Part shown: piece after piece, positions 1 through 64,000 of the stretch
Layout of the letters: each line of letters opens with the position of its first letter
Numbering within the stretch: the stretch's first letter is position 1
Source: Candidatus Aenigmatarchaeota archaeon
Lineage (GTDB): Archaea > Aenigmatarchaeota > Aenigmatarchaeia > QMZP01
Length of the DNA stretch: 64,000 nucleotides
Direction: 5' to 3'
Assembly: GCA_016185435.1 (NCBI GenBank)
Contig: JACPNN010000002.1
Span: forward strand, 1 to 64,000
The notes under the pieces: generated by a model
Told to the model about the DNA's origin: nothing
The model's input: only the letters and a program-made list of their open reading frames with translations
Database searches by the model: none
Translations under genes and position numbers: made by a program

Positions 1-2
1 TT

Positions 3-131
3 GGGGACAGATTGGACACGAGGCTGAGGAGAACAACTTATGTGAGGAGCGTACTGAGGGTCATCGCTTATCAGGTTAAGATATATCTGAGAGTCAGGCT
101 GGCTGGGAATGGCTGGTGGGTGAATAATTAG
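3..131 (+). CDS. C-terminal end of an unidentified protein (5' truncated)
   Basis: An open frame enters from the window edge and stops at 129-131. It encodes about 42 residues rich in Arg, Leu and Tyr with a Trp-Trp pair near the end, and reads like a genuine basic C-terminus. The other two plus-strand frames close earlier. The next gene, an acyltransferase, starts 54 bp downstream on the same strand, so the two could be co-transcribed, perhaps in a surface-polysaccharide cluster; that is inference. The family cannot be named from the fragment. Confidence 0.4.
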   Translation, partial: GDRLDTRLRRTTYVRSVLRVIAYQVKIYLRVRLAGNGWWVNN

Positions 132-185
132 ACACGCTCAAGAAAAGATAGCATTACTTATTCCTCCCTGACTAAATACTCACAT

Positions 186-662
186 ATGGAAAGGGAAGTG
201 AGGTTCAAGGGAAACGCTGCACGCAGCTGGTTCCGTCTCAGACACCCGCTGAGGATCCTGTTCAACTCCCTTGTGATAGCCTTCCTGAAGTACATGCCTC
301 CAGTCGAGCTGAAAAACAGCCTTTACCGCCATCTTCTGAATGTCAGGATCGGCAGGGATGTAGCAATATCGCCTGATGTGATACTGGATCCCCTCTTCCC
401 CGAGCTGATAGAGATAGGCGACGGCTGCCTGATAGGGTGGGGCGCAAGGATCTTCACCCATGAGTTCTGGCCGGACAGGGTGAAGATACGGCCGGTGAAA
501 TTCGGCAAAACAGTCTTCATCGGCGGCTTCTCTGTAGTAAGGCCCGGCGTAACTATCCATGACCATGTGTTCATCGCGTCAAACTCATTCGTCAACAAGA
601 CGATAACTAAAAGGGGCGTATATGGGGGCGTTCCTGCAAAGCTGATAAGGAAGGATCTTTAG
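186..662 (+). CDS. Acyltransferase, left-handed beta-helix family
   Basis: 158 aa. Hexapeptide-repeat acyltransferases transfer acetyl or acyl groups from a CoA donor to sugars or amino sugars. Residues from about 75 to the end show the spaced Ile/Val-Gly pattern of the left-handed beta-helix, and the C-terminus ends with the family's typical GGVPAKLI block. The first 50 residues are basic and helical. The length fits the small maltose/galactoside O-acetyltransferase type. The substrate cannot be deduced, but the truncated gene just upstream on the same strand may share its pathway. The ATG follows an AT-rich stretch. Confidence 0.85.
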   Translation: MEREVRFKGNAARSWFRLRHPLRILFNSLVIAFLKYMPPVELKNSLYRHLLNVRIGRDVAISPDVILDPLFPELIEIGDGCLIGWGARIFTHEFWPDRVKIRPVKFGKTVFIGGFSVVRPGVTIHDHVFIASNSFVNKTITKRGVYGGVPAKLIRKDL

Positions 663-692
663 CCCCCCCTATCAATGCCAAATCCCCAAAAT

Positions 693-1580
693 CTATTTCA
701 CGTATCTTCTATATTCCTTCGCATATCTCCTGAAAAGCCACTGGACAAAGATATTATCCTGCATTTTTATATGCGATCTTTCAAGAGCATTGTAATAGCC
801 TGCCCTGTTTTCGTATGGAATGTTCAGCATGGGATAGCCGCGTCTGTGCAGGATGAAGTTCATCATAAGCCTTGAGAGCCTTCCATTGCCGTCTGCAAAA
901 GGGTGTATGGCCACAAACTTCAGATGTACCAGAGCAGCCATTTCAATAGGTTGGATAGTGTTTTTATTTTTATCGTACCACTTGAAGAATTCCCTTAACA
1001 ATGGATATACCTCAACAGGAGATGGAGGCAGAAATATGCTGCCTGAAATGGCCACCTGATGCTGCCTTATCTTCCCTGCTATATCTTTCTTTGTGCCTTC
1101 AAAAATCCTATGGTGCCAGTGCAGGACAGTTTGCAGGGACAGATCTTTCTTGTGGCCCAGCATCATGTAAAAGACGCTTTTATGGGCTTCAGCCTCTTTT
1201 ACATCTTCGACAGGTTTTTCCTTGGGTGTAACCCCTTTTTCAAGCAAATCTGCCGTCTCTCTTAATGTCAGTTTGGAGCCTTCTATCCTCTGTGTGTCAT
1301 ATGTAAATCTGACTGAAAAGATTTCAGTTTCCTTTTCTTTGGCAGTCTCAGGCATTGCCTCTGTTTCCTCTGAGAAATTCCTCTTTATCTTCTCAAATAC
1401 AGGATGCCATTTTTCCTTGTAGATTTCAGAGAGAAACTCGGCCTTAATTTCTTCAATATTTTTCGGAACATGCTTTCCAATGTACTTTTCCCTTTTTTCT
1501 ATTCTGCTGCCTTCTCTGATAGAGTGCTCAATGTAATAGTAGGTTTGGTTTCCTACAACCTTCTTTTTTATCATCACCAT
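693..1580 (-). CDS. Fic-domain protein, probable AMPylating enzyme
   Basis: 295 aa. Fic proteins usually transfer AMP from ATP to a hydroxyl of a target protein. The catalytic motif HPFADGNGRLSR lies at about 226-237, with the conserved His and the phosphate-anchoring GNGR. At 97-102 the sequence TQRIEG fits the inhibitory (S/T)xxxE(G/N) motif, so this looks like a self-inhibited class II enzyme with its inhibitory helix N-terminal to the Fic core. The first 60 residues are basic and may form a small recognition domain. A TATA-like AT-rich stretch lies directly upstream of the start. No antitoxin-like neighbour is visible; the target is unknown. Confidence 0.88.
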   Translation of the reverse strand: MVMIKKKVVGNQTYYYIEHSIREGSRIEKREKYIGKHVPKNIEEIKAEFLSEIYKEKWHPVFEKIKRNFSEETEAMPETAKEKETEIFSVRFTYDTQRIEGSKLTLRETADLLEKGVTPKEKPVEDVKEAEAHKSVFYMMLGHKKDLSLQTVLHWHHRIFEGTKKDIAGKIRQHQVAISGSIFLPPSPVEVYPLLREFFKWYDKNKNTIQPIEMAALVHLKFVAIHPFADGNGRLSRLMMNFILHRRGYPMLNIPYENRAGYYNALERSHIKMQDNIFVQWLFRRYAKEYRRYVK

Positions 1581-1648
1581 GATATAATATTACCCCTACA
1601 TATTTATAAATTTATCTCTTTTAAATAAAATGTAGGGGTATAAAAAGC

Positions 1649-2074
1649 CTAAAACTTCACCAGTATCTCTTCCTTCTTCCCAAGGTCCCTCTCCAGCTTC
1701 TCAATGTCCTTCTTGATGGCCTCCAGATGGGCCAGGATCCTTTCCTTCTCCTTGTCGAACTCCTCCATGTTCCTGTAGAACCTTGTGGCCTGGTCGAACT
1801 CGTGCATGTGGAGCATGACATACGGGAACCTGTTCATGTCCCTGCTTACCTTGGCGCATATCTCCCCCAGCCACCTGTTCATGGCTATCTTGACTTCCTT
1901 CTTTATCATCTTGTCCCTGTCCAGGTAGCCTTTCATTATCCTGACTATGGTCGCATTGGGGAATGGCAATTTTTGCTCTTCCTCAGGGCTTATCTCCTCC
2001 TCTACCTCCTTAGGAATATCCTTTGCGGCATCTTCTTTCTCTTCCATCTGTTCCTGCTGGTTTTCGCTTTCCAT
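1649..2074 (-). CDS. Small coiled-coil protein, possible histone-fold DNA-binding protein
   Basis: 141 aa. The first 35 residues are acidic (Glu/Gln/Lys-rich). About 36-90 holds three amphipathic helices with basic residues (IVRIMKGYLDRDKMIKKEV) that resemble the spacing of a histone-like fold. About 95-141 is a charged heptad coiled coil. I do not recognise a named family; the histone-fold idea rests only on helix pattern. The protein is probably cytoplasmic, with no signal peptide or membrane segment. It is divergent from the M50 protease gene at 2185, so both are likely expressed from the AT-rich interval between them. Confidence 0.65.
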   Translation of the reverse strand: MESENQQEQMEEKEDAAKDIPKEVEEEISPEEEQKLPFPNATIVRIMKGYLDRDKMIKKEVKIAMNRWLGEICAKVSRDMNRFPYVMLHMHEFDQATRFYRNMEEFDKEKERILAHLEAIKKDIEKLERDLGKKEEILVKF

Positions 2075-2184
2075 AGGGGATGGTATTGTCTCTTCAGGGG
2101 GGTCAAACCTTATGCGCCAAACAAGTTAATATTGACCCTTTTCCATAAATATGCATCGATAATTTATAAAAGCATTTATCAGGT

Positions 2185-3732
2185 ATGTTCCACTACGATC
2201 CCTATTCGCTCTCTGCAGCCGTATTCATCCTTATACTGGCCATCCTCGTTTACAGGGACAGGAAGAAATTCACCAGAGATGGCATAATCCTCCTCAGGAA
2301 GACGCAGAAGGGGAAGAGCGGCCTTATAGCCTTGGGAGAACGGCATCCAACATTCTTCAGGCATGTGGGCAACCTCGGCGTCATCATGGGCTTCAGCGCG
2401 AGCATACTTATGATCGTAATGCTTGTCAAGATGACCTTCAAGAGCCTCGCAGAGCCCTCAACAGGGGCCATAGGCCTCCTTTTGCCTTCCCTGTCCTCTT
2501 CTCCATCCTCCAGCCCCGGCCTAATCTTTGTCCCTTTCTGGTATTGGATAATCATCATCGCCCTCCTCGCATTTGTCCATGAAGGCATGCACGGCATAAT
2601 AGCGGCAAGGGAAAGGATCAGGATCAAATCCCTTGGCTGGGGCCTTTTGGCCGTAATCCCGCTCGCCTTTGTCGAGCCTGACGAGAAGGAGATGAGGAAA
2701 AAGAAGCACATACAGCAGCTGAGGGTATTTGCCGCAGGCAGCCTGGCGAACTTTGCCTTGGCAGCCATTGCCATCCTCATTCTCTCATCTTTTAGCGGCC
2801 TCTACATGCAGGACGGGGCAGCCTTCATCACATATCCTGCCTCTGAAATCAATGTCTCTTCAGTAAAATCAATTGATGGCATCCCTATTGATGGCAGAGG
2901 CATCATATCCGTCCTGTCAGAATCCGGCAGCAATGTGGAAATAACCGCCGGCGCAGGCATCTTTTATGCGGCAAAGGAAAACCTCATGCAGCAGCTCAAC
3001 AGGAGCAGGGAAAGGATAATTGTTTTCGAGCCCCTGCCCGCAGCCAACGCCCGTTTGGCAGGCACGATAAAGTCTGTCAACGGGAAAGAGATAAGAAACC
3101 ATACAGATCTCCAGCAGGCCCTGACCGATGCAGGAGTTGGCAGCAGGATTGAGGTGGCGACAACAAACGGCACATTCTCCCTTGTGACAGTCTGGGACAG
3201 GGATTATCCATTCTCCCCTGATTCCACAACCGGCATTCTGGCCTCCCTTGAATCGGCCTTTCCGGGCACCATAGATGCCTATTTTTCAGCGGCAAGAGGC
3301 AGCGAAGAGACATACAGAAGTTTGAAAGGTGACACGGCCTTCTGGAAATACATAAAGGACAGCTATCCCTCCCTGCACAGCAGGGCCGGGGAGAAAATAG
3401 GGGAGCTTGACACGAAGCTGAAGGGCTATAGAGAACCTGGAATAATCGGCATCTCAGGGGTCCATACTGCTGTCGTCCTGAGGCCGTCCCTTGCCGGCTA
3501 CAGATCAGCCATCGATTTCCTTGAGGGCCTTTTGCTGTGGCTTTTCCTCATAAACCTGGGTGTCGGAGCCTTTAATCTGCTCCCTGTGACGATACTCGAC
3601 GGCGGCAGGATGTGGGAGCTTGTCTTCATGAGAATCAGCAGGAGGCATTACAGGAATATGGTAAAAGGGGTAAGCCTTGTGATAGGCGCTCTTATAATCC
3701 TGAACCTTGTGATTCCCCTTAAGCCCTTCTAG
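2185..3732 (+). CDS. Membrane metalloprotease, site-2 protease (M50) family with PDZ-like domain
   Basis: 515 aa. Site-2 proteases cut transmembrane substrates inside the membrane using zinc. The HExxH motif HEGMH is at about 132-136 in a hydrophobic segment. The second zinc motif appears near residue 470 as NLLPVTILDGGRM, which fits NxxPxxxLDG. Between them lies a long soluble part, and about 275-330 looks PDZ-like. Hydrophobic segments at about 8-22, 64-82, 118-135, 175-195 and at the C-terminus fit a polytopic protein. A TATA box (about 2161-2170) sits some 20 nt before the ATG. A second, shorter M50 enzyme lies at 57676-58257. Confidence 0.85.
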   Translation: MFHYDPYSLSAAVFILILAILVYRDRKKFTRDGIILLRKTQKGKSGLIALGERHPTFFRHVGNLGVIMGFSASILMIVMLVKMTFKSLAEPSTGAIGLLLPSLSSSPSSSPGLIFVPFWYWIIIIALLAFVHEGMHGIIAARERIRIKSLGWGLLAVIPLAFVEPDEKEMRKKKHIQQLRVFAAGSLANFALAAIAILILSSFSGLYMQDGAAFITYPASEINVSSVKSIDGIPIDGRGIISVLSESGSNVEITAGAGIFYAAKENLMQQLNRSRERIIVFEPLPAANARLAGTIKSVNGKEIRNHTDLQQALTDAGVGSRIEVATTNGTFSLVTVWDRDYPFSPDSTTGILASLESAFPGTIDAYFSAARGSEETYRSLKGDTAFWKYIKDSYPSLHSRAGEKIGELDTKLKGYREPGIIGISGVHTAVVLRPSLAGYRSAIDFLEGLLLWLFLINLGVGAFNLLPVTILDGGRMWELVFMRISRRHYRNMVKGVSLVIGALIILNLVIPLKPF

Positions 3733-3857
3733 AAAGTATTTATGGAAACCTGTTCAATATTTCTTCTTAAATATAATCATGTGTTCAAAATAAAATATAA
3801 ATACAAACATCTGTTCAAAAATACTACACCGCCCTTTTCCCCACCCCCAGCCAAACA

Positions 3858-3865
3858 TTTATATA
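3858..3865 (+). promoter_or_regulatory. TATA box of the S6e gene
   Basis: TTTATATA lies 24 nt before the ATG at 3889. This is the distance expected for an archaeal promoter giving a leaderless transcript, and it helps choose 3889 over upstream in-frame starts. Confidence 0.6.
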
Positions 3866-3888
3866 TTCAACCCAGTTACTATACTCAT

Positions 3889-4491
3889 ATGAATTTCAAG
3901 CTCGTTATAAGCGACCCGAAGACAAGAAAATCCTACAGCAGGGAAATCCCCCAGGAGACAAGCATGCTTTCAGGGAAAAAGATAGGCGAAGCGATTGAAG
4001 GCAATTCTATCGGCCTTGCGGGCTTCAGGCTGGAAATTACCGGCGGCAGCGACAAGGAAGGATTTCCCATGAGGAAGGATGTTGACGGCGCAGCAAGGAA
4101 AAAGATACTCCTTTCTTCCCCCCCGGGCTATCATCCTGAAAGGGAGGGGGAAAGGAGAAGAAGAAGCATAAGAGGCAACACGGTTTCTGCAGACATTGTC
4201 CAGGTCAATCTCAAGGTCACAGAGCACGGAAAGCATGGCCTTGACGAGCTTTTCGGGAAGAAGGCAGAGGAGAAGAAAGAAGATAAGAAGGAGCCCAAGT
4301 CAGAGGCAAATGAACAGAAAGAAGAGAAAAAGGGGGAAAAGCCAAAAGAAGAGCTGGCAAAGAAAGAGCCAGAGAAAAAGGAGAAGTCCAAGGAAGAGAA
4401 GGCAAAAGAGACAGAAAAGGAACAGAAAACAGAGGAAAAGAAGGAAGAGAAGCCGAAGCCTGAGGAAAAGCCCAAAGAGGAGAAGGCATAG
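3889..4491 (+). CDS. rps6e: Small ribosomal subunit protein S6e with Lys/Glu tail
   Basis: 200 aa. S6e is an archaeal/eukaryotic protein of the small ribosomal subunit. The N-terminal 120 residues carry the family signature: MNFKLVISDP at the start, LSGKKIGE, a GGSDKEGFPMR segment and a RRRSIRGNTVS segment. From about residue 125 the chain is an almost pure Lys/Glu/Pro tail of about 75 residues, not part of the usual archaeal domain and probably disordered. The internal ATG at 3889 is chosen because homology begins exactly there and a TATA box lies 24 nt upstream; longer in-frame readings lack support. Confidence 0.95.
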   Translation: MNFKLVISDPKTRKSYSREIPQETSMLSGKKIGEAIEGNSIGLAGFRLEITGGSDKEGFPMRKDVDGAARKKILLSSPPGYHPEREGERRRRSIRGNTVSADIVQVNLKVTEHGKHGLDELFGKKAEEKKEDKKEPKSEANEQKEEKKGEKPKEELAKKEPEKKEKSKEEKAKETEKEQKTEEKKEEKPKPEEKPKEEKA

Positions 4492-4530
4492 TTATTCAGG
4501 AAAATTCAGGCAGCAAAAAGCAATTCTGTT

Positions 4531-4746
4531 TCAGCCAAAAACCCTCATCCTATCAACCTTATCCCTCGCCCAGCCAAAGAATCTTGAAAGCTGGAATGTG
4601 CCGATATTGTAATGGCTGTCCATGAACTTGTCATAGCAGAATTTGCAGACAAAAGCCTTTATCAAATTGCCTGCATGGCTATCCTTAACCTCAACGCTGA
4701 ACCTCTCCCCGACAAATTCCTTGCAGATTATGCAGTTGTAAGGCAT
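4531..4746 (-). CDS. Small putative zinc-binding protein
   Basis: 71 aa with two CxxC knuckles, CIIC at 5-8 and CKFC at about 34-37, which can together bind one zinc ion. The rest is mixed charged and aromatic sequence with a basic C-terminal helix. It lacks a membrane segment or signal, so a cytoplasmic zinc-ribbon role in nucleic-acid or protein binding is possible. It lies convergently after the S6e gene and downstream of the MFS transporter gene on the same strand. I do not recognise a named family. Confidence 0.7.
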   Translation of the reverse strand: MPYNCIICKEFVGERFSVEVKDSHAGNLIKAFVCKFCYDKFMDSHYNIGTFQLSRFFGWARDKVDRMRVFG

Positions 4747-4849
4747 ATTCTTTATAGACTCCAGCTCCTATATAAACCGATAGTGGGAAGATTCAGGATT
4801 GACGAATTTCCATTTTCGTGTATCATCCAAGGCATGCTCCTGTATCGCG

Positions 4850-6259
4850 TCAGGGCTCGCCCGGTTTTTCCCTGACAAAAAACAGCAGGGCAGCGCTGAT
4901 GGCCAGAAGAATAGCTGAAGAATAAACTGCCGCCGCCCAGCTTCCAGTGATATCCCTCAGGATCCCTGTGATAAGGGGGGATAGTATGGCCCCGATTTCC
5001 GCAACAAGGTTCCACATGCCGAAGGCCTGGGCCCTCAATTTCTCCGGGGAAAGGTCCGCTGTCAGGGCCATATGCACTGTCTGCATGGCTGAAAAGGGCA
5101 GCCCTATGAAGAATGATATCACAGCCAGAATAACCAGATCGCTTCCGTTGTTAAGTATATAATATCCGAGGAAAAATGTCATGAGGGAAGCCATTAATGC
5201 GAGCGCCATATATATCTTTCTCCTGCCCAGGCCCCTCGAAACCGCAAAATCAGACAGCTTCCCTCCAAGTGGATACCCTATCGCATTGGCCACGCCGAAT
5301 ATGCCGGCATACAGGGCAGCAGATGTCAGGCCTATTTTTGAGGCGTCAGAGAACAGGAGAACCATCCAGAAGCCAAAGAACCAGAGGGTGTAGAGGATAG
5401 GCACAGCTGAAATATACATCACTATCAGATTTCTGTCGGCAAGAATCGGCCTGAGGGAGTTTCCGAGCCTTTTGTATATTATCCCGATCAGGGCAATGGC
5501 GACCGCGGTCAGGGATGCCGACTGTATGAGCTGCAGGTGGAACTTGTCCCATGAAAAGGTTTCATTCAGATAGACGGTGCCGACGTATATCGCCATAATT
5601 ATTATAAAGAATACAGCAGAATACTTGGCCAGATACTTGAGCGCAGCCTTATAATTGTCCCTTTTATCTCCCTTCACAAGACTGAATATCAAAAGCCCTG
5701 TCAAGACTGTCGGTATTGAGAAAACAAGGAAAGGGGATCTCCAGGAGAAAAAAGGCCCTATCGCCGCTGCCCATTCGATTATGGCAGGGGCAAGGACTGT
5801 AGCAAATGTAAGGCCTGCGGCAAGGCCGACAAACACGATTCCCATGCCCAAGGCCCTCTCCTTTTTGGGCGTGACTTCGGCTATCAGCGCGCGGTCATTC
5901 GAATAATATGCGCCTTCCCCGAGGCCGGTAAGCACCCTCGAGGCTATGAAGACAGAAAGACTGCCTGCTATGCCGCTTATGAAAGTCGCTATTCCGGCCC
6001 ACACCGTGCTGATGACAATGAGTGCCTTTCTCCCATACCTGTCGCCAAGGTAGCCGGCAGGAAACTGGGTGAGCATGTAGCCCGCGAAGAACATGGCTCC
6101 TATCAAGCCGCCGAGGGCATGCGGTATGCCTGCGGATGCAAAGAATTCAACCTTGTTCTTGATCATCCATGAAACAACAGGGCCTGTCACTGATCTGTCT
6201 ATGTAGCTGAACATCCATGCGAAAAACAGGAGCGCCCATACCTTGTGGTAGTATTTCAT
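4850..6259 (-). CDS. Major facilitator superfamily transporter
   Basis: 469 aa with about 12 hydrophobic segments. MFS proteins move small solutes by proton or sodium coupling or by facilitated diffusion. The loop between helices 2 and 3 carries the family motif as GYLGDRYGRKA at about 70-80, and a related LSDFAVSRGLGRRK loop sits in the second half. The N-terminus (YIDRSVTGP) resembles the anion:cation symporter/ACS branch, but the substrate is not readable. The start lies 54 bp from the divergent OB-fold gene, so the two share a promoter interval. Confidence 0.9.
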   Translation of the reverse strand: MKYYHKVWALLFFAWMFSYIDRSVTGPVVSWMIKNKVEFFASAGIPHALGGLIGAMFFAGYMLTQFPAGYLGDRYGRKALIVISTVWAGIATFISGIAGSLSVFIASRVLTGLGEGAYYSNDRALIAEVTPKKERALGMGIVFVGLAAGLTFATVLAPAIIEWAAAIGPFFSWRSPFLVFSIPTVLTGLLIFSLVKGDKRDNYKAALKYLAKYSAVFFIIIMAIYVGTVYLNETFSWDKFHLQLIQSASLTAVAIALIGIIYKRLGNSLRPILADRNLIVMYISAVPILYTLWFFGFWMVLLFSDASKIGLTSAALYAGIFGVANAIGYPLGGKLSDFAVSRGLGRRKIYMALALMASLMTFFLGYYILNNGSDLVILAVISFFIGLPFSAMQTVHMALTADLSPEKLRAQAFGMWNLVAEIGAILSPLITGILRDITGSWAAAVYSSAILLAISAALLFFVREKPGEP

Positions 6260-6312
6260 AGTAATAAATCAGATAGTTGCGTTCTTTTTAAATTCCCCCT
6301 TCAACTCTTACT

Positions 6313-6921
6313 ATGGTAACCCGCATGCCAGCCTTGAAGGTGAGGATAGCAGACATAATGTCAGGCAAATGGGTCAGGATGGAGGGCATGCAGGCCAGCT
6401 ATATCCAGACGCCTTCAGGCCTGAAGATAAGCCGGGCCAGGACCCTTTCAACAGTGGTCGGCAAATTCACATCAGAAGATGGCAGCTTCACAAGCATAAC
6501 CCTCGATGATGGCACAGAGACCATAAGGGGCAAGGTGTTTCAGGGTTCGCCCCTGCTGGCCAGAGTAGAGCAGGGGGACATTGTCGATGCCATAGGCAAG
6601 GTGAAGGAATACAACGGGGAAATCTACCTTAACATGGAATCGGCCTCCAGGATCTCAGACCCGAACATGGAGCTTCTCAGGAGGCTGGAGCTGCTTTCAA
6701 GGCCAAAAATAGAGGCAAAGGAGGACAAGGAAGCAGCAGACAAGGAGAGATTGAGAAAAGTCATTCTGGATCTGCTTAAAGCCAATCCAGAAGGCACGAC
6801 ATTCGAAGAAATTGTGAAGGAAACGAAGGAGAATGAAGCAGCCCTTGAACCGATATTGGACGAGATGCTAAATGAGGGCATATGCTATGAGCCCACGCCG
6901 GGGAAGATAAGGAAGATATAA
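6313..6921 (+). CDS. OB-fold protein, RPA-like single-strand nucleic-acid-binding factor
   Basis: 202 aa. Residues about 45-120 form an OB-fold pattern (SFTSITLDDGTETIRGKVF, then VDAIGKVKEYNGEIYLN) as in archaeal RPA32/Rpa2-type proteins that bind single-stranded DNA in replication and repair. After a charged linker (about 135-150), the C-terminal 50 residues look like a small winged-helix domain, as in RPA32. This is a short single-OB version. The gene is divergent from the MFS transporter. Alternative: an RNA-binding OB protein. Confidence 0.75.
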   Translation: MVTRMPALKVRIADIMSGKWVRMEGMQASYIQTPSGLKISRARTLSTVVGKFTSEDGSFTSITLDDGTETIRGKVFQGSPLLARVEQGDIVDAIGKVKEYNGEIYLNMESASRISDPNMELLRRLELLSRPKIEAKEDKEAADKERLRKVILDLLKANPEGTTFEEIVKETKENEAALEPILDEMLNEGICYEPTPGKIRKI

Positions 6922-6938
6922 TAACAGTTCTGGACTGT

Positions 6939-7367
6939 CTATAAACGGGATCCTATTTCGCCCCTCAGCTTCATCAGCAATTCCTTGGGAACCTTGAAAC
7001 CCTTGTCATAGGGCGCATAATTGTCCCCAAATCTTTTATCTTCAAAAACAATTCCTGCAAAAGCCCGTTGCCCCTCATACCTTGGAATTACGTGCAAATG
7101 GACATGCCTTATGATGTTTCCCAAAGCAGCATAGTTGAACATAGCCGCACCAAAAAGCTCTTTCACGGCATTTCTCAGATGTTTTGCAATTTCAAAGACC
7201 TCATCAAGCTCATTCTTCTCTATATCAAAGAAGTCCTCTGCATGCCTGTTCAGCTTTATGATGCACCTGCCAAGGTAGCACTGGTTTGGATGCAGATAGA
7301 TAGTCCAATATCTGCATTCCTTGATTTTCAACCCCTGACTTTCGGGATTGCAAAACTCACAATCCAT
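6939..7367 (-). CDS. HIT family nucleotide hydrolase/transferase
   Basis: 142 aa. HIT proteins split phosphoanhydride or phosphoramidate bonds in nucleotides such as dinucleoside polyphosphates or AMP-lysine. The histidine triad HVHLHV is at about 88-93, preceded by NYAALGN. The N-terminus has a CxxC pair (C3, C6) that may bind zinc, as in several HIT subgroups. The length is typical. The gene converges with the OB-fold gene, with only 17 bp between the stops. The exact substrate is unknown. Confidence 0.9.
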   Translation of the reverse strand: MDCEFCNPESQGLKIKECRYWTIYLHPNQCYLGRCIIKLNRHAEDFFDIEKNELDEVFEIAKHLRNAVKELFGAAMFNYAALGNIIRHVHLHVIPRYEGQRAFAGIVFEDKRFGDNYAPYDKGFKVPKELLMKLRGEIGSRL

Positions 7368-7454
7368 ACATTAAGTTGCCACTCTTTTTAAAAACCCTTT
7401 AAATCTTGATGTTATTGTTATTTTGGTGACTGATGCTTTGGCAAAGGCGGGCTT

Positions 7455-8459
7455 ATGGACAAAGATGCTATTCTCCACAAAATATCACTTTTGGAATCAA
7501 CTGAAGGCAGGATTGCATATCTGAATGAAATTCTGCAGAGGCAGGGGGCCCTGCAGGAGGAGACTGTCAGCTCTGCTTACGAAGCGCTTCAAGAATTATA
7601 CAAAACAACCGGTGATATGGTAAATGCGGTGCTCGCAAAAGCCGCAATAGCTGACCCAAATGCCAGATCGAATTATAGGCAGCGATTTGCTCCGGAATGG
7701 CCATACAGAGACCATGATCCCCGCAGAAGGAGATTTTCCAGGGAAATCTCCGAAGCTCTGGAACCTTCCAAAAGGGATGAAGCAAGAAAGGACGCTGAAA
7801 AGGAAGAGAAGGAGGGAGATTACGATGAAGCTGCCACGTCATGGAAAAGGGCAGAAGAATGGGAGAAGGCCGCAATAAATTACGGAAAAGCAGGAGGTGA
7901 AGATTTCCAAGCAGCCGTTTGCATGGAAAAAGCAGGCAAGCGAGTGGATTGGGAACGGGTGGCATCTGCATGCATCCAGGGGGCAGCTCTGAACTATGAC
8001 AGCAATGCAGATGAAGCTAATCGTCAGCTATGGGAAGCTGTTGTGGCCTATAGGCTCGCGGGAATAGGCGAGGATGATGCCAGGGTTCAAGACGTTTATC
8101 GGCTGTTTCAACTGGATTCAGTGGACGATGCCTGGTATTGGGCAGAGATCAGCTACAGGTCTGGATCAATGTCAAAGAGGGATGCCTTCCTTGCGGCTGC
8201 TCGCAAATATGAAGCTGAACTGGCTCATGAGGTTTCTGGCACTCTGCCAAAAAATGCAGATGCACTTGAAAAATTGCTTGTCGCTGCTGCACGAGCGGAA
8301 CATCTGGATGAAAGGTCGAGGAGAATAGTATATAATATAGCAGACTGTTACAGGGAAGCCGGTGAATTTGAGACAGCTGCTCAGTGGCTGGAGCCGGCTG
8401 ACTTTGGAAGAGAGGCCATGAAAATGCGAAGGCTGCTGGTCAGGCAGAAAAATCGATGA
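7455..8459 (+). CDS. Helical-repeat (TPR-like) protein of unknown function
   Basis: 334 aa. Almost entirely helical, with repeats of the kind GDYDEAATSWKRAEEWEKAA, A-rich pairs of helices and a C-terminal CYREAGEFETAAQWLE unit, a pattern close to tetratricopeptide or soluble-NSF-attachment-type repeats. Residues about 75-110 are a highly basic and charged linker. There is no signal peptide or membrane span. Such proteins are usually scaffolds. No enzyme motif is visible and the neighbours give no pathway clue. Confidence 0.7.
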   Translation: MDKDAILHKISLLESTEGRIAYLNEILQRQGALQEETVSSAYEALQELYKTTGDMVNAVLAKAAIADPNARSNYRQRFAPEWPYRDHDPRRRRFSREISEALEPSKRDEARKDAEKEEKEGDYDEAATSWKRAEEWEKAAINYGKAGGEDFQAAVCMEKAGKRVDWERVASACIQGAALNYDSNADEANRQLWEAVVAYRLAGIGEDDARVQDVYRLFQLDSVDDAWYWAEISYRSGSMSKRDAFLAAARKYEAELAHEVSGTLPKNADALEKLLVAAARAEHLDERSRRIVYNIADCYREAGEFETAAQWLEPADFGREAMKMRRLLVRQKNR

Positions 8460-8526
8460 AACGGCCTGCAGCTCTTCTGACAGCCCTTACCCCCCATCTC
8501 GCACTTTACAATCCTCTTAAAATCAA

Positions 8527-8895
8527 TCATCTTCGGCGCTTTCTTCCAGCGTATTTCAGAAGCTTTTCAATCCCTGATTTTACCCTTGGTTCCAATTCAG
8601 CTTTCAATCTCGCATCTTGTATCAGATCTCGAAGTCGTGACTCATCATAATCAAATTTGCGAATATTAGAATAAGTTACACCATCTAAACTTGGAATTTC
8701 TCCTCTTGCAATTGCTCGCGCTTCATCCAATGGTCTTTCATTTGTTGTCAATGAAAAATCTCTTCCTCCAAATGTTCCATGTTGTTCAGAAAATAGCAGT
8801 ACATCTTCATCTGGAACATAGAAAGCGTTCGCATACCGTCCTGCATGAATATGTATTGGACTTCTCGCCTTTCTTTCAAAATATACGACCTTCAT
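8527..8895 (-). CDS. Hypothetical protein
   Basis: 122 aa from the ATG at 8895 (MKVVYFERKARSP). An upstream start at 8967 would add 24 Cys/Leu-rich residues that look non-coding. The N-terminal half is beta-rich with His residues (PIHIHAGRYANAFYV) and the C-terminal half is helical and ends in a Lys/Arg cluster. It may bind nucleic acid through this tail, but no family is recognised. It converges with the helical-repeat gene. Confidence 0.6.
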   Translation of the reverse strand: MKVVYFERKARSPIHIHAGRYANAFYVPDEDVLLFSEQHGTFGGRDFSLTTNERPLDEARAIARGEIPSLDGVTYSNIRKFDYDESRLRDLIQDARLKAELEPRVKSGIEKLLKYAGRKRRR

Positions 8896-9095
8896 ACAGT
8901 AGTAAATTACACCCAAACATATAAAACTATCGCCGAGCGTGATTTTGGAAGGACATTGCATCAGCATATTGATTTCAATTTTTAAGGCAAACCAAAATCT
9001 TAATGTGCAGCGGTTAAAAAAGATAATATCTTCCCAAACACTCAGGAAACTTTCCCTTCTAAAAACCCTTTAAAATTCCACTCTAATCTATTACC

Positions 9096-11435
9096 ATGAT
9101 CAAAAGAATCAGGCTCTCCAACTGGAAATCCCATCTGGATACAGAGCTGGCCTTTGAGAAGGGAGTAAATATACTTGTCGGGATAATGGGCTCAGGCAAG
9201 ACCAGTGTTATTGATGCGATCTCCTTCGCCCTCTACGGGACCTTCCCAGGCCTCCAGAACAGGAGGATGCAGCTTGACGACCTGATAATAAGCAGGCCAA
9301 GGAAGGAGAGAGCTGAAATTGAGCTTGAATTCATGGCCAATGGCAAGTCATATGAGATAAAAAGGGAGATAAAAAGGGAGAAAGGAACAACAAATGCCGA
9401 GATAAGGGAGGACGGGAAGCTTCTGGATGTGGGCAGCAGGAATGTCACCCAGCTTGCCGCATCCGTATTGCAGATGGATTACGACCTCTTCTCAAAGGCC
9501 GTATACAGCGAGCAGAACGCGATGGACTATTTTTTGAGGATACCGAAAGGCCAGAGGATGCAGCATATCGACAGGATGCTGAAGCTTGACAGGTTCGAGA
9601 TGGCAAGGGAGAAGGCCATCCACATGAAGAACATCTTCAGGCAGAAATCAGCCGACAGCAGCAGGCTCCTTGACGAAATGAGGAAGGAGGACCTTTCCGG
9701 CAGGCTGGAAGAAACAGCCAAAGATATAGGTGAATCCGAGAAATCAATATCTGCCTATGCGCTTGAACTCGAAAAATCCAATAAGGATGTGAAGCATCTC
9801 AGGGAAGGGCTTTCAGCGGCCGAGAAAAAGGAAAAAAGGCTCCATGAGGCCTCAAAGAAGCTTTCTGTCCTGGAGGCAGGCAGGGATGAGCTGGAGATGC
9901 TTGTCAGGGAGGCTGGCCAGAAACTGGGAGGAAAAGCCAGAGAGGAACTGGAAACTATCCTGTCTTCTGTTTCTGCTGAAGTGCAGTCTGCTGAGGACAG
10001 ATTAAAGGAATCGAGGCTGAAGGGGAAAAAGCTTGCAGCAGAGTTCGCTTCAATCGGGAAAAAGCTCGAATTCCTCACTGAGGAGATGAAAAGGCTGGAG
10101 AAGGAAATGGAGTCATGCATTCTGGCAAAGAAGGAGATTGAAGCCATCGAAAAAGAGCATGGCCTTCTGGATGAAAAAATAAGGGGGCTTGAAGAAGGCA
10201 TTCAGATTCAAAATGAAGCGGCCATCTCTGCATCCAAAATAATGGCCGACAACGAGAAATATCTGTCAGGCCTTGAGAGGGAGATATGCCCTGTCTGCGG
10301 AAACCGCCTGCCAGAGGAAAGGAGGAAGGAGATAAGAAAGGAAAAGGAGAAGGAGATTAGGGCTTCCAAAGAAAAGCGCGGCAAGGCCGAGAAGCAGACA
10401 GAAGAGATGCAAAACAGGCTTCAGGCCCTGTCAGCCCTTTCAAGGAAACTGGAAGTATTGAAAGACAGGATCAGGAAGGAGGATGAAATCCGGGAGATGA
10501 TAAGGAAAACAGAAGACGAAACAAGACTTTATGGGAAAAGCCATTCAGAATCTTGGGCCACAATAAAGGAAATGGAAGAGGCCGAGAAAACGCAGGAAAG
10601 CAGCCTCCTTCTCCTGAAAGGCAGACTGGATGAAGCAAAAGGCCTTCTCGACCTTGCAAAAAGAGCAGCTGAAATGAGGAGGAAGCAGGAAGTATACTTA
10701 TTGGACATAAAATACTTCGCAAATGAAATAGAATTAATAAGGAAAGAGGCAGAAGGCCATGATATAGAAAAGCTGAGGCTGGGCCTTCAGGATGCCATGG
10801 CAAGGGAAAGGGAGCTTTCTGTATTGCTGTCCTCTGAAAAATCCAGGCTGGAAGACAAAAGAAAGCAGCTCGATGAGCTCAGATACAGGCTTGATGTCCA
10901 GGAAAAATTGAAAGAGAAATCATCCACCGCAGAGTCGGCAGCCTCCCATCTAGACGCCTTTGTCGATGTCCTGCAGTCAGCGCAGCAGGCCCTCAGGGAG
11001 GAATTTGTAAAGAATGTCAACACCATCATGGCCGGCCTCTGGCCTGCCCTCTATCCCTACGGGGATTTCCAGGAAGTCAGGCTGGCCATTGATGGCGATT
11101 ATGTGCTCGAGATGAGGCGCCACAACATATGGGCCTCCGCGGACGGGATTGTTTCAGGCGGGGAAAGGAGCATGGCCTCCCTTGCCCTGAGGATAGCATT
11201 CTCAATCGCCTTCATACCAAATCTCAGATGGCTGATACTTGACGAGCCTACCCACAATCTGGATTCCAATGCTATAGACCATCTTTCAGGCATGCTGAGA
11301 AACGGCCTTCCCGGCATAGCAGAACAGATATTCCTGATAACCCATGAGGAGAGGCTTTCAGAAGGCGCAGGCAGGATATACAGGCTGGAGAGGGACAAGG
11401 CCGGCGGGGGGCCGAGCGTGGCCGTAGAGCTGTAG
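9096..11435 (+). CDS. rad50: DNA double-strand-break repair ATPase Rad50
   Basis: 779 aa. Rad50 is the SMC-like ATPase that works with Mre11 in break processing. Walker A (GIMGSGKTS) is at 29-37. Long coiled coils run from about 180 to 640, broken by the zinc hook CPVC at about 398-401. The ABC signature VSGGERS is near 686 and Walker B (LILDEPTHNLD) near 713. The family is usually 850-900 aa, so the coiled coil is somewhat short. No Mre11, HerA or NurA gene is adjacent. The last about 62 bp of the gene are duplicated at 12911-12976, after the ATPase gene. Confidence 0.95.
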   Translation: MIKRIRLSNWKSHLDTELAFEKGVNILVGIMGSGKTSVIDAISFALYGTFPGLQNRRMQLDDLIISRPRKERAEIELEFMANGKSYEIKREIKREKGTTNAEIREDGKLLDVGSRNVTQLAASVLQMDYDLFSKAVYSEQNAMDYFLRIPKGQRMQHIDRMLKLDRFEMAREKAIHMKNIFRQKSADSSRLLDEMRKEDLSGRLEETAKDIGESEKSISAYALELEKSNKDVKHLREGLSAAEKKEKRLHEASKKLSVLEAGRDELEMLVREAGQKLGGKAREELETILSSVSAEVQSAEDRLKESRLKGKKLAAEFASIGKKLEFLTEEMKRLEKEMESCILAKKEIEAIEKEHGLLDEKIRGLEEGIQIQNEAAISASKIMADNEKYLSGLEREICPVCGNRLPEERRKEIRKEKEKEIRASKEKRGKAEKQTEEMQNRLQALSALSRKLEVLKDRIRKEDEIREMIRKTEDETRLYGKSHSESWATIKEMEEAEKTQESSLLLLKGRLDEAKGLLDLAKRAAEMRRKQEVYLLDIKYFANEIELIRKEAEGHDIEKLRLGLQDAMARERELSVLLSSEKSRLEDKRKQLDELRYRLDVQEKLKEKSSTAESAASHLDAFVDVLQSAQQALREEFVKNVNTIMAGLWPALYPYGDFQEVRLAIDGDYVLEMRRHNIWASADGIVSGGERSMASLALRIAFSIAFIPNLRWLILDEPTHNLDSNAIDHLSGMLRNGLPGIAEQIFLITHEERLSEGAGRIYRLERDKAGGGPSVAVEL

Positions 11436-11438
11436 ATT
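11374..11438 (+). repeat. Direct repeat copy 1: 3' end of rad50
   Basis: This stretch encodes the last rad50 codons and stop. It is repeated with only a few differences at 12911-12976, on the other side of the ATPase gene, in the same orientation. Confidence 0.85.
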
Positions 11439-11458
11439 TTTGTGTCTTATTTTAAGGG

Positions 11459-12853
11459 CTATCTTGCCGCAATACGCCATAAATCTTCCACATCAAATAC
11501 TATAAAGCCCTCCTCACTGAGCTTCTCCTTGCCTCCGATAGTTTTCCCGATGAGCCCGAAATATTCCGTTTCCCTTTCCCATAAAACAGATTTTGATTTT
11601 TCTTTCAATTCCTGCAGCACATGTCTTGCCTCCCTTTCCTTCAGATCAGACCATTTACACTCTATAAACAGCGCCTTTCTTTTGTTTTCATCGGAGCAGA
11701 CAAGGTCTATTTCCTCGTTTTTATGCCACCATCTGCCTGCCTTTGTCGGCTTGAATGGCAGCTTCATATGCCATATGAGCTGTCTGGCGATATTTTCAAA
11801 AACAAAGCCCAGGTATCTGCTGTAATCCTTCCTGAAAAATATCTTCAGGCTTTCAATCTCTCCTATCTCTATTTCATCCTTGAACGGGTATACATAGCTC
11901 AGCCAGAAGTTAAAAAAGTTGTCGGCTATCCTGTAAACATAATTTTTCCTTTTCGGTCTGTTGACAATTACAGGATATTCTTTTGAAACAAACTTCAAAT
12001 CTGTCAGGATCCTTATGTATTTGTTTATATTGGTCACGGCTACATGGCTTTTTGTAGCTATCTCATTCAGCTTGGTTGCCCCCTCAAAGATGCTTCTCAT
12101 TATTCCAAGATATACCTCCACTTCCCTCAATTCCTGCGAAAGTAGAAATTCCGCCTCCTTGTTCAGAATGGAGTCGCTCTTCCAGAAGGTTTTCTCCACA
12201 TTTTCCTGAAAGCTCCTGTCAAGTTCAAATTCCTTTATATAAAATGGTATGCCATCTAGTGCGCCATAGGCTTTGATGATTTCCTCGGGCTGCCATTTCG
12301 GGAAGAATTTTGTGAAATCCCTGAATCCCAGCCTGTTAACCTCCATCTGCGCTGTTCTCCTGCCATACAGGGGGCTTTTGTAACCCATAACGCTTGTTTC
12401 CATCACGCTCACATAGGAACCGCATAGTATAAGGAAAATATTCTTATCTTTCAGTGTCTCGTCCCACAGGTGCTGGAAATCCGACACAACAGATATGTCC
12501 TTTTCCACCCAGAATGGGAACTCATCTATGATGACAACAACTCTGTGTTTTTGGCTTCTGAGAATGTTTTCGAAAATGGTGTCCCAGCTCTTTTCTTCAG
12601 GAAGGAATATATTGAACTCTTTGGAAAATTTCACCCTGAACCTCTCCATCTCTTCTTCCAGCTTCTTTCTTTTGGCAAGAAAATAAAAATGGGGCTTGTT
12701 TCTGATAAACTCTTTTATAAGTTCTGTCTTTCCTACCCTTCTGCGGCCGTATATAGGAATCAGCTCAGCCTTATTTGATCTGTATCTTTCTTCCAGCATT
12801 CCCAGTTCCCTCTCCCTGTCTACAAAAGACAGTAACATAATACTAATTATCAT
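11459..12853 (-). CDS. Archaeal AAA ATPase with C-terminal nuclease-like (DUF234-type) domain
   Basis: 464 aa. Walker A is at about 36-43 (GRRRVGKT) and a Walker B-like VVIIDEFPF near 104-112. A winged-helix region follows (about 250-310). The C-terminal 100 residues hold a PD-(D/E)XK-like core, EIDLVCSDENKRKALFIECKW, with the Asp and ExK residues expected of the DUF234 domain. This family is large in archaea, often lineage-expanded and mobile-looking; its function is not settled. The true start may be the ATG at residue 6 (MLLSFVDRE). The gene is flanked by direct copies of the rad50 3' end, which points to insertion. Confidence 0.9.
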   Translation of the reverse strand: MIISIMLLSFVDRERELGMLEERYRSNKAELIPIYGRRRVGKTELIKEFIRNKPHFYFLAKRKKLEEEMERFRVKFSKEFNIFLPEEKSWDTIFENILRSQKHRVVVIIDEFPFWVEKDISVVSDFQHLWDETLKDKNIFLILCGSYVSVMETSVMGYKSPLYGRRTAQMEVNRLGFRDFTKFFPKWQPEEIIKAYGALDGIPFYIKEFELDRSFQENVEKTFWKSDSILNKEAEFLLSQELREVEVYLGIMRSIFEGATKLNEIATKSHVAVTNINKYIRILTDLKFVSKEYPVIVNRPKRKNYVYRIADNFFNFWLSYVYPFKDEIEIGEIESLKIFFRKDYSRYLGFVFENIARQLIWHMKLPFKPTKAGRWWHKNEEIDLVCSDENKRKALFIECKWSDLKEREARHVLQELKEKSKSVLWERETEYFGLIGKTIGGKEKLSEEGFIVFDVEDLWRIAAR

Positions 12854-12910
12854 GTTACTACTATTTAAGTCTTTCTGCAGGCGAAAAGGAAACTTTTAGC
12901 AGGCCAAGCT

Positions 12911-12976
12911 GGAATATACAGACTGGAGAGGGACAAGGCTGGCGGGGGGCCGAGCGTGGCCGTAGAGCTGTGATTT
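12911..12976 (+). repeat. Direct repeat copy 2: rad50 3'-end remnant
   Basis: A near-identical copy of the last about 62 bp of rad50 including its stop region, but without the rest of the gene. With copy 1 it brackets the ATPase gene. It is not expected to be translated. Confidence 0.85.
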
Positions 12977-13021
12977 CAGATCGCCCTTGCCGAAGCTAAA
13001 CCCTCCCGGCACGTTCAACCA

Positions 13022-13043
13022 AACTTATAAAAATTTATAAGTT
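13022..13043. promoter_or_regulatory. Perfect 22-bp palindrome before the AbiE-like remnant
   Basis: Ten-base arms (AACTTATAAA and its complement) around a two-base centre, 21 nt before the ATG at 13064. Position and symmetry fit an operator bound by the AbiEi-type antitoxin; it also contains TATA-like sequence. The operator role is inferred. Confidence 0.5.
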
Positions 13044-13063
13044 CAGTTAATCATATAAATGCT

Positions 13064-13626
13064 ATGGAGCCCAAGAGAATTCCCCTTGGCCAGAGGATAA
13101 GAAGGAGGTAGCACATAGAAATCGCAAGGCTGCAGGACACAATAATCGAGGCCCTTTACAGGATTTTCCCTGAAAGCGTGCTGCATGGAGGGACAGCAAT
13201 CTGGAGATGCATCTGGGCTTTTCGGTCTCCAAGAAGAGAATAAAGAGCAACAGCCTCTATTCCAGGCTGGTGTTCAACGGGACTGAAGTCAGGCTTGAGG
13301 CCGTTTTCAGCAGCATCAGGGGAATAGTCAGGGAATATGAAACATATGAGGGCATACTGCTCAACATCTACACCCTGCTTCCGGAGGACATGGTTATCGA
13401 AAAGGCTGCAGCCTATCTCAAAAGGAGGAAAATAAGGGACCTTTATGACGTCTTCTTCCTTCTGAGGTATGTCAAGGATGCGAAGAGGATCAGGCCAAAG
13501 CTTTCCGAGCTTCTGGAGAACTTCACAAAACCAGAAGACGAGAATCATCTTAAAATGCTCATACTTTTCGGGATAGTGCCTAAGGCAAAGGATATGCTGG
13601 AATACATAAGGAGGTGGGTCAGGTGA
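13064..13626 (+). pseudogene. Broken AbiEii-like nucleotidyltransferase toxin
   Basis: Reading from 13064 gives the start of an AbiEii toxin, but an in-frame TAG occurs at 13109-13111. The frame then continues to the family's HGGTAIWRC block at about 13185-13200. There the sequence jumps: the following R-S-x-D-x-D catalytic segment is missing and the frame shifts to the one that runs from 13207 to the stop at 13626. That second part contains the typical KAAAYLKRRKIRDLYDVFFL block. The toxin therefore has a nonsense codon plus an internal deletion over its catalytic motif and should be dead. Its stop overlaps the antitoxin start by 4 bp. Confidence 0.75.
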
Positions 13627-14185
13627 AACAGATTGACAGGATAAGGGAATATTCAAAAAGAACGCCTGTATTCGATACGAAATCTGCTGTCAGGCTGATT
13701 GGCGACAGGGATTACGCCTATCTGCTGCTTAACTGCCTTCTGAAGGCAGGGGAAATAAAAAGGCTCACCAAGGTTATTACACGATTCATGATGACCCTTC
13801 CCTGCTGGTATATTGTCTTAAGCCTGCATACCTCGGCCTTCAGGATGCCATGAGCTTCCACAACCTCTGGGAGCAGGAAACGAATCCCGTAGTGCTGACG
13901 GCGAGGAAGGCCAGGCCCGGGCTGAGAACCGTCATGGGAAGCAATGTTATAGTGAGGAGGATATCCCCAAAGCACTTCTTTGGCTATGAGCATGTGAGAC
14001 AGAACGGCTTCTTTCTGCCAGTCAGCGACATAGAAAAGACATTCATAGACTTGGTCTACTTCAGAGAGCTCAGGGGAAATATGGTTAAGGCCTTCAGGGG
14101 CAAAATCGATATGAAAAAGCTGCACGGCTACCTGAAGAAATATGACAGGCGCTTTGCTGGCAAGGTTTTGAGGCTATTGAAATAG
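13623..14185 (+). pseudogene. Frameshifted AbiEi-like antitoxin/regulator
   Basis: It starts with GTG at 13623, overlapping the toxin stop. The N-terminal winged-helix part reads to about 13770; there one base appears lost and the rest continues in another frame, giving YYTIHDDPSLLVYCLKPAYL and then MSFHNLW through to DIEKTFIDLVYF, typical of AbiEi-family antitoxins. The upstream frame alone ends at 13853. The order toxin then antitoxin, with overlap, is seen in other archaeal pairs. Because the toxin is also disabled, the whole pair is decaying. Confidence 0.7.
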
Positions 14186-14241
14186 TGCGCAAAAATAATC
14201 CCCATTTGTGCTGTATATTTCTATATGAAGCAACTAATAAT

Positions 14242-16164
14242 ATGGACAAAAAAGAATCCCTCCTTTCCTTGGACATCCACTTCCTCGCCAGGGAGCTCCA
14301 GCAGCTTGTGGGCATGAGGATCAAGAAGGTCTCCCAGATAGGAAAGGAAGGCTTTGTCTTCAGGATTTATGTCAGGCAGAAAGGAAACTTTGACCTCTTT
14401 GACGGAGAAGGAAAACTCTTTCTTACCGAGTACAAACTCCAGGCCATTGAGCCTTCCGGCTTCTGCATGCTTCTGAGGAAACTGCTTTACAACAAGATAA
14501 TAGAATCCATAAAGCAGCACTCCTTTGACAGGATTCTGGAAATATCAACAGCAAGCCACGTCCTGATAATAGAGCTTCTGGAGCCCTTCAACATTGTTAT
14601 CTGCAGCAAGGATATGGCCATTGTAATGCCCCTCAAAACCCTCAGGTTCAGGGACAGAACAATTGAGAGGGGAATAAAGTATGAGTATCCCCCAAGGCAG
14701 ACCAATCCCCTTGAAACGCAAGTGGAAGATTTGGTAAGGCAATTAGGAGTCAGTGATAGAAAGCTTGTGGCCTTTTTGGCCTTATTGGGCTTCGGCCAGG
14801 CCTATTCAAAAGAGATATGTTTCAGGGCAGGCCTTGAGGAGGGCCTGATATCAAAATTACTGAAGAGGGAAGAGGCAGAAAAGCTTCTGAGTGCCATAAA
14901 AGATATCTCATCAGCAGCCGAGCCCCGCCTTTATGAGAATTTTCCATCCCCCATAGAATTAAGGCATCTTAGCCAGAGTTCAATATCCCTGGCCAGTTTC
15001 TCCCAGGCCTGCGACGAATACTTTATTCCTCTCATGTTTTCCGGAAACCCCGAAAAAGAAGAAAAGGAAACAGCCGGCAGGAAGATCGAGAACATAAAAA
15101 AAGCCAGGGAAAAGAAGAAAGAAGAGCTTGAAAAAAATGCTGACAGATGCAGGGGAAAGGGAGAGGCAATATACAGCCATCATGAGACAGTCAGGAGCAT
15201 AATGGAAACGCTGGTTTCCAAAAGGAAACAGAATGTCAGCTGGCAGGACATCAAAAATATGGTGAAACAGTCTGATACCGCTGAGGCCCATGCCATAAAG
15301 GAGATAAGGGAGAATGAAGGCATCGTAATCCTGAAATTAGGGGACATGGAGGTGGAGCTGGACATAACAAAATCAATAGAAGAGAACGCATCAGGGTACT
15401 TCGAGATGGCGAAGAAGTCAAAAAGAAAGCTTGAAGGCCTTGAAAAATCAAAGGATATAGCAGAGAAGAAGTTCTCCCGGGAAAAGAGGAAGGAGCCAGG
15501 AAAAATTCCGGCCAAGAAGCAAAAATGGTTTGAGAAGTTCAGATGGTTCACGACAAGCGACGGCTTTTTGGTTATCGGGGGAAGGAGCGCGGACGACAAC
15601 GAAACAATTTTCAAGAAGCATATTGAAAAAGGAGATTTAGTATTTCATGCCGACATACAGGGTGCAAGCCTTGTAGTCCTGAAAATCGAAGGCAGGAAGC
15701 TGACAGAAATCTCAATGAAGGAGGCTGCCGAGTTTGCCGCTGCAGGAAGCAAGGCCTGGCAGGCCTCATTGGGGGCTGTTGACGTCTACTGCGTCAAATC
15801 TGACCAGATATCCAAATCCCCCCCGTCAGGCACCTTCCTCCCAAAGGGCAGCTTCATGGTAACAGGCCAGAAGATATGGTTCAGGGACATGGAGATGAAG
15901 ACATCCATAGGAGTCAAAATAGATAGGCAGAAAGGCCTTGCAGCAGTGGTATATGGCCCCCCGTATGCGGCCAAAAAGCATTCTGATTATTTCCTGACAA
16001 TTATGCCCGGAGAAATCCCTGCCCCGGACCTTGCTAAGGAGATAAAAAAATCAATACTTATGAAGGCCAGGCCGGAAGACAAGCCTGCCATAGAGGCAGT
16101 TTCAATTGACGATATAGTAAAAGGGATACCGTCAGGCCAGGGCAAGATATTCCAGGGGTTCTGA
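14242..16164 (+). CDS. NEMF/Rqc2/RqcH family ribosome-quality-control factor
   Basis: 640 aa. Members bind 60S/50S subunits carrying stalled peptidyl-tRNA and, in bacteria and eukaryotes, direct C-terminal tailing of the nascent chain. The order fits the family: NFACT-N (1-180, starting LSLDIHFLARELQ), helix-hairpin region (about 180-250), a coiled coil (about 270-440), and the NFACT-R domain with KWFEKFRWFTTSDGFLVIGG and DLVFHADIQGAS around 425-480. The ATG at 14242 is chosen because homology starts there; the longer reading adds 19 unrelated residues. It sits directly after the decayed AbiE pair. Confidence 0.93.
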   Translation: MDKKESLLSLDIHFLARELQQLVGMRIKKVSQIGKEGFVFRIYVRQKGNFDLFDGEGKLFLTEYKLQAIEPSGFCMLLRKLLYNKIIESIKQHSFDRILEISTASHVLIIELLEPFNIVICSKDMAIVMPLKTLRFRDRTIERGIKYEYPPRQTNPLETQVEDLVRQLGVSDRKLVAFLALLGFGQAYSKEICFRAGLEEGLISKLLKREEAEKLLSAIKDISSAAEPRLYENFPSPIELRHLSQSSISLASFSQACDEYFIPLMFSGNPEKEEKETAGRKIENIKKAREKKKEELEKNADRCRGKGEAIYSHHETVRSIMETLVSKRKQNVSWQDIKNMVKQSDTAEAHAIKEIRENEGIVILKLGDMEVELDITKSIEENASGYFEMAKKSKRKLEGLEKSKDIAEKKFSREKRKEPGKIPAKKQKWFEKFRWFTTSDGFLVIGGRSADDNETIFKKHIEKGDLVFHADIQGASLVVLKIEGRKLTEISMKEAAEFAAAGSKAWQASLGAVDVYCVKSDQISKSPPSGTFLPKGSFMVTGQKIWFRDMEMKTSIGVKIDRQKGLAAVVYGPPYAAKKHSDYFLTIMPGEIPAPDLAKEIKKSILMKARPEDKPAIEAVSIDDIVKGIPSGQGKIFQGF

Positions 16165-16242
16165 AACAGTCTACTTCCCTGTATTTCGGCCAAAACCGAA
16201 GCAAAAGCAAGCCCTTATAAGCCTTTCCCCTAACTATTGGTT

Positions 16243-16800
16243 ATGGAGGATAAGATAACATTGGACAGAGAAACATTTAGGGTTCTTGCCTCAGAAACAA
16301 GAATAGACGTCTTAAAAAGCCTCGATATGAGGAGAAAGACGCTTACAGAGCTGTCAAACCAGTTCGGCATGTCTGCCAGCACAATAAAGGAGCACATGGA
16401 CAGTCTGGCCAAAGCAGGCCTTGTAATTCAGCTTGATGAAGGCAGGAAATGGAAATACTATGAGCTCACAATAAAGGGAAAAAGGCTGCTGCACCCTTCT
16501 GATGTCAGGATATGGCTGCTGCTTTCTGCATCTGCGATAGGAATGACCGCTGTGGGTTATGACCTCCTTCAAAAGCTTTCAGCGGCAGGGGTGGAGATGA
16601 GAACCATGGCCGCAAAGCAGATCGCCCTTCCAGAGGCAGCTTCAGGCGCTCCATCTGCCGCCTCTGACCAGCTAGCCCTGACTATCTCCCAGGCATTCCC
16701 TTACTGGCATATTGTCATCCTTGCAGGCCTCGGAATTCTTTTGGGAATTGGCATAGGACATCTGGCATCTTCAAGAAAAAGAACCGGGCTTGGCTCCTGA
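16243..16800 (+). CDS. Membrane-anchored winged-helix (ArsR-like) transcription regulator
   Basis: 185 aa. Residues 10-85 form a winged-helix DNA-binding domain (VLASETRIDVLKSL, then LTELSNQFGMSASTIKEHMDSL, then a wing ending KWKYYELTIKGKRLL). Two hydrophobic segments follow, about 88-110 and about 155-178, so the regulator seems tied to the membrane with a short loop between. Similar one-component membrane regulators are common in archaea. No ligand site is visible. It lies next to the tRNA-Ser gene and the secretome locus and might sense envelope state; that is speculation. Confidence 0.8.
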   Translation: MEDKITLDRETFRVLASETRIDVLKSLDMRRKTLTELSNQFGMSASTIKEHMDSLAKAGLVIQLDEGRKWKYYELTIKGKRLLHPSDVRIWLLLSASAIGMTAVGYDLLQKLSAAGVEMRTMAAKQIALPEAASGAPSAASDQLALTISQAFPYWHIVILAGLGILLGIGIGHLASSRKRTGLGS

Positions 16801-16808
16801 AAATGAAG

Positions 16809-16945
16809 CGCCGGGACTGGGATTTGAACCCAGAAGCCCATTGGGCACTAGCTGTCTGTGTCCGTGCACATCTGTGCACTCCTTTTACAATTTCTTTGTC
16901 TGACAATTTTCCAGGCTAGCGCGTTAGCCGTTCCGCCATCCCGGC
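16809..16945 (-). tRNA. tRNA-Ser(GGA) with anticodon-loop intron
   Basis: The acceptor strands GCCGGGA (16945-16939) and TCCCGGC (16816-16810) pair fully, with discriminator G at 16809. The anticodon stem CTAGC/GCTAG encloses loop CTGGAAA, anticodon GGA at 16912-16910. A long variable arm (TGCCC/GGGC) marks a class II tRNA, and the T-arm CTGGGTTCAAATCCCAG is standard. An intron of about 55 nt interrupts the loop right after the anticodon (about 16853-16908), compatible with the canonical 37/38 position and archaeal splicing. CCA is not encoded. Confidence 0.92.
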
Positions 16946-16968
16946 TCATGATTAGAAGTGTATTGCTG

Positions 16969-17856
16969 TTATTTAAGCGCTTGCTGGTAGAACGGCTGGT
17001 CAGCAATGTCCTGCGGCCTTGCGCGTTTTCTGTACAGAACGAATATGATAACTGCCAAGGCCAAAACAGCGCCTATTATGGGAAGCAGAGGCAGCTCTCC
17101 TGACGATATTGTTGATGATGTCGGTTTTGGCGAAGACTCTTGTTCGGCTGTCTGTTTGGGCCTGCAATCAGCAGGGCACAGGATCTCATTCTCATAGCCA
17201 TTGCATTTTCCGTCCGCCTTGCAGGCATATTTGGGTATGTCTACTGTCAGAAGATTCTTGTCGGCATGCTTTACCACTATCCTGTCCGCATTCCTGTAAA
17301 ACGGCAGCCTGTACCATTTCGGCACCTGCTCCAGCACAGGGCAGCTCCCCTCAGGGTCTTCCCCTTCCACAGGCTCCTCGTAAAGTATGGCTACGGCTGC
17401 ATTGGCGGCAGGGTCAAGCTTCGAGAGGAAGATGGTGAGGCCTGCTATCAGCACTGCCTTCCCTACGCCTACTGTCCCATTCACCCCATTCACCGAAAAC
17501 TTTGCGTCTGTATCCCCAAATTCCAGAAGCTCGACAGAATATATCCTTGAATTTATGTCGACGCTCAGCTTCTCGCCCTTCTTCAGCGCGCTTTCGCCCC
17601 CTGTGGCGCATAGGGCCTGGAATCTCACCTGGAACCTGGACTGGAATAAAACCTTGCTGCCAGACATCACCTTGATGCTGTATGTGCCTTCATCAGGAAT
17701 TTCCGTCGGAGTGCCTTCGGCTATCTCAAAGTGCTCCAAGGCCGCAGTATCATTTCTGAAGAAGTTTATCTGCACGCTGTAAACGGTCTCAAGGGCAAAG
17801 GCTGTCTGGGAAAGCGCTGCAATTCCTATAATGATAAATGCTATTTCAGCTTTCAT
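16969..17856 (-). CDS. Exported membrane-anchored Cys-rich protein (protease partner A)
   Basis: 295 aa. It has an N-terminal signal peptide (about 1-22), a long beta-rich extracellular part, a Cys cluster near 215-235 (CKADGKC, then CPADC), a Ser/Thr/Pro linker and a C-terminal membrane span with a basic tail (about 250-280). The cluster and anchor are shared with the proteins at 19952-20614 and 22454-23134; each follows a metzincin gene. I infer a role as surface partner, inhibitor or anchor for the neighbouring protease; no family name is recognised. Confidence 0.75.
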   Translation of the reverse strand: MKAEIAFIIIGIAALSQTAFALETVYSVQINFFRNDTAALEHFEIAEGTPTEIPDEGTYSIKVMSGSKVLFQSRFQVRFQALCATGGESALKKGEKLSVDINSRIYSVELLEFGDTDAKFSVNGVNGTVGVGKAVLIAGLTIFLSKLDPAANAAVAILYEEPVEGEDPEGSCPVLEQVPKWYRLPFYRNADRIVVKHADKNLLTVDIPKYACKADGKCNGYENEILCPADCRPKQTAEQESSPKPTSSTISSGELPLLPIIGAVLALAVIIFVLYRKRARPQDIADQPFYQQALK

Positions 17857-17918
17857 CCTTCATCACATCTTATTGGTATTATTGTTTTCCAATATTTATC
17901 CGCTTTTACCCTGTTTGC

Positions 17919-19478
17919 TCAGCACCCCTGTACCCACGTGGCAAGCGCATTCGTCTTGAGATGGTTGTATCCTGCAGGGCAGAACCTGTCCCGGTTCCTG
18001 CAGTAGCTCATGATGCATGTGGTCAGCCCTGAATTACAGTCAGCGGCATTGTTCGGCTGTTCGCATGCATCTGCTGGATTTCTGCACCCTGGCGCCCTAA
18101 CATGGCCTAGAGCTAACTGGTGGCCAAGCTCATGAGTGGGAGTCAAAGGACCGCAAGCGCTGAATGATACGCCTGTTGGCGCCCCATAGTCCTGAACGCA
18201 TCCGACCACGCCGCTGCAGAACGCCGTATTGGTCAGCGCGACTATCTTGTCCCAGGTGTTTGCAAATTGGCTGTTCCTCACGCATCCCATCGCCGCGGTA
18301 TGGCAGGTTCTGCATAAGCCATTTACATCATTTCCGCACCTTGTCTGGCAGTCCTTGGGCTGGATGTAATGGGCCACAACCCTGTCCTTTCCGTCAGCGC
18401 AGTCCTTGAAGGGGCTTGTGCGGAGGAAAAACGCCAGCATGGCGTCAGAAGAGGCCTTGAACCTGCCGAATTCAGCATCTGTCGCGCCGTAATTCAGGGG
18501 GACAAAAACTATGTCAAATGCCTGTGCAGGATCTCTCGGCTGGCCGCCGCTGTCATTCCCGCTGCTGACAGAAGTGACGCACTCAGTCCCGTTCCACACC
18601 TTATCTTTCGGGCAGCACGCCCCGTTGGCGCAGGCAAGAGGAGAGGTACATTCAAGATCACAATTGCAGCTTTCGCCTTCTGTCTTATTGGCAGGCAGGC
18701 ATGGCTTGCATTCTGTATCGTTTATATCTGAGGTGCCGTCGCAGTCATTGTCTATGCCGTCATCGCACCTGCCCTTCTCGCTTGGCAGCTTGCAGAGGCT
18801 GCACCAGCTGCTTCCCTGTTTTCCTTCCTCATTCGTGCAGGCAGGCAGGGAGCAGTCAAGCATATTTTCGCATTTGCTGTCTATAGTCCCCTTGTCAAGG
18901 CACGCGTCCCTTGTGCAGGCGCTGCTGTCATCGCAGTCAAGGTTATCAACGCATCCGAAGCTTTCTATGAATATCTTTCTCTCCCCGCCGTCATACCTTA
19001 TATTCACCAGCGATTCCTTTCTTGTTATATTGACGAAGAGCTTGTCCTGTTCTGCTGTTCTTGTGGATACGCATTTTCCGCACCCTATGCAGTCATTGTT
19101 GGGCAGGTCCTCGCACTTCAGGTTGGCTGTCACATTTTCTTCTGTTATAGCTTCCGGAGTTTTGATATTGTATATCGCGCAGGATTGGGATTTTGGCTCC
19201 AGACCATACCTGTTCTTCCTGAAGCAGTCTGCGGCATTTTCCGCAAGGTATCTGGAGACTTCATTCACATCAGCGCCGCCAGCTTTGGAAATATTGGCGC
19301 CTGCAACTTTCCCGACAACCTCCACCCCACGCGGCACGCCCTTCTCGCTGGAAGGCCAATAGCTGCTTACAATCATGAACAGGAAGGCGACAAGGGCCAA
19401 GGCTGCGGCTATCATGATAAAATCCTCTATCGATTCTATGGCACCCTTATGACGGTAGAATATCCTCAACCTCACCAC
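17919..19478 (-). CDS. Secreted metzincin-type zinc metalloprotease A with pilin-type leader
   Basis: 519 aa. The leader RHKG|AIESIEDF followed by a hydrophobic stretch fits a class III (prepilin) signal. A Cys-rich middle (about 120-300) contains several CxxDxDC-type motifs. The zinc site HELGHQLALGH is at about 449-459, with the third His in metzincin position though the usual Gly at position 8 is Ala. A Met-turn-like CIMSYC lies about 40 residues later. The start is GTG at 19478, overlapping the upstream gene by 32 bp, so translation is probably coupled. Protease activity is inferred from motifs. Confidence 0.82.
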   Translation of the reverse strand: MVRLRIFYRHKGAIESIEDFIMIAAALALVAFLFMIVSSYWPSSEKGVPRGVEVVGKVAGANISKAGGADVNEVSRYLAENAADCFRKNRYGLEPKSQSCAIYNIKTPEAITEENVTANLKCEDLPNNDCIGCGKCVSTRTAEQDKLFVNITRKESLVNIRYDGGERKIFIESFGCVDNLDCDDSSACTRDACLDKGTIDSKCENMLDCSLPACTNEEGKQGSSWCSLCKLPSEKGRCDDGIDNDCDGTSDINDTECKPCLPANKTEGESCNCDLECTSPLACANGACCPKDKVWNGTECVTSVSSGNDSGGQPRDPAQAFDIVFVPLNYGATDAEFGRFKASSDAMLAFFLRTSPFKDCADGKDRVVAHYIQPKDCQTRCGNDVNGLCRTCHTAAMGCVRNSQFANTWDKIVALTNTAFCSGVVGCVQDYGAPTGVSFSACGPLTPTHELGHQLALGHVRAPGCRNPADACEQPNNAADCNSGLTTCIMSYCRNRDRFCPAGYNHLKTNALATWVQGC

Positions 19479-19950
19479 CTTCGCTGATAACCTTCACTTC
19501 GCCACCGATGATCACGCCCGCTTTCTTCATGCCCTTATACGTCAGCATGTAGGCCACATCATAATCGGCATTGCCAAAGCGCTCTTTCACCCTTTTGTCA
19601 ACATCGAATCCGATGATGCCGCACTCCCCCTCGATCACATCGCAGACCTTGCTCCCAGGGCATGCGCAGTCTGTGGCGCATGACGAGCATCTTTCCCCTG
19701 CAGAGCATTTCCCGTCTCCGCATGCTCCTGTTCCGCCCTGATAGCTTGCCGCCTTATCCAGATCATCAGCGATTTTCGGCCTGTAATCAGGGCTTGTTTT
19801 CGTCCCCATCATACTTAATGCCACAAGGGAAATAAATGCGACTATTATTATGCCTACAACAACATACTTCAGCTTCCCCTCGTGTCTTTCTTCAGGCTGT
19901 TGAGCATAATCTCCGTAATCAATCTGGCCTGTCAAGCTTTCGGATATCAT
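19447..19950 (-). CDS. Single-span membrane protein with Cys-rich knot
   Basis: 167 aa. It has a short cytoplasmic N-terminus, one membrane span at about 28-47, then an extracellular Cys cluster (CGDGKCSAGERCSSCATDC, about 84-102) like the Cys-rich repeats in the neighbouring metalloproteases. The last 55 residues are unclassified. It lies inside the protease cassette array, 2 bp from the partner B gene and overlapping protease A, so it is very likely part of the same operon. Function unknown. Confidence 0.7.
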   Translation of the reverse strand: MISESLTGQIDYGDYAQQPEERHEGKLKYVVVGIIIVAFISLVALSMMGTKTSPDYRPKIADDLDKAASYQGGTGACGDGKCSAGERCSSCATDCACPGSKVCDVIEGECGIIGFDVDKRVKERFGNADYDVAYMLTYKGMKKAGVIIGGEVKVISEGGEVEDILPS

Positions 19951-19951
19951 C

Positions 19952-20614
19952 TCATCTCCTTTTTTTCCTCTTCCCTTTCGCCATGGAAATCAGGGAAATA
20001 AGAACAAAAAACAGCGCAATTGCTGCCAAGAATGGCCATAAAATCTTATCCTCTCCGGTCTTATTAAGGTCATCACCCTGCGGCACTTCTGTCGGCAATA
20101 TGCTTGCAGAAGGAAAAATCCTTGGTCTGCAGTCTTCCGGGCAATTGACAATATCCTCATCCCCCTCGCATCTGTTGTTTATTCTGCAGGTCAGCAGCCT
20201 CACGCTTTTGCTGAATATCTTCCTGTCCTTGTGGTAAACCTCTATCCTTTCAGCTTCAGTGTAGTAGGGCAGCCTTATAGCGTGCTCTGAGACATTTTTT
20301 ACATATTTGAGAGATTTTATTTCCCCTGTTTCCGTGTCCTTGCCCATATGGTAAATCTCCCAAGTGATACCGAAAGGAAAGCTGCTCAGGGCTCTGCCAT
20401 CAGGGCCTATCACCCTCACAATGTAATCACTATTTTCCTCATCGGCAGTTGCCTTATCCCTTCCCCCCTCCAATATCTTCAGTTCATTAATAGTCACTGT
20501 GTCGCTTCTATCTACAGAGAAGTAAAAGAAAATTATGTATCCGGCTTTATCCAGAGCATAAGCAGAGATAATTAAAAGAAGAAATATGCCAAGAAAGACT
20601 GTTAAGGTTTTCAT
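19952..20614 (-). CDS. Exported membrane-anchored Cys-rich protein (protease partner B)
   Basis: 220 aa. Signal peptide at 1-20, an extracellular domain with the segment ITWEIYHMGKDTETGEI, a Cys cluster CRINNRCEGDEDIVNCPEDC at about 143-162, and a C-terminal span (about 195-212) followed by KGKRKKRR. It is closely similar to the protein at 22454-23134 (shared HMGKDxETGEI, IRLPYYTEAERIE, CEGDEDI-NCPEDC) and more distantly to 16969-17856. It starts 1 bp after protease B ends, so the pair is surely co-transcribed. Confidence 0.78.
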   Translation of the reverse strand: MKTLTVFLGIFLLLIISAYALDKAGYIIFFYFSVDRSDTVTINELKILEGGRDKATADEENSDYIVRVIGPDGRALSSFPFGITWEIYHMGKDTETGEIKSLKYVKNVSEHAIRLPYYTEAERIEVYHKDRKIFSKSVRLLTCRINNRCEGDEDIVNCPEDCRPRIFPSASILPTEVPQGDDLNKTGEDKILWPFLAAIALFFVLISLISMAKGKRKKRR

Positions 20615-20615
20615 G

Positions 20616-22394
20616 TTAACTGCACCCCTTTAGCCATTTTGCAATAGACTTCTCCTTCATGTACTTGTAGCCTGCCGGCCCGAATCTGTTGAACGGATTG
20701 CAGTAATCCATCACGAATTCGTGGTGCTCTGGAAGCCTGCAGTCTGCAGCATTTGGTCCCATGCATGTTCCCTGAGCCCCGCAACCCTCTACATGGTAAA
20801 GTCCGAATGCATGTCCTGTCTCATGGGCAACTATATTATGTGTGAATACGTTTCCCGACGGCTTCCATCCTGTCCCTTCAGGAGGCAGATAGCCTGTTGA
20901 TGAGCCATCATTTGGTATATTAGCTGCGCATCCTCCAAAACCAGCTCCGGCGGTTATTACCGCAAACTTGTCTATCTTACCTGCCAAACCCGCCTTCTGT
21001 ATGCATGCTCTGCCTGCGGATATGCAGTCGCCGCAGAGTTTCGAGCAGCCTCCAGATCCGCAGATTTCAGGCCCTATATAGTAGGGCCTTACCCTTGCAA
21101 GTGGATCGCTGCACTCCTTAGTAGGATACCTTTCCTTCCACATGTACTCATAAGTTTTTTTGGCAGAGTCGAGGAAAAGGTCTTTCTGGCTTTCCGAAAA
21201 GCCGATGGCTACATAGGCGAAATTCAACTGCTCCAGCTCTATGCATTTCGTCCCGTTCCACGCCATCCCGTCAGGGCAGCAGAACTTGCCCTCCCCCTTC
21301 GCCCCATTGTTGCACACCAGCTTCTGCCCCTTGTCGCACTGGTTCGTGCATGAGCATGGAGAGCCCTCGTCCAGCCCCTTCGTCAGGGTGCATCCAGAAT
21401 CAAGCCCCCCACCGGGACAGTCATCTGAATTCGCGCAGTTCTCCCCTCCAAGCCTGTCGCATTTCCCGTCCCCCTCGCACCAGCTTATCTTCCCTTCCTT
21501 GATCTGGCAGTCAGGATCATTGTCAGGGTAATCAGGCTCATTCCTGCATCCGGCCGAACAGAAACCATTGCACATATTGTCGCACTTGCAGTCCGGATCA
21601 TTGTCGCAGTCAGGGTCGCATATGCTGTTTGCAGGTTCGCAATCAAGGTCGCATTTCCCATCCCCATTTCCATTGGTGTCAGGGTCGCAGATATTGTCAT
21701 TCATGTCCCCATATCTGTTGATGCAATCTATGTCATACGCCCTCTCCATATCCGCGGCATTATTATAGCAGTCAAGGTCGCAGATCCCATCGCTGTCATT
21801 CGCCGCTATTATATTGTCCTTATTTGCGTCCACGCAATCCATGTCGCATAGCTCCCCGGTCACCCTGCCATCAATATAGCACTTGGGGTCGCACACCCCC
21901 TTCACAAAAGAGCAGCTTGCATCGCACACCTCATCATAAGGGTCGCACCCCTTCACAGTCACCTGCACCAGTATGTCCTTCTCCGGCAGGCCTTCCAGCC
22001 TCACCTTTATTTCGTCACCATTCCTGAGGGGATAATTGCCAGCGTCACCTTTTATTATAAGCACGCCCGCGCCCAAAGGCCTGAGGGTATCGACATACAA
22101 TACGCCTTTTATCCCGCTCTGGGATGCCATGGCCTCTATATCAGAGAAGGAGGCGCTGAACTGCAGCTTGGCCGTCTTAAGCTCATTGCAGTTGTTGCTC
22201 TTCATCGATGTCAGCAGGCTCAGGAAATCCTCATATGAAAGCCTCTGGCCCTCAAGCATCTCGCATACATCCGTCTTTGGAAAATCACCTTTGATTTCAG
22301 CCTGCCCCCCAGAGAAAGATATTGAGGTAAGGAGACCTGCAAGCATAACAAAAACAACTGCTATTCCGGCAGCGCTGGCGGCATGCAGCCTCAT
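20616..22394 (-). CDS. Secreted metzincin-type zinc metalloprotease B
   Basis: 592 aa. An N-terminal hydrophobic leader (about 8-28) is followed by a beta-rich domain (about 45-150). Next come repeated Cys/Asp motifs of the form C-DxDC with EF-hand-like Asp/Asn spacing (about 150-300), likely calcium-binding. The protease core has HETGHAFGLYH at 524-534, the full HExxHxxGxxH zinc motif, and a Met-turn around M562 (FVMDYC). The protein is a close paralogue of protease C, with blocks of almost identical DNA. It lacks a 12-residue Cys-containing segment that C has. Confidence 0.88.
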   Translation of the reverse strand: MRLHAASAAGIAVVFVMLAGLLTSISFSGGQAEIKGDFPKTDVCEMLEGQRLSYEDFLSLLTSMKSNNCNELKTAKLQFSASFSDIEAMASQSGIKGVLYVDTLRPLGAGVLIIKGDAGNYPLRNGDEIKVRLEGLPEKDILVQVTVKGCDPYDEVCDASCSFVKGVCDPKCYIDGRVTGELCDMDCVDANKDNIIAANDSDGICDLDCYNNAADMERAYDIDCINRYGDMNDNICDPDTNGNGDGKCDLDCEPANSICDPDCDNDPDCKCDNMCNGFCSAGCRNEPDYPDNDPDCQIKEGKISWCEGDGKCDRLGGENCANSDDCPGGGLDSGCTLTKGLDEGSPCSCTNQCDKGQKLVCNNGAKGEGKFCCPDGMAWNGTKCIELEQLNFAYVAIGFSESQKDLFLDSAKKTYEYMWKERYPTKECSDPLARVRPYYIGPEICGSGGCSKLCGDCISAGRACIQKAGLAGKIDKFAVITAGAGFGGCAANIPNDGSSTGYLPPEGTGWKPSGNVFTHNIVAHETGHAFGLYHVEGCGAQGTCMGPNAADCRLPEHHEFVMDYCNPFNRFGPAGYKYMKEKSIAKWLKGCS

Positions 22395-22453
22395 CCTTTA
22401 TCCCTTAATATTTGTCTGTTTTCCTTATAAGCGCGCCATGAAATAGGGTCGCA

Positions 22454-23134
22454 TCAGGCTATTGATACTGGGAAAGAAGAATCCAGGCCCATCTCTTCGC
22501 TCTTCCGGCCCCTTCTCATCACAAGGAAAGCAAGGATCGCGACAAGAGCAACAAACACCCCGAGCAGCAGCCACGGGAACTCCTGCTTTGTTTCTACAGG
22601 CGGCTTGCCATCAGTCGTTTTTGCAGGCGTGGAGACAGCCTTTGGTTTGCAGTCCTCCGGGCAATTGGTAATATCCTCATCGCCCTCGCATCTGTTGTTC
22701 TTTTTGCAGGTCAGAGGCCTGACATCCCTGCTGAATATCCTCTTGTCGTTGTGGTAGAGCTCTATCTTATCCGCCTCTGTGTAATACGGCAGCCTGATGT
22801 TCTGCTCGGAAATGTTCTTTACAAACTCAATATCGATTATCTCGCCTGTTTCAGGATCCTTGCCCATTCCATGGGACACCCAGGTGATATTGAATATGAA
22901 AGTATAGATAGCCTTTCCTTTCACATCGATTATTTTCGCCAGATACTTTTCGTCTTTATCCTCAACCTCCTGAAAATCCTTTTGCCCCTCTTCTATTTTG
23001 AGCACTTTCATCCCTATATCCTCGCTCCTATTGGCAGAAAATTCCATATAGAAAATGTATCCGGGCCTTTCATCCGCAGCTGCCATATTCACAAGAAACG
23101 CTCCAATCACCAGAAAAATTATGGCAGTTTTCAT
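22454..23134 (-). CDS. Exported membrane-anchored Cys-rich protein (protease partner C)
   Basis: 226 aa from the ATG at 23134, chosen because it begins a clean signal peptide (MKTAIIFLVIGAFLVNMAAA) and leaves a 5-bp gap to protease C; the longer reading overlaps that gene. It has the same layout as partner B: signal, beta-rich domain, Cys cluster CKKNNRCEGDEDITNCPEDC, Pro/Thr linker and C-terminal span with a basic stop-transfer (RRGRK). Probably faces outward beside its protease. Confidence 0.78.
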   Translation of the reverse strand: MKTAIIFLVIGAFLVNMAAADERPGYIFYMEFSANRSEDIGMKVLKIEEGQKDFQEVEDKDEKYLAKIIDVKGKAIYTFIFNITWVSHGMGKDPETGEIIDIEFVKNISEQNIRLPYYTEADKIELYHNDKRIFSRDVRPLTCKKNNRCEGDEDITNCPEDCKPKAVSTPAKTTDGKPPVETKQEFPWLLLGVFVALVAILAFLVMRRGRKSEEMGLDSSFPVSIA

Positions 23135-23139
23135 ATAAT

Positions 23140-25023
23140 CTATCCGCACCCCTTCAGCCACTTCGCATATGTATTGGTTTTCATATAATTATAACCTGCC
23201 GGCCCGAACCTCTCGAAAGGCATGCAGTAATCCATCATGAACTTGTAGCGCTCCTGGGGAGGGAAGCTGCAGTCTGCCGCATTCGGCCCCAGACATGCTC
23301 CTCCAGCCCCGCATCCGGCTACATGGTACAGGCCTGACACATGGCCAGTCTCATGGGCCACAACTTCCTTGGTGTACAGCACCTCGTTTGTCGGCTTCCA
23401 TGACACGCCATTAGGTATGAACCTGCTCGAAGAGCCCCTTGCGGGTATGCCAGATGCGCATCCTCCAAGAAAGCTCCCTGTTGTTATTACAGCAAACTTG
23501 TCTATCTTGCCATCCAGGCCGTTCTTCCTTATGCACGCCGCTCCTGCGGATATGCAGTTGCTGCAGTGGTCTGAGCAGCCTCCTGAACCACATTCCTTCG
23601 GCCCGAGATAATAAGGCTTCACCCTTGACAGAGGATCAGCGCACTCCTTGAACGGCGACCTGTCCCTGACAAAATACTCATAGCTATTCTTAGCTTCAGC
23701 AAGGAAAGCATCCTGCTGGCTTTCCGAGAAACCTATTGCCACAATGGCGAAATTCAACTGCTCCAGTTCTATGCATTTCGTCCCGTTCCATGCCATCCCG
23801 TCAGGGCAGCAGAACTTGCCCTCCCCCTTCGCCCCATTGTTGCACACCAGCTTCTGCCCCTTGTCGCACTGGTTCGTGCATGAGCATGGAGAGCCCTCGT
23901 CCAGCCCCTTCGTCAGGGTGCATCCAGAATCACAGCATACAGGCTCCCCGGGCAGGGACAGGCATGTCAATCCCCCTCCAGGGCAGTCATCATCTGAATT
24001 TTCGCAGTTCTCCCCTCCAAGCCTGTCGCATTTCCCGTCCCCCTCGCACCAGCTTATCTTCCCTTCCTTGATCTGGCAGTCAGGATCATTGTCAGGGTAA
24101 TCAGGCTCATTCCTGCATCCGGCCGAACAGAAGCCATTGCACATATTGTCGCACTTGCAGTCCGGATCATTGGAGCAGTCAGGGTCGCAGATATTATTCT
24201 GTTTCTCGCAGTCCGCATCGCAATAGCTGTCTGCCACGCCATTGGTGTCAGGGTCGCAGATATCATCTATCTGGCTTCCCCTCTCCCATATGCAGTCCAC
24301 ATCATACGCCCTCTCCATATCCATCACATCATTGTAGCAATCAAGATCGCAGACGCCATCCGAATCATTCGCAGCTATCATGCCATCCCTGTTGATGTCC
24401 ACGCAGTCCATATCACAAAACTCCTCTGTCTTCTGGTCATGCGCATAGCACTTGGGGTCGCACACCCCCTTCACAAAAGAGCAGCTTGCATCGCACACCT
24501 CATCATAAGGGTCGCACCCCTTCACAGTCACCTGCACCAGTATGTCCTTCTCCGGGCTCCCTGCGGCTGTGACATTTATCTGGTCATCGAACTTCAGGGG
24601 ATAAAGGCCAGCATCGCCCTTTATTATAAGCACGCCAGCCCCGAGCGGCTTGAGGGAATCAGTATACAGCACGCTTTTTATCCCGCTCTGGGATGCCATG
24701 GCCTCTATATCAGAGAAGGAGGCGCTGAACTGCAGCTTGGCCGTCTTCATCTCGTCGCAATTGTTGTTCTTCAGCGCGGTCAGCAGGCTCAGGAAATCCT
24801 CATATGAAAGCCTCTGGTTCTCAAAGGTCTCGCAAATATCCACCTTCGGCGCCACCACCTTGCCCACAAAAATACCGGGCAGATTCCCTATGCCTTCAGA
24901 CACCTTGTCCACTATTGACTTATCCTTTCCTGCAGAAAATGACGTGACGAGCATGACGCCTACAATTATGACAAGGGCAGTGATGATCACTATTCCGACA
25001 GTATTGAGGGCCAATGCCTTCAT
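23140..25023 (-). CDS. Secreted metzincin-type zinc metalloprotease C
   Basis: 627 aa. Pilin-like hydrophobic leader (MKALALNTVGIVIITALVIIVGVML), a beta-rich N-domain, many Cys/Asp repeats that look calcium-binding (about 165-330), and the zinc motif HETGHVSGLYH at about 557-567 with Met-turn FMMDYC near 597. First gene of the three-cassette run on the minus strand. It is divergent from the gene at 25074, with the AT-rich gap 25024-25073 as a likely promoter. Blocks of the N-domain and of the middle region are nearly identical in DNA to protease B. Confidence 0.88.
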   Translation of the reverse strand: MKALALNTVGIVIITALVIIVGVMLVTSFSAGKDKSIVDKVSEGIGNLPGIFVGKVVAPKVDICETFENQRLSYEDFLSLLTALKNNNCDEMKTAKLQFSASFSDIEAMASQSGIKSVLYTDSLKPLGAGVLIIKGDAGLYPLKFDDQINVTAAGSPEKDILVQVTVKGCDPYDEVCDASCSFVKGVCDPKCYAHDQKTEEFCDMDCVDINRDGMIAANDSDGVCDLDCYNDVMDMERAYDVDCIWERGSQIDDICDPDTNGVADSYCDADCEKQNNICDPDCSNDPDCKCDNMCNGFCSAGCRNEPDYPDNDPDCQIKEGKISWCEGDGKCDRLGGENCENSDDDCPGGGLTCLSLPGEPVCCDSGCTLTKGLDEGSPCSCTNQCDKGQKLVCNNGAKGEGKFCCPDGMAWNGTKCIELEQLNFAIVAIGFSESQQDAFLAEAKNSYEYFVRDRSPFKECADPLSRVKPYYLGPKECGSGGCSDHCSNCISAGAACIRKNGLDGKIDKFAVITTGSFLGGCASGIPARGSSSRFIPNGVSWKPTNEVLYTKEVVAHETGHVSGLYHVAGCGAGGACLGPNAADCSFPPQERYKFMMDYCMPFERFGPAGYNYMKTNTYAKWLKGCG

Positions 25024-25073
25024 CTATTTCCCATTATTATTTATCCCTTTTACTTATAAGTTGCAAGGATTTT

Positions 25074-25661
25074 ATGCCCCAGATCCAATTAAAGGCCATG
25101 ATGGTCTACAAGGTTGTCGCGATGACAGTAATAGCCCTTGTAGGCGTGCTTGTTTTTCTCGGCATAGTGAGCGCTCTGCAGCCCGCCTTCATGACCAAAG
25201 CCACGTGTTCTGCTTATCAGGGCGCCTTGGCTGTCATGCCTTTTCCGAAGGAGGCCAAGCCCAGCCTGCCATCCTTCTGCTATCCCGACGTCTGCACCAT
25301 CCAGCGCTTCAGGCTCGATGAGAAAGCAAACCCCCCGGTAAAATCAAAGGATGACGTCAACAGGAGGCTTGCTGATCTGGCCCTGCAGTGCTGGAAATGC
25401 TCTGACTCCGGAAAAAAAGCCAACACCATCACATGCTTTGACGGCTATTCCATATTCCCCGCAGATGAGAAAGGAATTACAAAGGAAATCGAGGCGAAAG
25501 GAAAATGCGATTTTTTGCCCAACAGTTTCCTTGAATATGAGAGCCAGAACTACAGCTGCGGCACAGGCAACAAGCTGTACTTCAACTCACAGGAAAGGGA
25601 AATCAGGGAGTACATTGTCATAAAATACGACGCTTTCGCCCACAGGATAGTGATAAGCTAG
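25074..25661 (+). CDS. Pilin-like secreted protein
   Basis: 195 aa from the ATG at 25074; upstream in-frame starts would prepend 20 unrelated residues. It has a short basic N-terminus, one hydrophobic helix (about 10-32) and a Cys-containing extracellular domain (CYPDVC, CWKC, CDFLP, CGTG). The layout and the motif set (a Cys pair near the start, a C-terminal beta strand with -IVIKYD-) resemble the minus-strand protein at 28417-28965. Likely a minor pilin or pseudopilin; it starts the unit that continues with the assembly protein at 25704. Confidence 0.75.
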   Translation: MPQIQLKAMMVYKVVAMTVIALVGVLVFLGIVSALQPAFMTKATCSAYQGALAVMPFPKEAKPSLPSFCYPDVCTIQRFRLDEKANPPVKSKDDVNRRLADLALQCWKCSDSGKKANTITCFDGYSIFPADEKGITKEIEAKGKCDFLPNSFLEYESQNYSCGTGNKLYFNSQEREIREYIVIKYDAFAHRIVIS

Positions 25662-25703
25662 TCATCTCAGCACAAATAATAGCGGGCGTGCAGAATATTA
25701 AAT

Positions 25704-27968
25704 ATGGTTGCTTTTTCAGCGCCAATCCTGAACCTTTTCGGCAGCGGCAAAAAGCCTGAAGAGGGAAGGCAGGTGACAAGGGAATACAGGCAGTTCAAGA
25801 AGGAGGAAAAGTATGTAGACCAGAAAGGATTCGACCTGTTCTATGTTAGGGCATGCCAGAAGATTGGCGGCCTCATGAGGATAAGGCCCCCGAAAGGCCT
25901 TGAGGAGAAGCTTTACAATGCAGCCCTGATTGCCGACCTGCCCATAACGCCTTCGCAGGTCCTCGGCTTCACTTTCTTCACCACCATTTTTCTCTTTCTC
26001 CTATTCATCCCAATAGCCCTCGGACCCGGAGGCAGCGTGCTTGTCCTGACCCTGCCTTTCCTGATAGCATACTACACGCTCACATACCCCTTCTTTGTCG
26101 CAGAGGTTACAAAGATAAGGGCCAGCGACGAGAGCATCAAGGTAATACTGTACATGGTCATTTACCTCAGGCTGAACCCCAATTTCGAAGGGGCCATATC
26201 CTTTGCCGCAAGGCACACATCCGGCCCCTTTGGAAAAGACCTGAAGAAGCTGCTCTGGGACCTCGAGATGGGCAAGTTCCAGACAATCAGCGATGCCTTC
26301 TCCAGCAGGGTGAGGAAATGGATAGAATGGGACAAGGATTTCCTCGAGAGCTTCCAGACCCTGATGGGCATAACAATAGTAGTGTCTGACGAGAAAAGGA
26401 AAAGGCTTCTGAATGACGGCCTCGACCTCATACTTGACAGGACATACGAGAAGATGAAGGACTATGGCAAGGCCCTGAGGACCCCCACCCTTTTCATCCA
26501 CACCCTCGGCATCAGCCTTCCGATAATGGGCCTGATCATGTTCCCCATGGTGAGCGTATTCCTTGCCCCTGACCCTGAAAAGGGCGGGGGAGTCAACCCA
26601 TGGAGCATAGTTATCGGCTATGATCTTATCCTGCCCACATTCCTTTTCTGGTATACGAGGAGGGTGATATCCAAAAGGCCGGGAGCATATGCATACCCTG
26701 ACATAAGCCACCATCCGGAGCTGCCCCCGGAAGGCAGGCTGATGATTAAAAGGAAGGACAAAAGGCCCTTATTGCTTCCCATCTGGCCCATCTCCCTGCT
26801 TATCCTGGTAATCTTTGCAGGCGGCGGGATAGGCTACCTGCTCAATGTCGCTCTTGACTACATGCAATACTGCACAGGCCCCGGCAATGACTGCAACCGC
26901 ATTGATCTTGACTCCACCCGCAGCTGGAAGAACCGCATAATCCTCGAGTTCGACCCCACACCCTGCTTTGACCCTAAAACAGGGGAAAATGTGTTATATG
27001 AAAGCGTCCCCTGCATAGCTGTAAGCCCTGCCTTTACCATCATTCTGCTGAGCATGTCTGTCACATGGGGGATAGGCTTTGCTTTGGGCTTCCATTTCCT
27101 CGCCTCAAGCTTTCAGAGGGTGAGGATAAGGAAGCAGATAAAGGAGCTTGAGTCCGAGTTCATTGTAGGCCTGAACAGGCTTGGGGATGTCCTGGAGACA
27201 AACATGCCCATAGAGACATCAATAGAGGTGGTCTCGAAGAAGTACAAGCTGTACGGATACAGGTCGAGCCCCATGTACGAGTTCTTCATCACCATCCTCA
27301 GGAGGATGAGGGACTTCGGCATGACCTTCGAAGGCGCCATATTCGACAAGGAATTCGGGATCATTAAGAAATACCCCAGCAAGCTTGTCGAGGATATCAT
27401 GAAGGTCCTTGTGACCTCTTCCAAGAGGGGGCCTGCGATAGTGGCCCTTGTCACAAAGAGCGTCTCGGAATTCCTTTCAAAGACAAGGAGCGTGGAGATA
27501 CTGATAAACGACATCCTCGACGAAATAGTGAGCAATGCCAAGCTCCAGGTCAGTTTCATAGCCCCCTTCGTCACAGGCATCGTCAGCGCCACAGCTGTCC
27601 TTCTCGTCCAGCTGCTCAGGACAATCATAGATGCCATAGACCGGATAACAAAATATCTTGGGGAAGGCACAGCAAACCCGTCAGATCCGGGGCTGGGGGA
27701 GACCATGCTGGGAAACATAAGGCTGGAGAGCCTTATACCCCCTTCTGTGTTCCAGCTGGTAATAGGCATCTACATGATAGAAGTCATCATACTCCTCAGC
27801 TTTTTCCTCAACGGCCTGCAGAACGGCTTCGACAAGAACACAAGGAATTACATGATGGGCAAATACCTTCTTATGGGCACGCTATTTTATTCCATAATCG
27901 TGCTGGTAGGCATTTTCATGTTCGCTGATGTGATATGCTCAGTCGCTCAGGGATGCAAGCAAGACTAA
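25704..27968 (+). CDS. Type IV pilus/secretion assembly platform protein, TadC/GspF/FlaJ-like
   Basis: 754 aa. Two T2SF-type halves, with cytoplasmic loops at about 135-255 and 475-590 and hydrophobic segments around 85-135, 255-280, 305-325, 355-380, 430-465, 610-635, 690-715 and 725-750. This is the inner-membrane protein that works with a secretion ATPase to assemble pilin-like subunits, as FlaJ/ArlJ and TadC do in archaea. No FlaI/TadA-like ATPase or prepilin peptidase is present here, so these must be encoded elsewhere. It lies among pilin-like genes, supporting a shared export machine. Confidence 0.88.
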   Translation: MVAFSAPILNLFGSGKKPEEGRQVTREYRQFKKEEKYVDQKGFDLFYVRACQKIGGLMRIRPPKGLEEKLYNAALIADLPITPSQVLGFTFFTTIFLFLLFIPIALGPGGSVLVLTLPFLIAYYTLTYPFFVAEVTKIRASDESIKVILYMVIYLRLNPNFEGAISFAARHTSGPFGKDLKKLLWDLEMGKFQTISDAFSSRVRKWIEWDKDFLESFQTLMGITIVVSDEKRKRLLNDGLDLILDRTYEKMKDYGKALRTPTLFIHTLGISLPIMGLIMFPMVSVFLAPDPEKGGGVNPWSIVIGYDLILPTFLFWYTRRVISKRPGAYAYPDISHHPELPPEGRLMIKRKDKRPLLLPIWPISLLILVIFAGGGIGYLLNVALDYMQYCTGPGNDCNRIDLDSTRSWKNRIILEFDPTPCFDPKTGENVLYESVPCIAVSPAFTIILLSMSVTWGIGFALGFHFLASSFQRVRIRKQIKELESEFIVGLNRLGDVLETNMPIETSIEVVSKKYKLYGYRSSPMYEFFITILRRMRDFGMTFEGAIFDKEFGIIKKYPSKLVEDIMKVLVTSSKRGPAIVALVTKSVSEFLSKTRSVEILINDILDEIVSNAKLQVSFIAPFVTGIVSATAVLLVQLLRTIIDAIDRITKYLGEGTANPSDPGLGETMLGNIRLESLIPPSVFQLVIGIYMIEVIILLSFFLNGLQNGFDKNTRNYMMGKYLLMGTLFYSIIVLVGIFMFADVICSVAQGCKQD

Positions 27969-27978
27969 TAAGATGGAA

Positions 27979-28395
27979 TCATCTTACCACAACCATGTTC
28001 CCTGAATTGTCAAGGGAGATGGAAAGGCTCGGCGAAGAGAAATCCGCTTTTATCACCACCCTTTTCCTTATGTCAGCCGGTATTGCTGCCATTACTGTGT
28101 TATTATTGGCATTCATTTTGCCAATCAGCACATAGCATAAGGCATCCTTGGTGACGCCGGAGACAGCATAGCTCCAGCAGCCTTCTATATATCTCGCAAT
28201 CTGCTTTGCCGAGAACTCGTCCTGCTTAATGGTGTCTGCGGCAACTGTGGGCGTTTTTGTCGGCACAGGATTCTTGTCCTTGTTTGTGATATACAGGTGC
28301 CAGATGAAAGCCATTATGACTGCTATCGATATGGCAAGCAGTATGAACTTTCCCGCATACTCAATCGCAAGGTCGCCTTTTCTTCTGCTTTCCAT
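27979..28395 (-). CDS. Small pilin-like protein with E5
   Basis: 138 aa from the ATG at 28395. It has a clear class III signal: RRKG|DLAIEYAGKF followed by a hydrophobic helix, so the mature protein begins D-L-A-I-E with the Glu-5 typical of type IV pilins. The rest is a short beta-rich domain with a Cys pair. It converges with the assembly platform gene (11 bp between stops). Likely a pilin subunit or pseudopilin. Confidence 0.8.
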   Translation of the reverse strand: MESRRKGDLAIEYAGKFILLAISIAVIMAFIWHLYITNKDKNPVPTKTPTVAADTIKQDEFSAKQIARYIEGCWSYAVSGVTKDALCYVLIGKMNANNNTVMAAIPADIRKRVVIKADFSSPSLSISLDNSGNMVVVR

Positions 28396-28416
28396 ACTGA
28401 TCATCTTATCCGTTCA

Positions 28417-28965
28417 TCATCTTATGACAACAGTGTTGTCTTTCAGCTCATACGTCACAAAAACTATTGTCGTCCCTTTTTCAGCCTCCCATATCAGCTT
28501 GTCCTCTGTGCCGCATGTGCCTGGATACGAGACCGTGCTTCCTCTGTCAACAACCAGATTGTTAGGCAAATCGACACAGGTCCTTGACTTCTCGAGGGCC
28601 TTTGTGACGTCTGTCTCTGTCGCCGCCAGGGGCTCAGTGAAGATGAGCTGGTAGCAGTTTGATATGGTGCCTGCCTTGGGGCATGGCGACGGCTTCTTGT
28701 TGTAGCAGTCTATGGCATATGCGGCTATATTGTTCGCAACTTCTTCCCGGGTTCTGGCATCGATTTTCGCCTTCCTGACATTGCATATATCCTCCTGGCA
28801 GTATACAGGAAGCTCTGCCTCATTCCCTGTGAACACCCTGAAGACAAAGCAGAACGCTTTGCTGGCCATGCCGCTGACAGGGCCGGCAAAGAGGAGAAGC
28901 ATGAGGGCTACGCTGAACAGGGCTATTATAATGAGGCCTATCGCGCTCAGCTCGATGCCCTTCAT
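28417..28965 (-). CDS. Pilin-like secreted protein
   Basis: 182 aa. Very short leader (MKG|IELSAIGLIII) with a long hydrophobic helix, then an extracellular domain with at least seven Cys (CFVF, CQEDIC, CYNKK, CPKAG, CYQL, CVDL, CGTE). The pattern of Cys and the final beta strands (FVTYELKDNTVVIR) parallel the protein at 25074-25661. Member of the minus-strand pilin cluster 27979-31752. Confidence 0.75.
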   Translation of the reverse strand: MKGIELSAIGLIIIALFSVALMLLLFAGPVSGMASKAFCFVFRVFTGNEAELPVYCQEDICNVRKAKIDARTREEVANNIAAYAIDCYNKKPSPCPKAGTISNCYQLIFTEPLAATETDVTKALEKSRTCVDLPNNLVVDRGSTVSYPGTCGTEDKLIWEAEKGTTIVFVTYELKDNTVVIR

Positions 28966-29009
28966 TAATAGAATATGACAGGAAGACCTAATAACCCTTG
29001 AGACGAATT

Positions 29010-29627
29010 CTAAGAACAGATGTTGCCCCTGGAATATTCCCCCTTTCCAGAGCCCCTGCCGCTGGCAAAGCCATATCTCAGATACCAGTTCTTCACTTCC
29101 TCATCAGGCAGCCTGCAGCCGAAATTTTCCTTCTCCCCAGTCTGGACGCTCTCAGCAACAGCCTCTGATGCTTTGCCTGTGTCCCCCCTGTACAGCTCTG
29201 TATTGCTCTGGCAAAGGGCTTCCCTGCATCCTGCAGCACCCAGATTCTGGCAGGAGACTGCCATGAAGCAGTATACCATGTTCTCGCAGACAGGCAGCTT
29301 GAATGAGCCAAAGCCGACTTCTACAGCTTCATTCGCCTTCTTGTCGCAGTTCCAGTCCACCTGCACGTTCCTGTCCTCCTGTCCGAGATAAGTCCCGCAG
29401 AAGTCCACGGCCTTATCGCCTGCCCTGGAGTTTTTGTAGCTGTCGCAAAGGCTGTTGCACCTGCTTATGAATTCCTGCCTGCTCCCCTCGCATTTGCCCT
29501 TGTTGGCTATAAGATCAATGGATTCTCCCCCGAGATTTGCGAGGAATATCTGGATTATGACAGCCGCGACAACAAGCAGTATTATCATCATGACAACCAT
29601 TTCCAGCGCCATTCCTTTTTTTGCCAT
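29010..29627 (-). CDS. Pilin-like secreted protein, paralogue 1
   Basis: 205 aa from the ATG at 29627 (MAKKG|MALEMVV). The signal ends in KKG and is followed by the hydrophobic helix MMIILLVVAAVIIQIFL. The extracellular domain has conserved Cys in patterns CNSLCDSY, DFCGTYLGQ, VDWNCDKKA, CENMVYC and CREALC. These and the helix are nearly the same in the gene at 30040-30666, so the two arose by duplication. The final residues NICS also match. A class III leader implies processing by prepilin peptidase. Confidence 0.8.
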   Translation of the reverse strand: MAKKGMALEMVVMMIILLVVAAVIIQIFLANLGGESIDLIANKGKCEGSRQEFISRCNSLCDSYKNSRAGDKAVDFCGTYLGQEDRNVQVDWNCDKKANEAVEVGFGSFKLPVCENMVYCFMAVSCQNLGAAGCREALCQSNTELYRGDTGKASEAVAESVQTGEKENFGCRLPDEEVKNWYLRYGFASGRGSGKGEYSRGNICS

Positions 29628-29666
29628 ACTTATTTTACCGCCTTTTCTCATAATCAATCTTCATCA

Positions 29667-29984
29667 TTATCTGCCTCTCGGTGTGAGCCTGTCCCTCACC
29701 CTTTTCACGGTGTCATACACCTTTGGAGAAGGCAGGAAAGGGTAGTTAACCTTCTTGAAGGTGTCATAAAAGTTCTGCCATATCGGGAAGCGCCTGTCCC
29801 TTACAGAAAAGCCTGTCAGGGCCTCAAATGTCTTCTGGCCCTGAAAGACATTCAGTTCGGCAAGCCTTCTGATATCGGCAGAAGGGCCGTCCCTAGCTGA
29901 AGGAGCCAGGTAGAGCATGACAACACTTGAAAGGAACAGGAAAAAAACCAGGCTAAAGAATGTGACAACTATTAGCCTCCTCAT
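29667..29984 (-). CDS. Small single-span protein in pilin cluster
   Basis: 105 aa. One hydrophobic segment (about 4-27) followed by a basic and aromatic domain of about 75 residues rich in Arg, Phe and Pro. No Cys and no enzyme motif. It sits between the two paralogous pilin-like genes on the same strand, with short gaps, and is probably co-transcribed. Function unknown; an accessory or anchoring role in the secretion system is possible. Confidence 0.65.
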   Translation of the reverse strand: MRRLIVVTFFSLVFFLFLSSVVMLYLAPSARDGPSADIRRLAELNVFQGQKTFEALTGFSVRDRRFPIWQNFYDTFKKVNYPFLPSPKVYDTVKRVRDRLTPRGR

Positions 29985-30039
29985 ATGTAATAGTTATCAA
30001 AGCGCATTTATAAGCAAAAGCAGGACAGGCCAGCAACTA

Positions 30040-30666
30040 TCAGCAGATGTTGGGATGTGGAGTATATTCGCCATTGGAACCTCTGTTCTCTCCATATCCA
30101 AATCTTACATACCAGTTAAGCTTATCCCAGTTGGGCTCCGGATCGAAAGGAAGCCTGCAATTCACATTCTCCGCTTCCCCTGTCTGTATCCTATCCGCCA
30201 CAACACGCTTCGCTGTGTCGGGATCTCCATACAGCTCTGTGTAGCTCCTGCACAGCACATCCCTGCAGCCCATGGAATCAAAGTTGGCGCAGGGGGCCAC
30301 CATGAAGCAGTATATCCTGTTCTCGCAGACATCGAGCTTGATTGCCCCGAAGTCAAGCTTGGCCTTGCCATTCGCCTTCTTGTCGCAGTTCCAGTCCACT
30401 TGGACGACATCCTTGTCCTGGCCGAAATAGGTCTCGCAATAATCAACCGCTTTCGCCCCTATCCTGGCAGAATTATAGGACGCGCAAAGGCTGTTGCACT
30501 TGTTTATGAAGTCCTGTTTCTGGAGCTCGCATTTCCCTTTCGAGCCTATGCCCTCAAGCTTCCCCTGCTCTGTCTGGGAAAGGAATATCTGGATTATGAC
30601 AGCTGCGACCACAAGCAGGATGATCATCATTATGACCATTTCCAGAGCCAAGCCTTTCCTTGTCAT
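30040..30666 (-). CDS. Pilin-like secreted protein, paralogue 2
   Basis: 208 aa. Class III signal (MTRKG|LALEMVI) with the same hydrophobic helix as paralogue 1 and the same Cys framework (CNSLCASY, DYCETYFGQ, VDWNCDKKA, CENRIYC, CRDVLC). The two proteins diverge most in the last 60 residues. Presumably a structural or minor pilin. Confidence 0.8.
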   Translation of the reverse strand: MTRKGLALEMVIMMIILLVVAAVIIQIFLSQTEQGKLEGIGSKGKCELQKQDFINKCNSLCASYNSARIGAKAVDYCETYFGQDKDVVQVDWNCDKKANGKAKLDFGAIKLDVCENRIYCFMVAPCANFDSMGCRDVLCRSYTELYGDPDTAKRVVADRIQTGEAENVNCRLPFDPEPNWDKLNWYVRFGYGENRGSNGEYTPHPNIC

Positions 30667-30714
30667 AATTAACTTTAGAACCCCTTTCTATAATTAATCT
30701 TTGCCTCTCCGAGC

Positions 30715-31752
30715 CTAGGAATCAATAGGCACATGGTTAAACTGCCCGTAATCAAGGAACATGGCAAACTCGAGCTTCAAAGGCGCAAGATTCGCATCCA
30801 TCGCCGGCACATTAAACTTCCTGTCAGTTATCTTGACCTTTATTTTGACATCCCTGACTCCCTGGAATGAAAGCCCCTCGCATCCATTGACGCATGCATT
30901 TGCCTGAGGCGCAGACTGGCTCTGCCCTCCTTCATAGCACGTCTTGGGCACATTCACAGTCACATCCTGGTTGACACAGCTGGTGTCCCCATCCCTGCAC
31001 TGTATCGGGCAATCGATATCAACAAAATCGTCATAGGCAGCCTTCCTGAACTCTTCGCATGCAAATATGATTGCCGCTTCGAACTTCTCATCCGCCGGCC
31101 CCGGATTCCTGCAATTGGCCCTCTGGTGCTGGGTAATCATCTGCTGGAAATAGTGTTCTCTTACCTTGTCAGCCCCTCTCTTCCACAGCCAGAAGAATCT
31201 CTGGGGACCCGGCTCGCCTGTTATCGGCCCCTGATATGACAAAGGAGTCTCCCCTCTCATCTGGATCCTGCCGTCTATGGCAGAAACCCCGCTGGTCTCA
31301 CACTGGCTCGAATCCTGCTCTCCGCACTTGTCATCCCCGGGATAAACCGACTTCAGGCATGCATAGCCTGCTATGGCCGCATCCGGGAAGACCTCGGCAA
31401 ACTTCTCGCCAGTGATATAGGCCTGCATATTCTTGGAAGAAACATTCGAAAGCGCATAAAGGACTTCATCAATCTCAGGCGGGATCGGCTGTCCATTGGC
31501 AAACCAGTATCTTTCAGCTTCATAGCTATCCCCTTGAACCCCCACGGTATGGAAGGCAGCCTGTTCCGAAAGCAGAAGCACGCTCTGGACATCCCTTTTC
31601 GCTGTCTCAAGGTTCTGGAAGGTTTCCCCGACAGCTACTTTTGCCACATCAGGCCCGGTCCTGACAGTGGTCTGGAAAATCATATATCCGACCATGGCGC
31701 CCACGCCCAAGAAGACCGCAAGACCTACAACGCTGATGTCAATGCCGCGCAT
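30715..31752 (-). CDS. Large pilin-like secreted protein
   Basis: 345 aa. Short leader MRG|IDISVVGLAVFLGVGAMVG with a hydrophobic helix, then a large extracellular domain with about ten Cys (CLKSVYPGDDKC, CNRxPG region, CPIQCRDGDTSC, CVNGC). First gene of the minus-strand cluster; divergent from the GT-C gene at 31846. Size and domain suggest a tip or adhesive pilin-like subunit; no family is recognised. Confidence 0.75.
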   Translation of the reverse strand: MRGIDISVVGLAVFLGVGAMVGYMIFQTTVRTGPDVAKVAVGETFQNLETAKRDVQSVLLLSEQAAFHTVGVQGDSYEAERYWFANGQPIPPEIDEVLYALSNVSSKNMQAYITGEKFAEVFPDAAIAGYACLKSVYPGDDKCGEQDSSQCETSGVSAIDGRIQMRGETPLSYQGPITGEPGPQRFFWLWKRGADKVREHYFQQMITQHQRANCRNPGPADEKFEAAIIFACEEFRKAAYDDFVDIDCPIQCRDGDTSCVNQDVTVNVPKTCYEGGQSQSAPQANACVNGCEGLSFQGVRDVKIKVKITDRKFNVPAMDANLAPLKLEFAMFLDYGQFNHVPIDS

Positions 31753-31845
31753 ATACTATACTTTTATCCAATCTACTAATAAACCTTTCAGGTTTTTTTC
31801 AGATTAATAACAGCACCCGCCCAAATTAAAGCATCAGGATTTCAG

Positions 31846-33774
31846 GTGATGTTATTGCTCTCTTTTCTCGCCATTGTTTTGCTTGGCCTTTTTTTCGGCT
31901 GGAGGCTGAGCTTTTTCTTCAGCTTCATTGACAATCTGCTCAAGAGAATGGCCTTCAGCATCCTTATAGGCTCAGTTTCAATAATGTGGCTTTCCCTCCT
32001 TTCCTCCTGGCTGGCCTTCAGGCAGCTTGGAGCGGCCTCAACATTATTCACAATAGCTGTCCTGCTGTCGGCTACGATGCTTCTGCGGCCCAGATCTCCA
32101 AAGCAGAAGGCAGGCTCCAGCTTCTCAGCAGCAGAGGCAGTAATAATAGCATTGATAGTTGGCGTCTATTCCCTGCTCAATATCTTCGGGGTCCTGTTCG
32201 TCAATGAAATGAGTGGTTGGAGCAGCATTATCAACGTCTGGGGCGATTATCCTCTCCACATCGGGATAATAAATTCCTTTGCCCTGAGGGACAATTTTCC
32301 CCCGCAATATCCTGTTCTTATAAACACGCCCCTGACCTATTCCTTCGGAACCGATTTCCTGACAGCAGTGCTTGCAAAAAACGGCCTTGGCCTGAGGGAA
32401 GCCATCTGGCTTGTCAACATATCCCTTTTCTTCTGCCTTGCTGTCTTCATCTTCTATCTGGCTGAAAAATTTTCCTCGTCCAAAAAGGCTGCGGCCTTAA
32501 CTCTCCTTCTGTTCTTTTTCGGCAGCAACGCAGGCATTGTCAACGCCCTCGGCGACGCGCTGAAAGGGAATGACGCTTCGCTTCTCCTCAGCCGCAACTA
32601 TTCCCACGACGAGCCCCATGGCCTGTATTTCATGAACAGCATAGAGGCGGTATTCATCCCCCAGAGGTCAGCTCTTATGGGATTTGCCGCCTCTGCTCTC
32701 ATCTATCTCATCCTGTTCAGGAACTTTTCAGGGCCTCTGAAAAAGCAGAACAGGCTGGAGCTCCTGCTTGCAGGCTTCCTTTTCGGCCTGCTGCCCCTGA
32801 TGCATGCCCACTCCTTTCTCGCAGCAGGCGCTGTTTCCGCTATCCTTTTCCTGTACAGGCCCTCCAGAATATGGCTCTACTTCATAATCCCTGCGGCCTT
32901 CCTGGCTTTCCCCCAGCTTCTCTGGCTCGGCCAGAGGGCAGGCAGCCACCTGTTCAGCTTCCATCCCGGCTGGATCTCCTCGAATGAAGGCAAGCCCCTT
33001 CTGGACATGCTGTATTTCTGGCTTGCCAACGGATGGATAGTGCTTGCACTCTCATTTGCCGGCCTTGCCTTTGCCTCGCGAAGGCAGAAGGTTTTTTATG
33101 CCCCCTTCCTCGTTCTGTTTCTTGCAGGCAATCTTGTCCGCTTCCAGCCATGGGATTTCGACAACTACAAAATTTTCCTCCACTGGCACCTGCTTGCATC
33201 AGTGCTCGCCTCTATGGTTATAATCAGGCTATTCGATTCAGATATGAAAATCAAGTCAAGGGGAAGATTTGCTGAAAAGCTTCCATCTTCATTAAGAGCT
33301 TATGGATCCAAAGCCTTGGCCATCATCCTGATATTTTTAGGCACAGGCACAGGCCTTCTGACAGTTCTTTGGCTGGGCTTCGGCAAGGATTCCCAGTTCG
33401 AGCTCTATTCAGCCGCAGACCTTGAAATCGCAGAATGGATCAGAACGAACACTCCTCCTGAGTCCGTTTTTCTTACCAGCGATGCCCACAACCACCTTGC
33501 CCATTCAATTGCCGGAAGGCAGATAGTCATGGGCTTTGCAGGCTGGCTCTGGAGCCACGGCCTCGATTATCAGCAAGTAGAGAGCGATGTAAGGGAGATT
33601 TACAGGACAGGCAGCTGCGGCTTGATAAGCAAATACGGAATCAGCTACATTTTTGCCGGCCCTCAGGAAATCAAATTCGATCCTAATATCAGCCTGTTTG
33701 AATCCCGATTCGAAAAGGTTTTCTCAGCCTCTGATGCCGGCCAGAATTACTACATATTCAGGACAGTGTGCTGA
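31846..33774 (+). CDS. Polytopic membrane protein, GT-C glycosyltransferase-like
   Basis: 642 aa with about 12 hydrophobic segments. Residues about 125-170 contain WGDYPLHIGIINSF and a PPQYP-TPLTYSFG segment, which match the Asp-containing first loop of GT-C enzymes that use lipid-linked sugars. The C-terminal soluble part (about 530-640) holds AEWIRTNTPPESVFLTSDAH, common in related archaeal membrane proteins. Likely acts on the outer face of the membrane in protein or lipid glycosylation. The neighbouring surface proteins would be plausible substrates, but this is inference. Confidence 0.75.
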   Translation: MMLLLSFLAIVLLGLFFGWRLSFFFSFIDNLLKRMAFSILIGSVSIMWLSLLSSWLAFRQLGAASTLFTIAVLLSATMLLRPRSPKQKAGSSFSAAEAVIIALIVGVYSLLNIFGVLFVNEMSGWSSIINVWGDYPLHIGIINSFALRDNFPPQYPVLINTPLTYSFGTDFLTAVLAKNGLGLREAIWLVNISLFFCLAVFIFYLAEKFSSSKKAAALTLLLFFFGSNAGIVNALGDALKGNDASLLLSRNYSHDEPHGLYFMNSIEAVFIPQRSALMGFAASALIYLILFRNFSGPLKKQNRLELLLAGFLFGLLPLMHAHSFLAAGAVSAILFLYRPSRIWLYFIIPAAFLAFPQLLWLGQRAGSHLFSFHPGWISSNEGKPLLDMLYFWLANGWIVLALSFAGLAFASRRQKVFYAPFLVLFLAGNLVRFQPWDFDNYKIFLHWHLLASVLASMVIIRLFDSDMKIKSRGRFAEKLPSSLRAYGSKALAIILIFLGTGTGLLTVLWLGFGKDSQFELYSAADLEIAEWIRTNTPPESVFLTSDAHNHLAHSIAGRQIVMGFAGWLWSHGLDYQQVESDVREIYRTGSCGLISKYGISYIFAGPQEIKFDPNISLFESRFEKVFSASDAGQNYYIFRTVC

Positions 33775-33810
33775 AATATCAGCCAAAAATTCCCATGGCC
33801 CTCGACAGAG

Positions 33811-33972
33811 TCACTTGGGAAGGAATTTGAGGGCAATCTCCAGGGCTATTATGGCCAGGCTGAATATCACCACGAACTCGGGCTTTATTTTGAACGATTC
33901 CTTGGACTCCTCGAAGTACCTGACCAGACCTGCCGTCGACATCGGCATTGTCATCTTCTCGTTCTTCGGCAT
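33811..33972 (-). CDS. Preprotein translocase subunit Sec61-beta/SecG (archaeal type)
   Basis: 53 aa, too short for most ORF callers. The sequence follows the archaeal Sec61-beta plan: a basic start (MPKNEKMT), the conserved MPMSTAGLVRYFEE block at about 9-22, FKIKPEFVVIFSL, then one C-terminal membrane span and a short FLPK end. It belongs to the SecYEG/Sec61 channel and is tail-anchored. It converges with the GT-C gene. The reading frame was checked codon by codon from the ATG (33972) to TGA (33813-33811). Confidence 0.9.
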   Translation of the reverse strand: MPKNEKMTMPMSTAGLVRYFEESKESFKIKPEFVVIFSLAIIALEIALKFLPK

Positions 33973-34235
33973 AGCAACCTACTGGTAAATTGAACGCGAA
34001 GGCTTATAAGGTTTTCAATTCACCCAGAAGGGAAGTATACCCATGACCTTTTTCTAATTGTAATTGCCAAAAAGGTCACCCCCAAAAACCTTTTGATATG
34101 CTCGGTTCTAAAAGGTTTTCTTCTATGGTTTACTTTCCTCTGAAATGACATGGCATGTTGCGGATATTGCCCGGATTCTGCGGGATTCCTGCCAAAACCG
34201 CTGCCCTTTTTATTGAACCAATCAAATCTCAACCC

Positions 34236-34643
34236 ATGGAAGCAGAGCTTTTCTTCATTTTCATCCTGTTCATCCTTGCCCTTATTGCCGGCTACTTTAT
34301 AGGCAGGAAAGTAATGGAGGCGAGGTTCGAGTCCTGGTTCTTTCAAAGGGAAAGAGGGATAAGGCAGGATGCGGCCAGGAGGAGCAGGTCGGTATTGGGA
34401 GGCCTTTTCTCCGAGCAGCTTGCGCCTTATCTGCCGGGCTTCAAACATGATCCTACAGAGGCAAGGTTTTTGGGATCTCCCATTGATTTTCTGGTCTTCA
34501 AAGGCCTGGCTTCAGGCGAGCCGGAAGAAGTCGTCTTTGTCGAGGTGAAGAAAGGCAGCAGCAGCCTCAGCCCAATAGAGCGCAGGCTGAAACAGGTGAT
34601 AGAAAAAAGGAAGGTGAGGTGGGAGGAGGTGCGGGTTGATTAG
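34236..34643 (+). CDS. Membrane-anchored Holliday-junction-resolvase-like nuclease
   Basis: 135 aa from the ATG at 34236 (MEAELFFIFILFILAL). One N-terminal span (about 5-25) is followed by a PD-(D/E)XK-like core: a Glu-containing helix (FSEQLAPYLPGF), then GSPIDFLVFKGL with the Asp, and EVVFVEVKKG with the ExK pair. This layout is known from archaeal predicted Holliday-junction-resolvase-related proteins. Cleavage activity is inferred. An upstream in-frame start would add 27 residues without homology. Confidence 0.8.
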   Translation: MEAELFFIFILFILALIAGYFIGRKVMEARFESWFFQRERGIRQDAARRSRSVLGGLFSEQLAPYLPGFKHDPTEARFLGSPIDFLVFKGLASGEPEEVVFVEVKKGSSSLSPIERRLKQVIEKRKVRWEEVRVD

Positions 34644-34778
34644 ACACCTTCGGAACAGCTTAGGCAATATGTCTATCCTTTTCATCTTCCATATTTTGCT
34701 TGCTGATAATTATCATTTTTGATAATTTTGTTAAACTAAAATAAGAAAAGCTGGTTCCCTTCCGACACCCGTGAATAA

Positions 34779-35030
34779 TCAGCCGTTTTCAATCTTTTCA
34801 AGGATGGCCTTCCTGACATTTCTAAAGAGTATAGGAACAGCATAGCTGAAAGTGATATCAAATATATCGCCAAGCAGACCGAATATATAATCAGCAACTT
34901 TATCCCCGGCGATAGCATCAGCCGGTGAATATAAAAATATAAAAAGCGTGCCGGGCATGGCCCATTTTCTGTATGCCCCCAACACTTCAGGTGCTGAAGG
35001 GGCCGGCAGCATTTGTCTGAGCGCATTCAA
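34779..35030 (-). CDS. Small putative membrane protein
   Basis: 83 aa. A hydrophobic middle (about 24-40) and an amphipathic segment (about 50-75) suggest a small membrane protein. A TATA-like signal is not obvious. A second open frame overlaps it but has poorer composition. The family is unknown; an ATG at residue 7 is an alternative start. Confidence 0.5.
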   Translation of the reverse strand: MNALRQMLPAPSAPEVLGAYRKWAMPGTLFIFLYSPADAIAGDKVADYIFGLLGDIFDITFSYAVPILFRNVRKAILEKIENG

Positions 35031-35461
35031 CTGCCCGCCATCTGTCCACTGCCTGATGGCGGATATCTATCGGCTTGCACTCCTGCGGCACTGAACTCTT
35101 TCACCCTGCATGCCTTCTAAGTTCAAAGTTGCTATCATTACTCCAGCATGCAAGTTTTTTTCTTCTCCCAGTGCGGCCCTCTCAGGCCCTGCCTCCCGGC
35201 AGCACATGTTTTCATAAACCTCATGCTATGCCTGCTTCAAGGCAGGCATGGCAATAGTTACGGGAGTGAATGGAGCTTCCTCATGATCCTTTCTTTTTGC
35301 AAAAGAAAGCATCAATGGAAAGAAAACCCGCTGATGCTCTATTTTACAAGAGAAGGAACACGGAGCTGCCTGCCCGGCTCGCCTGAATATATTTCAGAAA
35401 CAGAGGTTTATAAAGGCATAGTTGCAGATGGCATTGGGCAATGTTATCTCAAAATTGTCAG
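35031..35461. other. Gap without a recognised gene; contains one strong hairpin
   Basis: About 430 bp with no convincing coding frame. At 35228-35249 there is a palindrome with perfect 8-bp arms (ATGCCTGC/GCAGGCAT) and a 6-base loop. It lacks the T-run of a bacterial-type terminator, so its role is unclear. Confidence 0.5.
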
Positions 35462-37429
35462 CTACTGCGCCTGCAGGACCACATTTGCTTCCACGAGCAG
35501 GCCGGCCTGAACATATACATACTGCCTTGATTCCCTGTAATTTTCCTTCGTGACCGTTAGCCAGTGATTGCCCGGCCTCAGCCTTTCTATTGTGGCAGGC
35601 GTTGTTCCTTTAAGCTCTTGATCTATGTAAATATTCGCGCCTGTAGGCTCTGAAGTCACGCCCAAATCGCCTGTCACCCTTGACAGGACAGCATTCACTT
35701 CTGCTGCCTCTCCTGCTGTCACATAAGGGTTCTGCCTGAAATCACGGTAATCAGGCATAGAGACAATGATATAGTAATTCCCTGGGGACAAGCCTGTCAG
35801 CTCGACCGGCGTTTTCCCTTCAGGAATATTGCTTACAACAACATCTGCGCCTGCCGGAGTCGAGGTGATTCTGAGGCTGCCTGTGGCCCTCCTCAATGCT
35901 GCATCCACCGTTGCTATCTCCCCGGCGCTGACATAAACGTCCTGGCTGACATCAACATATTCAGCCTTTGTGACTTTGACAAGATGCCTGCCGGGCCTCA
36001 TGCCCGTTATGGTTGCAGGCGTTTTCCCTTTGGGGCTGTAATCGACAAACACATCGGCGTCTGAGGGCTGTGAAGTGACCTTTATGCTGCCTCTGGTGGG
36101 CGTTGTCGGGCTGGGAGAGGCTGAAGGAGACGGGGAGAGCGTAGCGGTGGCCGTAGCTGTCGGCGACGGGCTCGGAGACTGTGACGAAGAAGGGCTGGGA
36201 GAAGCTGAAGGAGACGGAGTAGGATTCGGCGAGCCTGCGGCCGGTCTCAATCGCGCATGTATAGGCAGGGTTCGGCCTTCCCTGAGGGACACTCTGGTTC
36301 TGTATTCCCCATATCCCTCTTTCGCAACCCTTACGCTGTGAGTTCCTCTCCCCAGCCTGTCTATCCTTATCGGTGTCTGCCCTCTCAGAACATCATCGAC
36401 ATACACATCCGCATTCGAAGGGTCTGAAGTCACCGAGAGGGCTGCCCTGCCTCCTGACGGGGAGGAAGATGCCATACTAAGTTTGGCATAAACCCTCACA
36501 GTTTGCCCTTCCCTTACATATGGCTGCGCTGTATAATCGTTATAATTCTCCTTTAAAATCATGACGCTGTGCACACCTTCCCTCAATCTCTCAACTCTTG
36601 CAGGAGTGCGCCCCACAGGAACATCATCGACATACACATCCGCATCTGACGGTTCAGAGGTCACCAAGAGGCCTGCCCTTCCGCCTGGCTGCAGGGTCGC
36701 TGACGGCGTCGGGCTCACAGTAGCTGATGGCGTTGGAGTAGGAATTGTACCCGTATGACCCGGACTTGGAGTAGCAGCAGGAGTAGTGCCTGATGCAGCC
36801 TTCAGTCTCGCATTCACAGGCTGCCTCACACCTGTTCTGAGAGTCGCGGTAATTATATAATCGGAATACGCCTCCTTTGTAAGCTTAATTGTATGCCTTC
36901 CGGCGCTTAGCCCATCTATTAACAGCGGGTTTCTCCCCGTCTGCCCCTTCAGGGCATTGTCGACAAAAACATTGGCGCCTGTGGGGACTGATGTCACAGA
37001 GAGGCCTGCCCTTCCCGCAGCTGACGGCGTCGGCGCCCGGCTGGACGTCGGAGTCGGACGTGACGATGTGGCTGACGGGCTCGGAGAGCTTGCGCTTCCC
37101 ACAGATCTTAATCTGGCAAAAACCGGCGTCGTTACGCCCGGGCTGAAATATTTGGATGCAGTATATTCAGTATACCCTGCTTTTGAAATCCTGATAGTGT
37201 GCGTTCCCGGACTGAGCCTGTCCACCTTTGCTGGCGTCACTCCACGCCTGACACCATCAACAAAAAGTTCCGCACCCGAAGGGTCAGAAGTCGCTGAAAG
37301 GGCCGCTATCTGCCCGCTGGAAGGGCCAACTGCCAATCCTGTAGGCCCGTTATTGTCTGCAACCAGGACAAACAGGGCGAATGACAGCAGCAGCGCAGAG
37401 AATAGGAGTATTAATTCTGTATTTTCCAT
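35462..37429 (-). CDS. Surface protein with seven PEGA domains
   Basis: 655 aa from the ATG at 37429 (MENTELILLFSALLLSFALF), which begins a signal/anchor segment; the longer reading adds 23 residues. Seven PEGA-type repeats follow, each with a TS-PSxAxVYVD start, a G-TP turn and a Pro-Gly-HxV-KxxY end. Between them are three Ser/Pro/Thr-rich linkers (about 130-165, 235-270 and 425-470) typical of cell-wall-spanning or glycosylated stalks. PEGA domains are found in archaeal surface-layer proteins. Likely a stalk or adhesive surface protein. Confidence 0.85.
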   Translation of the reverse strand: MENTELILLFSALLLSFALFVLVADNNGPTGLAVGPSSGQIAALSATSDPSGAELFVDGVRRGVTPAKVDRLSPGTHTIRISKAGYTEYTASKYFSPGVTTPVFARLRSVGSASSPSPSATSSRPTPTSSRAPTPSAAGRAGLSVTSVPTGANVFVDNALKGQTGRNPLLIDGLSAGRHTIKLTKEAYSDYIITATLRTGVRQPVNARLKAASGTTPAATPSPGHTGTIPTPTPSATVSPTPSATLQPGGRAGLLVTSEPSDADVYVDDVPVGRTPARVERLREGVHSVMILKENYNDYTAQPYVREGQTVRVYAKLSMASSSPSGGRAALSVTSDPSNADVYVDDVLRGQTPIRIDRLGRGTHSVRVAKEGYGEYRTRVSLREGRTLPIHARLRPAAGSPNPTPSPSASPSPSSSQSPSPSPTATATATLSPSPSASPSPTTPTRGSIKVTSQPSDADVFVDYSPKGKTPATITGMRPGRHLVKVTKAEYVDVSQDVYVSAGEIATVDAALRRATGSLRITSTPAGADVVVSNIPEGKTPVELTGLSPGNYYIIVSMPDYRDFRQNPYVTAGEAAEVNAVLSRVTGDLGVTSEPTGANIYIDQELKGTTPATIERLRPGNHWLTVTKENYRESRQYVYVQAGLLVEANVVLQAQ

Positions 37430-37593
37430 TTTCAACACTGTATTATAATTTGATTTGAATTGCTTATATACTTCGAATTTTCCGAGACTTTGGGACATAA
37501 TTCATGAATCGATATCCATCAGCTACCTGACAGGAATCTTGTTTATCCATGAATAACATGGAAAAGAGATCATTACCCATAAATTTATATATA

Positions 37594-37620
37594 TTCCCAT
37601 TATATAGATAATTGTGGGAA
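37594..37620. promoter_or_regulatory. Inverted repeat, probable VapB operator
   Basis: TTCCCA and TGGGAA arms separated by a 15-bp AT-rich centre end 3 bp before the VapB ATG, just after a TATA-like stretch (about 37583-37592). VapB-family antitoxins usually bind such palindromes to repress their own operon. Confidence 0.6.
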
Positions 37621-37623
37621 AAT

Positions 37624-37878
37624 ATGGCTACATTAAGACTCGATGACAGAGGAAGGCTTCTTCTGTCTAAGGAAACCAGAAAGAAATATGGCGATGAGTT
37701 CGCAGTAGTACAGGCCCCTGGGGAAATTGTACTGATACCTGTCCCAAGAGATCCCCTTAGGGCTCTCAAACAGGAAGGCAGAAGGCTTCCGAAAGGGTTA
37801 TCTATTGCTGAAATCAAAAGAAAGGCAAGAGATCATGCAATGAAGGAAATACTTGAGGAAGCAGGAAAAAGAAAGTGA
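37624..37878 (+). CDS. vapB: VapB-type antitoxin with AbrB-like domain
   Basis: 84 aa from the ATG at 37624. N-terminal AbrB/SpoVT-like swapped-hairpin domain (LRLDDRGRLLLSKETRKKYG, then VVQAPGEIVLIPVP at about 2-41), and a helical C-terminal tail that would wrap the toxin. It precedes the PIN toxin by 4 bp. It likely binds the palindrome at 37594-37620. Confidence 0.88.
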   Translation: MATLRLDDRGRLLLSKETRKKYGDEFAVVQAPGEIVLIPVPRDPLRALKQEGRRLPKGLSIAEIKRKARDHAMKEILEEAGKRK

Positions 37879-37882
37879 TATA

Positions 37883-38257
37883 ATGCCATATGCAGACAGC
37901 GATTTTTTCTTGGCCTTAATGAAGGAAGATGACTGGCTCCAAGAGATCGCAGAGCGACTGCTGAAGGAATACAAAGGCAAGATATGGACATCAAACTGGG
38001 CTGTTGTTGAACTTCTTTTAATTGCCAAGGAGTTCGGCCTTGACCCTGAGGTTATTGTCAGCTCCATTGGCAAGATAGCACGTATAGAAGGTGATTACGG
38101 AGAACTGCTGACAGCGGCCCACCTCATGAAAGACAAAGGGATGACGACGTTTGATGCCCTGCATGCGATCTCCTGCACCTCAAAGGACGACAAGATAATA
38201 AGCTCTGATTCAGTATATGAAAAGATAGGTTTGGAAAGGATAAGGCTTGAGAGATAG
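37883..38257 (+). CDS. vapC: VapC-type PIN-domain ribonuclease toxin
   Basis: 124 aa from the ATG at 37883. PIN domain with the acidic metal-binding residues in place: Asp in the start (MPYADSDFF), Glu in WAVVELLL (about 43), Asp in MTTFDALHA (about 95), and Asp in IISSDSVYE (about 109). VapC enzymes cut RNA, often tRNA or rRNA; here the next feature downstream is the 23S gene. Full length and no frameshift, so this module is probably active. Confidence 0.9.
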   Translation: MPYADSDFFLALMKEDDWLQEIAERLLKEYKGKIWTSNWAVVELLLIAKEFGLDPEVIVSSIGKIARIEGDYGELLTAAHLMKDKGMTTFDALHAISCTSKDDKIISSDSVYEKIGLERIRLER

Positions 38258-38277
38258 TTGTAATTCATAAGAAAATC

Positions 38278-38469
38278 TTGACATCGCAATTGATCGATGC
38301 AGGAAAGCAAAAAGAAATTGACTTCGGCCATCTTGAAAAAAACTTGCAAAAGAATTTTTGGAAACTCAGAGCAAAGGTGATACATGACGGTTTTAAACCT
38401 AATACTGCAGATCAGGAATTGATTAGAACGGTAATTCCATCTTTGGTTAAAAAATTAATGCAATTATGA
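38278..38469 (+). CDS. Short HEPN-like C-terminal fragment
   Basis: About 63 aa, starting from a TTG. The segment KFWKLRAKVIHDGFKPN resembles the core of HEPN domains, with an Rx4H pair (RAKVIH) as in HEPN ribonucleases, followed by a last helix. A full HEPN domain is about twice as long, so this looks like a C-terminal remnant. It follows VapC on the same strand. It could be the leftover of a second toxin. Confidence 0.4.
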   Translation: MTSQLIDAGKQKEIDFGHLEKNLQKNFWKLRAKVIHDGFKPNTADQELIRTVIPSLVKKLMQL

Positions 38470-38859
38470 TGTCTAGCTTCCGCTATCTCTATCAAACAAA
38501 CGAAAAAACTAGAAAAGGCAGGCTGTCCTTTGAACCAGGGTCGTCAGGCGTTTAGTGGCACTGGGCTGAACACCTCCTGTTAGTCGGTGCTTACACCCGT
38601 GCCCTATCAACCTTCTCGTATAGAAGACCTTCCTGCCCGCACCGGCTGTTGCCAGCCAGCTTGGGCAATGGCTGCCTCGTTTTGGGGATGGTTTCGGGCT
38701 TAGATGCCTTCAGCCCTTATCCAACACGGCGTAGCTACTCGGCCATGCTATGAACAACCGATAAACCAGAGGCCGCGAAGCCTTGTTCCTTTCGTACTAG
38801 AGGCTTCTTCCCCTCAGGCAACCCGCACCCTCAGCAGATATAGACCGAACTGTCTCACG

Positions 38860-39585
38860 CATGTTTCTCCATTCCTTTCGGAACGGCATGGACTATACCA
38901 TCATCCTCTGCTTGTTCAGAGGAGACCGGCGTATTAGCCAACTTAGCAAAACCGCCATACATATTGAACATAGATGGCGGCAGCTTAATCAGCTCTCAGC
39001 TTTCGCTTCAGTCTCTACGGGGGTAAGAGTTTACTTTTTACAGTCTCGTATGTTATCTTTCTTTTCTTGGAATAGTTGAGCTGTTTGAACTGGTCTACAA
39101 GCTTGCAGATATCCAAAAAATCTTCTTATATCTTTTGTTTTTAAGCTTCTGCAAAATCTCAAGACCAAGTTCAACTTGTTTTCTTTTGAGCTTAACATAC
39201 GGCTGCAGAAGTGAAAGAATTTTCTTCACTTCCTCTGATTCAACAATAGTATAGTCGCTGATCCCTGTTCTACGATGGCGGATGTAGCCCGCTCCAAATG
39301 TGCCTTTAAGCCATTCCAAGATTTCTGGATATTCGGATTTCTGGTAAAAAGCTATGTTGCTTCTTATCTGAAATCCTTGTCTGTAGTCTTTTCTTGGAAC
39401 TATCTGGAAGAATATGCTTCCATCACCATCCAGGAATCCACAGCTATATAAGCAAGAGTTGCTGAATCCGTAAACCCCACCTTCCCTCGGTATTACCATA
39501 TCTTCTTAATTTTGGAAGATTTAGGCTCCACCGATATGAGCCGGTTTTATTTTTCATGATCTTACGACCACGCAACGCCAAATTG
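38860..39585 (-). mobile_element. Group I intron at the 23S position equivalent to E. coli about 2593
   Basis: 726 nt. The 5' exon ends in T (AACGT, last base 39586) and the intron ends in G (38860) before CGTGAGACAG, the group I rule. A guide sequence GCGTT at the start of the intron pairs with AACGT with a terminal U-G wobble. Near the 3' end are core-like segments GTAGAGACTGAA and GGTATAGTCC, matching the conserved R and S elements of P7. The intron carries an I-CreI-like ORF. All other large rRNA introns here look BHB-type instead. Confidence 0.88.
39015..39499 (-). pseudogene. I-CreI-like LAGLIDADG homing endonuclease, frameshifted
   Basis: The first frame (39499 to 39095, 134 aa) has one LAGLIDADG motif, CGFLDGDGSIFFQI at about 19-32. 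It then resembles I-CreI along the chain, including SDYTI and LQPYVKLKRKQ. After KKIF the frame ends early, but a one-base shift at a run of six T (about 39107-39114) opens FLDICKLVDQFKQLNYSKKRK and ends at 39015, matching the I-CreI C-terminus. So either a frameshift has inactivated it or there is a homopolymer sequencing error. Single-motif enzymes act as homodimers. The ORF overlaps the group I core region R. Confidence 0.85.
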
Positions 39586-39591
39586 ACGTTC

Positions 39592-40044
39592 TTAATTGCT
39601 GGGGAGCCATGACATTTTATTCAACAATTCTAACAGCTTTCTTTTTTTTGCTGGATGCGGAATTTCAATTTTTTGGTAAAACTCCATTATAGAACGTTTT
39701 TTACCGATTCTTAAAATATGCTTGTCACGTTTCTTATCCACGAAAATTTGTGATTCAATTTTTGCTTCTGACAAAATTTGCCTGAACCACAACATCATTT
39801 TCTGGCTTTTTGACCATATCTCTATTTTTGGTCTTCCCCTGTCATTTGTTACTGAGCCATCTCCAGCCACCCAGCCTTTGAAATAATCTATTTCTTTGCT
39901 TAGTATCTGTAAGTCAGGTGGCTCTATACTTGCAGATTTGCTGCCTGACGGAATGTTGTATTTTACGAATATAGTCGATCTGTCTCTAGCCAAATGCCCA
40001 TCGCTTGCGATAATTCCAGCTAAAATATCGATAGATGCCATCAT
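39592..40044 (-). CDS. LAGLIDADG homing endonuclease, internally shortened
   Basis: 150 aa. Two LAGLIDADG motifs, ILAGIIASDGHL at about 8-19 and YFKGWVAGDGSV at about 54-65, are only about 46 residues apart, versus about 90-110 in full two-domain enzymes. Most of the first domain is missing, with a junction near residue 25 where a KYNIPSGSKSAS segment follows directly. It is probably inactive as a nuclease. A TATA-like TTTAAG lies about 25 nt upstream. The last codons extend into the exon. Confidence 0.75.
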   Translation of the reverse strand: MMASIDILAGIIASDGHLARDRSTIFVKYNIPSGSKSASIEPPDLQILSKEIDYFKGWVAGDGSVTNDRGRPKIEIWSKSQKMMLWFRQILSEAKIESQIFVDKKRDKHILRIGKKRSIMEFYQKIEIPHPAKKRKLLELLNKMSWLPSN

Positions 40045-40140
40045 TATTTTCCCTGAATTTTAGCTTAAATGTATATGGATAGTAACGTGCCGCTATGGCC
40101 GCTAGAAGTCGACAAAATATTTAGTCTTGACTCCCTCCCA
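39603..40140 (-). mobile_element. 23S BHB-type intron with short LAGLIDADG ORF
   Basis: The boundaries are supported by pairing of GGGAG-TCAA-GAC (40145-40134) with GTC-ATGG-CTCCC (39613-39602), two short helices with opposed bulges as in archaeal splicing sites. The conserved TAGCGG-n3-TAGCGG element is at 40086-40105. Only about 15 nt of exon separate this intron from the group I intron. Confidence 0.7.
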
Positions 40141-40189
40141 GCTAACGTGGCCCTTTAACCAGTGAACACCTGCACCCTTGGGCGCTTAC

Positions 40190-40305
40190 AGAAGCCCCTT
40201 TTCTTTAGAAAAGAAAAGGCCTTTGGGTTCAAAAGAGACTACAATTGTAGTTTTTCTTTCCCTTAAGGCTTTCTTTTTTTTGGAAAAAGAAAGGCTTATG
40301 CTGCA
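40190..40305 (-). repeat. Hairpin insert in 23S near the 2490s-2500s region
   Basis: Two A/T-rich palindromes, CCTTTTCTTT-AGAAAAGAAAAGG type at about 40196-40220 and CTTTCTTTTTTTTGG-AAAAAGAAAG type at about 40268-40294. They separate 23S blocks that are normally adjacent, before and after the AGCAGG segment. Not coding. Confidence 0.7.
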
Positions 40306-40344
40306 CGCCCAGGAAGGGCCGAGCCGACGGCGGAGGAGCAACGT

Positions 40345-40500
40345 ACGGGGTCGATATATCCAGCCATTCTTTGCATTTTCATCTGAGAGAGATAACAATA
40401 TCTACTATGGATTCCAAAGATCGTTTTCTTTTGTTGAACTCTCCCAGAAAAGTTGCCTGCAAAGTGTGGCTTATGAACTCTCACCCGCCACGACTCCATT
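40345..40500 (-). other. ORF-less insertion in 23S after the GGGGATAA segment
   Basis: About 130-150 nt bounded by complementary ends (GCCACACTTTGCA near 40470 and TGCAAAGAATGGC near 40368) between AGAGTTCATA and TCGACCCCGTACG. No ORF with a recognisable motif. Probably a degenerate BHB intron. Confidence 0.55.
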
Positions 40501-40574
40501 TTAGAGATTAGTCAGAAAGCAGTTTTCTAACTAATTATCCCCAAGGTAACTTTTCCAGTTAGCCATTTCTTGCT

Positions 40575-40632
40575 ATCAGTTTTTCTTTTCGCTAGCGTTT
40601 TCTTTTTACAAAAAGAAAAGGCTATTTCTGAT
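40575..40632 (-). repeat. Hairpin insert in 23S
   Basis: Palindromic A/T-rich sequence (TTTTCTTTTTGTAAAAAGAAAA on the minus strand) followed by GCTAGC and a second AAAGAAAAA run, placed between rRNA blocks before the AAAAGTTACC segment. Confidence 0.65.
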
Positions 40633-40713
40633 AGACCGGGCTCCCAATAAAGGAGCACCGGGGATCGCTAGACCAGGCTTTCGCCGTAGGATCTCCCTAT
40701 GTTAGAGATCCTA

Positions 40714-41625
40714 TCAGGCCAGCTTTTGCTCTTGCACTCTAGGCCCGATGTTCAGTTGGGATAGCTTTCTAAATGAAAATAACTCTTTAAACTTCCTTTT
40801 TTCATCCATATTTCTTATGTTCAATACCCATCTTCTTCTTTCATATTTTGATGTTCTGTATACGGAAGATGGTCTTATTTCAATTGTTGCGAATCCAAAA
40901 CTTTGGAGCATTGCTTCGATTTGCCGCAGCACTCTTGGAGGCTCATCAAGCTTTTTCCCTGCCTGAATAATCCTCACTTGTTTGGAATCCCCATCACATT
41001 CATAAAAGGCCATGATAAAGCGTCTTTTCATTTCTTGATTCATGGACTCATATAAATCCTCAGGAATTTCAATATCTGACTCCACTTTGCTGCTTTTTGG
41101 TATTCTCAGCGTTTGGTTGAGCAGTAAGCCCAAAATTTTTGGGTAATAGAAAGTCATTCTAGATCCGTAATCATACTCTTTTCTTTCCACTTCCCCAAAC
41201 ACCTTTCTGATCAATGCATCAAATCTATGCAACACTTCTTTATCATTCATTGTCAAATGAACTCCCCATTGATGGTTTATGCCACCATCTCCAAACAAGT
41301 AACCCAAAAATTCTGCAAAATCCTCTCTCAATTCCATGGGAAGTTTAACTTTAAGTTGTTTGCCATCTCTTTGCGTTTTAATGGTGGCTTTTTCGATTTC
41401 AAGATTTGCTTCCCTTAATAGCTTTTGCAAAACTTTTAATGGATAACCTGAGTTGCCTTCCTTGTATTTGTAAATGTTTCTTACTGGAAGTTCCAATTTT
41501 ATTGCTATTTGTTTTATTGTGCCTCTTTGAAGCAATTGATCCCAAAGCTTTTGGTTGAGTTCACCTTCCAAGCCCACATATATTGCAGATGGGAACTCAT
41601 GTAGAGCAATCGTTATCATATGCAT
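40714..41625 (-). CDS. LAGLIDADG homing endonuclease with N-terminal helix-turn-helix
   Basis: 303 aa. An N-terminal helix-turn-helix-like region (about 28-70, TIKQIAIKLELPVRNIYKYKEG) is followed by two LAGLIDADG motifs, EFLGYLFGDGGI at about 109-120 and FIMAFYECDGDS at about 203-214, a normal spacing for a two-domain enzyme. Asp residues of both motifs are kept, so it may be active. The C-terminal about 10 codons run into the 23S exon. An in-frame ATG three codons on is an alternative start. Confidence 0.88.
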   Translation of the reverse strand: MHMITIALHEFPSAIYVGLEGELNQKLWDQLLQRGTIKQIAIKLELPVRNIYKYKEGNSGYPLKVLQKLLREANLEIEKATIKTQRDGKQLKVKLPMELREDFAEFLGYLFGDGGINHQWGVHLTMNDKEVLHRFDALIRKVFGEVERKEYDYGSRMTFYYPKILGLLLNQTLRIPKSSKVESDIEIPEDLYESMNQEMKRRFIMAFYECDGDSKQVRIIQAGKKLDEPPRVLRQIEAMLQSFGFATIEIRPSSVYRTSKYERRRWVLNIRNMDEKRKFKELFSFRKLSQLNIGPRVQEQKLA

Positions 41626-41668
41626 ATATGGTGGGTAGGAGGTAATAAAGCTATCCCCATTTCTGACC
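40744..41668 (-). mobile_element. 23S intron carrying the 303-aa LAGLIDADG ORF
   Basis: Interrupts the sequence between the CCCGGTCAGAA block (about 41670) and GAGTGCAAGAGCAAAAG (about 40725). CCCG and CGGG at the two sides can pair. The exact splice points are uncertain by about 10 nt. Confidence 0.65.
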
Positions 41669-42019
41669 GGGTTGAGCTGACCTTTGGGCGCGTTCGATGT
41701 CTTTCCGAACGCGTGCCGCCCCAGCCAAACTGTCCATCTGCTGCTGTCAGCCGAAGCATAAGCAATACAGAAGCTGCAGAGCGGTGTTACATCGTCGCCT
41801 TAGCCACATCTAGCGACATGGCCGCATTGCTCCCGCCTACACTATACAGCTGCTGCTATATCGCAACAGCAGACTACAGTAAAGATCTATGGGGTCTTCT
41901 CGTCCCGCTGAGGGACTCCGGAATATGCACCGGACACAAAGTTCACCGGACACCAGCCCGAGACAGTAGAGCTGTCGTTGTAACATTCATGCAGGTCGAC
42001 AATTAATCGACAAGGGATT

Positions 42020-42073
42020 GCATGCTGTTGGCAAACTGCCAGTAGCTAGTGCCACCATGGCAACAGCTTTACG
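42020..42073 (-). other. Mini-insertion in 23S near helix 71
   Basis: About 50 nt without ORF between AGGTAGCG and AATCCCTTGTCG, which are contiguous in normal 23S. Its ends GCTGTTG and CAACAGC are complementary, so it resembles a minimal BHB intron. Confidence 0.65.
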
Positions 42074-42080
42074 CTACCTG

Positions 42081-42131
42081 TTTCCAGGACGGTCTGTGGG
42101 CATCATCTCGCCCTCTCATGTGACCATCCTT
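42081..42131 (-). other. Mini-insertion in 23S next to helix 69
   Basis: About 50 nt between GACCGTCTTAA and AGGTAGCG. The ends AGGATGGTC and GACCGTCCT pair over 9 bp (one G-U). No ORF. Confidence 0.7.
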
Positions 42132-42149
42132 TAAGACGGTCAGAGTTTG

Positions 42150-42475
42150 CGGGGCAAGAGGTTAGAATTCTATTTAAAAATTGCATCAATAATGGGCTTT
42201 TCTACATCAGGATCCAAGTCTTCTCTTTTCAATAAAACTTGGACCACATCCCAATCATTACTGCCTTTAGGGCCTGTGTCAATTTCATATTCTGAATATT
42301 GTCTACACGTTGGACCATCTCCATATACAGTAAAAAAGCGTACAAGCGAATTGTAACTTTTTTTACCTTGACTATTTATGTGTCGAAAATCGTCTATCAG
42401 CAATGCACCTTTTTTAGTAATTAGAGTGACATATGCCCTTTTAACAGTTAGCTTTTTATTCCTGACTCTCGCCTT
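42150..42475 (-). mobile_element. 23S intron in helix 69 with a small non-endonuclease ORF
   Basis: It splits ACGGCGGCGGTAA from CTCTGACCGTCTTAA, the strongly conserved helix 69 region (E. coli about 1920). Ends GGCGAGAG (42474-42467) and CTCTTGCC (42160-42153) pair over 8 bp. About 325 nt long. Confidence 0.75.
42170..42403 (-). CDS. Small intron ORF, unknown family
   Basis: 77 aa from a TTG. The open frame continues upstream through coding-like sequence (about 13 more residues, LTVKRAYVTLITKKGA) to near the intron end with no ATG, so the true start is uncertain. It shows alternating beta and polar segments, SLVRFFTVYGDG and WDVVQVLLKRED, and no LAGLIDADG, HNH, GIY-YIG or PD-(D/E)XK motif. 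It may be a degraded or new maturase-like protein. Confidence 0.45.
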   Translation of the reverse strand: MLIDDFRHINSQGKKSYNSLVRFFTVYGDGPTCRQYSEYEIDTGPKGSNDWDVVQVLLKREDLDPDVEKPIIDAIFK

Positions 42476-43005
42476 ACCGCCGCCGTTTACCAGGGCTTCA
42501 CCCCCTTGGAAAGGGATTTAACACACTGGTACTGGGCAGTTCTCAAGGGCTATACCAATCGTTTCCGAGTTGCAGCCCCCTATGTTTCTTAACCAGATAA
42601 AGCTTCAGTGGCTTTGCCTGTTTGTTAAACAGACGCAGCTCCCTAGTTTCTTAGACCCATGATTTCTGTCTGAGACAGAGTCATGGACACCCGTTATCCC
42701 GAAGTTACCGGGCTAATTTGCCGAGTTCCTTGGACTGGTTTCATCCGACACACCTTTGCCTTCTCAGCAAGGGGCACCAGTGACGGTTCTAGGTACGGGT
42801 GGAATGGGTCCTTCCCTGCTCCCTTTTCACTGGCTCCGGGAGTCAGCCGAAGCAGCTTGCGCCACCTCATCGCAGCTTCACCCGCTTCTCGCCATTACGG
42901 CACTCTGCGGGCTTCACTGCTTGACATATTCCCACATGTCGGCCTATCCCAAAGCGTCAGGAGCAGGGCTTGCGTTGCCGCGCGTACCACTCCAGTACTG
43001 GAATA

Positions 43006-43236
43006 TTAACCAGTTTCGGGTTCGGAAAGACGATAAAAATCTTCGCTCTCTAAATTCTTTAATCCATTTTGGGAGAGTTCCCTTTCAGCGATTGCGATGT
43101 ATTCTTTGAATGTTCCCTTTACCGGAAATGCTTCGAACATGTAAATACCTTCTGCTCCAAAATGGCTTCTAATTCTCTCCAAATCGTAATCTGCATCCCG
43201 AGGAAAATCCTGATAAAACCGATAATAAGATGCCAT
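43006..43236 (-). CDS. Small intron ORF, unknown family
   Basis: 76 aa (MASYYRFYQDFPRDADYD). TATA-like TTTTTAAAGC lies about 27 nt before the ATG. Aromatic and acidic N-terminus, a central GIYMFEAFPVKGTFKEYI segment and a C-terminal helix. No endonuclease motif. The end reaches into the 3' exon. Confidence 0.5.
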   Translation of the reverse strand: MASYYRFYQDFPRDADYDLERIRSHFGAEGIYMFEAFPVKGTFKEYIAIAERELSQNGLKNLESEDFYRLSEPETG

Positions 43237-43282
43237 GAATCTACTTTCTGCTAAGCTTTAAAAACACATCGCCTCTCCAAAT
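43018..43282 (-). mobile_element. 23S intron with a 76-aa ORF
   Basis: About 265 nt. Ends TTTGGAGAGGCG (43281-43270) and CGTCTTTCCGAA (43032-43021) pair over 12 positions with some G-U pairs. It lies between 23S blocks ending GGGAAATTTGG and starting ACTGGTTAATATTCCAGT. Confidence 0.6.
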
Positions 43283-43639
43283 TTCCCTGTTGACATACTC
43301 CAGTTAGGGTATGCCTTAGGACCGACTAACCCTCAGCCGATAATCGTTGCTGAGGAAACCTGGCCCCTCAGGCGGCCGGAATTTTCATCCGGCTTTGATG
43401 CTACTTATAGCAAGATTCTTGATTCCGCACGCTCCAGCCCCCCTCACGGGGAGAATTCTCAGCATGCGGAACACCCCTCTACCATCCTTATTCAGGATCC
43501 GGGGTATCGGTGGTCTGTTTAGTCCCGTCCATTCTAAAGGCCCCCAACCTCGGTGGGTAAGCTGTTTTGCGGCTCAGATTCCTTCCAGCTTCAGCTTACA
43601 TGAGGCATCCTGGCTTACGCACTTTTTAACGGATTCAGC

Positions 43640-43715
43640 TCTGAGGAGCAATCATTTTTGAGTAATAAGATATAATTTTCGAATTTTCGTTATTGAAGAT
43701 CGCTTTTCAGATTGG
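43640..43715 (-). other. ORF-less AT-rich insertion in 23S
   Basis: About 75 nt of AT-rich sequence after GGCTTAGAAGCAGCC and before AGTGCGTAA, where other 23S genes have a much shorter linker. No coding potential. Confidence 0.5.
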
Positions 43716-43884
43716 CTGCTTCTAAGCCAACCGCCCCACTGTTTTAGGTTGAAGACTCTTTTCCTCACTTAACAGACACTTAGGGACCTTAACCCCGGGC
43801 CGGTTTTCTTTACCTTTCGGACGACGAGCTTACCCCGTGCCCCCACTCCCGCCTTCTATGGCGGCCAAAGATTCGGAGTTTCGT

Positions 43885-43963
43885 CTGGCCTCTCTTCGTC
43901 TTTCTTTCGCTGGCGTTTCTTTATACGCACATCAACATGGAAAGAAAGGCCATTTGACAGGGC
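43885..43963 (-). repeat. Hairpin insert in 23S
   Basis: About 80 nt between GTCAAA and ACTCCGAATC, with TGGCCT/AGGCCA ends and internal CTTTCTTTC...GAAAGAAAG arms. These blocks adjoin each other in normal 23S genes. Confidence 0.65.
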
Positions 43964-44273
43964 AACTGACCCTTTCGAGTCTTGGTTACCCAATCAGTAG
44001 CTCTACCCTCTGGCCTGCCTCCGGCGAGGCTGAACTGCGGTTCACTTCGAGGGGAACCAGCTATCACCGCTTTCGATTGGCTTTTCACCCCTAGCCCCAG
44101 GTGACGGGAGCGATTTGAATCTCAACACCCCATGCGGCCCTCCACCTAGCTTTCGCTAGGCTTCAGCCTCCCCAGGACTAGATCAAGCGGGTTCGGGTCT
44201 CAACCCTGTGACTCGGGCGCTTTCACACCCAGCAGCCTGACCCTTGCGGGCTGCGCTGCATTCGCTTTCGCGA

Positions 44274-44315
44274 GCCCTTTCTTTCCAAAAGAAAGTGCTT
44301 CACCCCAAAGAAAGG
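44274..44315 (-). repeat. 42-nt hairpin element, 23S copy
   Basis: Identical over 42 nt to 56292-56333 in the 16S gene, including a CTTTCTTT-CCAA-AAGAAAG palindrome. The flanks, a TTCGCG-AGCCC context, also match. It lies in an extra hairpin region (about 44270-44375) of the 23S. Confidence 0.85.
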
Positions 44316-44564
44316 ATTTTGTCATGATGAGCACTTATTTCCAGAGAGAAAGGCTTTTTCGCTGCGGCTTCCCTTATCGGTTAGCCTCGCCACAGAGATG
44401 AACTCCTTGCCGAATGCTTCGAAACTTACGATACAACCAGCCATGACCCTGCCTCCATACTGAGTATGTTCGGCAGGGATAAGCGTGGCCATACCACCCT
44501 GTGGCTGTGTGGTTTCAGGTTCTTTTCACCCCCTGTTAAGGGTTCTTTTCAGCTTTAGGGATAT

Positions 44565-45622
44565 GCTAATTGCCTAGCAGACGTTTCAATTTTTCTCTTT
44601 TTTGCCCTCTGAAAATGCCAAGTGAATAGAGTTTTACCGCCTCTTTTTTGGCAGTGGTTAAAATTTTACTATTTTTCTCATACTGGTAATTATGAAAGTT
44701 TATCCCGAGATGTGCAAATATTTCCACAAGATTATTTCTCAATAGCTCGCTTTCTGAGCCGAGGCCTATGCTGACTATGCCTCCTATAATTGTGGAATGT
44801 CCATCAAAATTTATGACTTCTTTTGCAAACTCCCATCTTAATTGCCATCTTAAATCTTCAGGGAACTCTGACAAAATTCTAGCATCTTTTCCAGAGAAAA
44901 TTGCAGGTTCCTTTACTATGTGAGATTTCTCTCCAATAGGAAAATCAAAAAGCAGCACAAGATACCGTGAAATTATCTGCATATTTGTCCATATGTAACT
45001 CATCTTACCTTTCTTGAGAATAGGCAGTTCAATCTCAAATAAGTCATCAATCCATTTTTTAACTGCAAGGATGTTCGATTTTTCTAAATCTCCAATATCC
45101 CATCTAGCAGTTGTAGGTCCTTTACCTTTCCAACCATATAAACAGCCGTCAGCTGCATGCGCTCCGCATATATTGGCAAGTTCTGGTCTTAAGTAAATAA
45201 CTGCCTTGATTTTCTTTGATACCCTCCCGCACTGAAGATGTGTAATGTTCCTGATAATCTCATTATGCATTTCAGAACCTTTGGAATACGTCAGTTGCAG
45301 TAGTTTATCCAATGCCCAAAGTGGAATCGGATGCCCCTTAGGATATTTCTTGTTAAAGCCTCTCCAGTTTTGAATGGAGATTTTGTTCACATTCATAATC
45401 TTGGCCAACTGGGCATAACTGATTCTGCTGTTCTGGCAGAAACTCGTCGAAAGCTCATCGAAAATCTTGTTGAGTTTCTCACCTCCGAATGCCCTTACTG
45501 CTGATTTTTCCGTATCCTCCGGATGATGCAGTTTCAAGATATCTATTAGAGGGTACATTTTTACACCATACTATTATATAGTAGTACAGTGTAATTATAA
45601 AGCCTATGACGGCAATTAGCGC
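44565..45622 (-). mobile_element. 23S BHB-type intron with the 330-aa ORF
   Basis: Interrupts GAGGGAAA | GCTGAAAAGAACCC. The ends GCTAATTGCC (45620-45611) and GGCAATTAGC (44575-44566) are a perfect 10-bp inverted repeat that brings the exons together. Confidence 0.85.
44566..45558 (-). CDS. LAGLIDADG-type homing endonuclease with N-terminal HTH
   Basis: 330 aa. A helix-turn-helix-like segment (about 45-70, ISYAQLAKIMNVNKISIQNW) is followed by divergent LAGLIDADG motifs: LANICGAHAADGCLYG at about 127-142, and AKEVINFDGHS near 245. Acidic residues are kept, though the motifs are unusual. A palindrome ACTACTATATAATAGTA just before the start may be a TATA/operator site. The ORF ends at the 3' repeat. 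Confidence 0.75.
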   Translation of the reverse strand: MYPLIDILKLHHPEDTEKSAVRAFGGEKLNKIFDELSTSFCQNSRISYAQLAKIMNVNKISIQNWRGFNKKYPKGHPIPLWALDKLLQLTYSKGSEMHNEIIRNITHLQCGRVSKKIKAVIYLRPELANICGAHAADGCLYGWKGKGPTTARWDIGDLEKSNILAVKKWIDDLFEIELPILKKGKMSYIWTNMQIISRYLVLLFDFPIGEKSHIVKEPAIFSGKDARILSEFPEDLRWQLRWEFAKEVINFDGHSTIIGGIVSIGLGSESELLRNNLVEIFAHLGINFHNYQYEKNSKILTTAKKEAVKLYSLGIFRGQKREKLKRLLGN

Positions 45623-45671
45623 ATTTTCCCTCGCAGTACTAGTTCGCTATCGGACTTACCCCCAGAGAAGC

Positions 45672-46559
45672 TCACACAGATGGTGTATTGGAAATATATT
45701 CAACAGAAGGCAATAGATTGTGAAGATTATGAATTTCCAAAAGGTGTATGAGATCTTCATAAAATATTACCTTGACATCGCCCTCACAAAAATTAGTAGG
45801 TTTTGATGCAGTCGTTATGACCCATGCACTTTGAGCATCATGATTTTTCCTGTTTCGACTTGCCTCTCCTATTCCATGCTTCCAATAAAAGCTTCTTTTT
45901 ACTGTTGCTTTGTGTTCGATAATTATAGATTTTCCATGTTTGCTTACAATCATATCCGGCCCATGGCCGTTATATATTTTTTGTGTATGGTTTATTTTAT
46001 AGCCCATTTTGTTGAATAATGCACTAAGAACTTCGGTCAGTATTTCATATTTCTCTTTTGCGACTTTCTGGTTTAGTGCACGCTTCTTAACTATTCCTGC
46101 TTTAACAAGTCTGTAATGAACACTTGAAGGATGGAGTTTCAACATATTCGCTGTTTTTGAAATGGATCCAGTTTTTCTGTACAGATTTTGCATAATCTCT
46201 TCTTGCTTTTTGGTAACTTTTGGCGAAAATTTCCCATTTTTTGAAGTGTCAACACCCACTTTATTGAGATAATATCTGACTGTTCCATTATCTGTGTTAT
46301 ACTTCTTCGCTATATCAATTGTCGATTGGCCACGTAAATACATCTCTTTAAACTGAACCACATCGCTGTTATAGAATGCTGTTTTATGTTGCCTCTTTTT
46401 CCTGCACTCATCCTGTACCTGTTTCTTGAGATGGAAATGAACAGTCCCTGAACTCAACTTTAATTTATTTGCTATTTCCCCCATCGATATGCCGCTATTG
46501 TACATTTGCACCATTTTTGGTATTAGCTGCATATCGATTTTGGGATAAAAATTGGCCAT
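45672..46559 (-). CDS. Intron-encoded PD-(D/E)XK nuclease with three HTH segments
   Basis: 295 aa. Three helix-turn-helix units at about 11-45, 66-100 and 117-155, each with a pattern like EIANKLKLSSGTVHFHL, precede a restriction-type nuclease core at about 170-265. That core has Glu in ILTEVL (about 176), GPDMIV with D202, SIIIEHKA with E215 and K217, and a DAQSAWVITTA strand. No LAGLIDADG motif is present. TATA-like TTTTTAAATA lies about 22 nt upstream. Position inside the 23S and multi-HTH DNA binding argue for a homing endonuclease of the PD-(D/E)XK class. Confidence 0.85.
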   Translation of the reverse strand: MANFYPKIDMQLIPKMVQMYNSGISMGEIANKLKLSSGTVHFHLKKQVQDECRKKRQHKTAFYNSDVVQFKEMYLRGQSTIDIAKKYNTDNGTVRYYLNKVGVDTSKNGKFSPKVTKKQEEIMQNLYRKTGSISKTANMLKLHPSSVHYRLVKAGIVKKRALNQKVAKEKYEILTEVLSALFNKMGYKINHTQKIYNGHGPDMIVSKHGKSIIIEHKATVKRSFYWKHGIGEASRNRKNHDAQSAWVITTASKPTNFCEGDVKVIFYEDLIHLLEIHNLHNLLPSVEYISNTPSV

Positions 46560-46627
46560 ATTGATAATTCTGCATACCTATTTAAAAATGTGAAGGGAGG
46601 GCAGCATACCGGCAATGCCGATACACT
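45680..46627 (-). mobile_element. 23S intron encoding the PD-(D/E)XK nuclease
   Basis: Lies between the block ending GAATGGTGCAGGGCA (about 46630) and GTAAGTCCGATAGCGAACTAGTAC (about 45655). GTGTAT (46626-46621) pairs with ATACAC (45688-45683). The 5' end carries a variant of the shared intron element (TATCGG-n3-TGCCGG, about 46602-46622). Confidence 0.75.
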
Positions 46628-46816
46628 GCCCTGCACCATTCATTATGGAGCTTCCCCAGTTCAGGCTATATTTAGGATTGGCCCTTATTGCGGGCCGTCT
46701 TCCCATTCCATATCCGAGGAATGGTACTCAGGATACCTTGCATCAGCCCTCCAGAATTCGCATACGGGGCTTTCACCCTCTCTGGCATGCCGTTCCAGGC
46801 AACTTCTGCTCAACTT

Positions 46817-47596
46817 TCAGGCCGGACCAAGGTCCATACACCACATCCCTGCTCCATTGCTGGGCAGGTTCGGTTTGTCCTCCTCCCTTTTCGATCGCCT
46901 TTTAGCTATCAGAGCGACAGCCTCATGCAACCTAGAAATTTTATCAGGATGCTTGAATCCGATAATATCATTAAAGAGCAAAATGCCCTTACTGCGAATA
47001 TGAATTTCATATCTGTTATTTCTTGGATAGCGATAAACACTATGTGGAACATTAATTTCTGACAACACTTTTGAAATGTCGTCAACCAGTTTTTGACTTC
47101 CAACCTTGAACTCAACAACAGGATAGATATAGAACCTTCCTCTTTTCCTGTCCTTTCAGAAGGTTATACATCCTTCCCCATCAAATAAGCCTCTCAGTAA
47201 ACTGATTTTGTGATCAACAATATTGAAAGGGTCTTTGGTCGGTAATTCAGCACTCAGCGTCTTGTTTCCGTTAGGAATGATTTCTGAAAGCTTTTTCCAA
47301 ATCTCTTTGTTGCTTGCAGTTACATAAAAGCAATCAGCTTTAGGATGTTTCCTTATGCATGGCTTCAAACCAAATTGCTCATATACTGATCCAGCTACCT
47401 GTTTTGCAAAAGCTTCCGATCTATCTGCTACAAAATCTACCTGATAGCGATATGAATTGGGACCTCTGCTATCACGATAGCGATATATGCCGCCATCTGC
47501 CAACAGAAGTCCCAATAGGTAAGCCATTTCTAAAGTCACATTTACTGTCGCGCCGATATTTACTAAGGGAATGCCGGTTGGTCTCTTTTGAGGCAT
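46817..47596 (-). pseudogene. LAGLIDADG homing endonuclease with in-frame UGA
   Basis: From the ATG at 47596 the ORF has motif 1 (YLLGLLLADGGIY) and motif 2 (LRGLFDGEGCITF). It then meets TGA at 47158-47156. The same frame continues without a break through a normal C-terminal half (RGRFYIYPVVEFKV to IIGFKHPDKISRLHEAV) and ends at 46817, partly within exon. A single nonsense change therefore interrupts an otherwise intact gene. The upstream extension to 47698 would translate rRNA exon and the intron element. Confidence 0.8.
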
Positions 47597-47672
47597 GATA
47601 GGAACTTGATTTTGTTTATAATCTGCATTGGGGTAGTGATATGCCACTATACCGCTATACTTTGACAATATG
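46905..47672 (-). mobile_element. 23S intron near the 5' end of the gene
   Basis: Between the CCCGGAGGAAA region (about 47700) and GGCGATCGAAAAGGG (about 46900). The shared 5' element (TATAGCGG-TATAGTGGCA) is at 47660-47641. Precise splice sites are not resolved. Confidence 0.65.
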
Positions 47673-48252
47673 CTCCCTCTGCTGTTAGCTCCCATCATGT
47701 TTCCTCCGGGTATTAAGATGTTTCAGTTCCCCGGGTACCCCTTCCGGATTGCTCCGGAATGCCTGGTAAACCAGGCGGGATTCCCATTCAGCAACCCTGG
47801 GATCGATGCCTGCATGCGGCTCCCCCAGGCTTATCGCAGCTTGCCGCGGCCTTCATGGGTACCTGAGCCAAGCCGTTCACCACACAGCCTAGTGACCCTG
47901 TGTGTCCGGACAGCCTGCCTGTGACAATCATTATAAAGGGACTCGCAAGGTGTTCGACTAGCGCTCATCGCCCCTTCTCATGTCAGCCCTCGCACCGTTC
48001 GGTGCAGAGCCTCATAATGTCCATTGAGGGACCATGAATGCCACAGACATGTGGCCGATGAATAAGCCTAACCAAAAGAGAAGTCCAGAGAATAGCGTAC
48101 TGTATAATGAGATGCTGTCGCCAGCTCCCACCACCTTAGCTGCAGCTCTGCCGTCTGCCACAACAGCTTAGCCGACTCTGAACAGCCCTTGATGGCCCGG
48201 CTCCAATGCAATGATATGATGATTATTAGTGTTAAGATTATGACTGCGAAGG

Positions 48253-48260
48253 TTTAAATA
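48253..48260 (-). promoter_or_regulatory. Probable separate promoter for 23S
   Basis: TATTTAAA on the minus strand, about 320 nt upstream of the mature 23S 5' end and downstream of the dCTP-deaminase-like gene. It resembles the 16S promoter TATA at 56707-56714. The stretch 47936-48250 has no gene and holds leader sequence with several inverted repeats, likely processing stems. Confidence 0.5.
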
Positions 48261-48292
48261 CGTTAGCAAGTTTCCATATCCTGATTGTTGTT

Positions 48293-49474
48293 TCATATGT
48301 TGATGTCCATCTGGTATTTATGCCTGCCATTATATGTTTGCCCAATATTGAGCACAGGGATTTGTACAAGGCAGGCAAAAGGCCTATCCACCTGAAGCCT
48401 CCTTTTCATTGACGAATTATGATCTTCATTGTATCCTGTTGAACTGTTTACAAACAAACTCATGGGCGTTTCAAACACTGTCCTGTTGTTTGATCCAGCA
48501 TGGATAAGGCCTGCATTGCTTGTGATGCATAAAGGCCCATACGCGTCCGATCCATTCCAGAATGAAGCTGCGATCATGCTTGATGACACGCCAAAAAGGC
48601 TGCTATCATCATGATTCAATAATTTCTCTACATCATGATTCAATAATTTTTCTATGTCATCGATATGCAGTGGAAAGACATAGCCTGCACAGCCTTCCGC
48701 TGCCGTGATTTCGTTGCTAATGGTCAAGCAATATGGGAAGCACCAATCGTCAATATCCGCTATTTTCCCTTTCTCATAAAACTCATCCGCATGCTGCTTT
48801 AGATCATTATAAGTCATTTCTCTTCCCCCGTCTTTTTTCATAATCCAAATATCGGAGGCAAGAGTCAACACATGGCCTCCCAATCCTTTGATGTTCCTGT
48901 ATCTTTCTATGCCCGCAATTTGTGGGCCATTGGCCACCTTGAGTTCACCTTTAGGTGCGAATCCGTCTGTGGCAACAGTAACTGATACGGGGGCAAAAGG
49001 ATTTTCATATGTCGGCTCTTCAATTACAATTGTCTTCTGTGTGTGATTTACAATATACACCCTGATTTTTTCATTCGAATCTGAAAGGAATAGACTTGAT
49101 CCCAAAAAACCAGGGGAAACAATGCCAGAGCGTGCGTCAGCACTTCTCGTTTCCATGCATGCGGTTTCAAACCTTTCCAACTTAAGTTGCAAATCGCTTT
49201 CCCCTATAACATATTCTCTCGGGTTAACTTTCACTGGAAATTTTAGCTTTCCCCTATTACCGTCGTAAAAAGCGGTCAATGGCAGGTCCAATGACTCTGG
49301 AGAAAGAAGCTCTCCCAGATTGTATCTTTCATGGCCCACAAACCTGGAAGGAAGCTCCTTAGATCCCAGAACAGGCCTGACATAAACCCTTGAGTCAGGT
49401 GAATTGCCCAAAGCAATGAGCCTATGCGGTCCTTTTTCTGAAGAAGGTTCCAGAGGCAATTTATCGAATATCAT
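48293..49474 (-). CDS. dCTP deaminase/dUTPase-superfamily protein, two-domain
   Basis: 393 aa. The first half contains METRSADARSGIVSPGFLGSSLF (about 106-128), matching the RSSxARxGI...GFIDPGFxG signature of dCTP deaminases. The last 60 residues, ending PFACLVQIPVLNIGQTYNGRHKYQ, match the family's Q-x-Y-GKYQ end. Double-length dCTP deaminases of 350-390 aa are known. Around residue 285 the segment IEKLLNHD is tandemly duplicated. Its own TATA lies about 25 nt upstream (49494-49503). It is unusual to find it between 16S and 23S. Confidence 0.6.
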   Translation of the reverse strand: MIFDKLPLEPSSEKGPHRLIALGNSPDSRVYVRPVLGSKELPSRFVGHERYNLGELLSPESLDLPLTAFYDGNRGKLKFPVKVNPREYVIGESDLQLKLERFETACMETRSADARSGIVSPGFLGSSLFLSDSNEKIRVYIVNHTQKTIVIEEPTYENPFAPVSVTVATDGFAPKGELKVANGPQIAGIERYRNIKGLGGHVLTLASDIWIMKKDGGREMTYNDLKQHADEFYEKGKIADIDDWCFPYCLTISNEITAAEGCAGYVFPLHIDDIEKLLNHDVEKLLNHDDSSLFGVSSSMIAASFWNGSDAYGPLCITSNAGLIHAGSNNRTVFETPMSLFVNSSTGYNEDHNSSMKRRLQVDRPFACLVQIPVLNIGQTYNGRHKYQMDINI

Positions 49475-49493
49475 AGCACATTTTACCCACTGT

Positions 49494-49503
49494 CTTTAAA
49501 TAG
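49494..49503 (-). promoter_or_regulatory. TATA box of the dCTP-deaminase-like gene
   Basis: CTATTTAAAG on the minus strand, about 20-29 nt before the ATG at 49474. Confidence 0.55.
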
Positions 49504-49549
49504 TCACTACTTAGAAGAGAGTAATTAGGCATATCCTTGCGGTTTTTTT

Positions 49550-50145
49550 TCATTTGATTTTAATATTGGTAATCCCTTTTCTTGGATACGTTTGAATATG
49601 AAGCATAATCGGATATTGAAACAGGTAGCGACCTGTTTCGTCACCAATCTATGCTTCTGTCTCCTATTACCCTTCTTTGGAAAAGAAGGATAGAATGGAC
49701 CGAGTGGGACTTTCACAGCGCATTCCCTTTTCTTTCGTAAAAGAAAAGGTCTACCGCCCTACCCCAAAAGAAAACAAATATCGCTGTTAGTTGTGTTAGA
49801 TATTTGTATTCCCTTTTCTTGGATACCTTACCCTTCTTTCGGAAAAGAAGGGTAGAATGGACCGAGTGGGATTTTCACTGCAAGCCTTTCTTTCCCCAGA
49901 GGGGAGGTATCCCCTCTACGGGTCTACACCTCTCTGATTACATACGGCCTCTGTAATGCCTTCTTTTGCCGTATGGGCTTTTCTTTGGAAGAAAAGCCTA
50001 TTGAAAGGCTACCAGACTATCCAAAGAAAACAGTTTACCATGACCCTAAGGTTCAATTGGTAACTCCTTTTTCTGGATACGTTTGGTTATGAAGCATATC
50101 CGCTGATATGCTTCTGTCTACAATTACCCTCTTTTTTGGAAAAAG
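49550..50145 (-). repeat. Hairpin and module repeat field in the 16S-23S spacer
   Basis: Three partial copies of one module (about 49553-49700, 49808-49862, 50060-50150). Each has a CCCTTCTTT-AAAGAAGGG hairpin, a GGATAC...GGTAA segment, and in two copies complementary GAAGCATA/TATGCTTC arms. Fragments resembling tRNA D-arms (GGTAG-containing, about 49750 and 50010) and two identical tRNA 3' acceptor ends are mixed in. No protein-coding frame. Confidence 0.7.
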
Positions 50146-50354
50146 AGGGTGGACTTGAACCCACAGCTTCCTGCTCTTTAGTGATAGCCCTTCCGTCGTT
50201 TTTGGATTGAACCTTAACGCTTGTATCTGTTTTTCTTTCGATTAGTTTGAAGACCGGCCATGCAAGTTTAACATGTATGGCCGTAGTTACCCTTCTTTTT
50301 GTAAAAAGAAAGGCTCATTGCAAAGCAGGCGGTCTACCATTGACCTATCGGCCC
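49858..50354 (-). tRNA. tRNA-Ala(UGC), apparently in three pieces
   Basis: Piece 1 (50354-50318) gives the acceptor strand GGGCCGA, a D-arm and an anticodon arm with loop TTTGCAA, anticodon UGC. Piece 2 (50174-50151) gives GCAGG to complete the anticodon stem, a 5-nt variable loop, and GTGGG TTCAAGT CC. Piece 3 (49868-49858) gives CAC TCGGTCC A, completing the T-stem and acceptor with the G3-U70 pair that identifies tRNA-Ala and discriminator A. Sum 72 nt. Introns would be about 143 and 282 nt. An identical piece 3 exists at 49706-49696. The assembly is inferred. Confidence 0.55.
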
Positions 50355-50362
50355 AGAATCGT

Positions 50363-50581
50363 TTACCGTGTATAGAGTGATTCCCCAATTCCCAATTTTT
50401 TTTCGCAGCGCCGAATCACATCGCTCATACGATTATCGTGTGGAAAATGTTCTCTAACAAAATCACGATACTCTATGAAATAGCTCCGGGCATCAAAATC
50501 TCTCCCCCCACGACACGCTCTACCTATAGCGTCAAGAAGGCCGGCTGCTATACTCCTCTGTTCCTCAGGATCATATTCCAT
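50363..50581 (-). CDS. Small helical protein between 16S and tRNA-Ala
   Basis: 72 aa from the ATG at 50581 (MEYDPEEQRSIAAGLLDAIG). TATA-like TATATAAAG (about 50602-50611) is about 22-30 nt upstream, so it has its own promoter just after the 16S 3' end; the longer reading would translate the 16S anti-Shine-Dalgarno. Charged and helical with a YFIEYRDFVREHF core; no recognised family. Confidence 0.55.
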   Translation of the reverse strand: MEYDPEEQRSIAAGLLDAIGRACRGGRDFDARSYFIEYRDFVREHFPHDNRMSDVIRRCEKKLGIGESLYTR

Positions 50582-50687
50582 AGAGAGGTATGAATGCAAA
50601 GCTTTATATACCTTTCTGTGGCCTGCCGAGGACAAAATAAGGAGGTGATCCAGCCGCACGTTCCCGTACGGCTACCTTGTTTGTCGG

Positions 50688-50962
50688 ATAGCGAGACGAT
50701 GTTTCAAATAGGCTTCCTATAAATATCTTCTCCAGGTGAAGGGTACATGGGTATACCTATCCATCTGTCTAGTTCTTGGTGTATATAAACTTCTTTATCC
50801 GGATATAACCGAACAAGTCGATTAATGAATTCTCTTGTTACAGCATACTCTTCTGAAACAATAGATATATCTCCCATGCGATTCACTGCGGTATTCTTGG
50901 AACTAAGATATTTAAATGCTTATCATCTTGGCAAAGCCAATCAATTTGCCCATCTCGCCGTC
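50688..50962 (-). mobile_element. 16S intron near E. coli about 1500 with a 60-aa ORF
   Basis: It splits GTCGTAA from ACAAGGTAGCCG, close to the decoding site. GGCGAGATG (50959-50951) and CATCGTCTCGC (50701-50691) pair with one bulge. About 275 nt. Confidence 0.75.
50704..50886 (-). CDS. Small intron ORF, unknown family
   Basis: 60 aa from a GTG, or 57 from ATG 50877 (MGDISIVSEEYAV). TATA-like TTTAAATA sits about 30 nt upstream. One alpha helix (TREFINRLVRLYP) between beta-like segments and a C-terminal Pro/Gly-rich tail. No known endonuclease motif. Confidence 0.5.
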   Translation of the reverse strand: MNRMGDISIVSEEYAVTREFINRLVRLYPDKEVYIHQELDRWIGIPMYPSPGEDIYRKPI

Positions 50963-51102
50963 TTACGACTTAGCCCACTTTGCAGGACTTTGGCTCGACT
51001 CTGCCATGAAGACAGAGGCTCGCCAAAGCTCCACTCAGTTGGCTTGACGGGCAGTGAGTGCAAGGAGCAGGAACGTATTCATCGAAAGATGGTGACTTTC
51101 GA

Positions 51103-51990
51103 TTATTCCCCTGGTGTCAGAATTGTGGCATTAAAACCATAATCAAAAGCTTTTTTCTTTTCTGGATGTATTTGCAATATATCAAGATTTTTAATTTTCT
51201 GGAAATTATCGAAACCGCTTATAGCGATATAAAAATCATATACAGCATTGGAAGGCACCACCTTTACAAACTTCAACAATTTCCTTATAAAATGCTGTTC
51301 ATTTTCATTGCAGGACGCTATTCGAATTTCCCTTATTTTATTCTGGTGAAGTTTTACCGATCCTTCCCTTGCAATCAGCCCTTTAAGAAAATTCAATCCA
51401 ACTTCCTGATTGTACAAACTCAATATTTTCACAGTTGCTAAAAGGCTGTCAACGATGTCCCTAACAACAACGCTTGGATAGTATACTTCAACGACGCCAT
51501 ACTTAGGCACAGGTTTTCTGTTTCTCTCATATTTTCTTTTTGACTTGTATCTTGCAATTTTTATAAAATTCTCTTTTGGTATTCCGGTCTTTTCCGACCA
51601 ATACATTAGTAATTCATCATCAGGCGTATCGAAACCATAAGTTCTTATATAAGCTTTCAATATGTTGGTTCCGACACCCACTACCTTGAATAAATTCATA
51701 CCTTCTAGAACCACTGAAATTTCTGAGTTCGAAAATCTTGTCAACCATCTTTTGGAGGATTTGTCACCTTCAGCGTAATAAATTCCTAAAGATTTAACCA
51801 ATTCTGGTGTTATTGCTATTTCTTTGGGAACTGATAACCGCTTGGAATTACTCCCGCCTGGAAGGTTTCTGTAATATCTTATTCTTATGAAGTTTCCACT
51901 TTTTTCATCTTCAATATTCCTTTCAGTTGGAAGTAAATTTAGAGTTTTCAACAACAGTTTTTCTGAATTTACTGAAATTTTTGATTTCAT
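51103..51990 (-). CDS. LAGLIDADG homing endonuclease
   Basis: 295 aa. Motif 1, VKSLGIYYAEGDKS at about 60-73, and motif 2, FLKGLIAREGSVK at about 202-214, have Glu in place of the usual final Asp, which is allowed in this family. Two-domain monomer with normal motif spacing. The N-terminal 55 residues are a small accessory region. The ORF ends in the 3' boundary repeat. Likely intact. Confidence 0.85.
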   Translation of the reverse strand: MKSKISVNSEKLLLKTLNLLPTERNIEDEKSGNFIRIRYYRNLPGGSNSKRLSVPKEIAITPELVKSLGIYYAEGDKSSKRWLTRFSNSEISVVLEGMNLFKVVGVGTNILKAYIRTYGFDTPDDELLMYWSEKTGIPKENFIKIARYKSKRKYERNRKPVPKYGVVEVYYPSVVVRDIVDSLLATVKILSLYNQEVGLNFLKGLIAREGSVKLHQNKIREIRIASCNENEQHFIRKLLKFVKVVPSNAVYDFYIAISGFDNFQKIKNLDILQIHPEKKKAFDYGFNATILTPGE

Positions 51991-52094
51991 GGTTTGTTGT
52001 TATCGAAGCGGGCTTATCTACTTTTGGATAGCATCATACCGCTAGGTCCGCTATCGAAAAGGAGAATATGTCCGCAGAGTATATTCTGACACCA
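51112..52094 (-). mobile_element. 16S intron with 295-aa LAGLIDADG ORF
   Basis: Ends GGTGTCAGAAT (52093-52083) and ATTCTGACACC (51123-51113) form a perfect 11-bp stem. It lies between GGAATCCCTAG and the GAATACGTTCCTGCTCC block (E. coli about 1380-1390). The shared TAGCGG-n3-TAGCGG element is at 52055-52031. Confidence 0.85.
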
Positions 52095-52193
52095 TCTAGG
52101 GATTCCGGCTTCATGAGGGTGAGTTACAACCCTCAATCTGAACTAAGCGCACGTTTAGGGATTGGCTCTCCCTTTCGGGGTCGCAGCCCTCTG

Positions 52194-52847
52194 TCATGCG
52201 CATTGCAGGCCGCGTTTGGCCTCGGATAGGCAATAAGATAATTTTTTGATCTTGTCAGGATGTCGAAATCCTATCAAATCAGCATAAAGCGTGACATTCT
52301 CAATACCGATTATCTGGAATCCAAAGATTTTCTTTGAATCCCATGTTGTCACATGAATACCCAGTTTTTTGATCAAAGAACAGAGTTCATCTCTCATTTT
52401 CCTGTTGACTATGTTCAGAGCAATTCTGGGCGATATGTAAATTTTCTCGTTTCTTCTGCTCTTTTTTAGTGTCACCCAACCTTCCGCATCCATCCAGCCT
52501 CGTATATATTCTCCAATAACATCATTCGGCACTGAAAGCATTTCCTTAGGCGTCTCCATTCTGTATGTCTTGTCTTTTCCTTCAGGAATGGAAAAGGCTT
52601 CCGAATACAACTTATATACACTCTTCGAGTTTATTCTCGTCCTGTAAGTTGTGTTGCCTTTTGCCGTCTTGTACGAGGAAATTACTGTTTTCACACCAAA
52701 CAGCTGTCTGAATATAGGTTTGAGAACAGAGTGATGGAAGTCTGGATTAATGTCTGTTATCGTTACTCTCTTCTCTGTCAAACTATCGTCTCCTCCTATC
52801 AGCCCTATTGTATATGCTAAAAGCGGTTCCACACTACAGCTTTGCAT
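52194..52847 (-). CDS. LAGLIDADG homing endonuclease
   Basis: 217 aa. Motif 1, AYTIGLIGGDDSL at about 10-22, and motif 2, IRGWMDAEGWVTL at about 115-127, followed by a C-terminal half with TWDSKKIFGFQIIG and IGFRHPDKIKKL, typical of archaeal rRNA-intron enzymes. The acidic residue of each motif is present. It is similar in plan to the 221-aa and 205-aa enzymes of the same gene. The last residues are encoded past the intron stem. Confidence 0.88.
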   Translation of the reverse strand: MQSCSVEPLLAYTIGLIGGDDSLTEKRVTITDINPDFHHSVLKPIFRQLFGVKTVISSYKTAKGNTTYRTRINSKSVYKLYSEAFSIPEGKDKTYRMETPKEMLSVPNDVIGEYIRGWMDAEGWVTLKKSRRNEKIYISPRIALNIVNRKMRDELCSLIKKLGIHVTTWDSKKIFGFQIIGIENVTLYADLIGFRHPDKIKKLSYCLSEAKRGLQCA

Positions 52848-52918
52848 TTTTTACATTTAAGTGAAATCCAAGCAGCATGCCGCTAGAGCCGCTAGGAAAA
52901 GCGAAACTTGCCTATCCG
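52222..52918 (-). mobile_element. 16S intron with 217-aa LAGLIDADG ORF
   Basis: Ends CGGATAGGCAA (52918-52908) and TTGCCTATCCG (52233-52223) pair perfectly over 11 bp. The shared 5' element lies at 52895-52874. Confidence 0.85.
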
Positions 52919-53154
52919 ATGTAGCCCAATGGATTTGGAGCTTCCGCCTCTGGGGGCAGATGCTGTTTCCATATCGGCCTTTTTTGTGGTTGTAAGGGTT
53001 CTGCTGCTCTCAAAGCATACGGACCTGCCGTCGCCCACTCCTTCCTCTGGTTTATCACCAGCGGTCCCCTATGAGTGCCTTGGCAGAGCCAAGTAGCAAC
53101 ATAGGGCGTGGGTCTCGTTCGTTAGGCTCTGCAGAATGAGATTATTCTTTTATG

Positions 53155-53420
53155 TTGTCCTCAGTCTGTAGATTTGCCTGACTTAACAGGACGCTTCACA
53201 GCACGAACTTTGTCGTCCCGAGAAGAGACTGTTTATTATATTTTATTTTTGCCAATTTCGTGTCGCTGCATCCTGCTACCTACTTACCACGGCTCTAGTA
53301 CATGGCTGGCTAAGAGGCTGTTATCATCATCCCACCCTTCCCGAGATGACGACGGCTTTGCAAAGCCTCTTCTACATCTTAAGCAGCTTTCGAGCAGAAA
53401 AGACCTACATGCACCACCTC
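53155..53420 (-). other. Two ORF-less insertions in 16S
   Basis: One insert (about 53158-53222) separates GTTAAGTCAGGCAA from CGAACGAGACCC. Another (about 53235-53420) splits the block between AGAGGTGGTGCATG and GTTCGTGCTGTGAAGCGTCCTG. Both contain short inverted repeats and no coding frame. They look like small or decayed introns. Confidence 0.55.
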
Positions 53421-53441
53421 TGAGCGTGTCTGGTAAGGTCT

Positions 53442-54107
53442 TCAGCTTAGTCTCCGGCCAGGTGATATATTCGATAACAAATTTGCCTTCTTTGCTGGAT
53501 GCTTCATTATTGTTGAAATTTTCTGACATTTCCCAACACCATTCCAACAAATTGTGTATCGTGGTTTCCTATTGATATAATTTCTTTTGGCCAGTGCTGG
53601 CTTTGTGCTTGGAAATCCTATAACTTTCGATAACTCATGCAAACCATCGGTATAATTCTTGTTAACGGATTCCAGCTCTACACATGGATAGGCATAAATC
53701 TTTCCCTTGATTCGGAATCTCTTTGTTTTCGATGTGCCTTCTGCATCTATCCACCCAGCTAAATGCCAAAGCTTGATTCTCTTGTTGCTTTCCATTATCT
53801 TCTCTGGTATCTTGTCTACATATGTTTTTGATCTTCCACTGGAATAGCCGAATTTCATAATTCTTTCTACAATCTTTCGGTTTCTGACAATTGTGTACCA
53901 TGAATTTCTTGTCTTATCATAGATTATTGATGGATTGAAACCGAACTCGTTGACAAAAATCGGCCGTAGAACTTCAAAATGGAAATCCTTATTCTTATCG
54001 GATATGGAGACCAGATACTGTTTACTTTTCTTTACATAAATGGTTCCATCCCCTCCGACGACACCTAGAAGATATGCAAGCTGCTCTGATATCACATTAT
54101 CGGTCAT
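53442..54107 (-). CDS. LAGLIDADG homing endonuclease
   Basis: 221 aa. Motif 1, AYLLGVVGGDGTIY at about 11-24, motif 2, LAGWIDAEGTSK at about 116-127, and a C-terminal IGFPSTKPA region. TATA-like TATATAA lies about 24 nt before the ATG. No frameshift or missing acidic residue is seen. The terminal residues (SPGRRLS) come from exon sequence. Confidence 0.88.
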   Translation of the reverse strand: MTDNVISEQLAYLLGVVGGDGTIYVKKSKQYLVSISDKNKDFHFEVLRPIFVNEFGFNPSIIYDKTRNSWYTIVRNRKIVERIMKFGYSSGRSKTYVDKIPEKIMESNKRIKLWHLAGWIDAEGTSKTKRFRIKGKIYAYPCVELESVNKNYTDGLHELSKVIGFPSTKPALAKRNYINRKPRYTICWNGVGKCQKISTIMKHPAKKANLLSNISPGRRLS

Positions 54108-54195
54108 ATCTGTTTCTTTGTGTCGGTTATATATCTATAGCATCCAACGGTAGCGTGCCGTTAAGCCGCTATATTCAAGGCAGTTCTAATCACCT
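53458..54195 (-). mobile_element. 16S intron with 221-aa LAGLIDADG ORF
   Basis: Ends CAGGTGAT (54196-54189) and ATCACCTG (53466-53459) pair over 8 bp; the shared 5' element with modified halves is at 54172-54153. Confidence 0.75.
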
Positions 54196-54291
54196 GACGG
54201 GATCTGACCTTCATTCTGCTCTCGCCACTGGTAAGTTGCCCGGCGTTGGATCCAATTGAACCGCAGCCTTCACCCCTTGTGTGCTCCCCCG

Positions 54292-54958
54292 CCTATTCGG
54301 GGAAAACAATCCGATTTCTCAGCATTTCCAATCTTCTCTTCTTATCCTTATGCCAGCTCCCAATCTTATCGCAGAAAAATATCATATCTTTCTTGCGTGC
54401 GAGCCTGAATTCCCAGACTTTTCCGCAGAAGGTGATATTTGTCGGCTTGTACCCCTTTTTAATAAGAAGTTTCCGCAGAAATCGCACAGCTTCCTTGTTT
54501 TTCTGGCTGAACGACAGATATAATTGCTCTGCGTTCCCAGGGTTCTTTGGAAGTCCTCCCTCAGCATCAAAAAAGCCTCTCAGATAGCTGATCTGAATCT
54601 CAAGAGGCTGTATCTTGATGATTTTCGGAGTCTCCCAAAATTCCTGTGGTATTTTCATCTCGGAAATTTCGAGGACAGAATTCACAACATCCTTTCCATT
54701 CAGTCGCAAAATTACTGCTCCGTTTACATGTTTCGTGATGTTGCCTCTGATTCCAAAATGCGTTTCAAAGAACTTCTGTAATAACACAAGCCAGTCCATT
54801 TCTTTCTGGGATATCTTGATTTCATAATTTTTCGCTTTCCTTATATCTGCTGTGGCATCTCTTAAAGCACCAAGAAGATATGCTATTTCTGGATGGATGC
54901 TATTTTCCATCTATTCAATTGGTCGGCATAACTTAAGTGTGTTATCGGGTTGCTTTCT
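54292..54958 (-). mobile_element. 16S intron with 205-aa LAGLIDADG ORF, at E. coli about 908
   Basis: Lies before the GGCGGGGGAGCAC block. GGGAAA...CAA-CCGAT (about 54959-54940) pairs with ATCGG-TTG-TTTTCCC (about 54315-54300), a helix with unpaired bases on both sides as in BHB splice sites. Confidence 0.75.
54293..54910 (-). CDS. LAGLIDADG homing endonuclease, first motif degenerate
   Basis: 205 aa. Motif 1 is eroded (AYLLGALRDATADI, without the G-D/E-G end), whereas motif 2 is intact (LRGFFDAEGGLPKN at about 111-124). The C-terminal half with KNKEAVRFLRKLLIKKG is normal. Missing the first catalytic acidic residue, it is probably impaired or acts only as a maturase. The stop codon lies at the junction with the 3' exon. 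Confidence 0.8.
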   Translation of the reverse strand: MENSIHPEIAYLLGALRDATADIRKAKNYEIKISQKEMDWLVLLQKFFETHFGIRGNITKHVNGAVILRLNGKDVVNSVLEISEMKIPQEFWETPKIIKIQPLEIQISYLRGFFDAEGGLPKNPGNAEQLYLSFSQKNKEAVRFLRKLLIKKGYKPTNITFCGKVWEFRLARKKDMIFFCDKIGSWHKDKKRRLEMLRNRIVFPE

Positions 54959-55127
54959 TTCCCTTAAGTTTACTGGGAAAGCTCTTGCATAAAACCGCCT
55001 TCCTTTCAGCCTTGCGACCGTACTTCCCAGGCGGCCCGTTTAATGGTTTCCCTACGGCCCTGAAATTCCCCTTGAGAATTCCAAAGCCTAACGGGCATCG
55101 TTTACGGCCAGGACTACGCGGGTTTTC

Positions 55128-55452
55128 AGGGCGGGAATGAGATTAATCAGCAATGACTTCTATTCTTTCATTTCTCTCAAAAGATTTCGAACCCCTTTTT
55201 TGTGTCACTATATATATTATTGGTTTACCAACAACCTCGTCAGGTACTGGAGCAATTTCAAAAGCTCTGTCCGGCATTTCATCAGTGTCAGTCTGATGGC
55301 CTTCAAAGTACCATTGCGTATAGTTTGAGGGTAGACCTTCTCTGCTTTTTCTTATAATTCCTCTGTATGTTCCTGCTTTCGGTTGTGCATCAAAATCTTC
55401 TGGTATAAGCTATAGTTAACCCTAAGTTTTTTATTCCTTCTCATTCCCGCCA
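55128..55452 (-). mobile_element. 16S intron at E. coli about 788 with a small ORF
   Basis: It splits GCGGATTAG from ACCCGCGTAGTCC. A perfect 12-bp inverted repeat GGCGGGAATGAG (55451-55440) / CTCATTCCCGCC (55141-55130) joins its ends. About 325 nt. Confidence 0.85.
55143..55409 (-). CDS. Small intron ORF without a standard start codon
   Basis: 88 codons open from a TAG at 55412-55410 to TAA at 55145-55143. The reading is clearly protein-like (PEDFDAQPKAGTYRGII, then YTQWYFEGHQTDTDEMPDRA), but no ATG, GTG or TTG occurs before the internal ATG at about codon 46. No LAGLIDADG or other nuclease motif. It may be a fragment, use a rare start, or have its start created by splicing. Unknown family. 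Confidence 0.5.
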   Translation of the reverse strand, partial: LIPEDFDAQPKAGTYRGIIRKSREGLPSNYTQWYFEGHQTDTDEMPDRAFEIAPVPDEVVGKPIIYIVTQKRGSKSFERNERIEVIAD

Positions 55453-55524
55453 ATCTAATCCGCTTTGCTCCCCTGGCTTTCGTCCCTCACCGTCAGATCC
55501 GTTCTGGTGCAGCGCCTTCGCCAT

Positions 55525-55810
55525 TTACCATCCCTTTTCACATGTATATTTGATGACTAGTTTTTCCGCAAGCGCTTTTCGTGCAAGCGGCAGCTGTAGT
55601 GAAAAGGGTTTCTGGTAGTCCTCCATGGATTAAAGCATTGCAAGGCCTTCTTCTCATATAGTTTTTGGATTAAACCTTTTGACAAATTCAGCCCGAAAAG
55701 GTTTACTTTCTCTTTTTCGTTGACGTTTTCTTTTTACCAGCTTTCTTTATATTGTGTTTCTTTTTCGCAGGCGTTTTTCTTTCTGAAAGAAAAAGGCCTT
55801 TTTACTGCTA
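55525..55810 (-). repeat. Hairpin-rich inserts in 16S around E. coli about 700
   Basis: A first insert (about 55655-55810) with several CTTTCTTT/AAAGAAAG arms lies between CCATGGGTAGCAGTA and AATCCATGGAGGACTACCAG. A second (about 55530-55608), with CCCTTTTCA/TGAAAAGGG ends, lies between ACTACCAG and GCGAAGGCG. Neither has an ORF. Confidence 0.65.
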
Positions 55811-56274
55811 CCCATGGAATACTCTGCACCCCTCCCGGTCCCAAGCCTAACAGTATCCCTGGCAAGCCTGACAGTTTGCTGCCAGATTTCACCAGAGACT
55901 TGAAAGGCCGGCTACGAACGCTCTAAGCCCAGTAATCGTGGTCACCACTAGGGGTCCGGGTATTACCGCGGCGGCTGGCACCCGTGTTGCCCACCCCTTA
56001 TTCTCCGAGCTGTTTGCACTCGGCAAAAGCCACACCCGAAGGCGTGGCACTCCAGCTTCCTTCCTCACTCTTGCGAGCATTGGGAAATTTTCGCGCCTGC
56101 TGCACCCCGTAGGACCTGGACTCTTGTCTCAGAGTCCATCTCCGGGCTCCCTCTCTCAAGGCCCGTAGGCGTTATCGGTTTGTCGGTACGTTACACCGAC
56201 AACAGCCTGATACCCCGCAGCCCCATACTAAGTTCAGCAACGACCATTCCAGGAACCGTTGCCTATCGGCTCTT

Positions 56275-56395
56275 AGCCTCACTTTCGCGGAGCCCTTTCT
56301 TTCCAAAAGAAAGTGCTTCACCCCAAAGAAAGGTTTTTCTTTTCCCAGGGGTTTTCTTTTTTCCAAAAAGAAAAGGCCTTTCGCGAGATTATAGC
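56275..56395 (-). repeat. Hairpin insert in 16S including the shared 42-nt element
   Basis: About 110 nt of A/T-rich palindromes interrupt helix 8 of 16S (between CTCGCGAAAG and GTGAGGCTAA). 56292-56333 is identical to 44274-44315 in 23S. Confidence 0.8.
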
Positions 56396-56706
56396 CGGCC
56401 TTAGTGCAGGTTAGCTACGTGTTACTGAGCATTATGCCCTGGTTTAACCCAGAACAAGCATGGCTTAGTCGAAACCGGATAGCAGTGACCTCCGGCAGGA
56501 TCAACCGGAATCGGCGGGTTTATACTCCTTGCTTTTCTCCTTTGTTTTCCTCAGCAAGTTTCCACAAGGACCTGCCTCAAGCTTAACGTTGAGCATCAAG
56601 CTCGCATATTGGTGTGTCATAGTTTACTCCGCGTAAACTCAGCCTCATTGCCTGCTGAGGCACATGGCCTGTAAGCAGACTCGGTAGTAGATATTAATAC
56701 GCCATG

Positions 56707-56714
56707 TATTTAAA
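56707..56714 (-). promoter_or_regulatory. TATA box of the 16S gene
   Basis: TTTAAATA within AAGTTATTTAAATACATGG on the minus strand, about 195 nt before the mature 16S 5' end. The leader 56512-56700 has inverted repeats (GCCTCA...TGAGGC) suitable for processing stems and no gene. Confidence 0.6.
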
Positions 56715-56810
56715 TAACTTGAAAATGCAATCATATTGCCTTCTTCTATAGCAGGGCCAAAGCAATCGGTTGCCTGAAGATTCATAAACTGAAGCCACTA
56801 ATGCTACTCA

Positions 56811-57572
56811 ATGGCAAAAATCAGAAGATTGGAGAGGGTTTTGGAAGAGAATCCGGCTTTCAGGCCCAACTGGTCAAATCTTGAATCCAAGCTGCCTGAT
56901 GGAAGAAGACTCTTCACAGGCTTCAAAAATACAGGAATAGGAAAGGTTGAGAGGGTTGTTGTCTGCAGGGATGACGGCACGCCCATTTACGACACATACC
57001 AGATAATGGAAGGCCCACAGGATGAGGCGGCAGCTGCAGCTGTCATAGTGCCTTATTTTTTCAGGAAAGGCGAGATTCATGTGGGAATGCTCTGCAGGCT
57101 GAGGGAAGCGGTTGCTGATCCAAAAACAGGAAATCAGGGGAAATACATATCCTCTGAGCTTCCGAGGGGCTTCAGAAACGCAAAAGAGAAGATAGAGGAT
57201 GCGGCAAGAAGGGAGCTCGGCGAGGAGACGGGAATGAGGGCCGGCAGGCTGAGTTTTTTGGGAAAGCTCAACACAAACACTGCCCTTATGGCATCATCCA
57301 TCGAAGTTTTTGCCGCTGAGGTAAACCCCTCTGATAAAAGCAAAATGGAAAGAGACGACAACGAACCCATATCAGGCTTTGAATTCCTTCCCTATAAGGA
57401 AGTCAGGAAAAAGGCCTCAAAAAATATAATATGCGGCATAACCCTTGCATCTTTGCTTCTATTTGATCTTTTTCTTGAATCATCAGACAAGCAGGATGAC
57501 CGATATGCGTTTGTCTTTTGTCTTCATGGGAAATATTTCTTGAAATCAGAATACATTGCCTCTAAAACATGA
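56811..57572 (+). CDS. Nudix hydrolase
   Basis: 253 aa. Nudix enzymes hydrolyse nucleoside diphosphates linked to another group. The full Nudix box is present at about 120-142: G-FRNAK-E, then seven residues, then REL-G-EE-T-GM. The N-terminal 70 residues are a separate beta-rich part (as in ADP-ribose pyrophosphatase-like enzymes), and the C-terminal 60 are less conserved. Substrate unknown. It is divergent from the 16S gene and shares the 56512-56810 intergenic region. Confidence 0.88.
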   Translation: MAKIRRLERVLEENPAFRPNWSNLESKLPDGRRLFTGFKNTGIGKVERVVVCRDDGTPIYDTYQIMEGPQDEAAAAAVIVPYFFRKGEIHVGMLCRLREAVADPKTGNQGKYISSELPRGFRNAKEKIEDAARRELGEETGMRAGRLSFLGKLNTNTALMASSIEVFAAEVNPSDKSKMERDDNEPISGFEFLPYKEVRKKASKNIICGITLASLLLFDLFLESSDKQDDRYAFVFCLHGKYFLKSEYIASKT

Positions 57573-57675
57573 AAAATAATTTCTCTTCGGCTTCAAAACC
57601 AATTTGATGCATCAGTATCCGGATACTTGATGAAAATTTCATTTCAGTAAGCTGAACTGCCACTATGCCCCCAGA

Positions 57676-58257
57676 TCATAAGGCACTGCCTGCGAAAAAT
57701 CCCCCCACGGCCAGAATCAATATCAAAAACCATGGCTTCCAGCCCCATTTCATCACCTTCTCCCCGTCAAGAGGGGCTATAGGCAACATGTTGAATATGG
57801 CCAGCCATGCATTTACAGTAGCTGCATACCTCAGCAGCTCTATCCCGGTGAAGGAATACAGGAAAAGGAAAGCAGAAAGGACAGCTATATTGAATATCGG
57901 CCCTGCAGCTGCAATCTTCCCAACCTCGCTTTTCTTCGGCCTCTTGGATCCCAGCCTGCCGAAAACAACCGCTCCGGGAGCTGCGAAAACGAACCTGCCC
58001 CCCGTAAGAATCGCAAGCCCAATGGCCATCAGGATTCCCATATTCCACATCCTGAATTCGGCAAAATACTTGTAGTGCTGAGCCGCAAACTTGTGGCTCA
58101 GCTCATGTCCGACAAAGGCTATGCCGACAGAGAGCAGGCTGTAGAAGAAAAACAGGGGATTGCCTGTGATTTCAGGGTAAGAGAAAACAAAGGAAAGGGC
58201 AATCATGGCTATTGCAATTTCCCTGACTTCCCTCGGCGAAAATGAAGACAGATTCAT
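57676..58257 (-). CDS. Small M50-family membrane metalloprotease
   Basis: 193 aa. HELSH zinc motif at about 51-55 and a second motif NMLPIAPLDGEKV around 154-166, on a compact core of about five hydrophobic segments. No PDZ domain, so this is a minimal site-2-protease-type enzyme, unlike the large one at 2185. TATA-like TATTTAAAC lies about 26 nt upstream. It is transcribed in the same direction as the surface-protein genes that follow upstream. Confidence 0.88.
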   Translation of the reverse strand: MNLSSFSPREVREIAIAMIALSFVFSYPEITGNPLFFFYSLLSVGIAFVGHELSHKFAAQHYKYFAEFRMWNMGILMAIGLAILTGGRFVFAAPGAVVFGRLGSKRPKKSEVGKIAAAGPIFNIAVLSAFLFLYSFTGIELLRYAATVNAWLAIFNMLPIAPLDGEKVMKWGWKPWFLILILAVGGFFAGSAL

Positions 58258-58297
58258 GCATCTATATTTTCCGCACTTTGTTTAAATAGAGCAAAGC

Positions 58298-59584
58298 TCA
58301 GCTCCACTTGTATACCTCTGCTGTCGTGAATTCCCCGGAAAAGGCAACCGGCACCCTGAATGTGAAAGCATGTATCCGCTTGTTCTCTGACTTGGGTATG
58401 TGCAGCTTTGTCCCTGCCTCTATGGCGGGCAGCCTTTCAGTATCGACATTCGACAATATTTCTTCTATCTTTTCTGCCGCATTGCTCGTCTTGTCCAGCT
58501 CGAACATCTTGCCTCCCGTGGCTTCGGATATGTCCGTCATGAAGTCTCTCACACGAGGCTTGCAGCTGCATTGGATGGAGCCAGCCATCGGCTCTACGCC
58601 CCCGGGCCGGCCATTGTCGCACCGCCGTAAATCCGGGCATCCGTCTGCCATGAGGGCAAAGACAGTAATATTGTTCTCCTTCGCGAACTTTTTCCCCATC
58701 TCAAGATTCTGTCGCCTTGAAGCAAGCGTCCCGCGTGGGCCTCCGCATGCATCAACCTCCGATCCGCCGGGGAGCTCATCAGAAATGGGAAGGACTATCT
58801 TCGCTGCCCCTTTCCTCCAGCCTCCTAACGGGCCCCTTACAGAGACGCATGCTATCCCATGCGCCCACATCTCATTTCCATCAAGGCTGTTTGGTATATG
58901 GAATCCAAGCTCATCGCATTTCAGCTTAAGCAGGCTAAGGGCCCTGAAATTGTCAGACTGGTTGAAGATGTTTGGGGCAAGTTTCTGGCATATGCTGCCA
59001 TTAACTAAGAAGCATTCCTGCCCCCCCGGAAGCATATAGACTGTCATGTCCACCTTCCTCCCGCTCTTCATGATCTTCCTCAGCAGCTCAGGCACCATTG
59101 TCTTCAGGTTATGAAGGTCATCGCACAGGCTTGCCGATGTGTCGGCCACAATGGCGACCTGTATGTCCGCTGTCCTCGGAGGTATGGGGATATTTATGTA
59201 CCATTTTGCCCTCCCCAGACTGTCCCTGCCGAACATCGCATCCATCTTCGCCTCGATATCCCTTTTTACATTGACCTTGCCGACAACAGGGCCGAAATTA
59301 AGCTCGTCAACCCCATGGTAAGCTGCTATGCCCACAAGCTCTATGACAGACTTGCCTGACACGCCCTCTGTCGAGAAAAACAGGGCGTTTGCTCCGGCTC
59401 TCAGGTCTTCCACTTCCTTGAACTCTGTCGTCTGCTCCAGCGACTGCGTCAGCAGTGGAAGGTTGACGACCTTCGAGAAGATTATGAAGGCAGTCACAAG
59501 CGCTGCCAGCATTATGAAAGCCAGCACCTGCTGGAACTGCCCTTTTCTCCCCGTTGTATATTTATAATTCCTGTAATTTTTCAT
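58298..59584 (-). CDS. Pseudopilin with von Willebrand A-type domain
   Basis: 428 aa from the ATG at 59584, 1 bp after the previous gene ends. The class III signal TTGRKG|QFQQVLAF is followed by a hydrophobic helix. The rest contains a VWA-like domain starting at about 150 with a MIDAS-like DTSAS, plus Cys pairs around 195-215, 280-300 and 320-340. VWA domains bind ligands through a metal ion, so this may be an adhesive pilus subunit. It forms a gene run with the two genes upstream. Confidence 0.8.
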   Translation of the reverse strand: MKNYRNYKYTTGRKGQFQQVLAFIMLAALVTAFIIFSKVVNLPLLTQSLEQTTEFKEVEDLRAGANALFFSTEGVSGKSVIELVGIAAYHGVDELNFGPVVGKVNVKRDIEAKMDAMFGRDSLGRAKWYINIPIPPRTADIQVAIVADTSASLCDDLHNLKTMVPELLRKIMKSGRKVDMTVYMLPGGQECFLVNGSICQKLAPNIFNQSDNFRALSLLKLKCDELGFHIPNSLDGNEMWAHGIACVSVRGPLGGWRKGAAKIVLPISDELPGGSEVDACGGPRGTLASRRQNLEMGKKFAKENNITVFALMADGCPDLRRCDNGRPGGVEPMAGSIQCSCKPRVRDFMTDISEATGGKMFELDKTSNAAEKIEEILSNVDTERLPAIEAGTKLHIPKSENKRIHAFTFRVPVAFSGEFTTAEVYKWS

Positions 59585-59585
59585 A

Positions 59586-60383
59586 TCAACTCTCAATACG
59601 CATTATATTATCCTTGCCGACCTTTGTCTTAAGCCTGTAGCTGCCTTTTGCAAGCTCCCTGCTCTCCACAGAGCACAAAAGCTGCTTGCATGGCATTTCA
59701 GTCCCGAAGTCTATGCACACCCGCCTGCCATCAAATGACGCTTTTGCAGTTATATCTATATCCTGGCTCATCTCCTTTATCCCCTTTGTTGAAAGGAAGC
59801 AGGCCTCATTGATTGCCCCGGCAAGCCTTTCAAGCTCCCCGTCAACCAGGCTGATGCTTATTCTCCCGACCCTTATATTCTGTTTGCCGAAAAATATGCC
59901 TACAGGGATGCTCGATTCGACTTTGCTGTAATAAGCCTTGGTAAGCTCTGGCGGAGTAAACTCCTTAGACCCGAACTCCCACGGCTTCTCGCACTCTTCA
60001 GGAACCGATGTCCTTGTCTTCCTTTTCCACGCATCCACGTAAGGCTTGCAGAACTCCGTGACAGTCACCCGGTATCCATACCTGTAGTTGTGGGCGCATG
60101 GCGGCTCAATGCTGCCGTAATCGCGGGCAAACGATTCAACCTGCTCCCTGCTTATGACAAAGGCGTATGCAGACTTGTCATAATCAGCCTTCAGTGCAAG
60201 GCAGTCTTCAGAGCTTACAAGGATCTCAAGGATGTTGATCGCGAAGGAGCGCAGGCTAAGGTCTGCCTTCTGTTTTTTCTGCTCTGTCTGGCCGCTCCAC
60301 ACAGACGAAAGGAGGAATATAAGGACAACAATGGTCATGACAAGAAGTATTGGCCTTGAAGTGAAGCTCACCTGTCCAAGCAT
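59586..60383 (-). CDS. Pilin-like membrane-anchored protein
   Basis: 265 aa. An N-terminal hydrophobic helix (about 10-28) after a short polar leader; the extracellular part has about eight Cys (CLALK, CAHN, CKPY, CEKP, CFLS, CIDF, CKQLLC). It is encoded directly before the VWA pseudopilin and likely co-transcribed. A pilin or surface protein is likely; the leader is less canonical than in its neighbours. Confidence 0.7.
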   Translation of the reverse strand: MLGQVSFTSRPILLVMTIVVLIFLLSSVWSGQTEQKKQKADLSLRSFAINILEILVSSEDCLALKADYDKSAYAFVISREQVESFARDYGSIEPPCAHNYRYGYRVTVTEFCKPYVDAWKRKTRTSVPEECEKPWEFGSKEFTPPELTKAYYSKVESSIPVGIFFGKQNIRVGRISISLVDGELERLAGAINEACFLSTKGIKEMSQDIDITAKASFDGRRVCIDFGTEMPCKQLLCSVESRELAKGSYRLKTKVGKDNIMRIES

Positions 60384-60432
60384 GGGGCATCCATTAAATA
60401 TTGGCCAAGCAGATAAAATATGAAACCCAGGA

Positions 60433-63378
60433 CTAACAAGCCCCCTCCTTCACGACAACAGCGCCTTTCCTGAGGGCCTCGCACCTGTTCTTGTATGTCA
60501 TCCCGTCAAGCCCGCAGACAGTCTCAGTCTCATCAGGGCATTTGAAAGACGCGTCATTCGGCCTGATGCAGGTTATGTTATGGTCTTTGCACACCTTATC
60601 GAACTGGCATGAAAGTTGCGCCTGGGTGCCGGACTGGCACACTCCCTGGCCCTTCCACATGTCGCTCTTGCACCTCAGGCCGGGCGGATATGCGAAGCCA
60701 TGGGTGGCATTTATCTTCCCCCCGGCATCTGCCTTGGCATACAAATCCTTGTCATTCCACCATGTGCACAAATCACTGCATGACATCTCTAATATGGGAG
60801 CTATGAAGTGCCTTGTCGAATCCAGGAACAGCCAGTCCCCCCATCTTCCTTCACACTCCTTCAGCTTCAGGTTTTCAGGAAGATTCTGATCGCATTTGTA
60901 GGCGACCCCGGCATGCGCGCCGCAAACGCCTCCAGCCACAGTCGGCGTGAACAGGAATGTCCCCCACACATGCGTTGGAGGCACGCCCAGTCTCCTTAAG
61001 GCAGACAGGAGGCCGGTTGTATGGTCGGAACAGAAGCCTACATTCTTGCACAGGGGGGTTATTTTTGCTCCCATGTCACAGGCTCCTGCATAGGCAGAAT
61101 CGCAGCAGTTTTCAGTGAGGGTGTAGTTCTCATTGGCTGACAGCACCTGGCCTGCAGTGGCCATCCTCTGGCATGCCGCCTCATACCTGCTCCAGTCAAA
61201 GGCAAAGCCCCATGGAGGCCCTTCCTTCAGCGTTGTCTCAGCTACCTCCTTTATGTCCCAGTTCCTCCTGTCAAGGAAGGCCTCGACATTCGCATTGCAC
61301 ACCTCTATCTTGTTTGTCTGATATGAAAGAATTTCAGCATCATAGCAGGGAGCGCCAGTGTATGCGCCTGCCCCTATGTCATCGCATGTTTTCCTGTTGT
61401 CAGCCGTGCCGGGGCAGTCCTGCGGACAGGTGTATGGGTTCTCCCAATACCTCGGATTGTCTGTCTTTTTCCACATATCCCTTGTTTCACAGATGCCGTT
61501 TCCGCATGAATTTTTCACGCACGTCTTATTTGTGGGAGAGCACGCAAGATCTGACCTGCATTTAATGCTGTCCCCGCATGGCTCATTCTCAATGGCATAG
61601 TCCCTGCATTTCCTTCCGTTCAAGGCGTCAGGGCAGTCAAGATCGCACACAGTAGAACCGGCAGCGCAGTCAAGGTCGCATACGCCGTCTTTGGGAAGAA
61701 ATATGTCTGCTCGCTTTCCTCCTCCAGGTGTCTCGGCAACCTCCTTGCAGTTCTCATTGTCAGCAGGGTAAGCAAAGCCTCCTTTCCCGCCTTCATCCGC
61801 CCCTCTTATGCATGTGCCCCTGTTCTCAATAGAGCATGCCCCATTCTTGCAGCAGCACGCAACTATGTCTGTCCTGTTGTAATTTTCAGGCGCATTCGCT
61901 ACAGTTATAGGGCCGCAATTAACTGTAAAAGTATTGTTGGGGTAGGGATAAGGAGCCGGCTGCACACAATAGCCAGTTCCACAGGTGCCTGTGCCTCGTA
62001 TGCCACCATATTGGCCACAAAGGTAAATATCCCTGCCAGCACACTGGAGAAAAGACTGGTTATTCCCATCGCATTCCTTCGGCCATGCGAGTGTTGCCGG
62101 AGGCTCCACAGCCTCCTGGCAGTTCACACTGTCATTCGCATACGCATAACCTCCTCTGATTATGCACTGCCCCCTGTTTCCAATCTCGCATTTCCCGTCC
62201 TTGCAGCAACACGAGTCGATAGTGCCCATATTGTAATTGACCTTGGCATCTGCATCTGGAGCACCTCCCCCGCCTGGCGGCCTGCAGAACTTGTGAACAA
62301 GGTCAGTGACAGGCAGGTTGGGGTTGGGATATTGTGTTGCTTGGAAACAATCACGGAGAGCGCATGTCCCTATGTAGTTTCCGCACACGTAAAGCTCTGC
62401 GCCGATGCACTGCCCATAGCTTTCATTATTCCTGTCGCATGTCTTCGGATACTGCGTCTGCGACTGAAGCCTCAGCCCATAATCCGCAGCCCTTTCAGCC
62501 GCCATCGAAAACAGAATGCCTGAATCCTTTTTCTTGCCGTCTTCATCAGCAGCTTCAAGCCTTATATCTCCAGAAATATCAGTCGCCTTTCCGCCTGCCC
62601 TTTTGTTCCCGCACCCTGCATAGCAGATGCCGTCCTTCCTGTCCTCTAACTTGTCCTTGTTCAGGTCGTCAGGAATGCAGTCAAGGTCGCAGAAGCCTAC
62701 TGTGTTGTTGTACTTCAGCAGGCAGTCAGGGTCGCAGTATCCGTCCTTCTTCGCCGAATCAGGATCGCATATGCCGTCCAAGCCTTTTGATGAGCAGTCA
62801 GGGTCCCACACGCCGTCAGGGTCATTCGTGTAGCAGTCCAGGTCGCATATCCCATCACCAGGTTTCATGCATCCCGGCATGCATATGTTGTCCTTCTCCT
62901 CTGTGATGCAGGCAGGATCGCAGGTGCTCTGTATTATGCATTCAGGGCTGCAGATCTCATCGTCAAGATTGCAGCTGCATGCCCCCTCCCTGACGTTTAT
63001 CCGCCTGTCATTCCTTGTCTTGACAATGCAGAGCTTGTCAGGATCATTTATGCTCACTATGTCGGCATGCGTGAGGGCCGAAAACGGCTTCGAGGATCTC
63101 AGGCCTCCGGCCTGCACATCGACGCTCTTGTACGATATGGTGATGTTGGGCTTAAGGCCCGCAGGCACCTTGTATTCTATGACAGCCGAGCCTGCCTCAG
63201 CCGCGACCCTGTCTATCACGCTTGCCACATCCTCTGCGACATTCGAGTAGCTCACTACGGCTGCCTGTTCTGTCTGGCCGCCGAACAGGGCGTTTGCGAG
63301 AAGGAAGATGAGAGTGACTGAAATGACGATGCCGAATGCGTTGACGAGGTTTTCTGAAATAACCCCCTTCAGCTTCAT
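60433..63378 (-). CDS. Secreted multidomain protein: Cys/Asp repeats, transglutaminase-like and Kazal domains
   Basis: 981 aa from the ATG at 63378, which begins the class III leader MKLKG|VISENLVNAFG; the longer reading adds 28 residues. Order: hydrophobic helix; a domain to about 120; Cys/Asp repeats of the C-LDC/C-PDC type (about 125-250), likely calcium-binding; two similar Cys-rich units (about 310-570). A transglutaminase-like core follows, with Cys near 780 (GFCSDHTTGLL), His near 820 (GAHAG) and Asp near 850 (FLDSTR). A C-terminal Kazal-type domain carries VCGLDGMTYKNRCEA. It may cross-link or process surface proteins while resisting proteases. Confidence 0.8.
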   Translation of the reverse strand: MKLKGVISENLVNAFGIVISVTLIFLLANALFGGQTEQAAVVSYSNVAEDVASVIDRVAAEAGSAVIEYKVPAGLKPNITISYKSVDVQAGGLRSSKPFSALTHADIVSINDPDKLCIVKTRNDRRINVREGACSCNLDDEICSPECIIQSTCDPACITEEKDNICMPGCMKPGDGICDLDCYTNDPDGVWDPDCSSKGLDGICDPDSAKKDGYCDPDCLLKYNNTVGFCDLDCIPDDLNKDKLEDRKDGICYAGCGNKRAGGKATDISGDIRLEAADEDGKKKDSGILFSMAAERAADYGLRLQSQTQYPKTCDRNNESYGQCIGAELYVCGNYIGTCALRDCFQATQYPNPNLPVTDLVHKFCRPPGGGGAPDADAKVNYNMGTIDSCCCKDGKCEIGNRGQCIIRGGYAYANDSVNCQEAVEPPATLAWPKECDGNNQSFLQCAGRDIYLCGQYGGIRGTGTCGTGYCVQPAPYPYPNNTFTVNCGPITVANAPENYNRTDIVACCCKNGACSIENRGTCIRGADEGGKGGFAYPADNENCKEVAETPGGGKRADIFLPKDGVCDLDCAAGSTVCDLDCPDALNGRKCRDYAIENEPCGDSIKCRSDLACSPTNKTCVKNSCGNGICETRDMWKKTDNPRYWENPYTCPQDCPGTADNRKTCDDIGAGAYTGAPCYDAEILSYQTNKIEVCNANVEAFLDRRNWDIKEVAETTLKEGPPWGFAFDWSRYEAACQRMATAGQVLSANENYTLTENCCDSAYAGACDMGAKITPLCKNVGFCSDHTTGLLSALRRLGVPPTHVWGTFLFTPTVAGGVCGAHAGVAYKCDQNLPENLKLKECEGRWGDWLFLDSTRHFIAPILEMSCSDLCTWWNDKDLYAKADAGGKINATHGFAYPPGLRCKSDMWKGQGVCQSGTQAQLSCQFDKVCKDHNITCIRPNDASFKCPDETETVCGLDGMTYKNRCEALRKGAVVVKEGAC

Positions 63379-63463
63379 AAGTATAATTAGCAATCTGTTG
63401 ATTAATAAATTAAGGCCGATTCCGGCCGCGTCCTGAAGATGCTCTTCTGCCCCCACTGGCAAT

Positions 63464-64000
63464 TCAATCCTTCCCCCTTTCCCTCTTTATCATGTAAACA
63501 GCAGCTATTGCGGCCAGTGCGAATATTGCCATAAAAATCAGATTCATGCCGCTGCCTCCGGGTTCAGGCGGTCTGTAAGCATCAGGGCTGGCCTGAGCCT
63601 TGACAGTAAAGTCTGTTTGAGCTATCCTGTCCTGTGTCGTTTCCCTTGCGACAAGCCTGTATCGTCCTGGCTTGAATGCGGCCTTTATTTCCCCTGTCTG
63701 CCTCCCTTCAATCCTTGCCGTGTCTTTCATCAGCGCAACCTTTCCATCGGAGTCAAGGACATAAACGAGCAGGCTTCCTGAAAGGGGATATGTCCCGGAA
63801 TGGAAATCGATGGAATAGGAAAGCGCATCATCCTTCCCAAGCACGTCACTGGCAATCTTCAGGTCAAGCCTTGCATCAGGAAGCTGGAATTTCGAGAGGT
63901 CATAGTCAAGCTCTGCCGAATCAACAACCTCCCCTCCTTTATCCTTTATGTCAACTGTAAGCCTGGCATCTGAAATATCCCTGGCTGGCGTGAATTTCTT
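63464..64000 (-). CDS. Membrane-anchored surface protein, 5' end outside the window
   Basis: The frame is open to the window edge; 178 codons are seen. The visible part has beta-sandwich-like repeats (ARLTVDIKDKGGEVV, then YPLSGSLLVYVLDSDGKV, then GRYRLVARE), resembling archaeal extracellular Ig-like modules. A short linker and one C-terminal membrane span (about 20 residues) with a Lys/Arg tail follow. The gene belongs to the same minus-strand surface-protein run as the transglutaminase protein. Confidence 0.75.
   Translation of the reverse strand, partial: KKFTPARDISDARLTVDIKDKGGEVVDSAELDYDLSKFQLPDARLDLKIASDVLGKDDALSYSIDFHSGTYPLSGSLLVYVLDSDGKVALMKDTARIEGRQTGEIKAAFKPGRYRLVARETTQDRIAQTDFTVKAQASPDAYRPPEPGGSGMNLIFMAIFALAAIAAVYMIKRERGKD

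Follow-up and report, generated by a model that had tools for sequence, protein, structure and literature searches.

About 34 inferred introns, 33 of BHB type and one group I, in the only 16S–23S gene pair of a DPANN archaeon

Introduction

What are the many inserts that lengthen the 16S and 23S rRNA genes of a Candidatus Aenigmatarchaeota archaeon: introns that are spliced from the RNA, parts of the ribosome, or signs of a gene in decay? By what route archaea gain bulge-helix-bulge (BHB) introns, named after the structure that their splicing enzyme recognises, is a long-standing open question, and a locus of this kind bears on it. We analyzed the window, a stretch of 64,000 nt of DNA that contains both genes, and compared it with genomes of relatives. 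Our reading, to which we assign a probability of roughly 93%, is that about 34 introns interrupt the one rRNA gene pair of this DPANN archaeon, 33 of them BHB introns and one a group I intron. Spliced RNA has not been observed, and the splicing itself is inferred because RNA data are lacking for this organism.

Results

Spliced alignment to the rRNA of relatives places the 16S rRNA gene at 50640..56511 (5,872 nt, or 5.87 kb; 15 exons and 14 introns) and the 23S rRNA gene at 38531..47905 (9,375 nt, or 9.37 kb; 20 introns and one variable-region expansion), both on the minus strand, with exons that sum to about 1,445 nt and about 2.97 kb. A preliminary description of this DNA had given the lengths as 5.87 and about 9.4 kb with the conserved blocks in the right order, and the alignment agrees on each point. 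Rfam models, which it had suggested as a check, recovered parts of an archaeal SSU and an archaeal LSU rRNA from the minus strand of the window, the 16S as fragments only. Profile-based spliced alignment resolves 35 inserts, 14 in 16S and 21 in 23S. The earlier count of six larger inserts in 16S and eight in 23S is exact at >250 nt (329, 663, 757, 705, 990 and 283 nt; 659, 1005, 1069, 268, 328, 911, 541 and 719 nt), and its many mini-inserts correspond to 8 and 13 smaller ones of 34–162 nt. After removal of the inserts, rRNAs of 1.45 kb (16S) and about 3.0 kb (23S) remain.

The locus could be a decaying rRNA pseudogene that gathers insertions, with a functional copy that the assembly, a metagenome bin, does not contain; such bins often lose rRNA operons. 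The number of deviations at otherwise invariant columns, 23 in 16S and 30 in 23S, points the same way in that it exceeds that of most relatives, though G001 has 31 in 23S. However, the window keeps 96.5% of 650 such columns in 16S and 97% of 991 in 23S with zero gaps in either, and the loss of constraint expected of a pseudogene is not met. Decay would not spare the BHB structure, which we find intact at nearly every site (see below), and no other rRNA was found in the assembly, which is 95% complete and in which the pair of the window is the only one. We regard a pseudogene as very improbable.

Are the inserts then BHB introns? Our test for the BHB requires a 4-bp helix between the 5′ exon and the intron's 3′ end, with a 3-nt bulge on either side of it. 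A canonical BHB was observed in 32 of the 35 inserts (p ≤ 0.017 each), where less than one was expected; LSU/627 and LSU/1094 score weakly (p = 0.016 each). The automated test detected no BHB in LSU/2428, LSU/2593 and LSU/549, of which LSU/2428 fits by eye. The predicted cut, between bases 2 and 3 of the bulge, restores the alignment-optimal rRNA at zero profile cost in 24 of the 32 and lies within 8 score units of the optimum in the remaining 8. Of the 35 inserts, 27 have AA in the 3′ bulge, against a background of 11.6%, and this dinucleotide is not used by the score. At SSU/1498, the only site that our covariation test covers, the BHB ends covary across 11 genomes, with 96% of cells paired, compared with at most 57% in slid controls, and with 20 two-sided changes. 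That most inserts have complementary ends, as first described, was also recovered, with significance for 30 of 35 against shuffles (p < 0.05) and for 24 of 35 against ends swapped between inserts.

All features of the 16S rRNA gene lie on the minus strand. BHB mini-introns are found at SSU/155 (96 nt, 56284..56379), the 3′ half of which is 96% identical to the LSU/627 mini-intron, SSU/694 (162 nt, 55638..55799), SSU/722 (88 nt, 55524..55611), SSU/906 (35 nt, 54970..55004), SSU/1057 (51 nt, 53357..53407), SSU/1099 (52 nt, 53122..53173; alignment boundary 53176-53125) and SSU/1211 (75 nt, 52942..53016; boundary uncertain by 6 nt), together with the BHB intron SSU/1066 (138 nt, 53210..53347). LAGLIDADG ORFs are present in the BHB introns SSU/916 (663 nt, 54296..54958; ORF 54910-54293), SSU/1018 (757 nt, 53447..54203; ORF 54107-53442) and SSU/1226 (705 nt, 52216..52920; ORF 52847-52194), with a weak LAGLIDADG in SSU/1347 (990 nt, 51106..52095; ORF 51990-51103), and SSU/793 (329 nt, 55124..55452) has a small, non-endonuclease open frame. 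The last BHB intron, SSU/1498 (283 nt, 50681..50963), is common across the order. We had considered whether this site shows the conversion of a group I intron to the BHB type, and dropped this idea, as the BHB lineage is common to ten relatives and only G001 has a group I intron there, an unrelated one. Around SSU/694, most relatives have inserts whose quality as BHB structures varies, and for this reason one or two inserts could be expansions retained in the ribosome.

The 23S rRNA gene, likewise on the minus strand, has BHB mini-introns at LSU/215 (113 nt, 47588..47700), LSU/627 (89 nt, 44268..44356), LSU/908 (74 nt, 43880..43953), LSU/1076 (79 nt, 43634..43712), LSU/1094 (50 nt, 43566..43615), LSU/1784 (34 nt, 42588..42621), LSU/1926 (50 nt, 42081..42130), LSU/1936 (51 nt, 42018..42068), LSU/2449 (36 nt, 40501..40536; within the peptidyl-transferase ring) and LSU/2533 (113 nt, 40186..40298), a BHB intron of 115 nt at LSU/2475 (40357..40471), and a mini-intron at LSU/2428 (73 nt, 40553..40625), which on inspection is a BHB with one extra nucleotide. 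The longer BHB introns carry ORFs: LAGLIDADG in LSU/243 (659 nt, 46901..47559; ORF 47698-47156, start uncertain), LSU/2319 (911 nt, 40750..41660; ORF 41625-40714) and LSU/2583 (541 nt, 39596..40136; ORF 40044-39592), Cbp1-like HTH repeats with an Mrr-type nuclease in LSU/439 (1005 nt, 45656..46660; ORF 46559-45672), and a frame of 330 aa without family in LSU/469 (1069 nt, 44556..45624; ORF 45558-44566). Orphan ORFs occupy LSU/1381 (268 nt, 43015..43282; ORF 43236-43006) and LSU/1911 (328 nt, 42147..42474; ORF 42403-42170), for which a search of 40 genomes gave no convincing relatives and one match at E = 0.006. In total, large ORFs are found in ten introns and are mostly homing endonucleases.

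Two inserts depart from the pattern. LSU/549 (36 nt, 44441..44476, minus strand) has no BHB and is probably a variable-region expansion. LSU/2593 (719 nt, 38867..39585, minus strand; LAGLIDADG_1 ORF 39499-39095) also lacks a BHB and, judged from its sequence, is probably a group I intron: it matches RF00028 with 23.6 bits over 38986-38869 (E = 0.001 in a small search), which is below the gathering score of 50, and its junctions are fitting, with the 5′ exon ending in AACGU (a U at the 5′ site), a guide GCGUU within, and an intron end AUG, that is a final G, before the exon CGUGAG. This insert, and group I introns of relatives at SSU/1498 (G001) and LSU/1931 (G031), raise the question of whether degenerate group I introns, and not BHB introns, make up much of the set. 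We find this hardly credible, since a search at a cutoff as loose as E ≤ 5 gave no RF00028 match elsewhere in the locus, and the window's own insert at SSU/1498 is part of the BHB lineage of the ten relatives. The original assignment of the inserts to archaeal BHB introns is thus supported for 33 of the 35, by the BHB tests, the covariation at SSU/1498, the distribution among relatives and the splicing enzymes, but not for LSU/2593 and for the insert at 44476-44441.

The most serious alternative, if still an unlikely one, is that the inserts stay in the ribosome as expansion segments, or are cut out while the exons are left unjoined, so that the rRNA is in pieces, as happens with RNase III intervening sequences. 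Complementary ends would be expected of hairpin expansions and of RNase III sites too, and LSU/549, perhaps also SSU/694, lies in a region variable in most relatives. Yet inserts occupy functional core positions (LSU 2449, 2475 and 2583, LSU 1911-1936, SSU 793 and 1498), and the 3+3 bulge geometry with its AA bulge is specific to BHB substrates. The relatives speak against it as well: G028 and G030 are near-intronless, and most insert sites of the window are empty in these two and in G038 (QMZT01000002.1, Candidatus Aenigmatarchaeota archaeon B55_G9). Normal expansion segments in relatives, which would have refuted the initial interpretation, are thus probable at LSU/549 but are not seen at most sites.

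A fourth argument against retention is an insert of the same design outside the rRNA. The gene for the RtcB ligase is interrupted, between MPDGH and WGYGFP, by a BHB insert of 30 nt that contains a stop codon in frame; a different insert is seen at the same place in G003 and none in G001. This gene is an exception, in that a scan of 268 kb for BHB mini-introns in protein genes showed no general excess (2 strict hits versus 1 in shuffled sequence), and among ORF-restoring candidates in protein genes AA bulges were no commoner than other bulges. Besides RtcB, the genome has a gene for a splicing endonuclease of the ARMAN epsilon2 type, which matches the ARMAN-2 epsilon2 enzyme at 1.7e-92.

The insert load across the order ranges from the near-intronless relatives to 59 inserts in one sister genome. 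We compared 15 pairs of similar mini-introns, drawn from five genomes, with the two members of a pair at separate sites in the same genome. Their bodies are 73–98% identical, while their 4-nt arms agree at 16 of 60 positions, which is chance level. The arms pair with their own exon at 110 of 120 positions and the partner's exon at 56 of 120. For mini-intron arms, pairing averages 3.74 of 4 with the own exon and 1.57 of 4 with exons of other sites.

Discussion

We propose that in the transcript the last bases of each exon would form 4 bp with the intron's 3′ end, leaving two 3-nt bulges, that the epsilon2 endonuclease would cut each bulge between bases 2 and 3, and that RtcB would then ligate the exons, whereas LSU/2593 would be self-splicing. 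Cutting and joining are inferred here, and so is the route of spread. The ORFs in ten introns, as mostly homing endonucleases, could confer mobility. Of the approximately 20 mini-introns without a gene, some lie about 10–15 nt from an endonuclease intron and could ride along by co-conversion; others were apparently copied between sites. It is possible, though we put it forward only tentatively, that endonuclease-free BHB mini-introns multiply within a genome among 16S, 23S and probably tRNA sites, the 3′ arm of each copy being complementary to the new exon as if templated by the target at insertion, or adapted very quickly.

If the splicing reading is correct, one ribosome requires about 34 correct splicing events, and the gene for the ligase itself requires splicing. 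We point out that PCR surveys of 16S, and standard annotation of rRNA, would miss genes of this kind. With rRNA that goes from nearly intronless to about 60 inserts among close relatives, the order is a natural experiment on BHB intron gain, and since tiny BHB introns appear, from its sister genomes, to have multiplied between sites, the group is a good place for studying how archaeal introns spread.

BHB introns in archaeal rRNA are a known kind, and it is their density and the pattern of their arms that appear new in the literature we consulted. The 16S and 23S introns of Thermoproteales (Pyrobaculum, Caldivirga; PMC4496867) are alike in their BHB ends, LAGLIDADG ORFs, hairpin introns of <50 nt and mini-introns adjoining an endonuclease intron (1205/1213, 901/908), and the loci overlap at 722 and come near at 908, 919 and 1213. 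They differ in their host, here a DPANN archaeon with an epsilon2 endonuclease, and in number: 13 loci were known over all archaea as of 2015 (PMC4496867), compared with 14 in the one 16S gene of the window, of which 155, 694, 1018, 1057, 1347 and 1498 are missing from that list. The preliminary description had called the density extreme, which is true for archaea as far as the accessible literature goes, but has to be qualified by the sister genome with its 59 inserts and by CPR bacteria, in which a single rRNA gene can have as many as 16 insertions of ≥100 bp and the genes reach 5.6–5.8 kb (PMC11270868). Those are also single-copy rRNA genes of reduced genomes full of LAGLIDADG-bearing inserts; theirs, however, are group I and II introns, whereas those of the window are mainly BHB introns, most of them <165 nt. 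Archaeal group I introns are known at LSU/2593 and SSU/1498 (PMC6125680): the LSU/2593 intron of the window shares the site, the preceding U, the final G and the LAGLIDADG ORF, whereas its SSU/1498 holds a BHB intron instead. Finally, the cbf5 intron of Crenarchaeota (PMC2738675) is likewise of BHB type and lies in a protein-coding gene whose product is an RNA enzyme, but in the present genome the gene is rtcB, encoding the ligase itself, and the intron is only 30 nt long.

Results

The minus strand carries both the 16S (56511-50640) and the 23S (47905-38531) rRNA gene, which Rfam recovers only in part. The region was aligned by spliced dynamic programming to intron-poor rRNAs taken from other genomes in this order, first to single relatives and then to a profile. 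Neighbouring inserts that single references had merged were split apart by the profile through recovery of tiny exons (AAACTTAAGG and GCCGTCGTC in 16S, GGTAGCGT and TTAAGAACG in 23S), giving 14 inserts totalling 4.4 kb in 16S and 21 totalling 6.4 kb in 23S. The preliminary description, with genes of 5.87 and about 9.4 kb and six and eight large inserts, respectively, was correct by this alignment. Sites are named SSU/n (16S) and LSU/n (23S) by E. coli position. As the E. coli gene used for numbering has a 16S 22 nt short, +22 was applied past position 400, which places the end of GATTAGAT at 793 and recovers the 1498 site; positions are accurate to a few nucleotides.

The exons keep 96.5% of 650 (16S) and 97.0% of 991 (23S) columns that are identical across the 14 relatives used and E. 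coli, with zero gaps. This is somewhat below most relatives, and for 23S similar to the relative G001 (31 deviations, 30 in the window). No second rRNA copy was found in the assembly, which is 95% complete. As far as sequence can tell, the exons form real ribosomal RNA. Within the 2.7-kb 16S-23S spacer (47906-50639) lies an ORF of 393 aa that is weakly similar to dUTPase, and no tRNA was detected there; a 36-nt hairpin repeat in the spacer (49960-49995) is identical to a copy elsewhere in the genome (L191:2594-2629).

When the insert ends were tested for duplex formation, one drawing recurred: 4 bp formed with the exon, then a bulge of 3 nt confined to the 5′ strand, then a long stem. This is the archaeal bulge-helix-bulge (BHB) motif. 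Complementary ends of this type had been proposed from the sequence, and 32 of the 35 inserts do score at p ≤ 0.017 against 4,000 random placements with equal freedom of shift; LSU/2428 is added by inspection, fitting with one extra nucleotide. Cutting where the motif dictates costs nothing relative to the alignment-optimal rRNA in 24 of these 32 inserts, and at LSU/1926 alone it improves the alignment. The 3′ bulge is AA in 27 of 35 inserts, against a background of 11.6%, and in 28 the 5′ bulge has A as its third base; neither feature was part of the score. LSU/549 has no BHB fit and lies at a position variable in most relatives, and we take it as a probable expansion.

A BHB fit is also absent at LSU/2593, where several features of the insert are those of a group I intron: AACGU in the exon pairs with GCGUU, the last intron base is G, RF00028 matches weakly over the 3′ half, including a P7-like GGUAUAGUCC, a LAGLIDADG_1 ORF is encoded, and the site is a known archaeal group I site (PMC6125680). 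The flanking exon, AAGAACGT before and CGTGAGACAGTTCGG after the site, is the same as in E. coli, and most relatives have AAGTACGGTGCGAGCCAGTACGG; we infer that this would be compatible with the flanking exon having been co-converted during homing.

The same procedure was run on 20 relatives, leaving out rows of negative score, whose alignments failed (gene absent or truncated). Almost no introns occur in the rRNA genes of G028 and G030. The G005 genes carry 22 (16S) and 37 (23S) inserts, of which 34 have a BHB score of at least 22, the null's 99% point; G009, G007 and G016 have 24, 17 and 23 (23S alone). The window, whose insert density was first described as extreme, is thus the extreme among the genomes examined in length but not in number, G005 being higher, and insert-rich rRNA is a trait of the order, not of the window alone.

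The SSU/1498 intron (50681-50963 in the window; see also loci L008-L023) is common to eleven genomes of the order. In its end segments 96% of cells are paired, with two-sided changes in 6 of 16 pairs (20 cells); none of 500 shuffles reached the covariation score, and pairing was lost when the partner was slid, which points to selection for keeping this structure. The intron core reads GGGCAA-nn-TGA, a hairpin and then often ATGA, is kept in most members, and recalls a kink-turn or box C/D element.

LAGLIDADG domains occur in SSU/916, SSU/1018, SSU/1226, SSU/1347 (weak), LSU/243, LSU/2319, LSU/2583 and LSU/2593. The LSU/439 ORF (45672-46559, minus strand) fuses Cbp1-like HTH repeats to an Mrr-type (PD-(D/E)xK) nuclease domain, and its product is a candidate homing endonuclease of unusual make-up; that of LSU/469 (330 aa) is without family. 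Four introns of 268-329 nt (43015-43282, 42147-42474, 55124-55452 and 50681-50963) have open frames longer than chance (p 0.0015 to 0.03), for which no known family or relatives were found; they are possibly orphan cargo.

Two mini-introns, SSU/155 (56284-56379) and LSU/627 (44268-44356), have 56 nt in common at 96% identity, and the whole genome contains no third copy of this core. A wider pyrimidine-hairpin family comprises SSU/155, SSU/694, LSU/908, LSU/2428, LSU/2533, an intron in a tRNA gene (L194:17185) and a spot outside the rRNA genes (35287), its weaker members being uncertain because of low-complexity composition. In G016, LSU/2533 and SSU/1079 share 74 nt at 90.5%, and G007 has a mini-intron family at six sites. 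In the 15 similar pairs compared, the exon-pairing 4-nt arms of the two members agree no more than expected by chance (16/60), but overall they pair with their own exon at 110 positions out of 120, against 56 of 120 with the exon of the partner. Boundaries were set at the best BHB within 4 nt, which biases toward own-exon pairing; foreign introns moved to a site score about 14 on average after re-optimisation with the same shifts allowed, against 26 for the resident. Whether the arm was templated at insertion or adapted later is not decided.

Standard tools recover few tRNAs in this genome. The tRNA-Ser(GGA) gene (16808-16945, minus strand) has a 55-nt intron, and a tRNA gene at L190:4703-4796 has what looks like a BHB intron of 20 nt in its D-loop (ACCTTGACAAAAGGGGCTAA, between GGCC-AA and GG).

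Splicing is inferred throughout, without RNA data. The genome encodes the ligase RtcB and an endonuclease of 402 aa, for which the ARMAN-2 epsilon2 enzyme is the best relative of solved structure (1.7e-92); that enzyme type has a loop allowing varied bulges (PMC12397907). Between the MPDGH and WGYGFP of a conserved motif, the genome's rtcB (L051, G000:C9:72538-73878) is interrupted by ATCTCTGGAACAGTATTCCAGAAAGGCTAA, 30 nt that include an in-frame stop and can fold as a BHB whose bulge is AA. At the same codon G003 (L205) has another 30-nt insert, which differs from this one and also contains a stop; G001 has none. The rtcB message itself must need splicing, which lends independent support to removal of short BHB inserts in this lineage. 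Upstream of the G000 insert we observe a LAGLIDADG-like ORF and a second MPLPKE start.

Discussion

In the open-access literature, the only literature searched and hence weak evidence of absence, we found no report of such density in one archaeal gene pair, nor earlier ones of a BHB intron in rtcB or of mini-intron families with customised arms. CPR bacteria have insert loads comparable to the window's, but of another type (PMC11270868). Archaeal rRNA BHB introns with endonucleases, hairpin introns below 50 nt and paired mini and endonuclease introns are known from Thermoproteales (PMC4496867).

Follow-up and report, generated by a model that had tools for sequence, protein, structure and literature searches.

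Locus and group I core

The window, that is, the whole 64-kb stretch of DNA analysed, carries on its minus strand the 23S rRNA gene of an archaeon, about 9.35 kb long (38537..47892) and located by Rfam search and exon alignment. The gene is three times the usual length and holds about 16 insertions summing to more than 6 kb, several of them BHB-like and several with ORFs. Its 5.8S-like 5' part is set apart from the remainder, and therefore Rfam names it 5.8S. One of the insertions is an intron of 726 nt (39585..38860, minus strand). By sequence inspection, its flanking exons read ...TTAAGAACGT on the 5' side and CGTGAGACAGTTCG... on the 3' side. Alignment to E. coli rrlH placed the insertion after E. 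coli 23S position 2593, and the 3' exon begins at E. coli 2594. An earlier sequence-only reading of this DNA had given the boundaries 38860 and 39585 and a site at about 2593; the boundaries proved exact to the base and the site was confirmed by the rrlH alignment. The P6 loop of the intron carries an I-CreI/I-MsoI-like LAGLIDADG_1 ORF of 134 aa (39098..39499, minus strand). On the upstream side, a BHB intron of 541 nt (39596..40136, minus strand) is inserted after E. coli 2583, and the 10-nt exon UUAAGAACGU (39586..39595, minus strand) lies between the two introns.

Several other insertions of this 23S gene were recorded. An insertion of 328 nt near E. coli 1913 (42148-42475, minus strand) contains a short ORF-like stretch unlike LAGLIDADG, and a small insertion near E. 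coli 1930 lies just downstream of it. An ORF of 295 aa (45675-46559, minus strand) has repeated HTH motifs fused to a Mrr_cat/PD-(D/E)XK-like nuclease domain. The HTH motifs resemble CRISPR-repeat-binding Cbp1 (NCBIfam 1.5e-10, under the cut-off), and the ORF is possibly a non-LAGLIDADG homing endonuclease within an archaeal rRNA intron. An inserted ORF of 330 aa (44569-45558, minus strand) has no match in Pfam or NCBIfam and includes a LAGLIDADG-looking stretch, ICGAHAADG.

The 726-nt intron follows the group I splice-site rules. Its 5' exon ends in U, which forms a U.G wobble in P1, and its terminal base is G (omega G, 38860). P1 (39574..39590; all elements are on the minus strand) joins the exon bases AACGU and C39585 to GGCGUU (39579-39574), with the wobble at the splice site. 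The pairing AACGU/GCGUU, the U-G wobble and the final G had already been pointed out from the sequence alone, and they reappear here with P1 as AACGU-C/G-GCGUU. P2 is a hairpin, CGUGGUC-GUAA-GAUCAUG (39555..39572), which is 93% paired over 69 introns with 221 doubly changed cells. The 5' strand of P3, ACCGGC (39540..39545), pairs with GCCGGU (38930-38925). This pairing is kept at 100% in 13/13 archaeal introns, where 12 cells are doubly changed and seven additional pair types occur; other archaeal introns have ATTGAC/GTCAAT, ATCCGC/GCGGAT or ACTAGC/GCTAGT in its place. P4 (UCGGU 39534-39530/ACCGA 39491-39487) encloses P5 within 39487..39534. The 5' strand of P6/P6a, GGG-AA-GGU (39479..39486), finds its partner ACCCCC at 39024-39019, across the ORF. 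The 5' strand of P7, G(A)GACUG (39009..39015), pairs with UAGUCC (38895-38890), and both the bulged A and the G-C pair of the guanosine site were found, in agreement with the P7-like segments noted earlier. P7.1 (AGC/GCU) and P7.2 (AGCUGAUU/AGUUGGCU) occupy 38936..39007 as extra stems typical of IA introns, P7.2 with 151 doubly changed cells over the 69 introns. P8 is the hairpin CCUCUG/CAGAGG (38905..38922). P9.0, P9 (CCGUUCC/GGAAUGG) and the terminal G complete the intron (38860..38889). The order of elements is complete: P1, P2, P3, P4, P5, P6, the ORF, P6', P7, P7.1, P7.2, P3', P8, P7', P9.0 and P9. The P3-P8 core with its P3/P7 pseudoknot is present.

When the covariance models R1 and R3 were folded with default settings, few pairs were retained, and therefore the named structure was counted separately. 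P2, P3, P6a, P7.2 and P9 covary across the 69 introns at 2593, far above shuffled and slid controls. In the 3' half of the intron, 88.4% of cells are paired against 33-40% when the strands are slid, and 96 cells are doubly changed against 35 in shuffles. A covariance model built from 24 relatives, with the window left out, matched 38854-39022 (minus strand) with E=1.8e-19 and had no second match in the whole 64 kb. RF00028, the check proposed with the sequence-only reading, gave a divided result. A whole-genome search returned a match at 38869-38986 (minus strand; E=4e-4, 23.6 bits) under the 50-bit gathering cut-off of the family, and window-wide and local cmscan listed no match at the gathering threshold or at a window-level E<=10, probably because the large ORF splits the core. 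The sub-threshold score agrees with the RF00028 result for archaea in PMC6125680, where RF00028 gave no significant archaeal match and subtype models did. The sequence-only reading had called the element a group I intron, to be abandoned if either a P3-P8 core or a group I model match could not be found. Both the core and model matches are present, and the splice-site rules, the covariation and the covariance model uphold the assignment. The intron appears IA3-like, judging from its direct relatives, which are classed IA3 in PMC6125680, and from P7.1 and P7.2.

The omega position is A, not G, in four archaeal 2593 introns (L018, L020, L022 and L026), which keep P7 and P9.0. A missing omega G reportedly has a precedent in Coxiella.

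Endonuclease reading frame

The ORF in the P6 loop matched LAGLIDADG_1 in Pfam (2.7e-10) and, among PDB entries, single-chain I-MsoI (4e-33) and I-CreI (1.7e-18). Enzymes of the I-CreI/I-MsoI type have a single LAGLIDADG motif and about 160 aa. The window ORF has this single motif and end-to-end homology to I-CreI, with 41% identity over 143 aa, only if it is read across one frameshift. In the enzyme alignment, the catalytic residues D20, Q47 and K98 of I-CreI correspond to the invariant D26, Q53 and K105. The claim that the ORF resembles I-CreI along its length thus stands for the homology and falls for a single frame, which is broken by two frameshifts in the assembly. The first is a 2-nt insertion in the LAGLIDADG codons (GCTGTGGATTC vs GC--AGGATTC, ~39439..39443, minus strand). 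It is absent from 12/12 archaeal relatives, which all read [A/V]YIAGFLDGDG there. The second is a T6 run (39115..39120, minus strand) that lacks one base relative to the ancestral frame, and the I-CreI-like C-terminus goes on in another frame to ~39018. The two frameshifts are unique among 13 archaeal copies. The archaeal copies L026 and L056 are likewise interrupted, and the core ORF is uninterrupted in 10/12 archaeal relatives.

The ATG of the 134-aa frame sits in P5, where relatives leave this frame unused. The first dozen residues of the frame correspond to the conserved RNA core, which lies in another frame in relatives. MxIPREG at the ORF start was considered as a conserved protein segment and rejected; relatives read it in a frame that is not that of the enzyme, and it belongs to the RNA core. 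Several relatives have an in-frame start codon of a type that was not found in the window ORF. Since the two frameshifts are absent from the 12 archaeal relatives, the endonuclease gene is probably decaying. It is possible that the 134-aa protein is partly functional, since the ORF is still open from the ATG inside P5.

The strongest alternative is that the intron is still mobile, its endonuclease functional and the frameshifts either assembly errors or bypassed. The conserved aligned catalytic residues and the uninterrupted core ORF of most archaeal relatives would suit this reading. The indels also fall on a T6 run and a TG repeat, an assembly error behind either is possible, and the study of CPR bacteria notes that metagenome assemblies can contain such artefacts (PMC11270868). 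However, one short gene holds two independent indels, and no such damage is seen in other long ORFs of the window. The missing in-frame start codon and the terminal branch of the window enzyme (0.58), longer than in most archaeal relatives, also speak for decay. Continued mobility is therefore rated as unlikely, though it keeps an appreciable share of our judgement.

Relatives and history

A scan of genome contigs recovered 289 relatives of the enzyme, of which the best 80 were kept. Among these best 80 of 289, archaeal and bacterial, nearly all lie in 23S genes at 2593. Within the same best 80, identity to the window enzyme is mostly 58-75% for DPANN archaea, 56-63% for Gammaproteobacteria, a deltaproteobacterial bin and a Thiomargarita bin, and mostly 39-50% for CPR, Omnitrophota, Chloroflexota and others. 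Over the archaeal relatives as a group the range is about 55-75%. Viral contigs yielded distant enzymes only, at most 34% identical. In the enzyme tree, the phylogenetic check suggested earlier, the window falls inside an archaeal clade (support 100/92), which is nested with proteobacterial enzymes in a 100/89 clade. The recovered archaeal enzymes form one clade except for a contig filed as Lokiarchaeota, which was judged bacterial in PMC6125680. I-CreI and I-MsoI sit on long branches without a firm place in the tree, with I-CreI outside the archaeal clade at weak support.

Four of the loci (L056, L022, L024 and L023) bear the accessions of the published introns IA3.1, IA3.4, IA3.9 and IA3.10 (PMC6125680). 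These introns are similar to the window intron in rRNA site, subtype features and LAGLIDADG ORF. The window differs in its host lineage, in its length of 726 nt, which is absent from their length table, in the two frameshifts of its ORF and in the BHB intron 10 nt upstream. Introns of CPR bacteria at the same 23S position encode enzymes of the same Pfam family, LAGLIDADG_1, and these enzymes too cluster by insertion site (PMC11270868). The CPR 2593 enzymes are 39-50% identical to that of the window for most loci and belong to a different clade.

Within the window's phylum, the enzyme at 23S/2593 was found in no other of 156 genomes, and the core model found no comparable intron in archaeal 23S genes of this set; many of these genomes are without a complete 23S gene. 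Two enzyme matches (G090 and G060) were rejected as 23S/2593 copies because both lie in 16S genes. The strongest other matches of the core model fell on contigs with bacterial rRNA, and those in G070 and G091 were rejected as archaeal introns for their bacterial LSU rRNA. The contigs concerned (C93 of G070, L135; C79 of G091, L136) come from archaeal bins, have bacterial LSU rRNA in which group I introns or core-model matches occur, and are probably misbinned. In a genome of the same family, a 16S gene has close to its 3' end a group I intron over the RF00028 cut-off (L137 1516-1810, minus strand, G001). A strict empty-site pattern overlooked close relatives with differing site sequences, and therefore no absence was concluded from it.

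If intron and enzyme had been passed down vertically from a shared ancestor, DPANN or earlier, the single clade of recovered archaeal enzymes would agree with this. However, neither search found the element in the other phylum genomes, a point weakened by the many incomplete 23S genes, and the tree mixes copies from micrarchaea with copies from woesearchaea. Strict descent is accordingly rated as improbable. Sporadic presence together with a common site is typical of an element that homes and spreads horizontally, a history argued for CPR as well (PMC11270868).

A recent transfer between algal chloroplasts and archaea receives still less credence. The introns of I-CreI (Chlamydomonas chloroplast) and I-MsoI (Monomastix chloroplast) occupy the same 23S site. 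Both enzymes share the single-LAGLIDADG homodimer type with that of the window, the identity to I-CreI is 41% across a frameshift, and an AU test neither favoured nor rejected I-CreI with the archaea as one clade (p=0.096). However, the closer relatives are archaeal and proteobacterial, the archaeal clade excludes I-CreI at 100/92, and both chloroplast enzymes are long branches. The window enzyme differs from these two in its separate archaeal/proteobacterial clade and in its frameshifted ORF. The sequence-only reading had left the choice between transfer across domains and a very old association of site and enzyme. The latter fits, with nearly all of the best 80 relatives at 2593, and there is no support for a transfer specifically between chloroplast and archaeon.

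Taken together, we hold with high confidence that this is a group IA3-type intron at LSU 2593, most likely self-excising, that would have arrived by homing and whose endonuclease gene, with two frameshifts, is probably decaying. Because the ribozyme core is complete, self-excision is most likely. It would proceed by two guanosine-dependent transesterifications, in which the U.G pair of P1 would set the 5' splice site, the G-C pair of P7 would hold first guanosine and later the terminal G, and P9.0 would place the 3' splice site. The arrival would have been driven by the product of the P6-loop gene, a single-motif LAGLIDADG enzyme of the I-CreI/I-MsoI type that would cut the uninterrupted 2593 site, and the element would belong to a pool moving among DPANN archaea and bacteria. 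In this genome the gene is probably decaying, and the need for functional 23S rRNA would keep the ribozyme intact.

BHB neighbour, shared exon and significance

The ends of the upstream intron given by BHB scoring agree with the exon alignment. Its motif has a central helix of 4 bp (GCUG/CAGC), 3-nt bulges GGA and AAU, an inner helix of 8 bp and an outer helix of 3 bp. The intron carries a LAGLIDADG_3 ORF of 150 aa (39592..40044, minus strand; PF14528 3.4e-11), the stop codon of which extends into the 10-nt exon. That the tRNA splicing endonuclease removes the 726-nt intron as one more BHB intron with a LAGLIDADG gene, like its neighbours, is suggested by the other BHB-like introns of the gene and by this clear case 10 nt away, but it is rejected on sequence with hardly any doubt, as no BHB motif exists at 39585/38860 (the score reaches only 16, and that with the ends shifted, vs 37 at the exact ends of the neighbour, 40136..39596) and the group I core is complete and covarying. 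The earlier picture of a group I intron amid BHB introns is borne out by the same scores.

Of the ten bases of the exon UUAAGAACGU, one falls in a bulge and three in the outer helix of the BHB motif, one is a spacer and five belong to P1, a division that would let the BHB motif and P1 form together. We tentatively propose that two unrelated splicing systems have this exon in common, its first four bases serving BHB and its last five P1, so that enzymatic and ribozyme splicing would be compatible or ordered. This micro-exon lies near the peptidyl-transferase region of 23S rRNA. No intron occurs at the upstream BHB spot in the archaeal relatives, whose 5' exon runs uninterrupted through AGCTGGGTT. 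Tight packing of introns is already known from IB4.7 and IB4.15, which are only 8 nt apart (PMC6125680).

In 2018, IA3 introns of archaea were published that lie at LSU/2593, carry LAGLIDADG genes in P6 and coexist with BHB introns; IA3.1 is described as having its ORF in P6 (Nawrocki, Jones and Eddy 2018; PMC6125680). The novelty implied by the sequence-only reading was therefore overstated. The type has been known in archaea since then and is widespread in bacteria, and the window adds a new copy to a known family. Nevertheless, the small known set of archaeal group I introns gains a well-supported member with strong covariation. Far from being peculiar to archaea, LSU/2593 and the I-CreI-type enzyme represent one mobile system found in DPANN archaea, in CPR and other bacteria, and in algal chloroplasts. 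An intact ribozyme accompanied by a probably decayed endonuclease matches the published homing cycle of invasion, fixation and decay. The BHB and group I introns flanking a 10-nt exon offer a natural test case for the coexistence of both types of archaeal rRNA intron.
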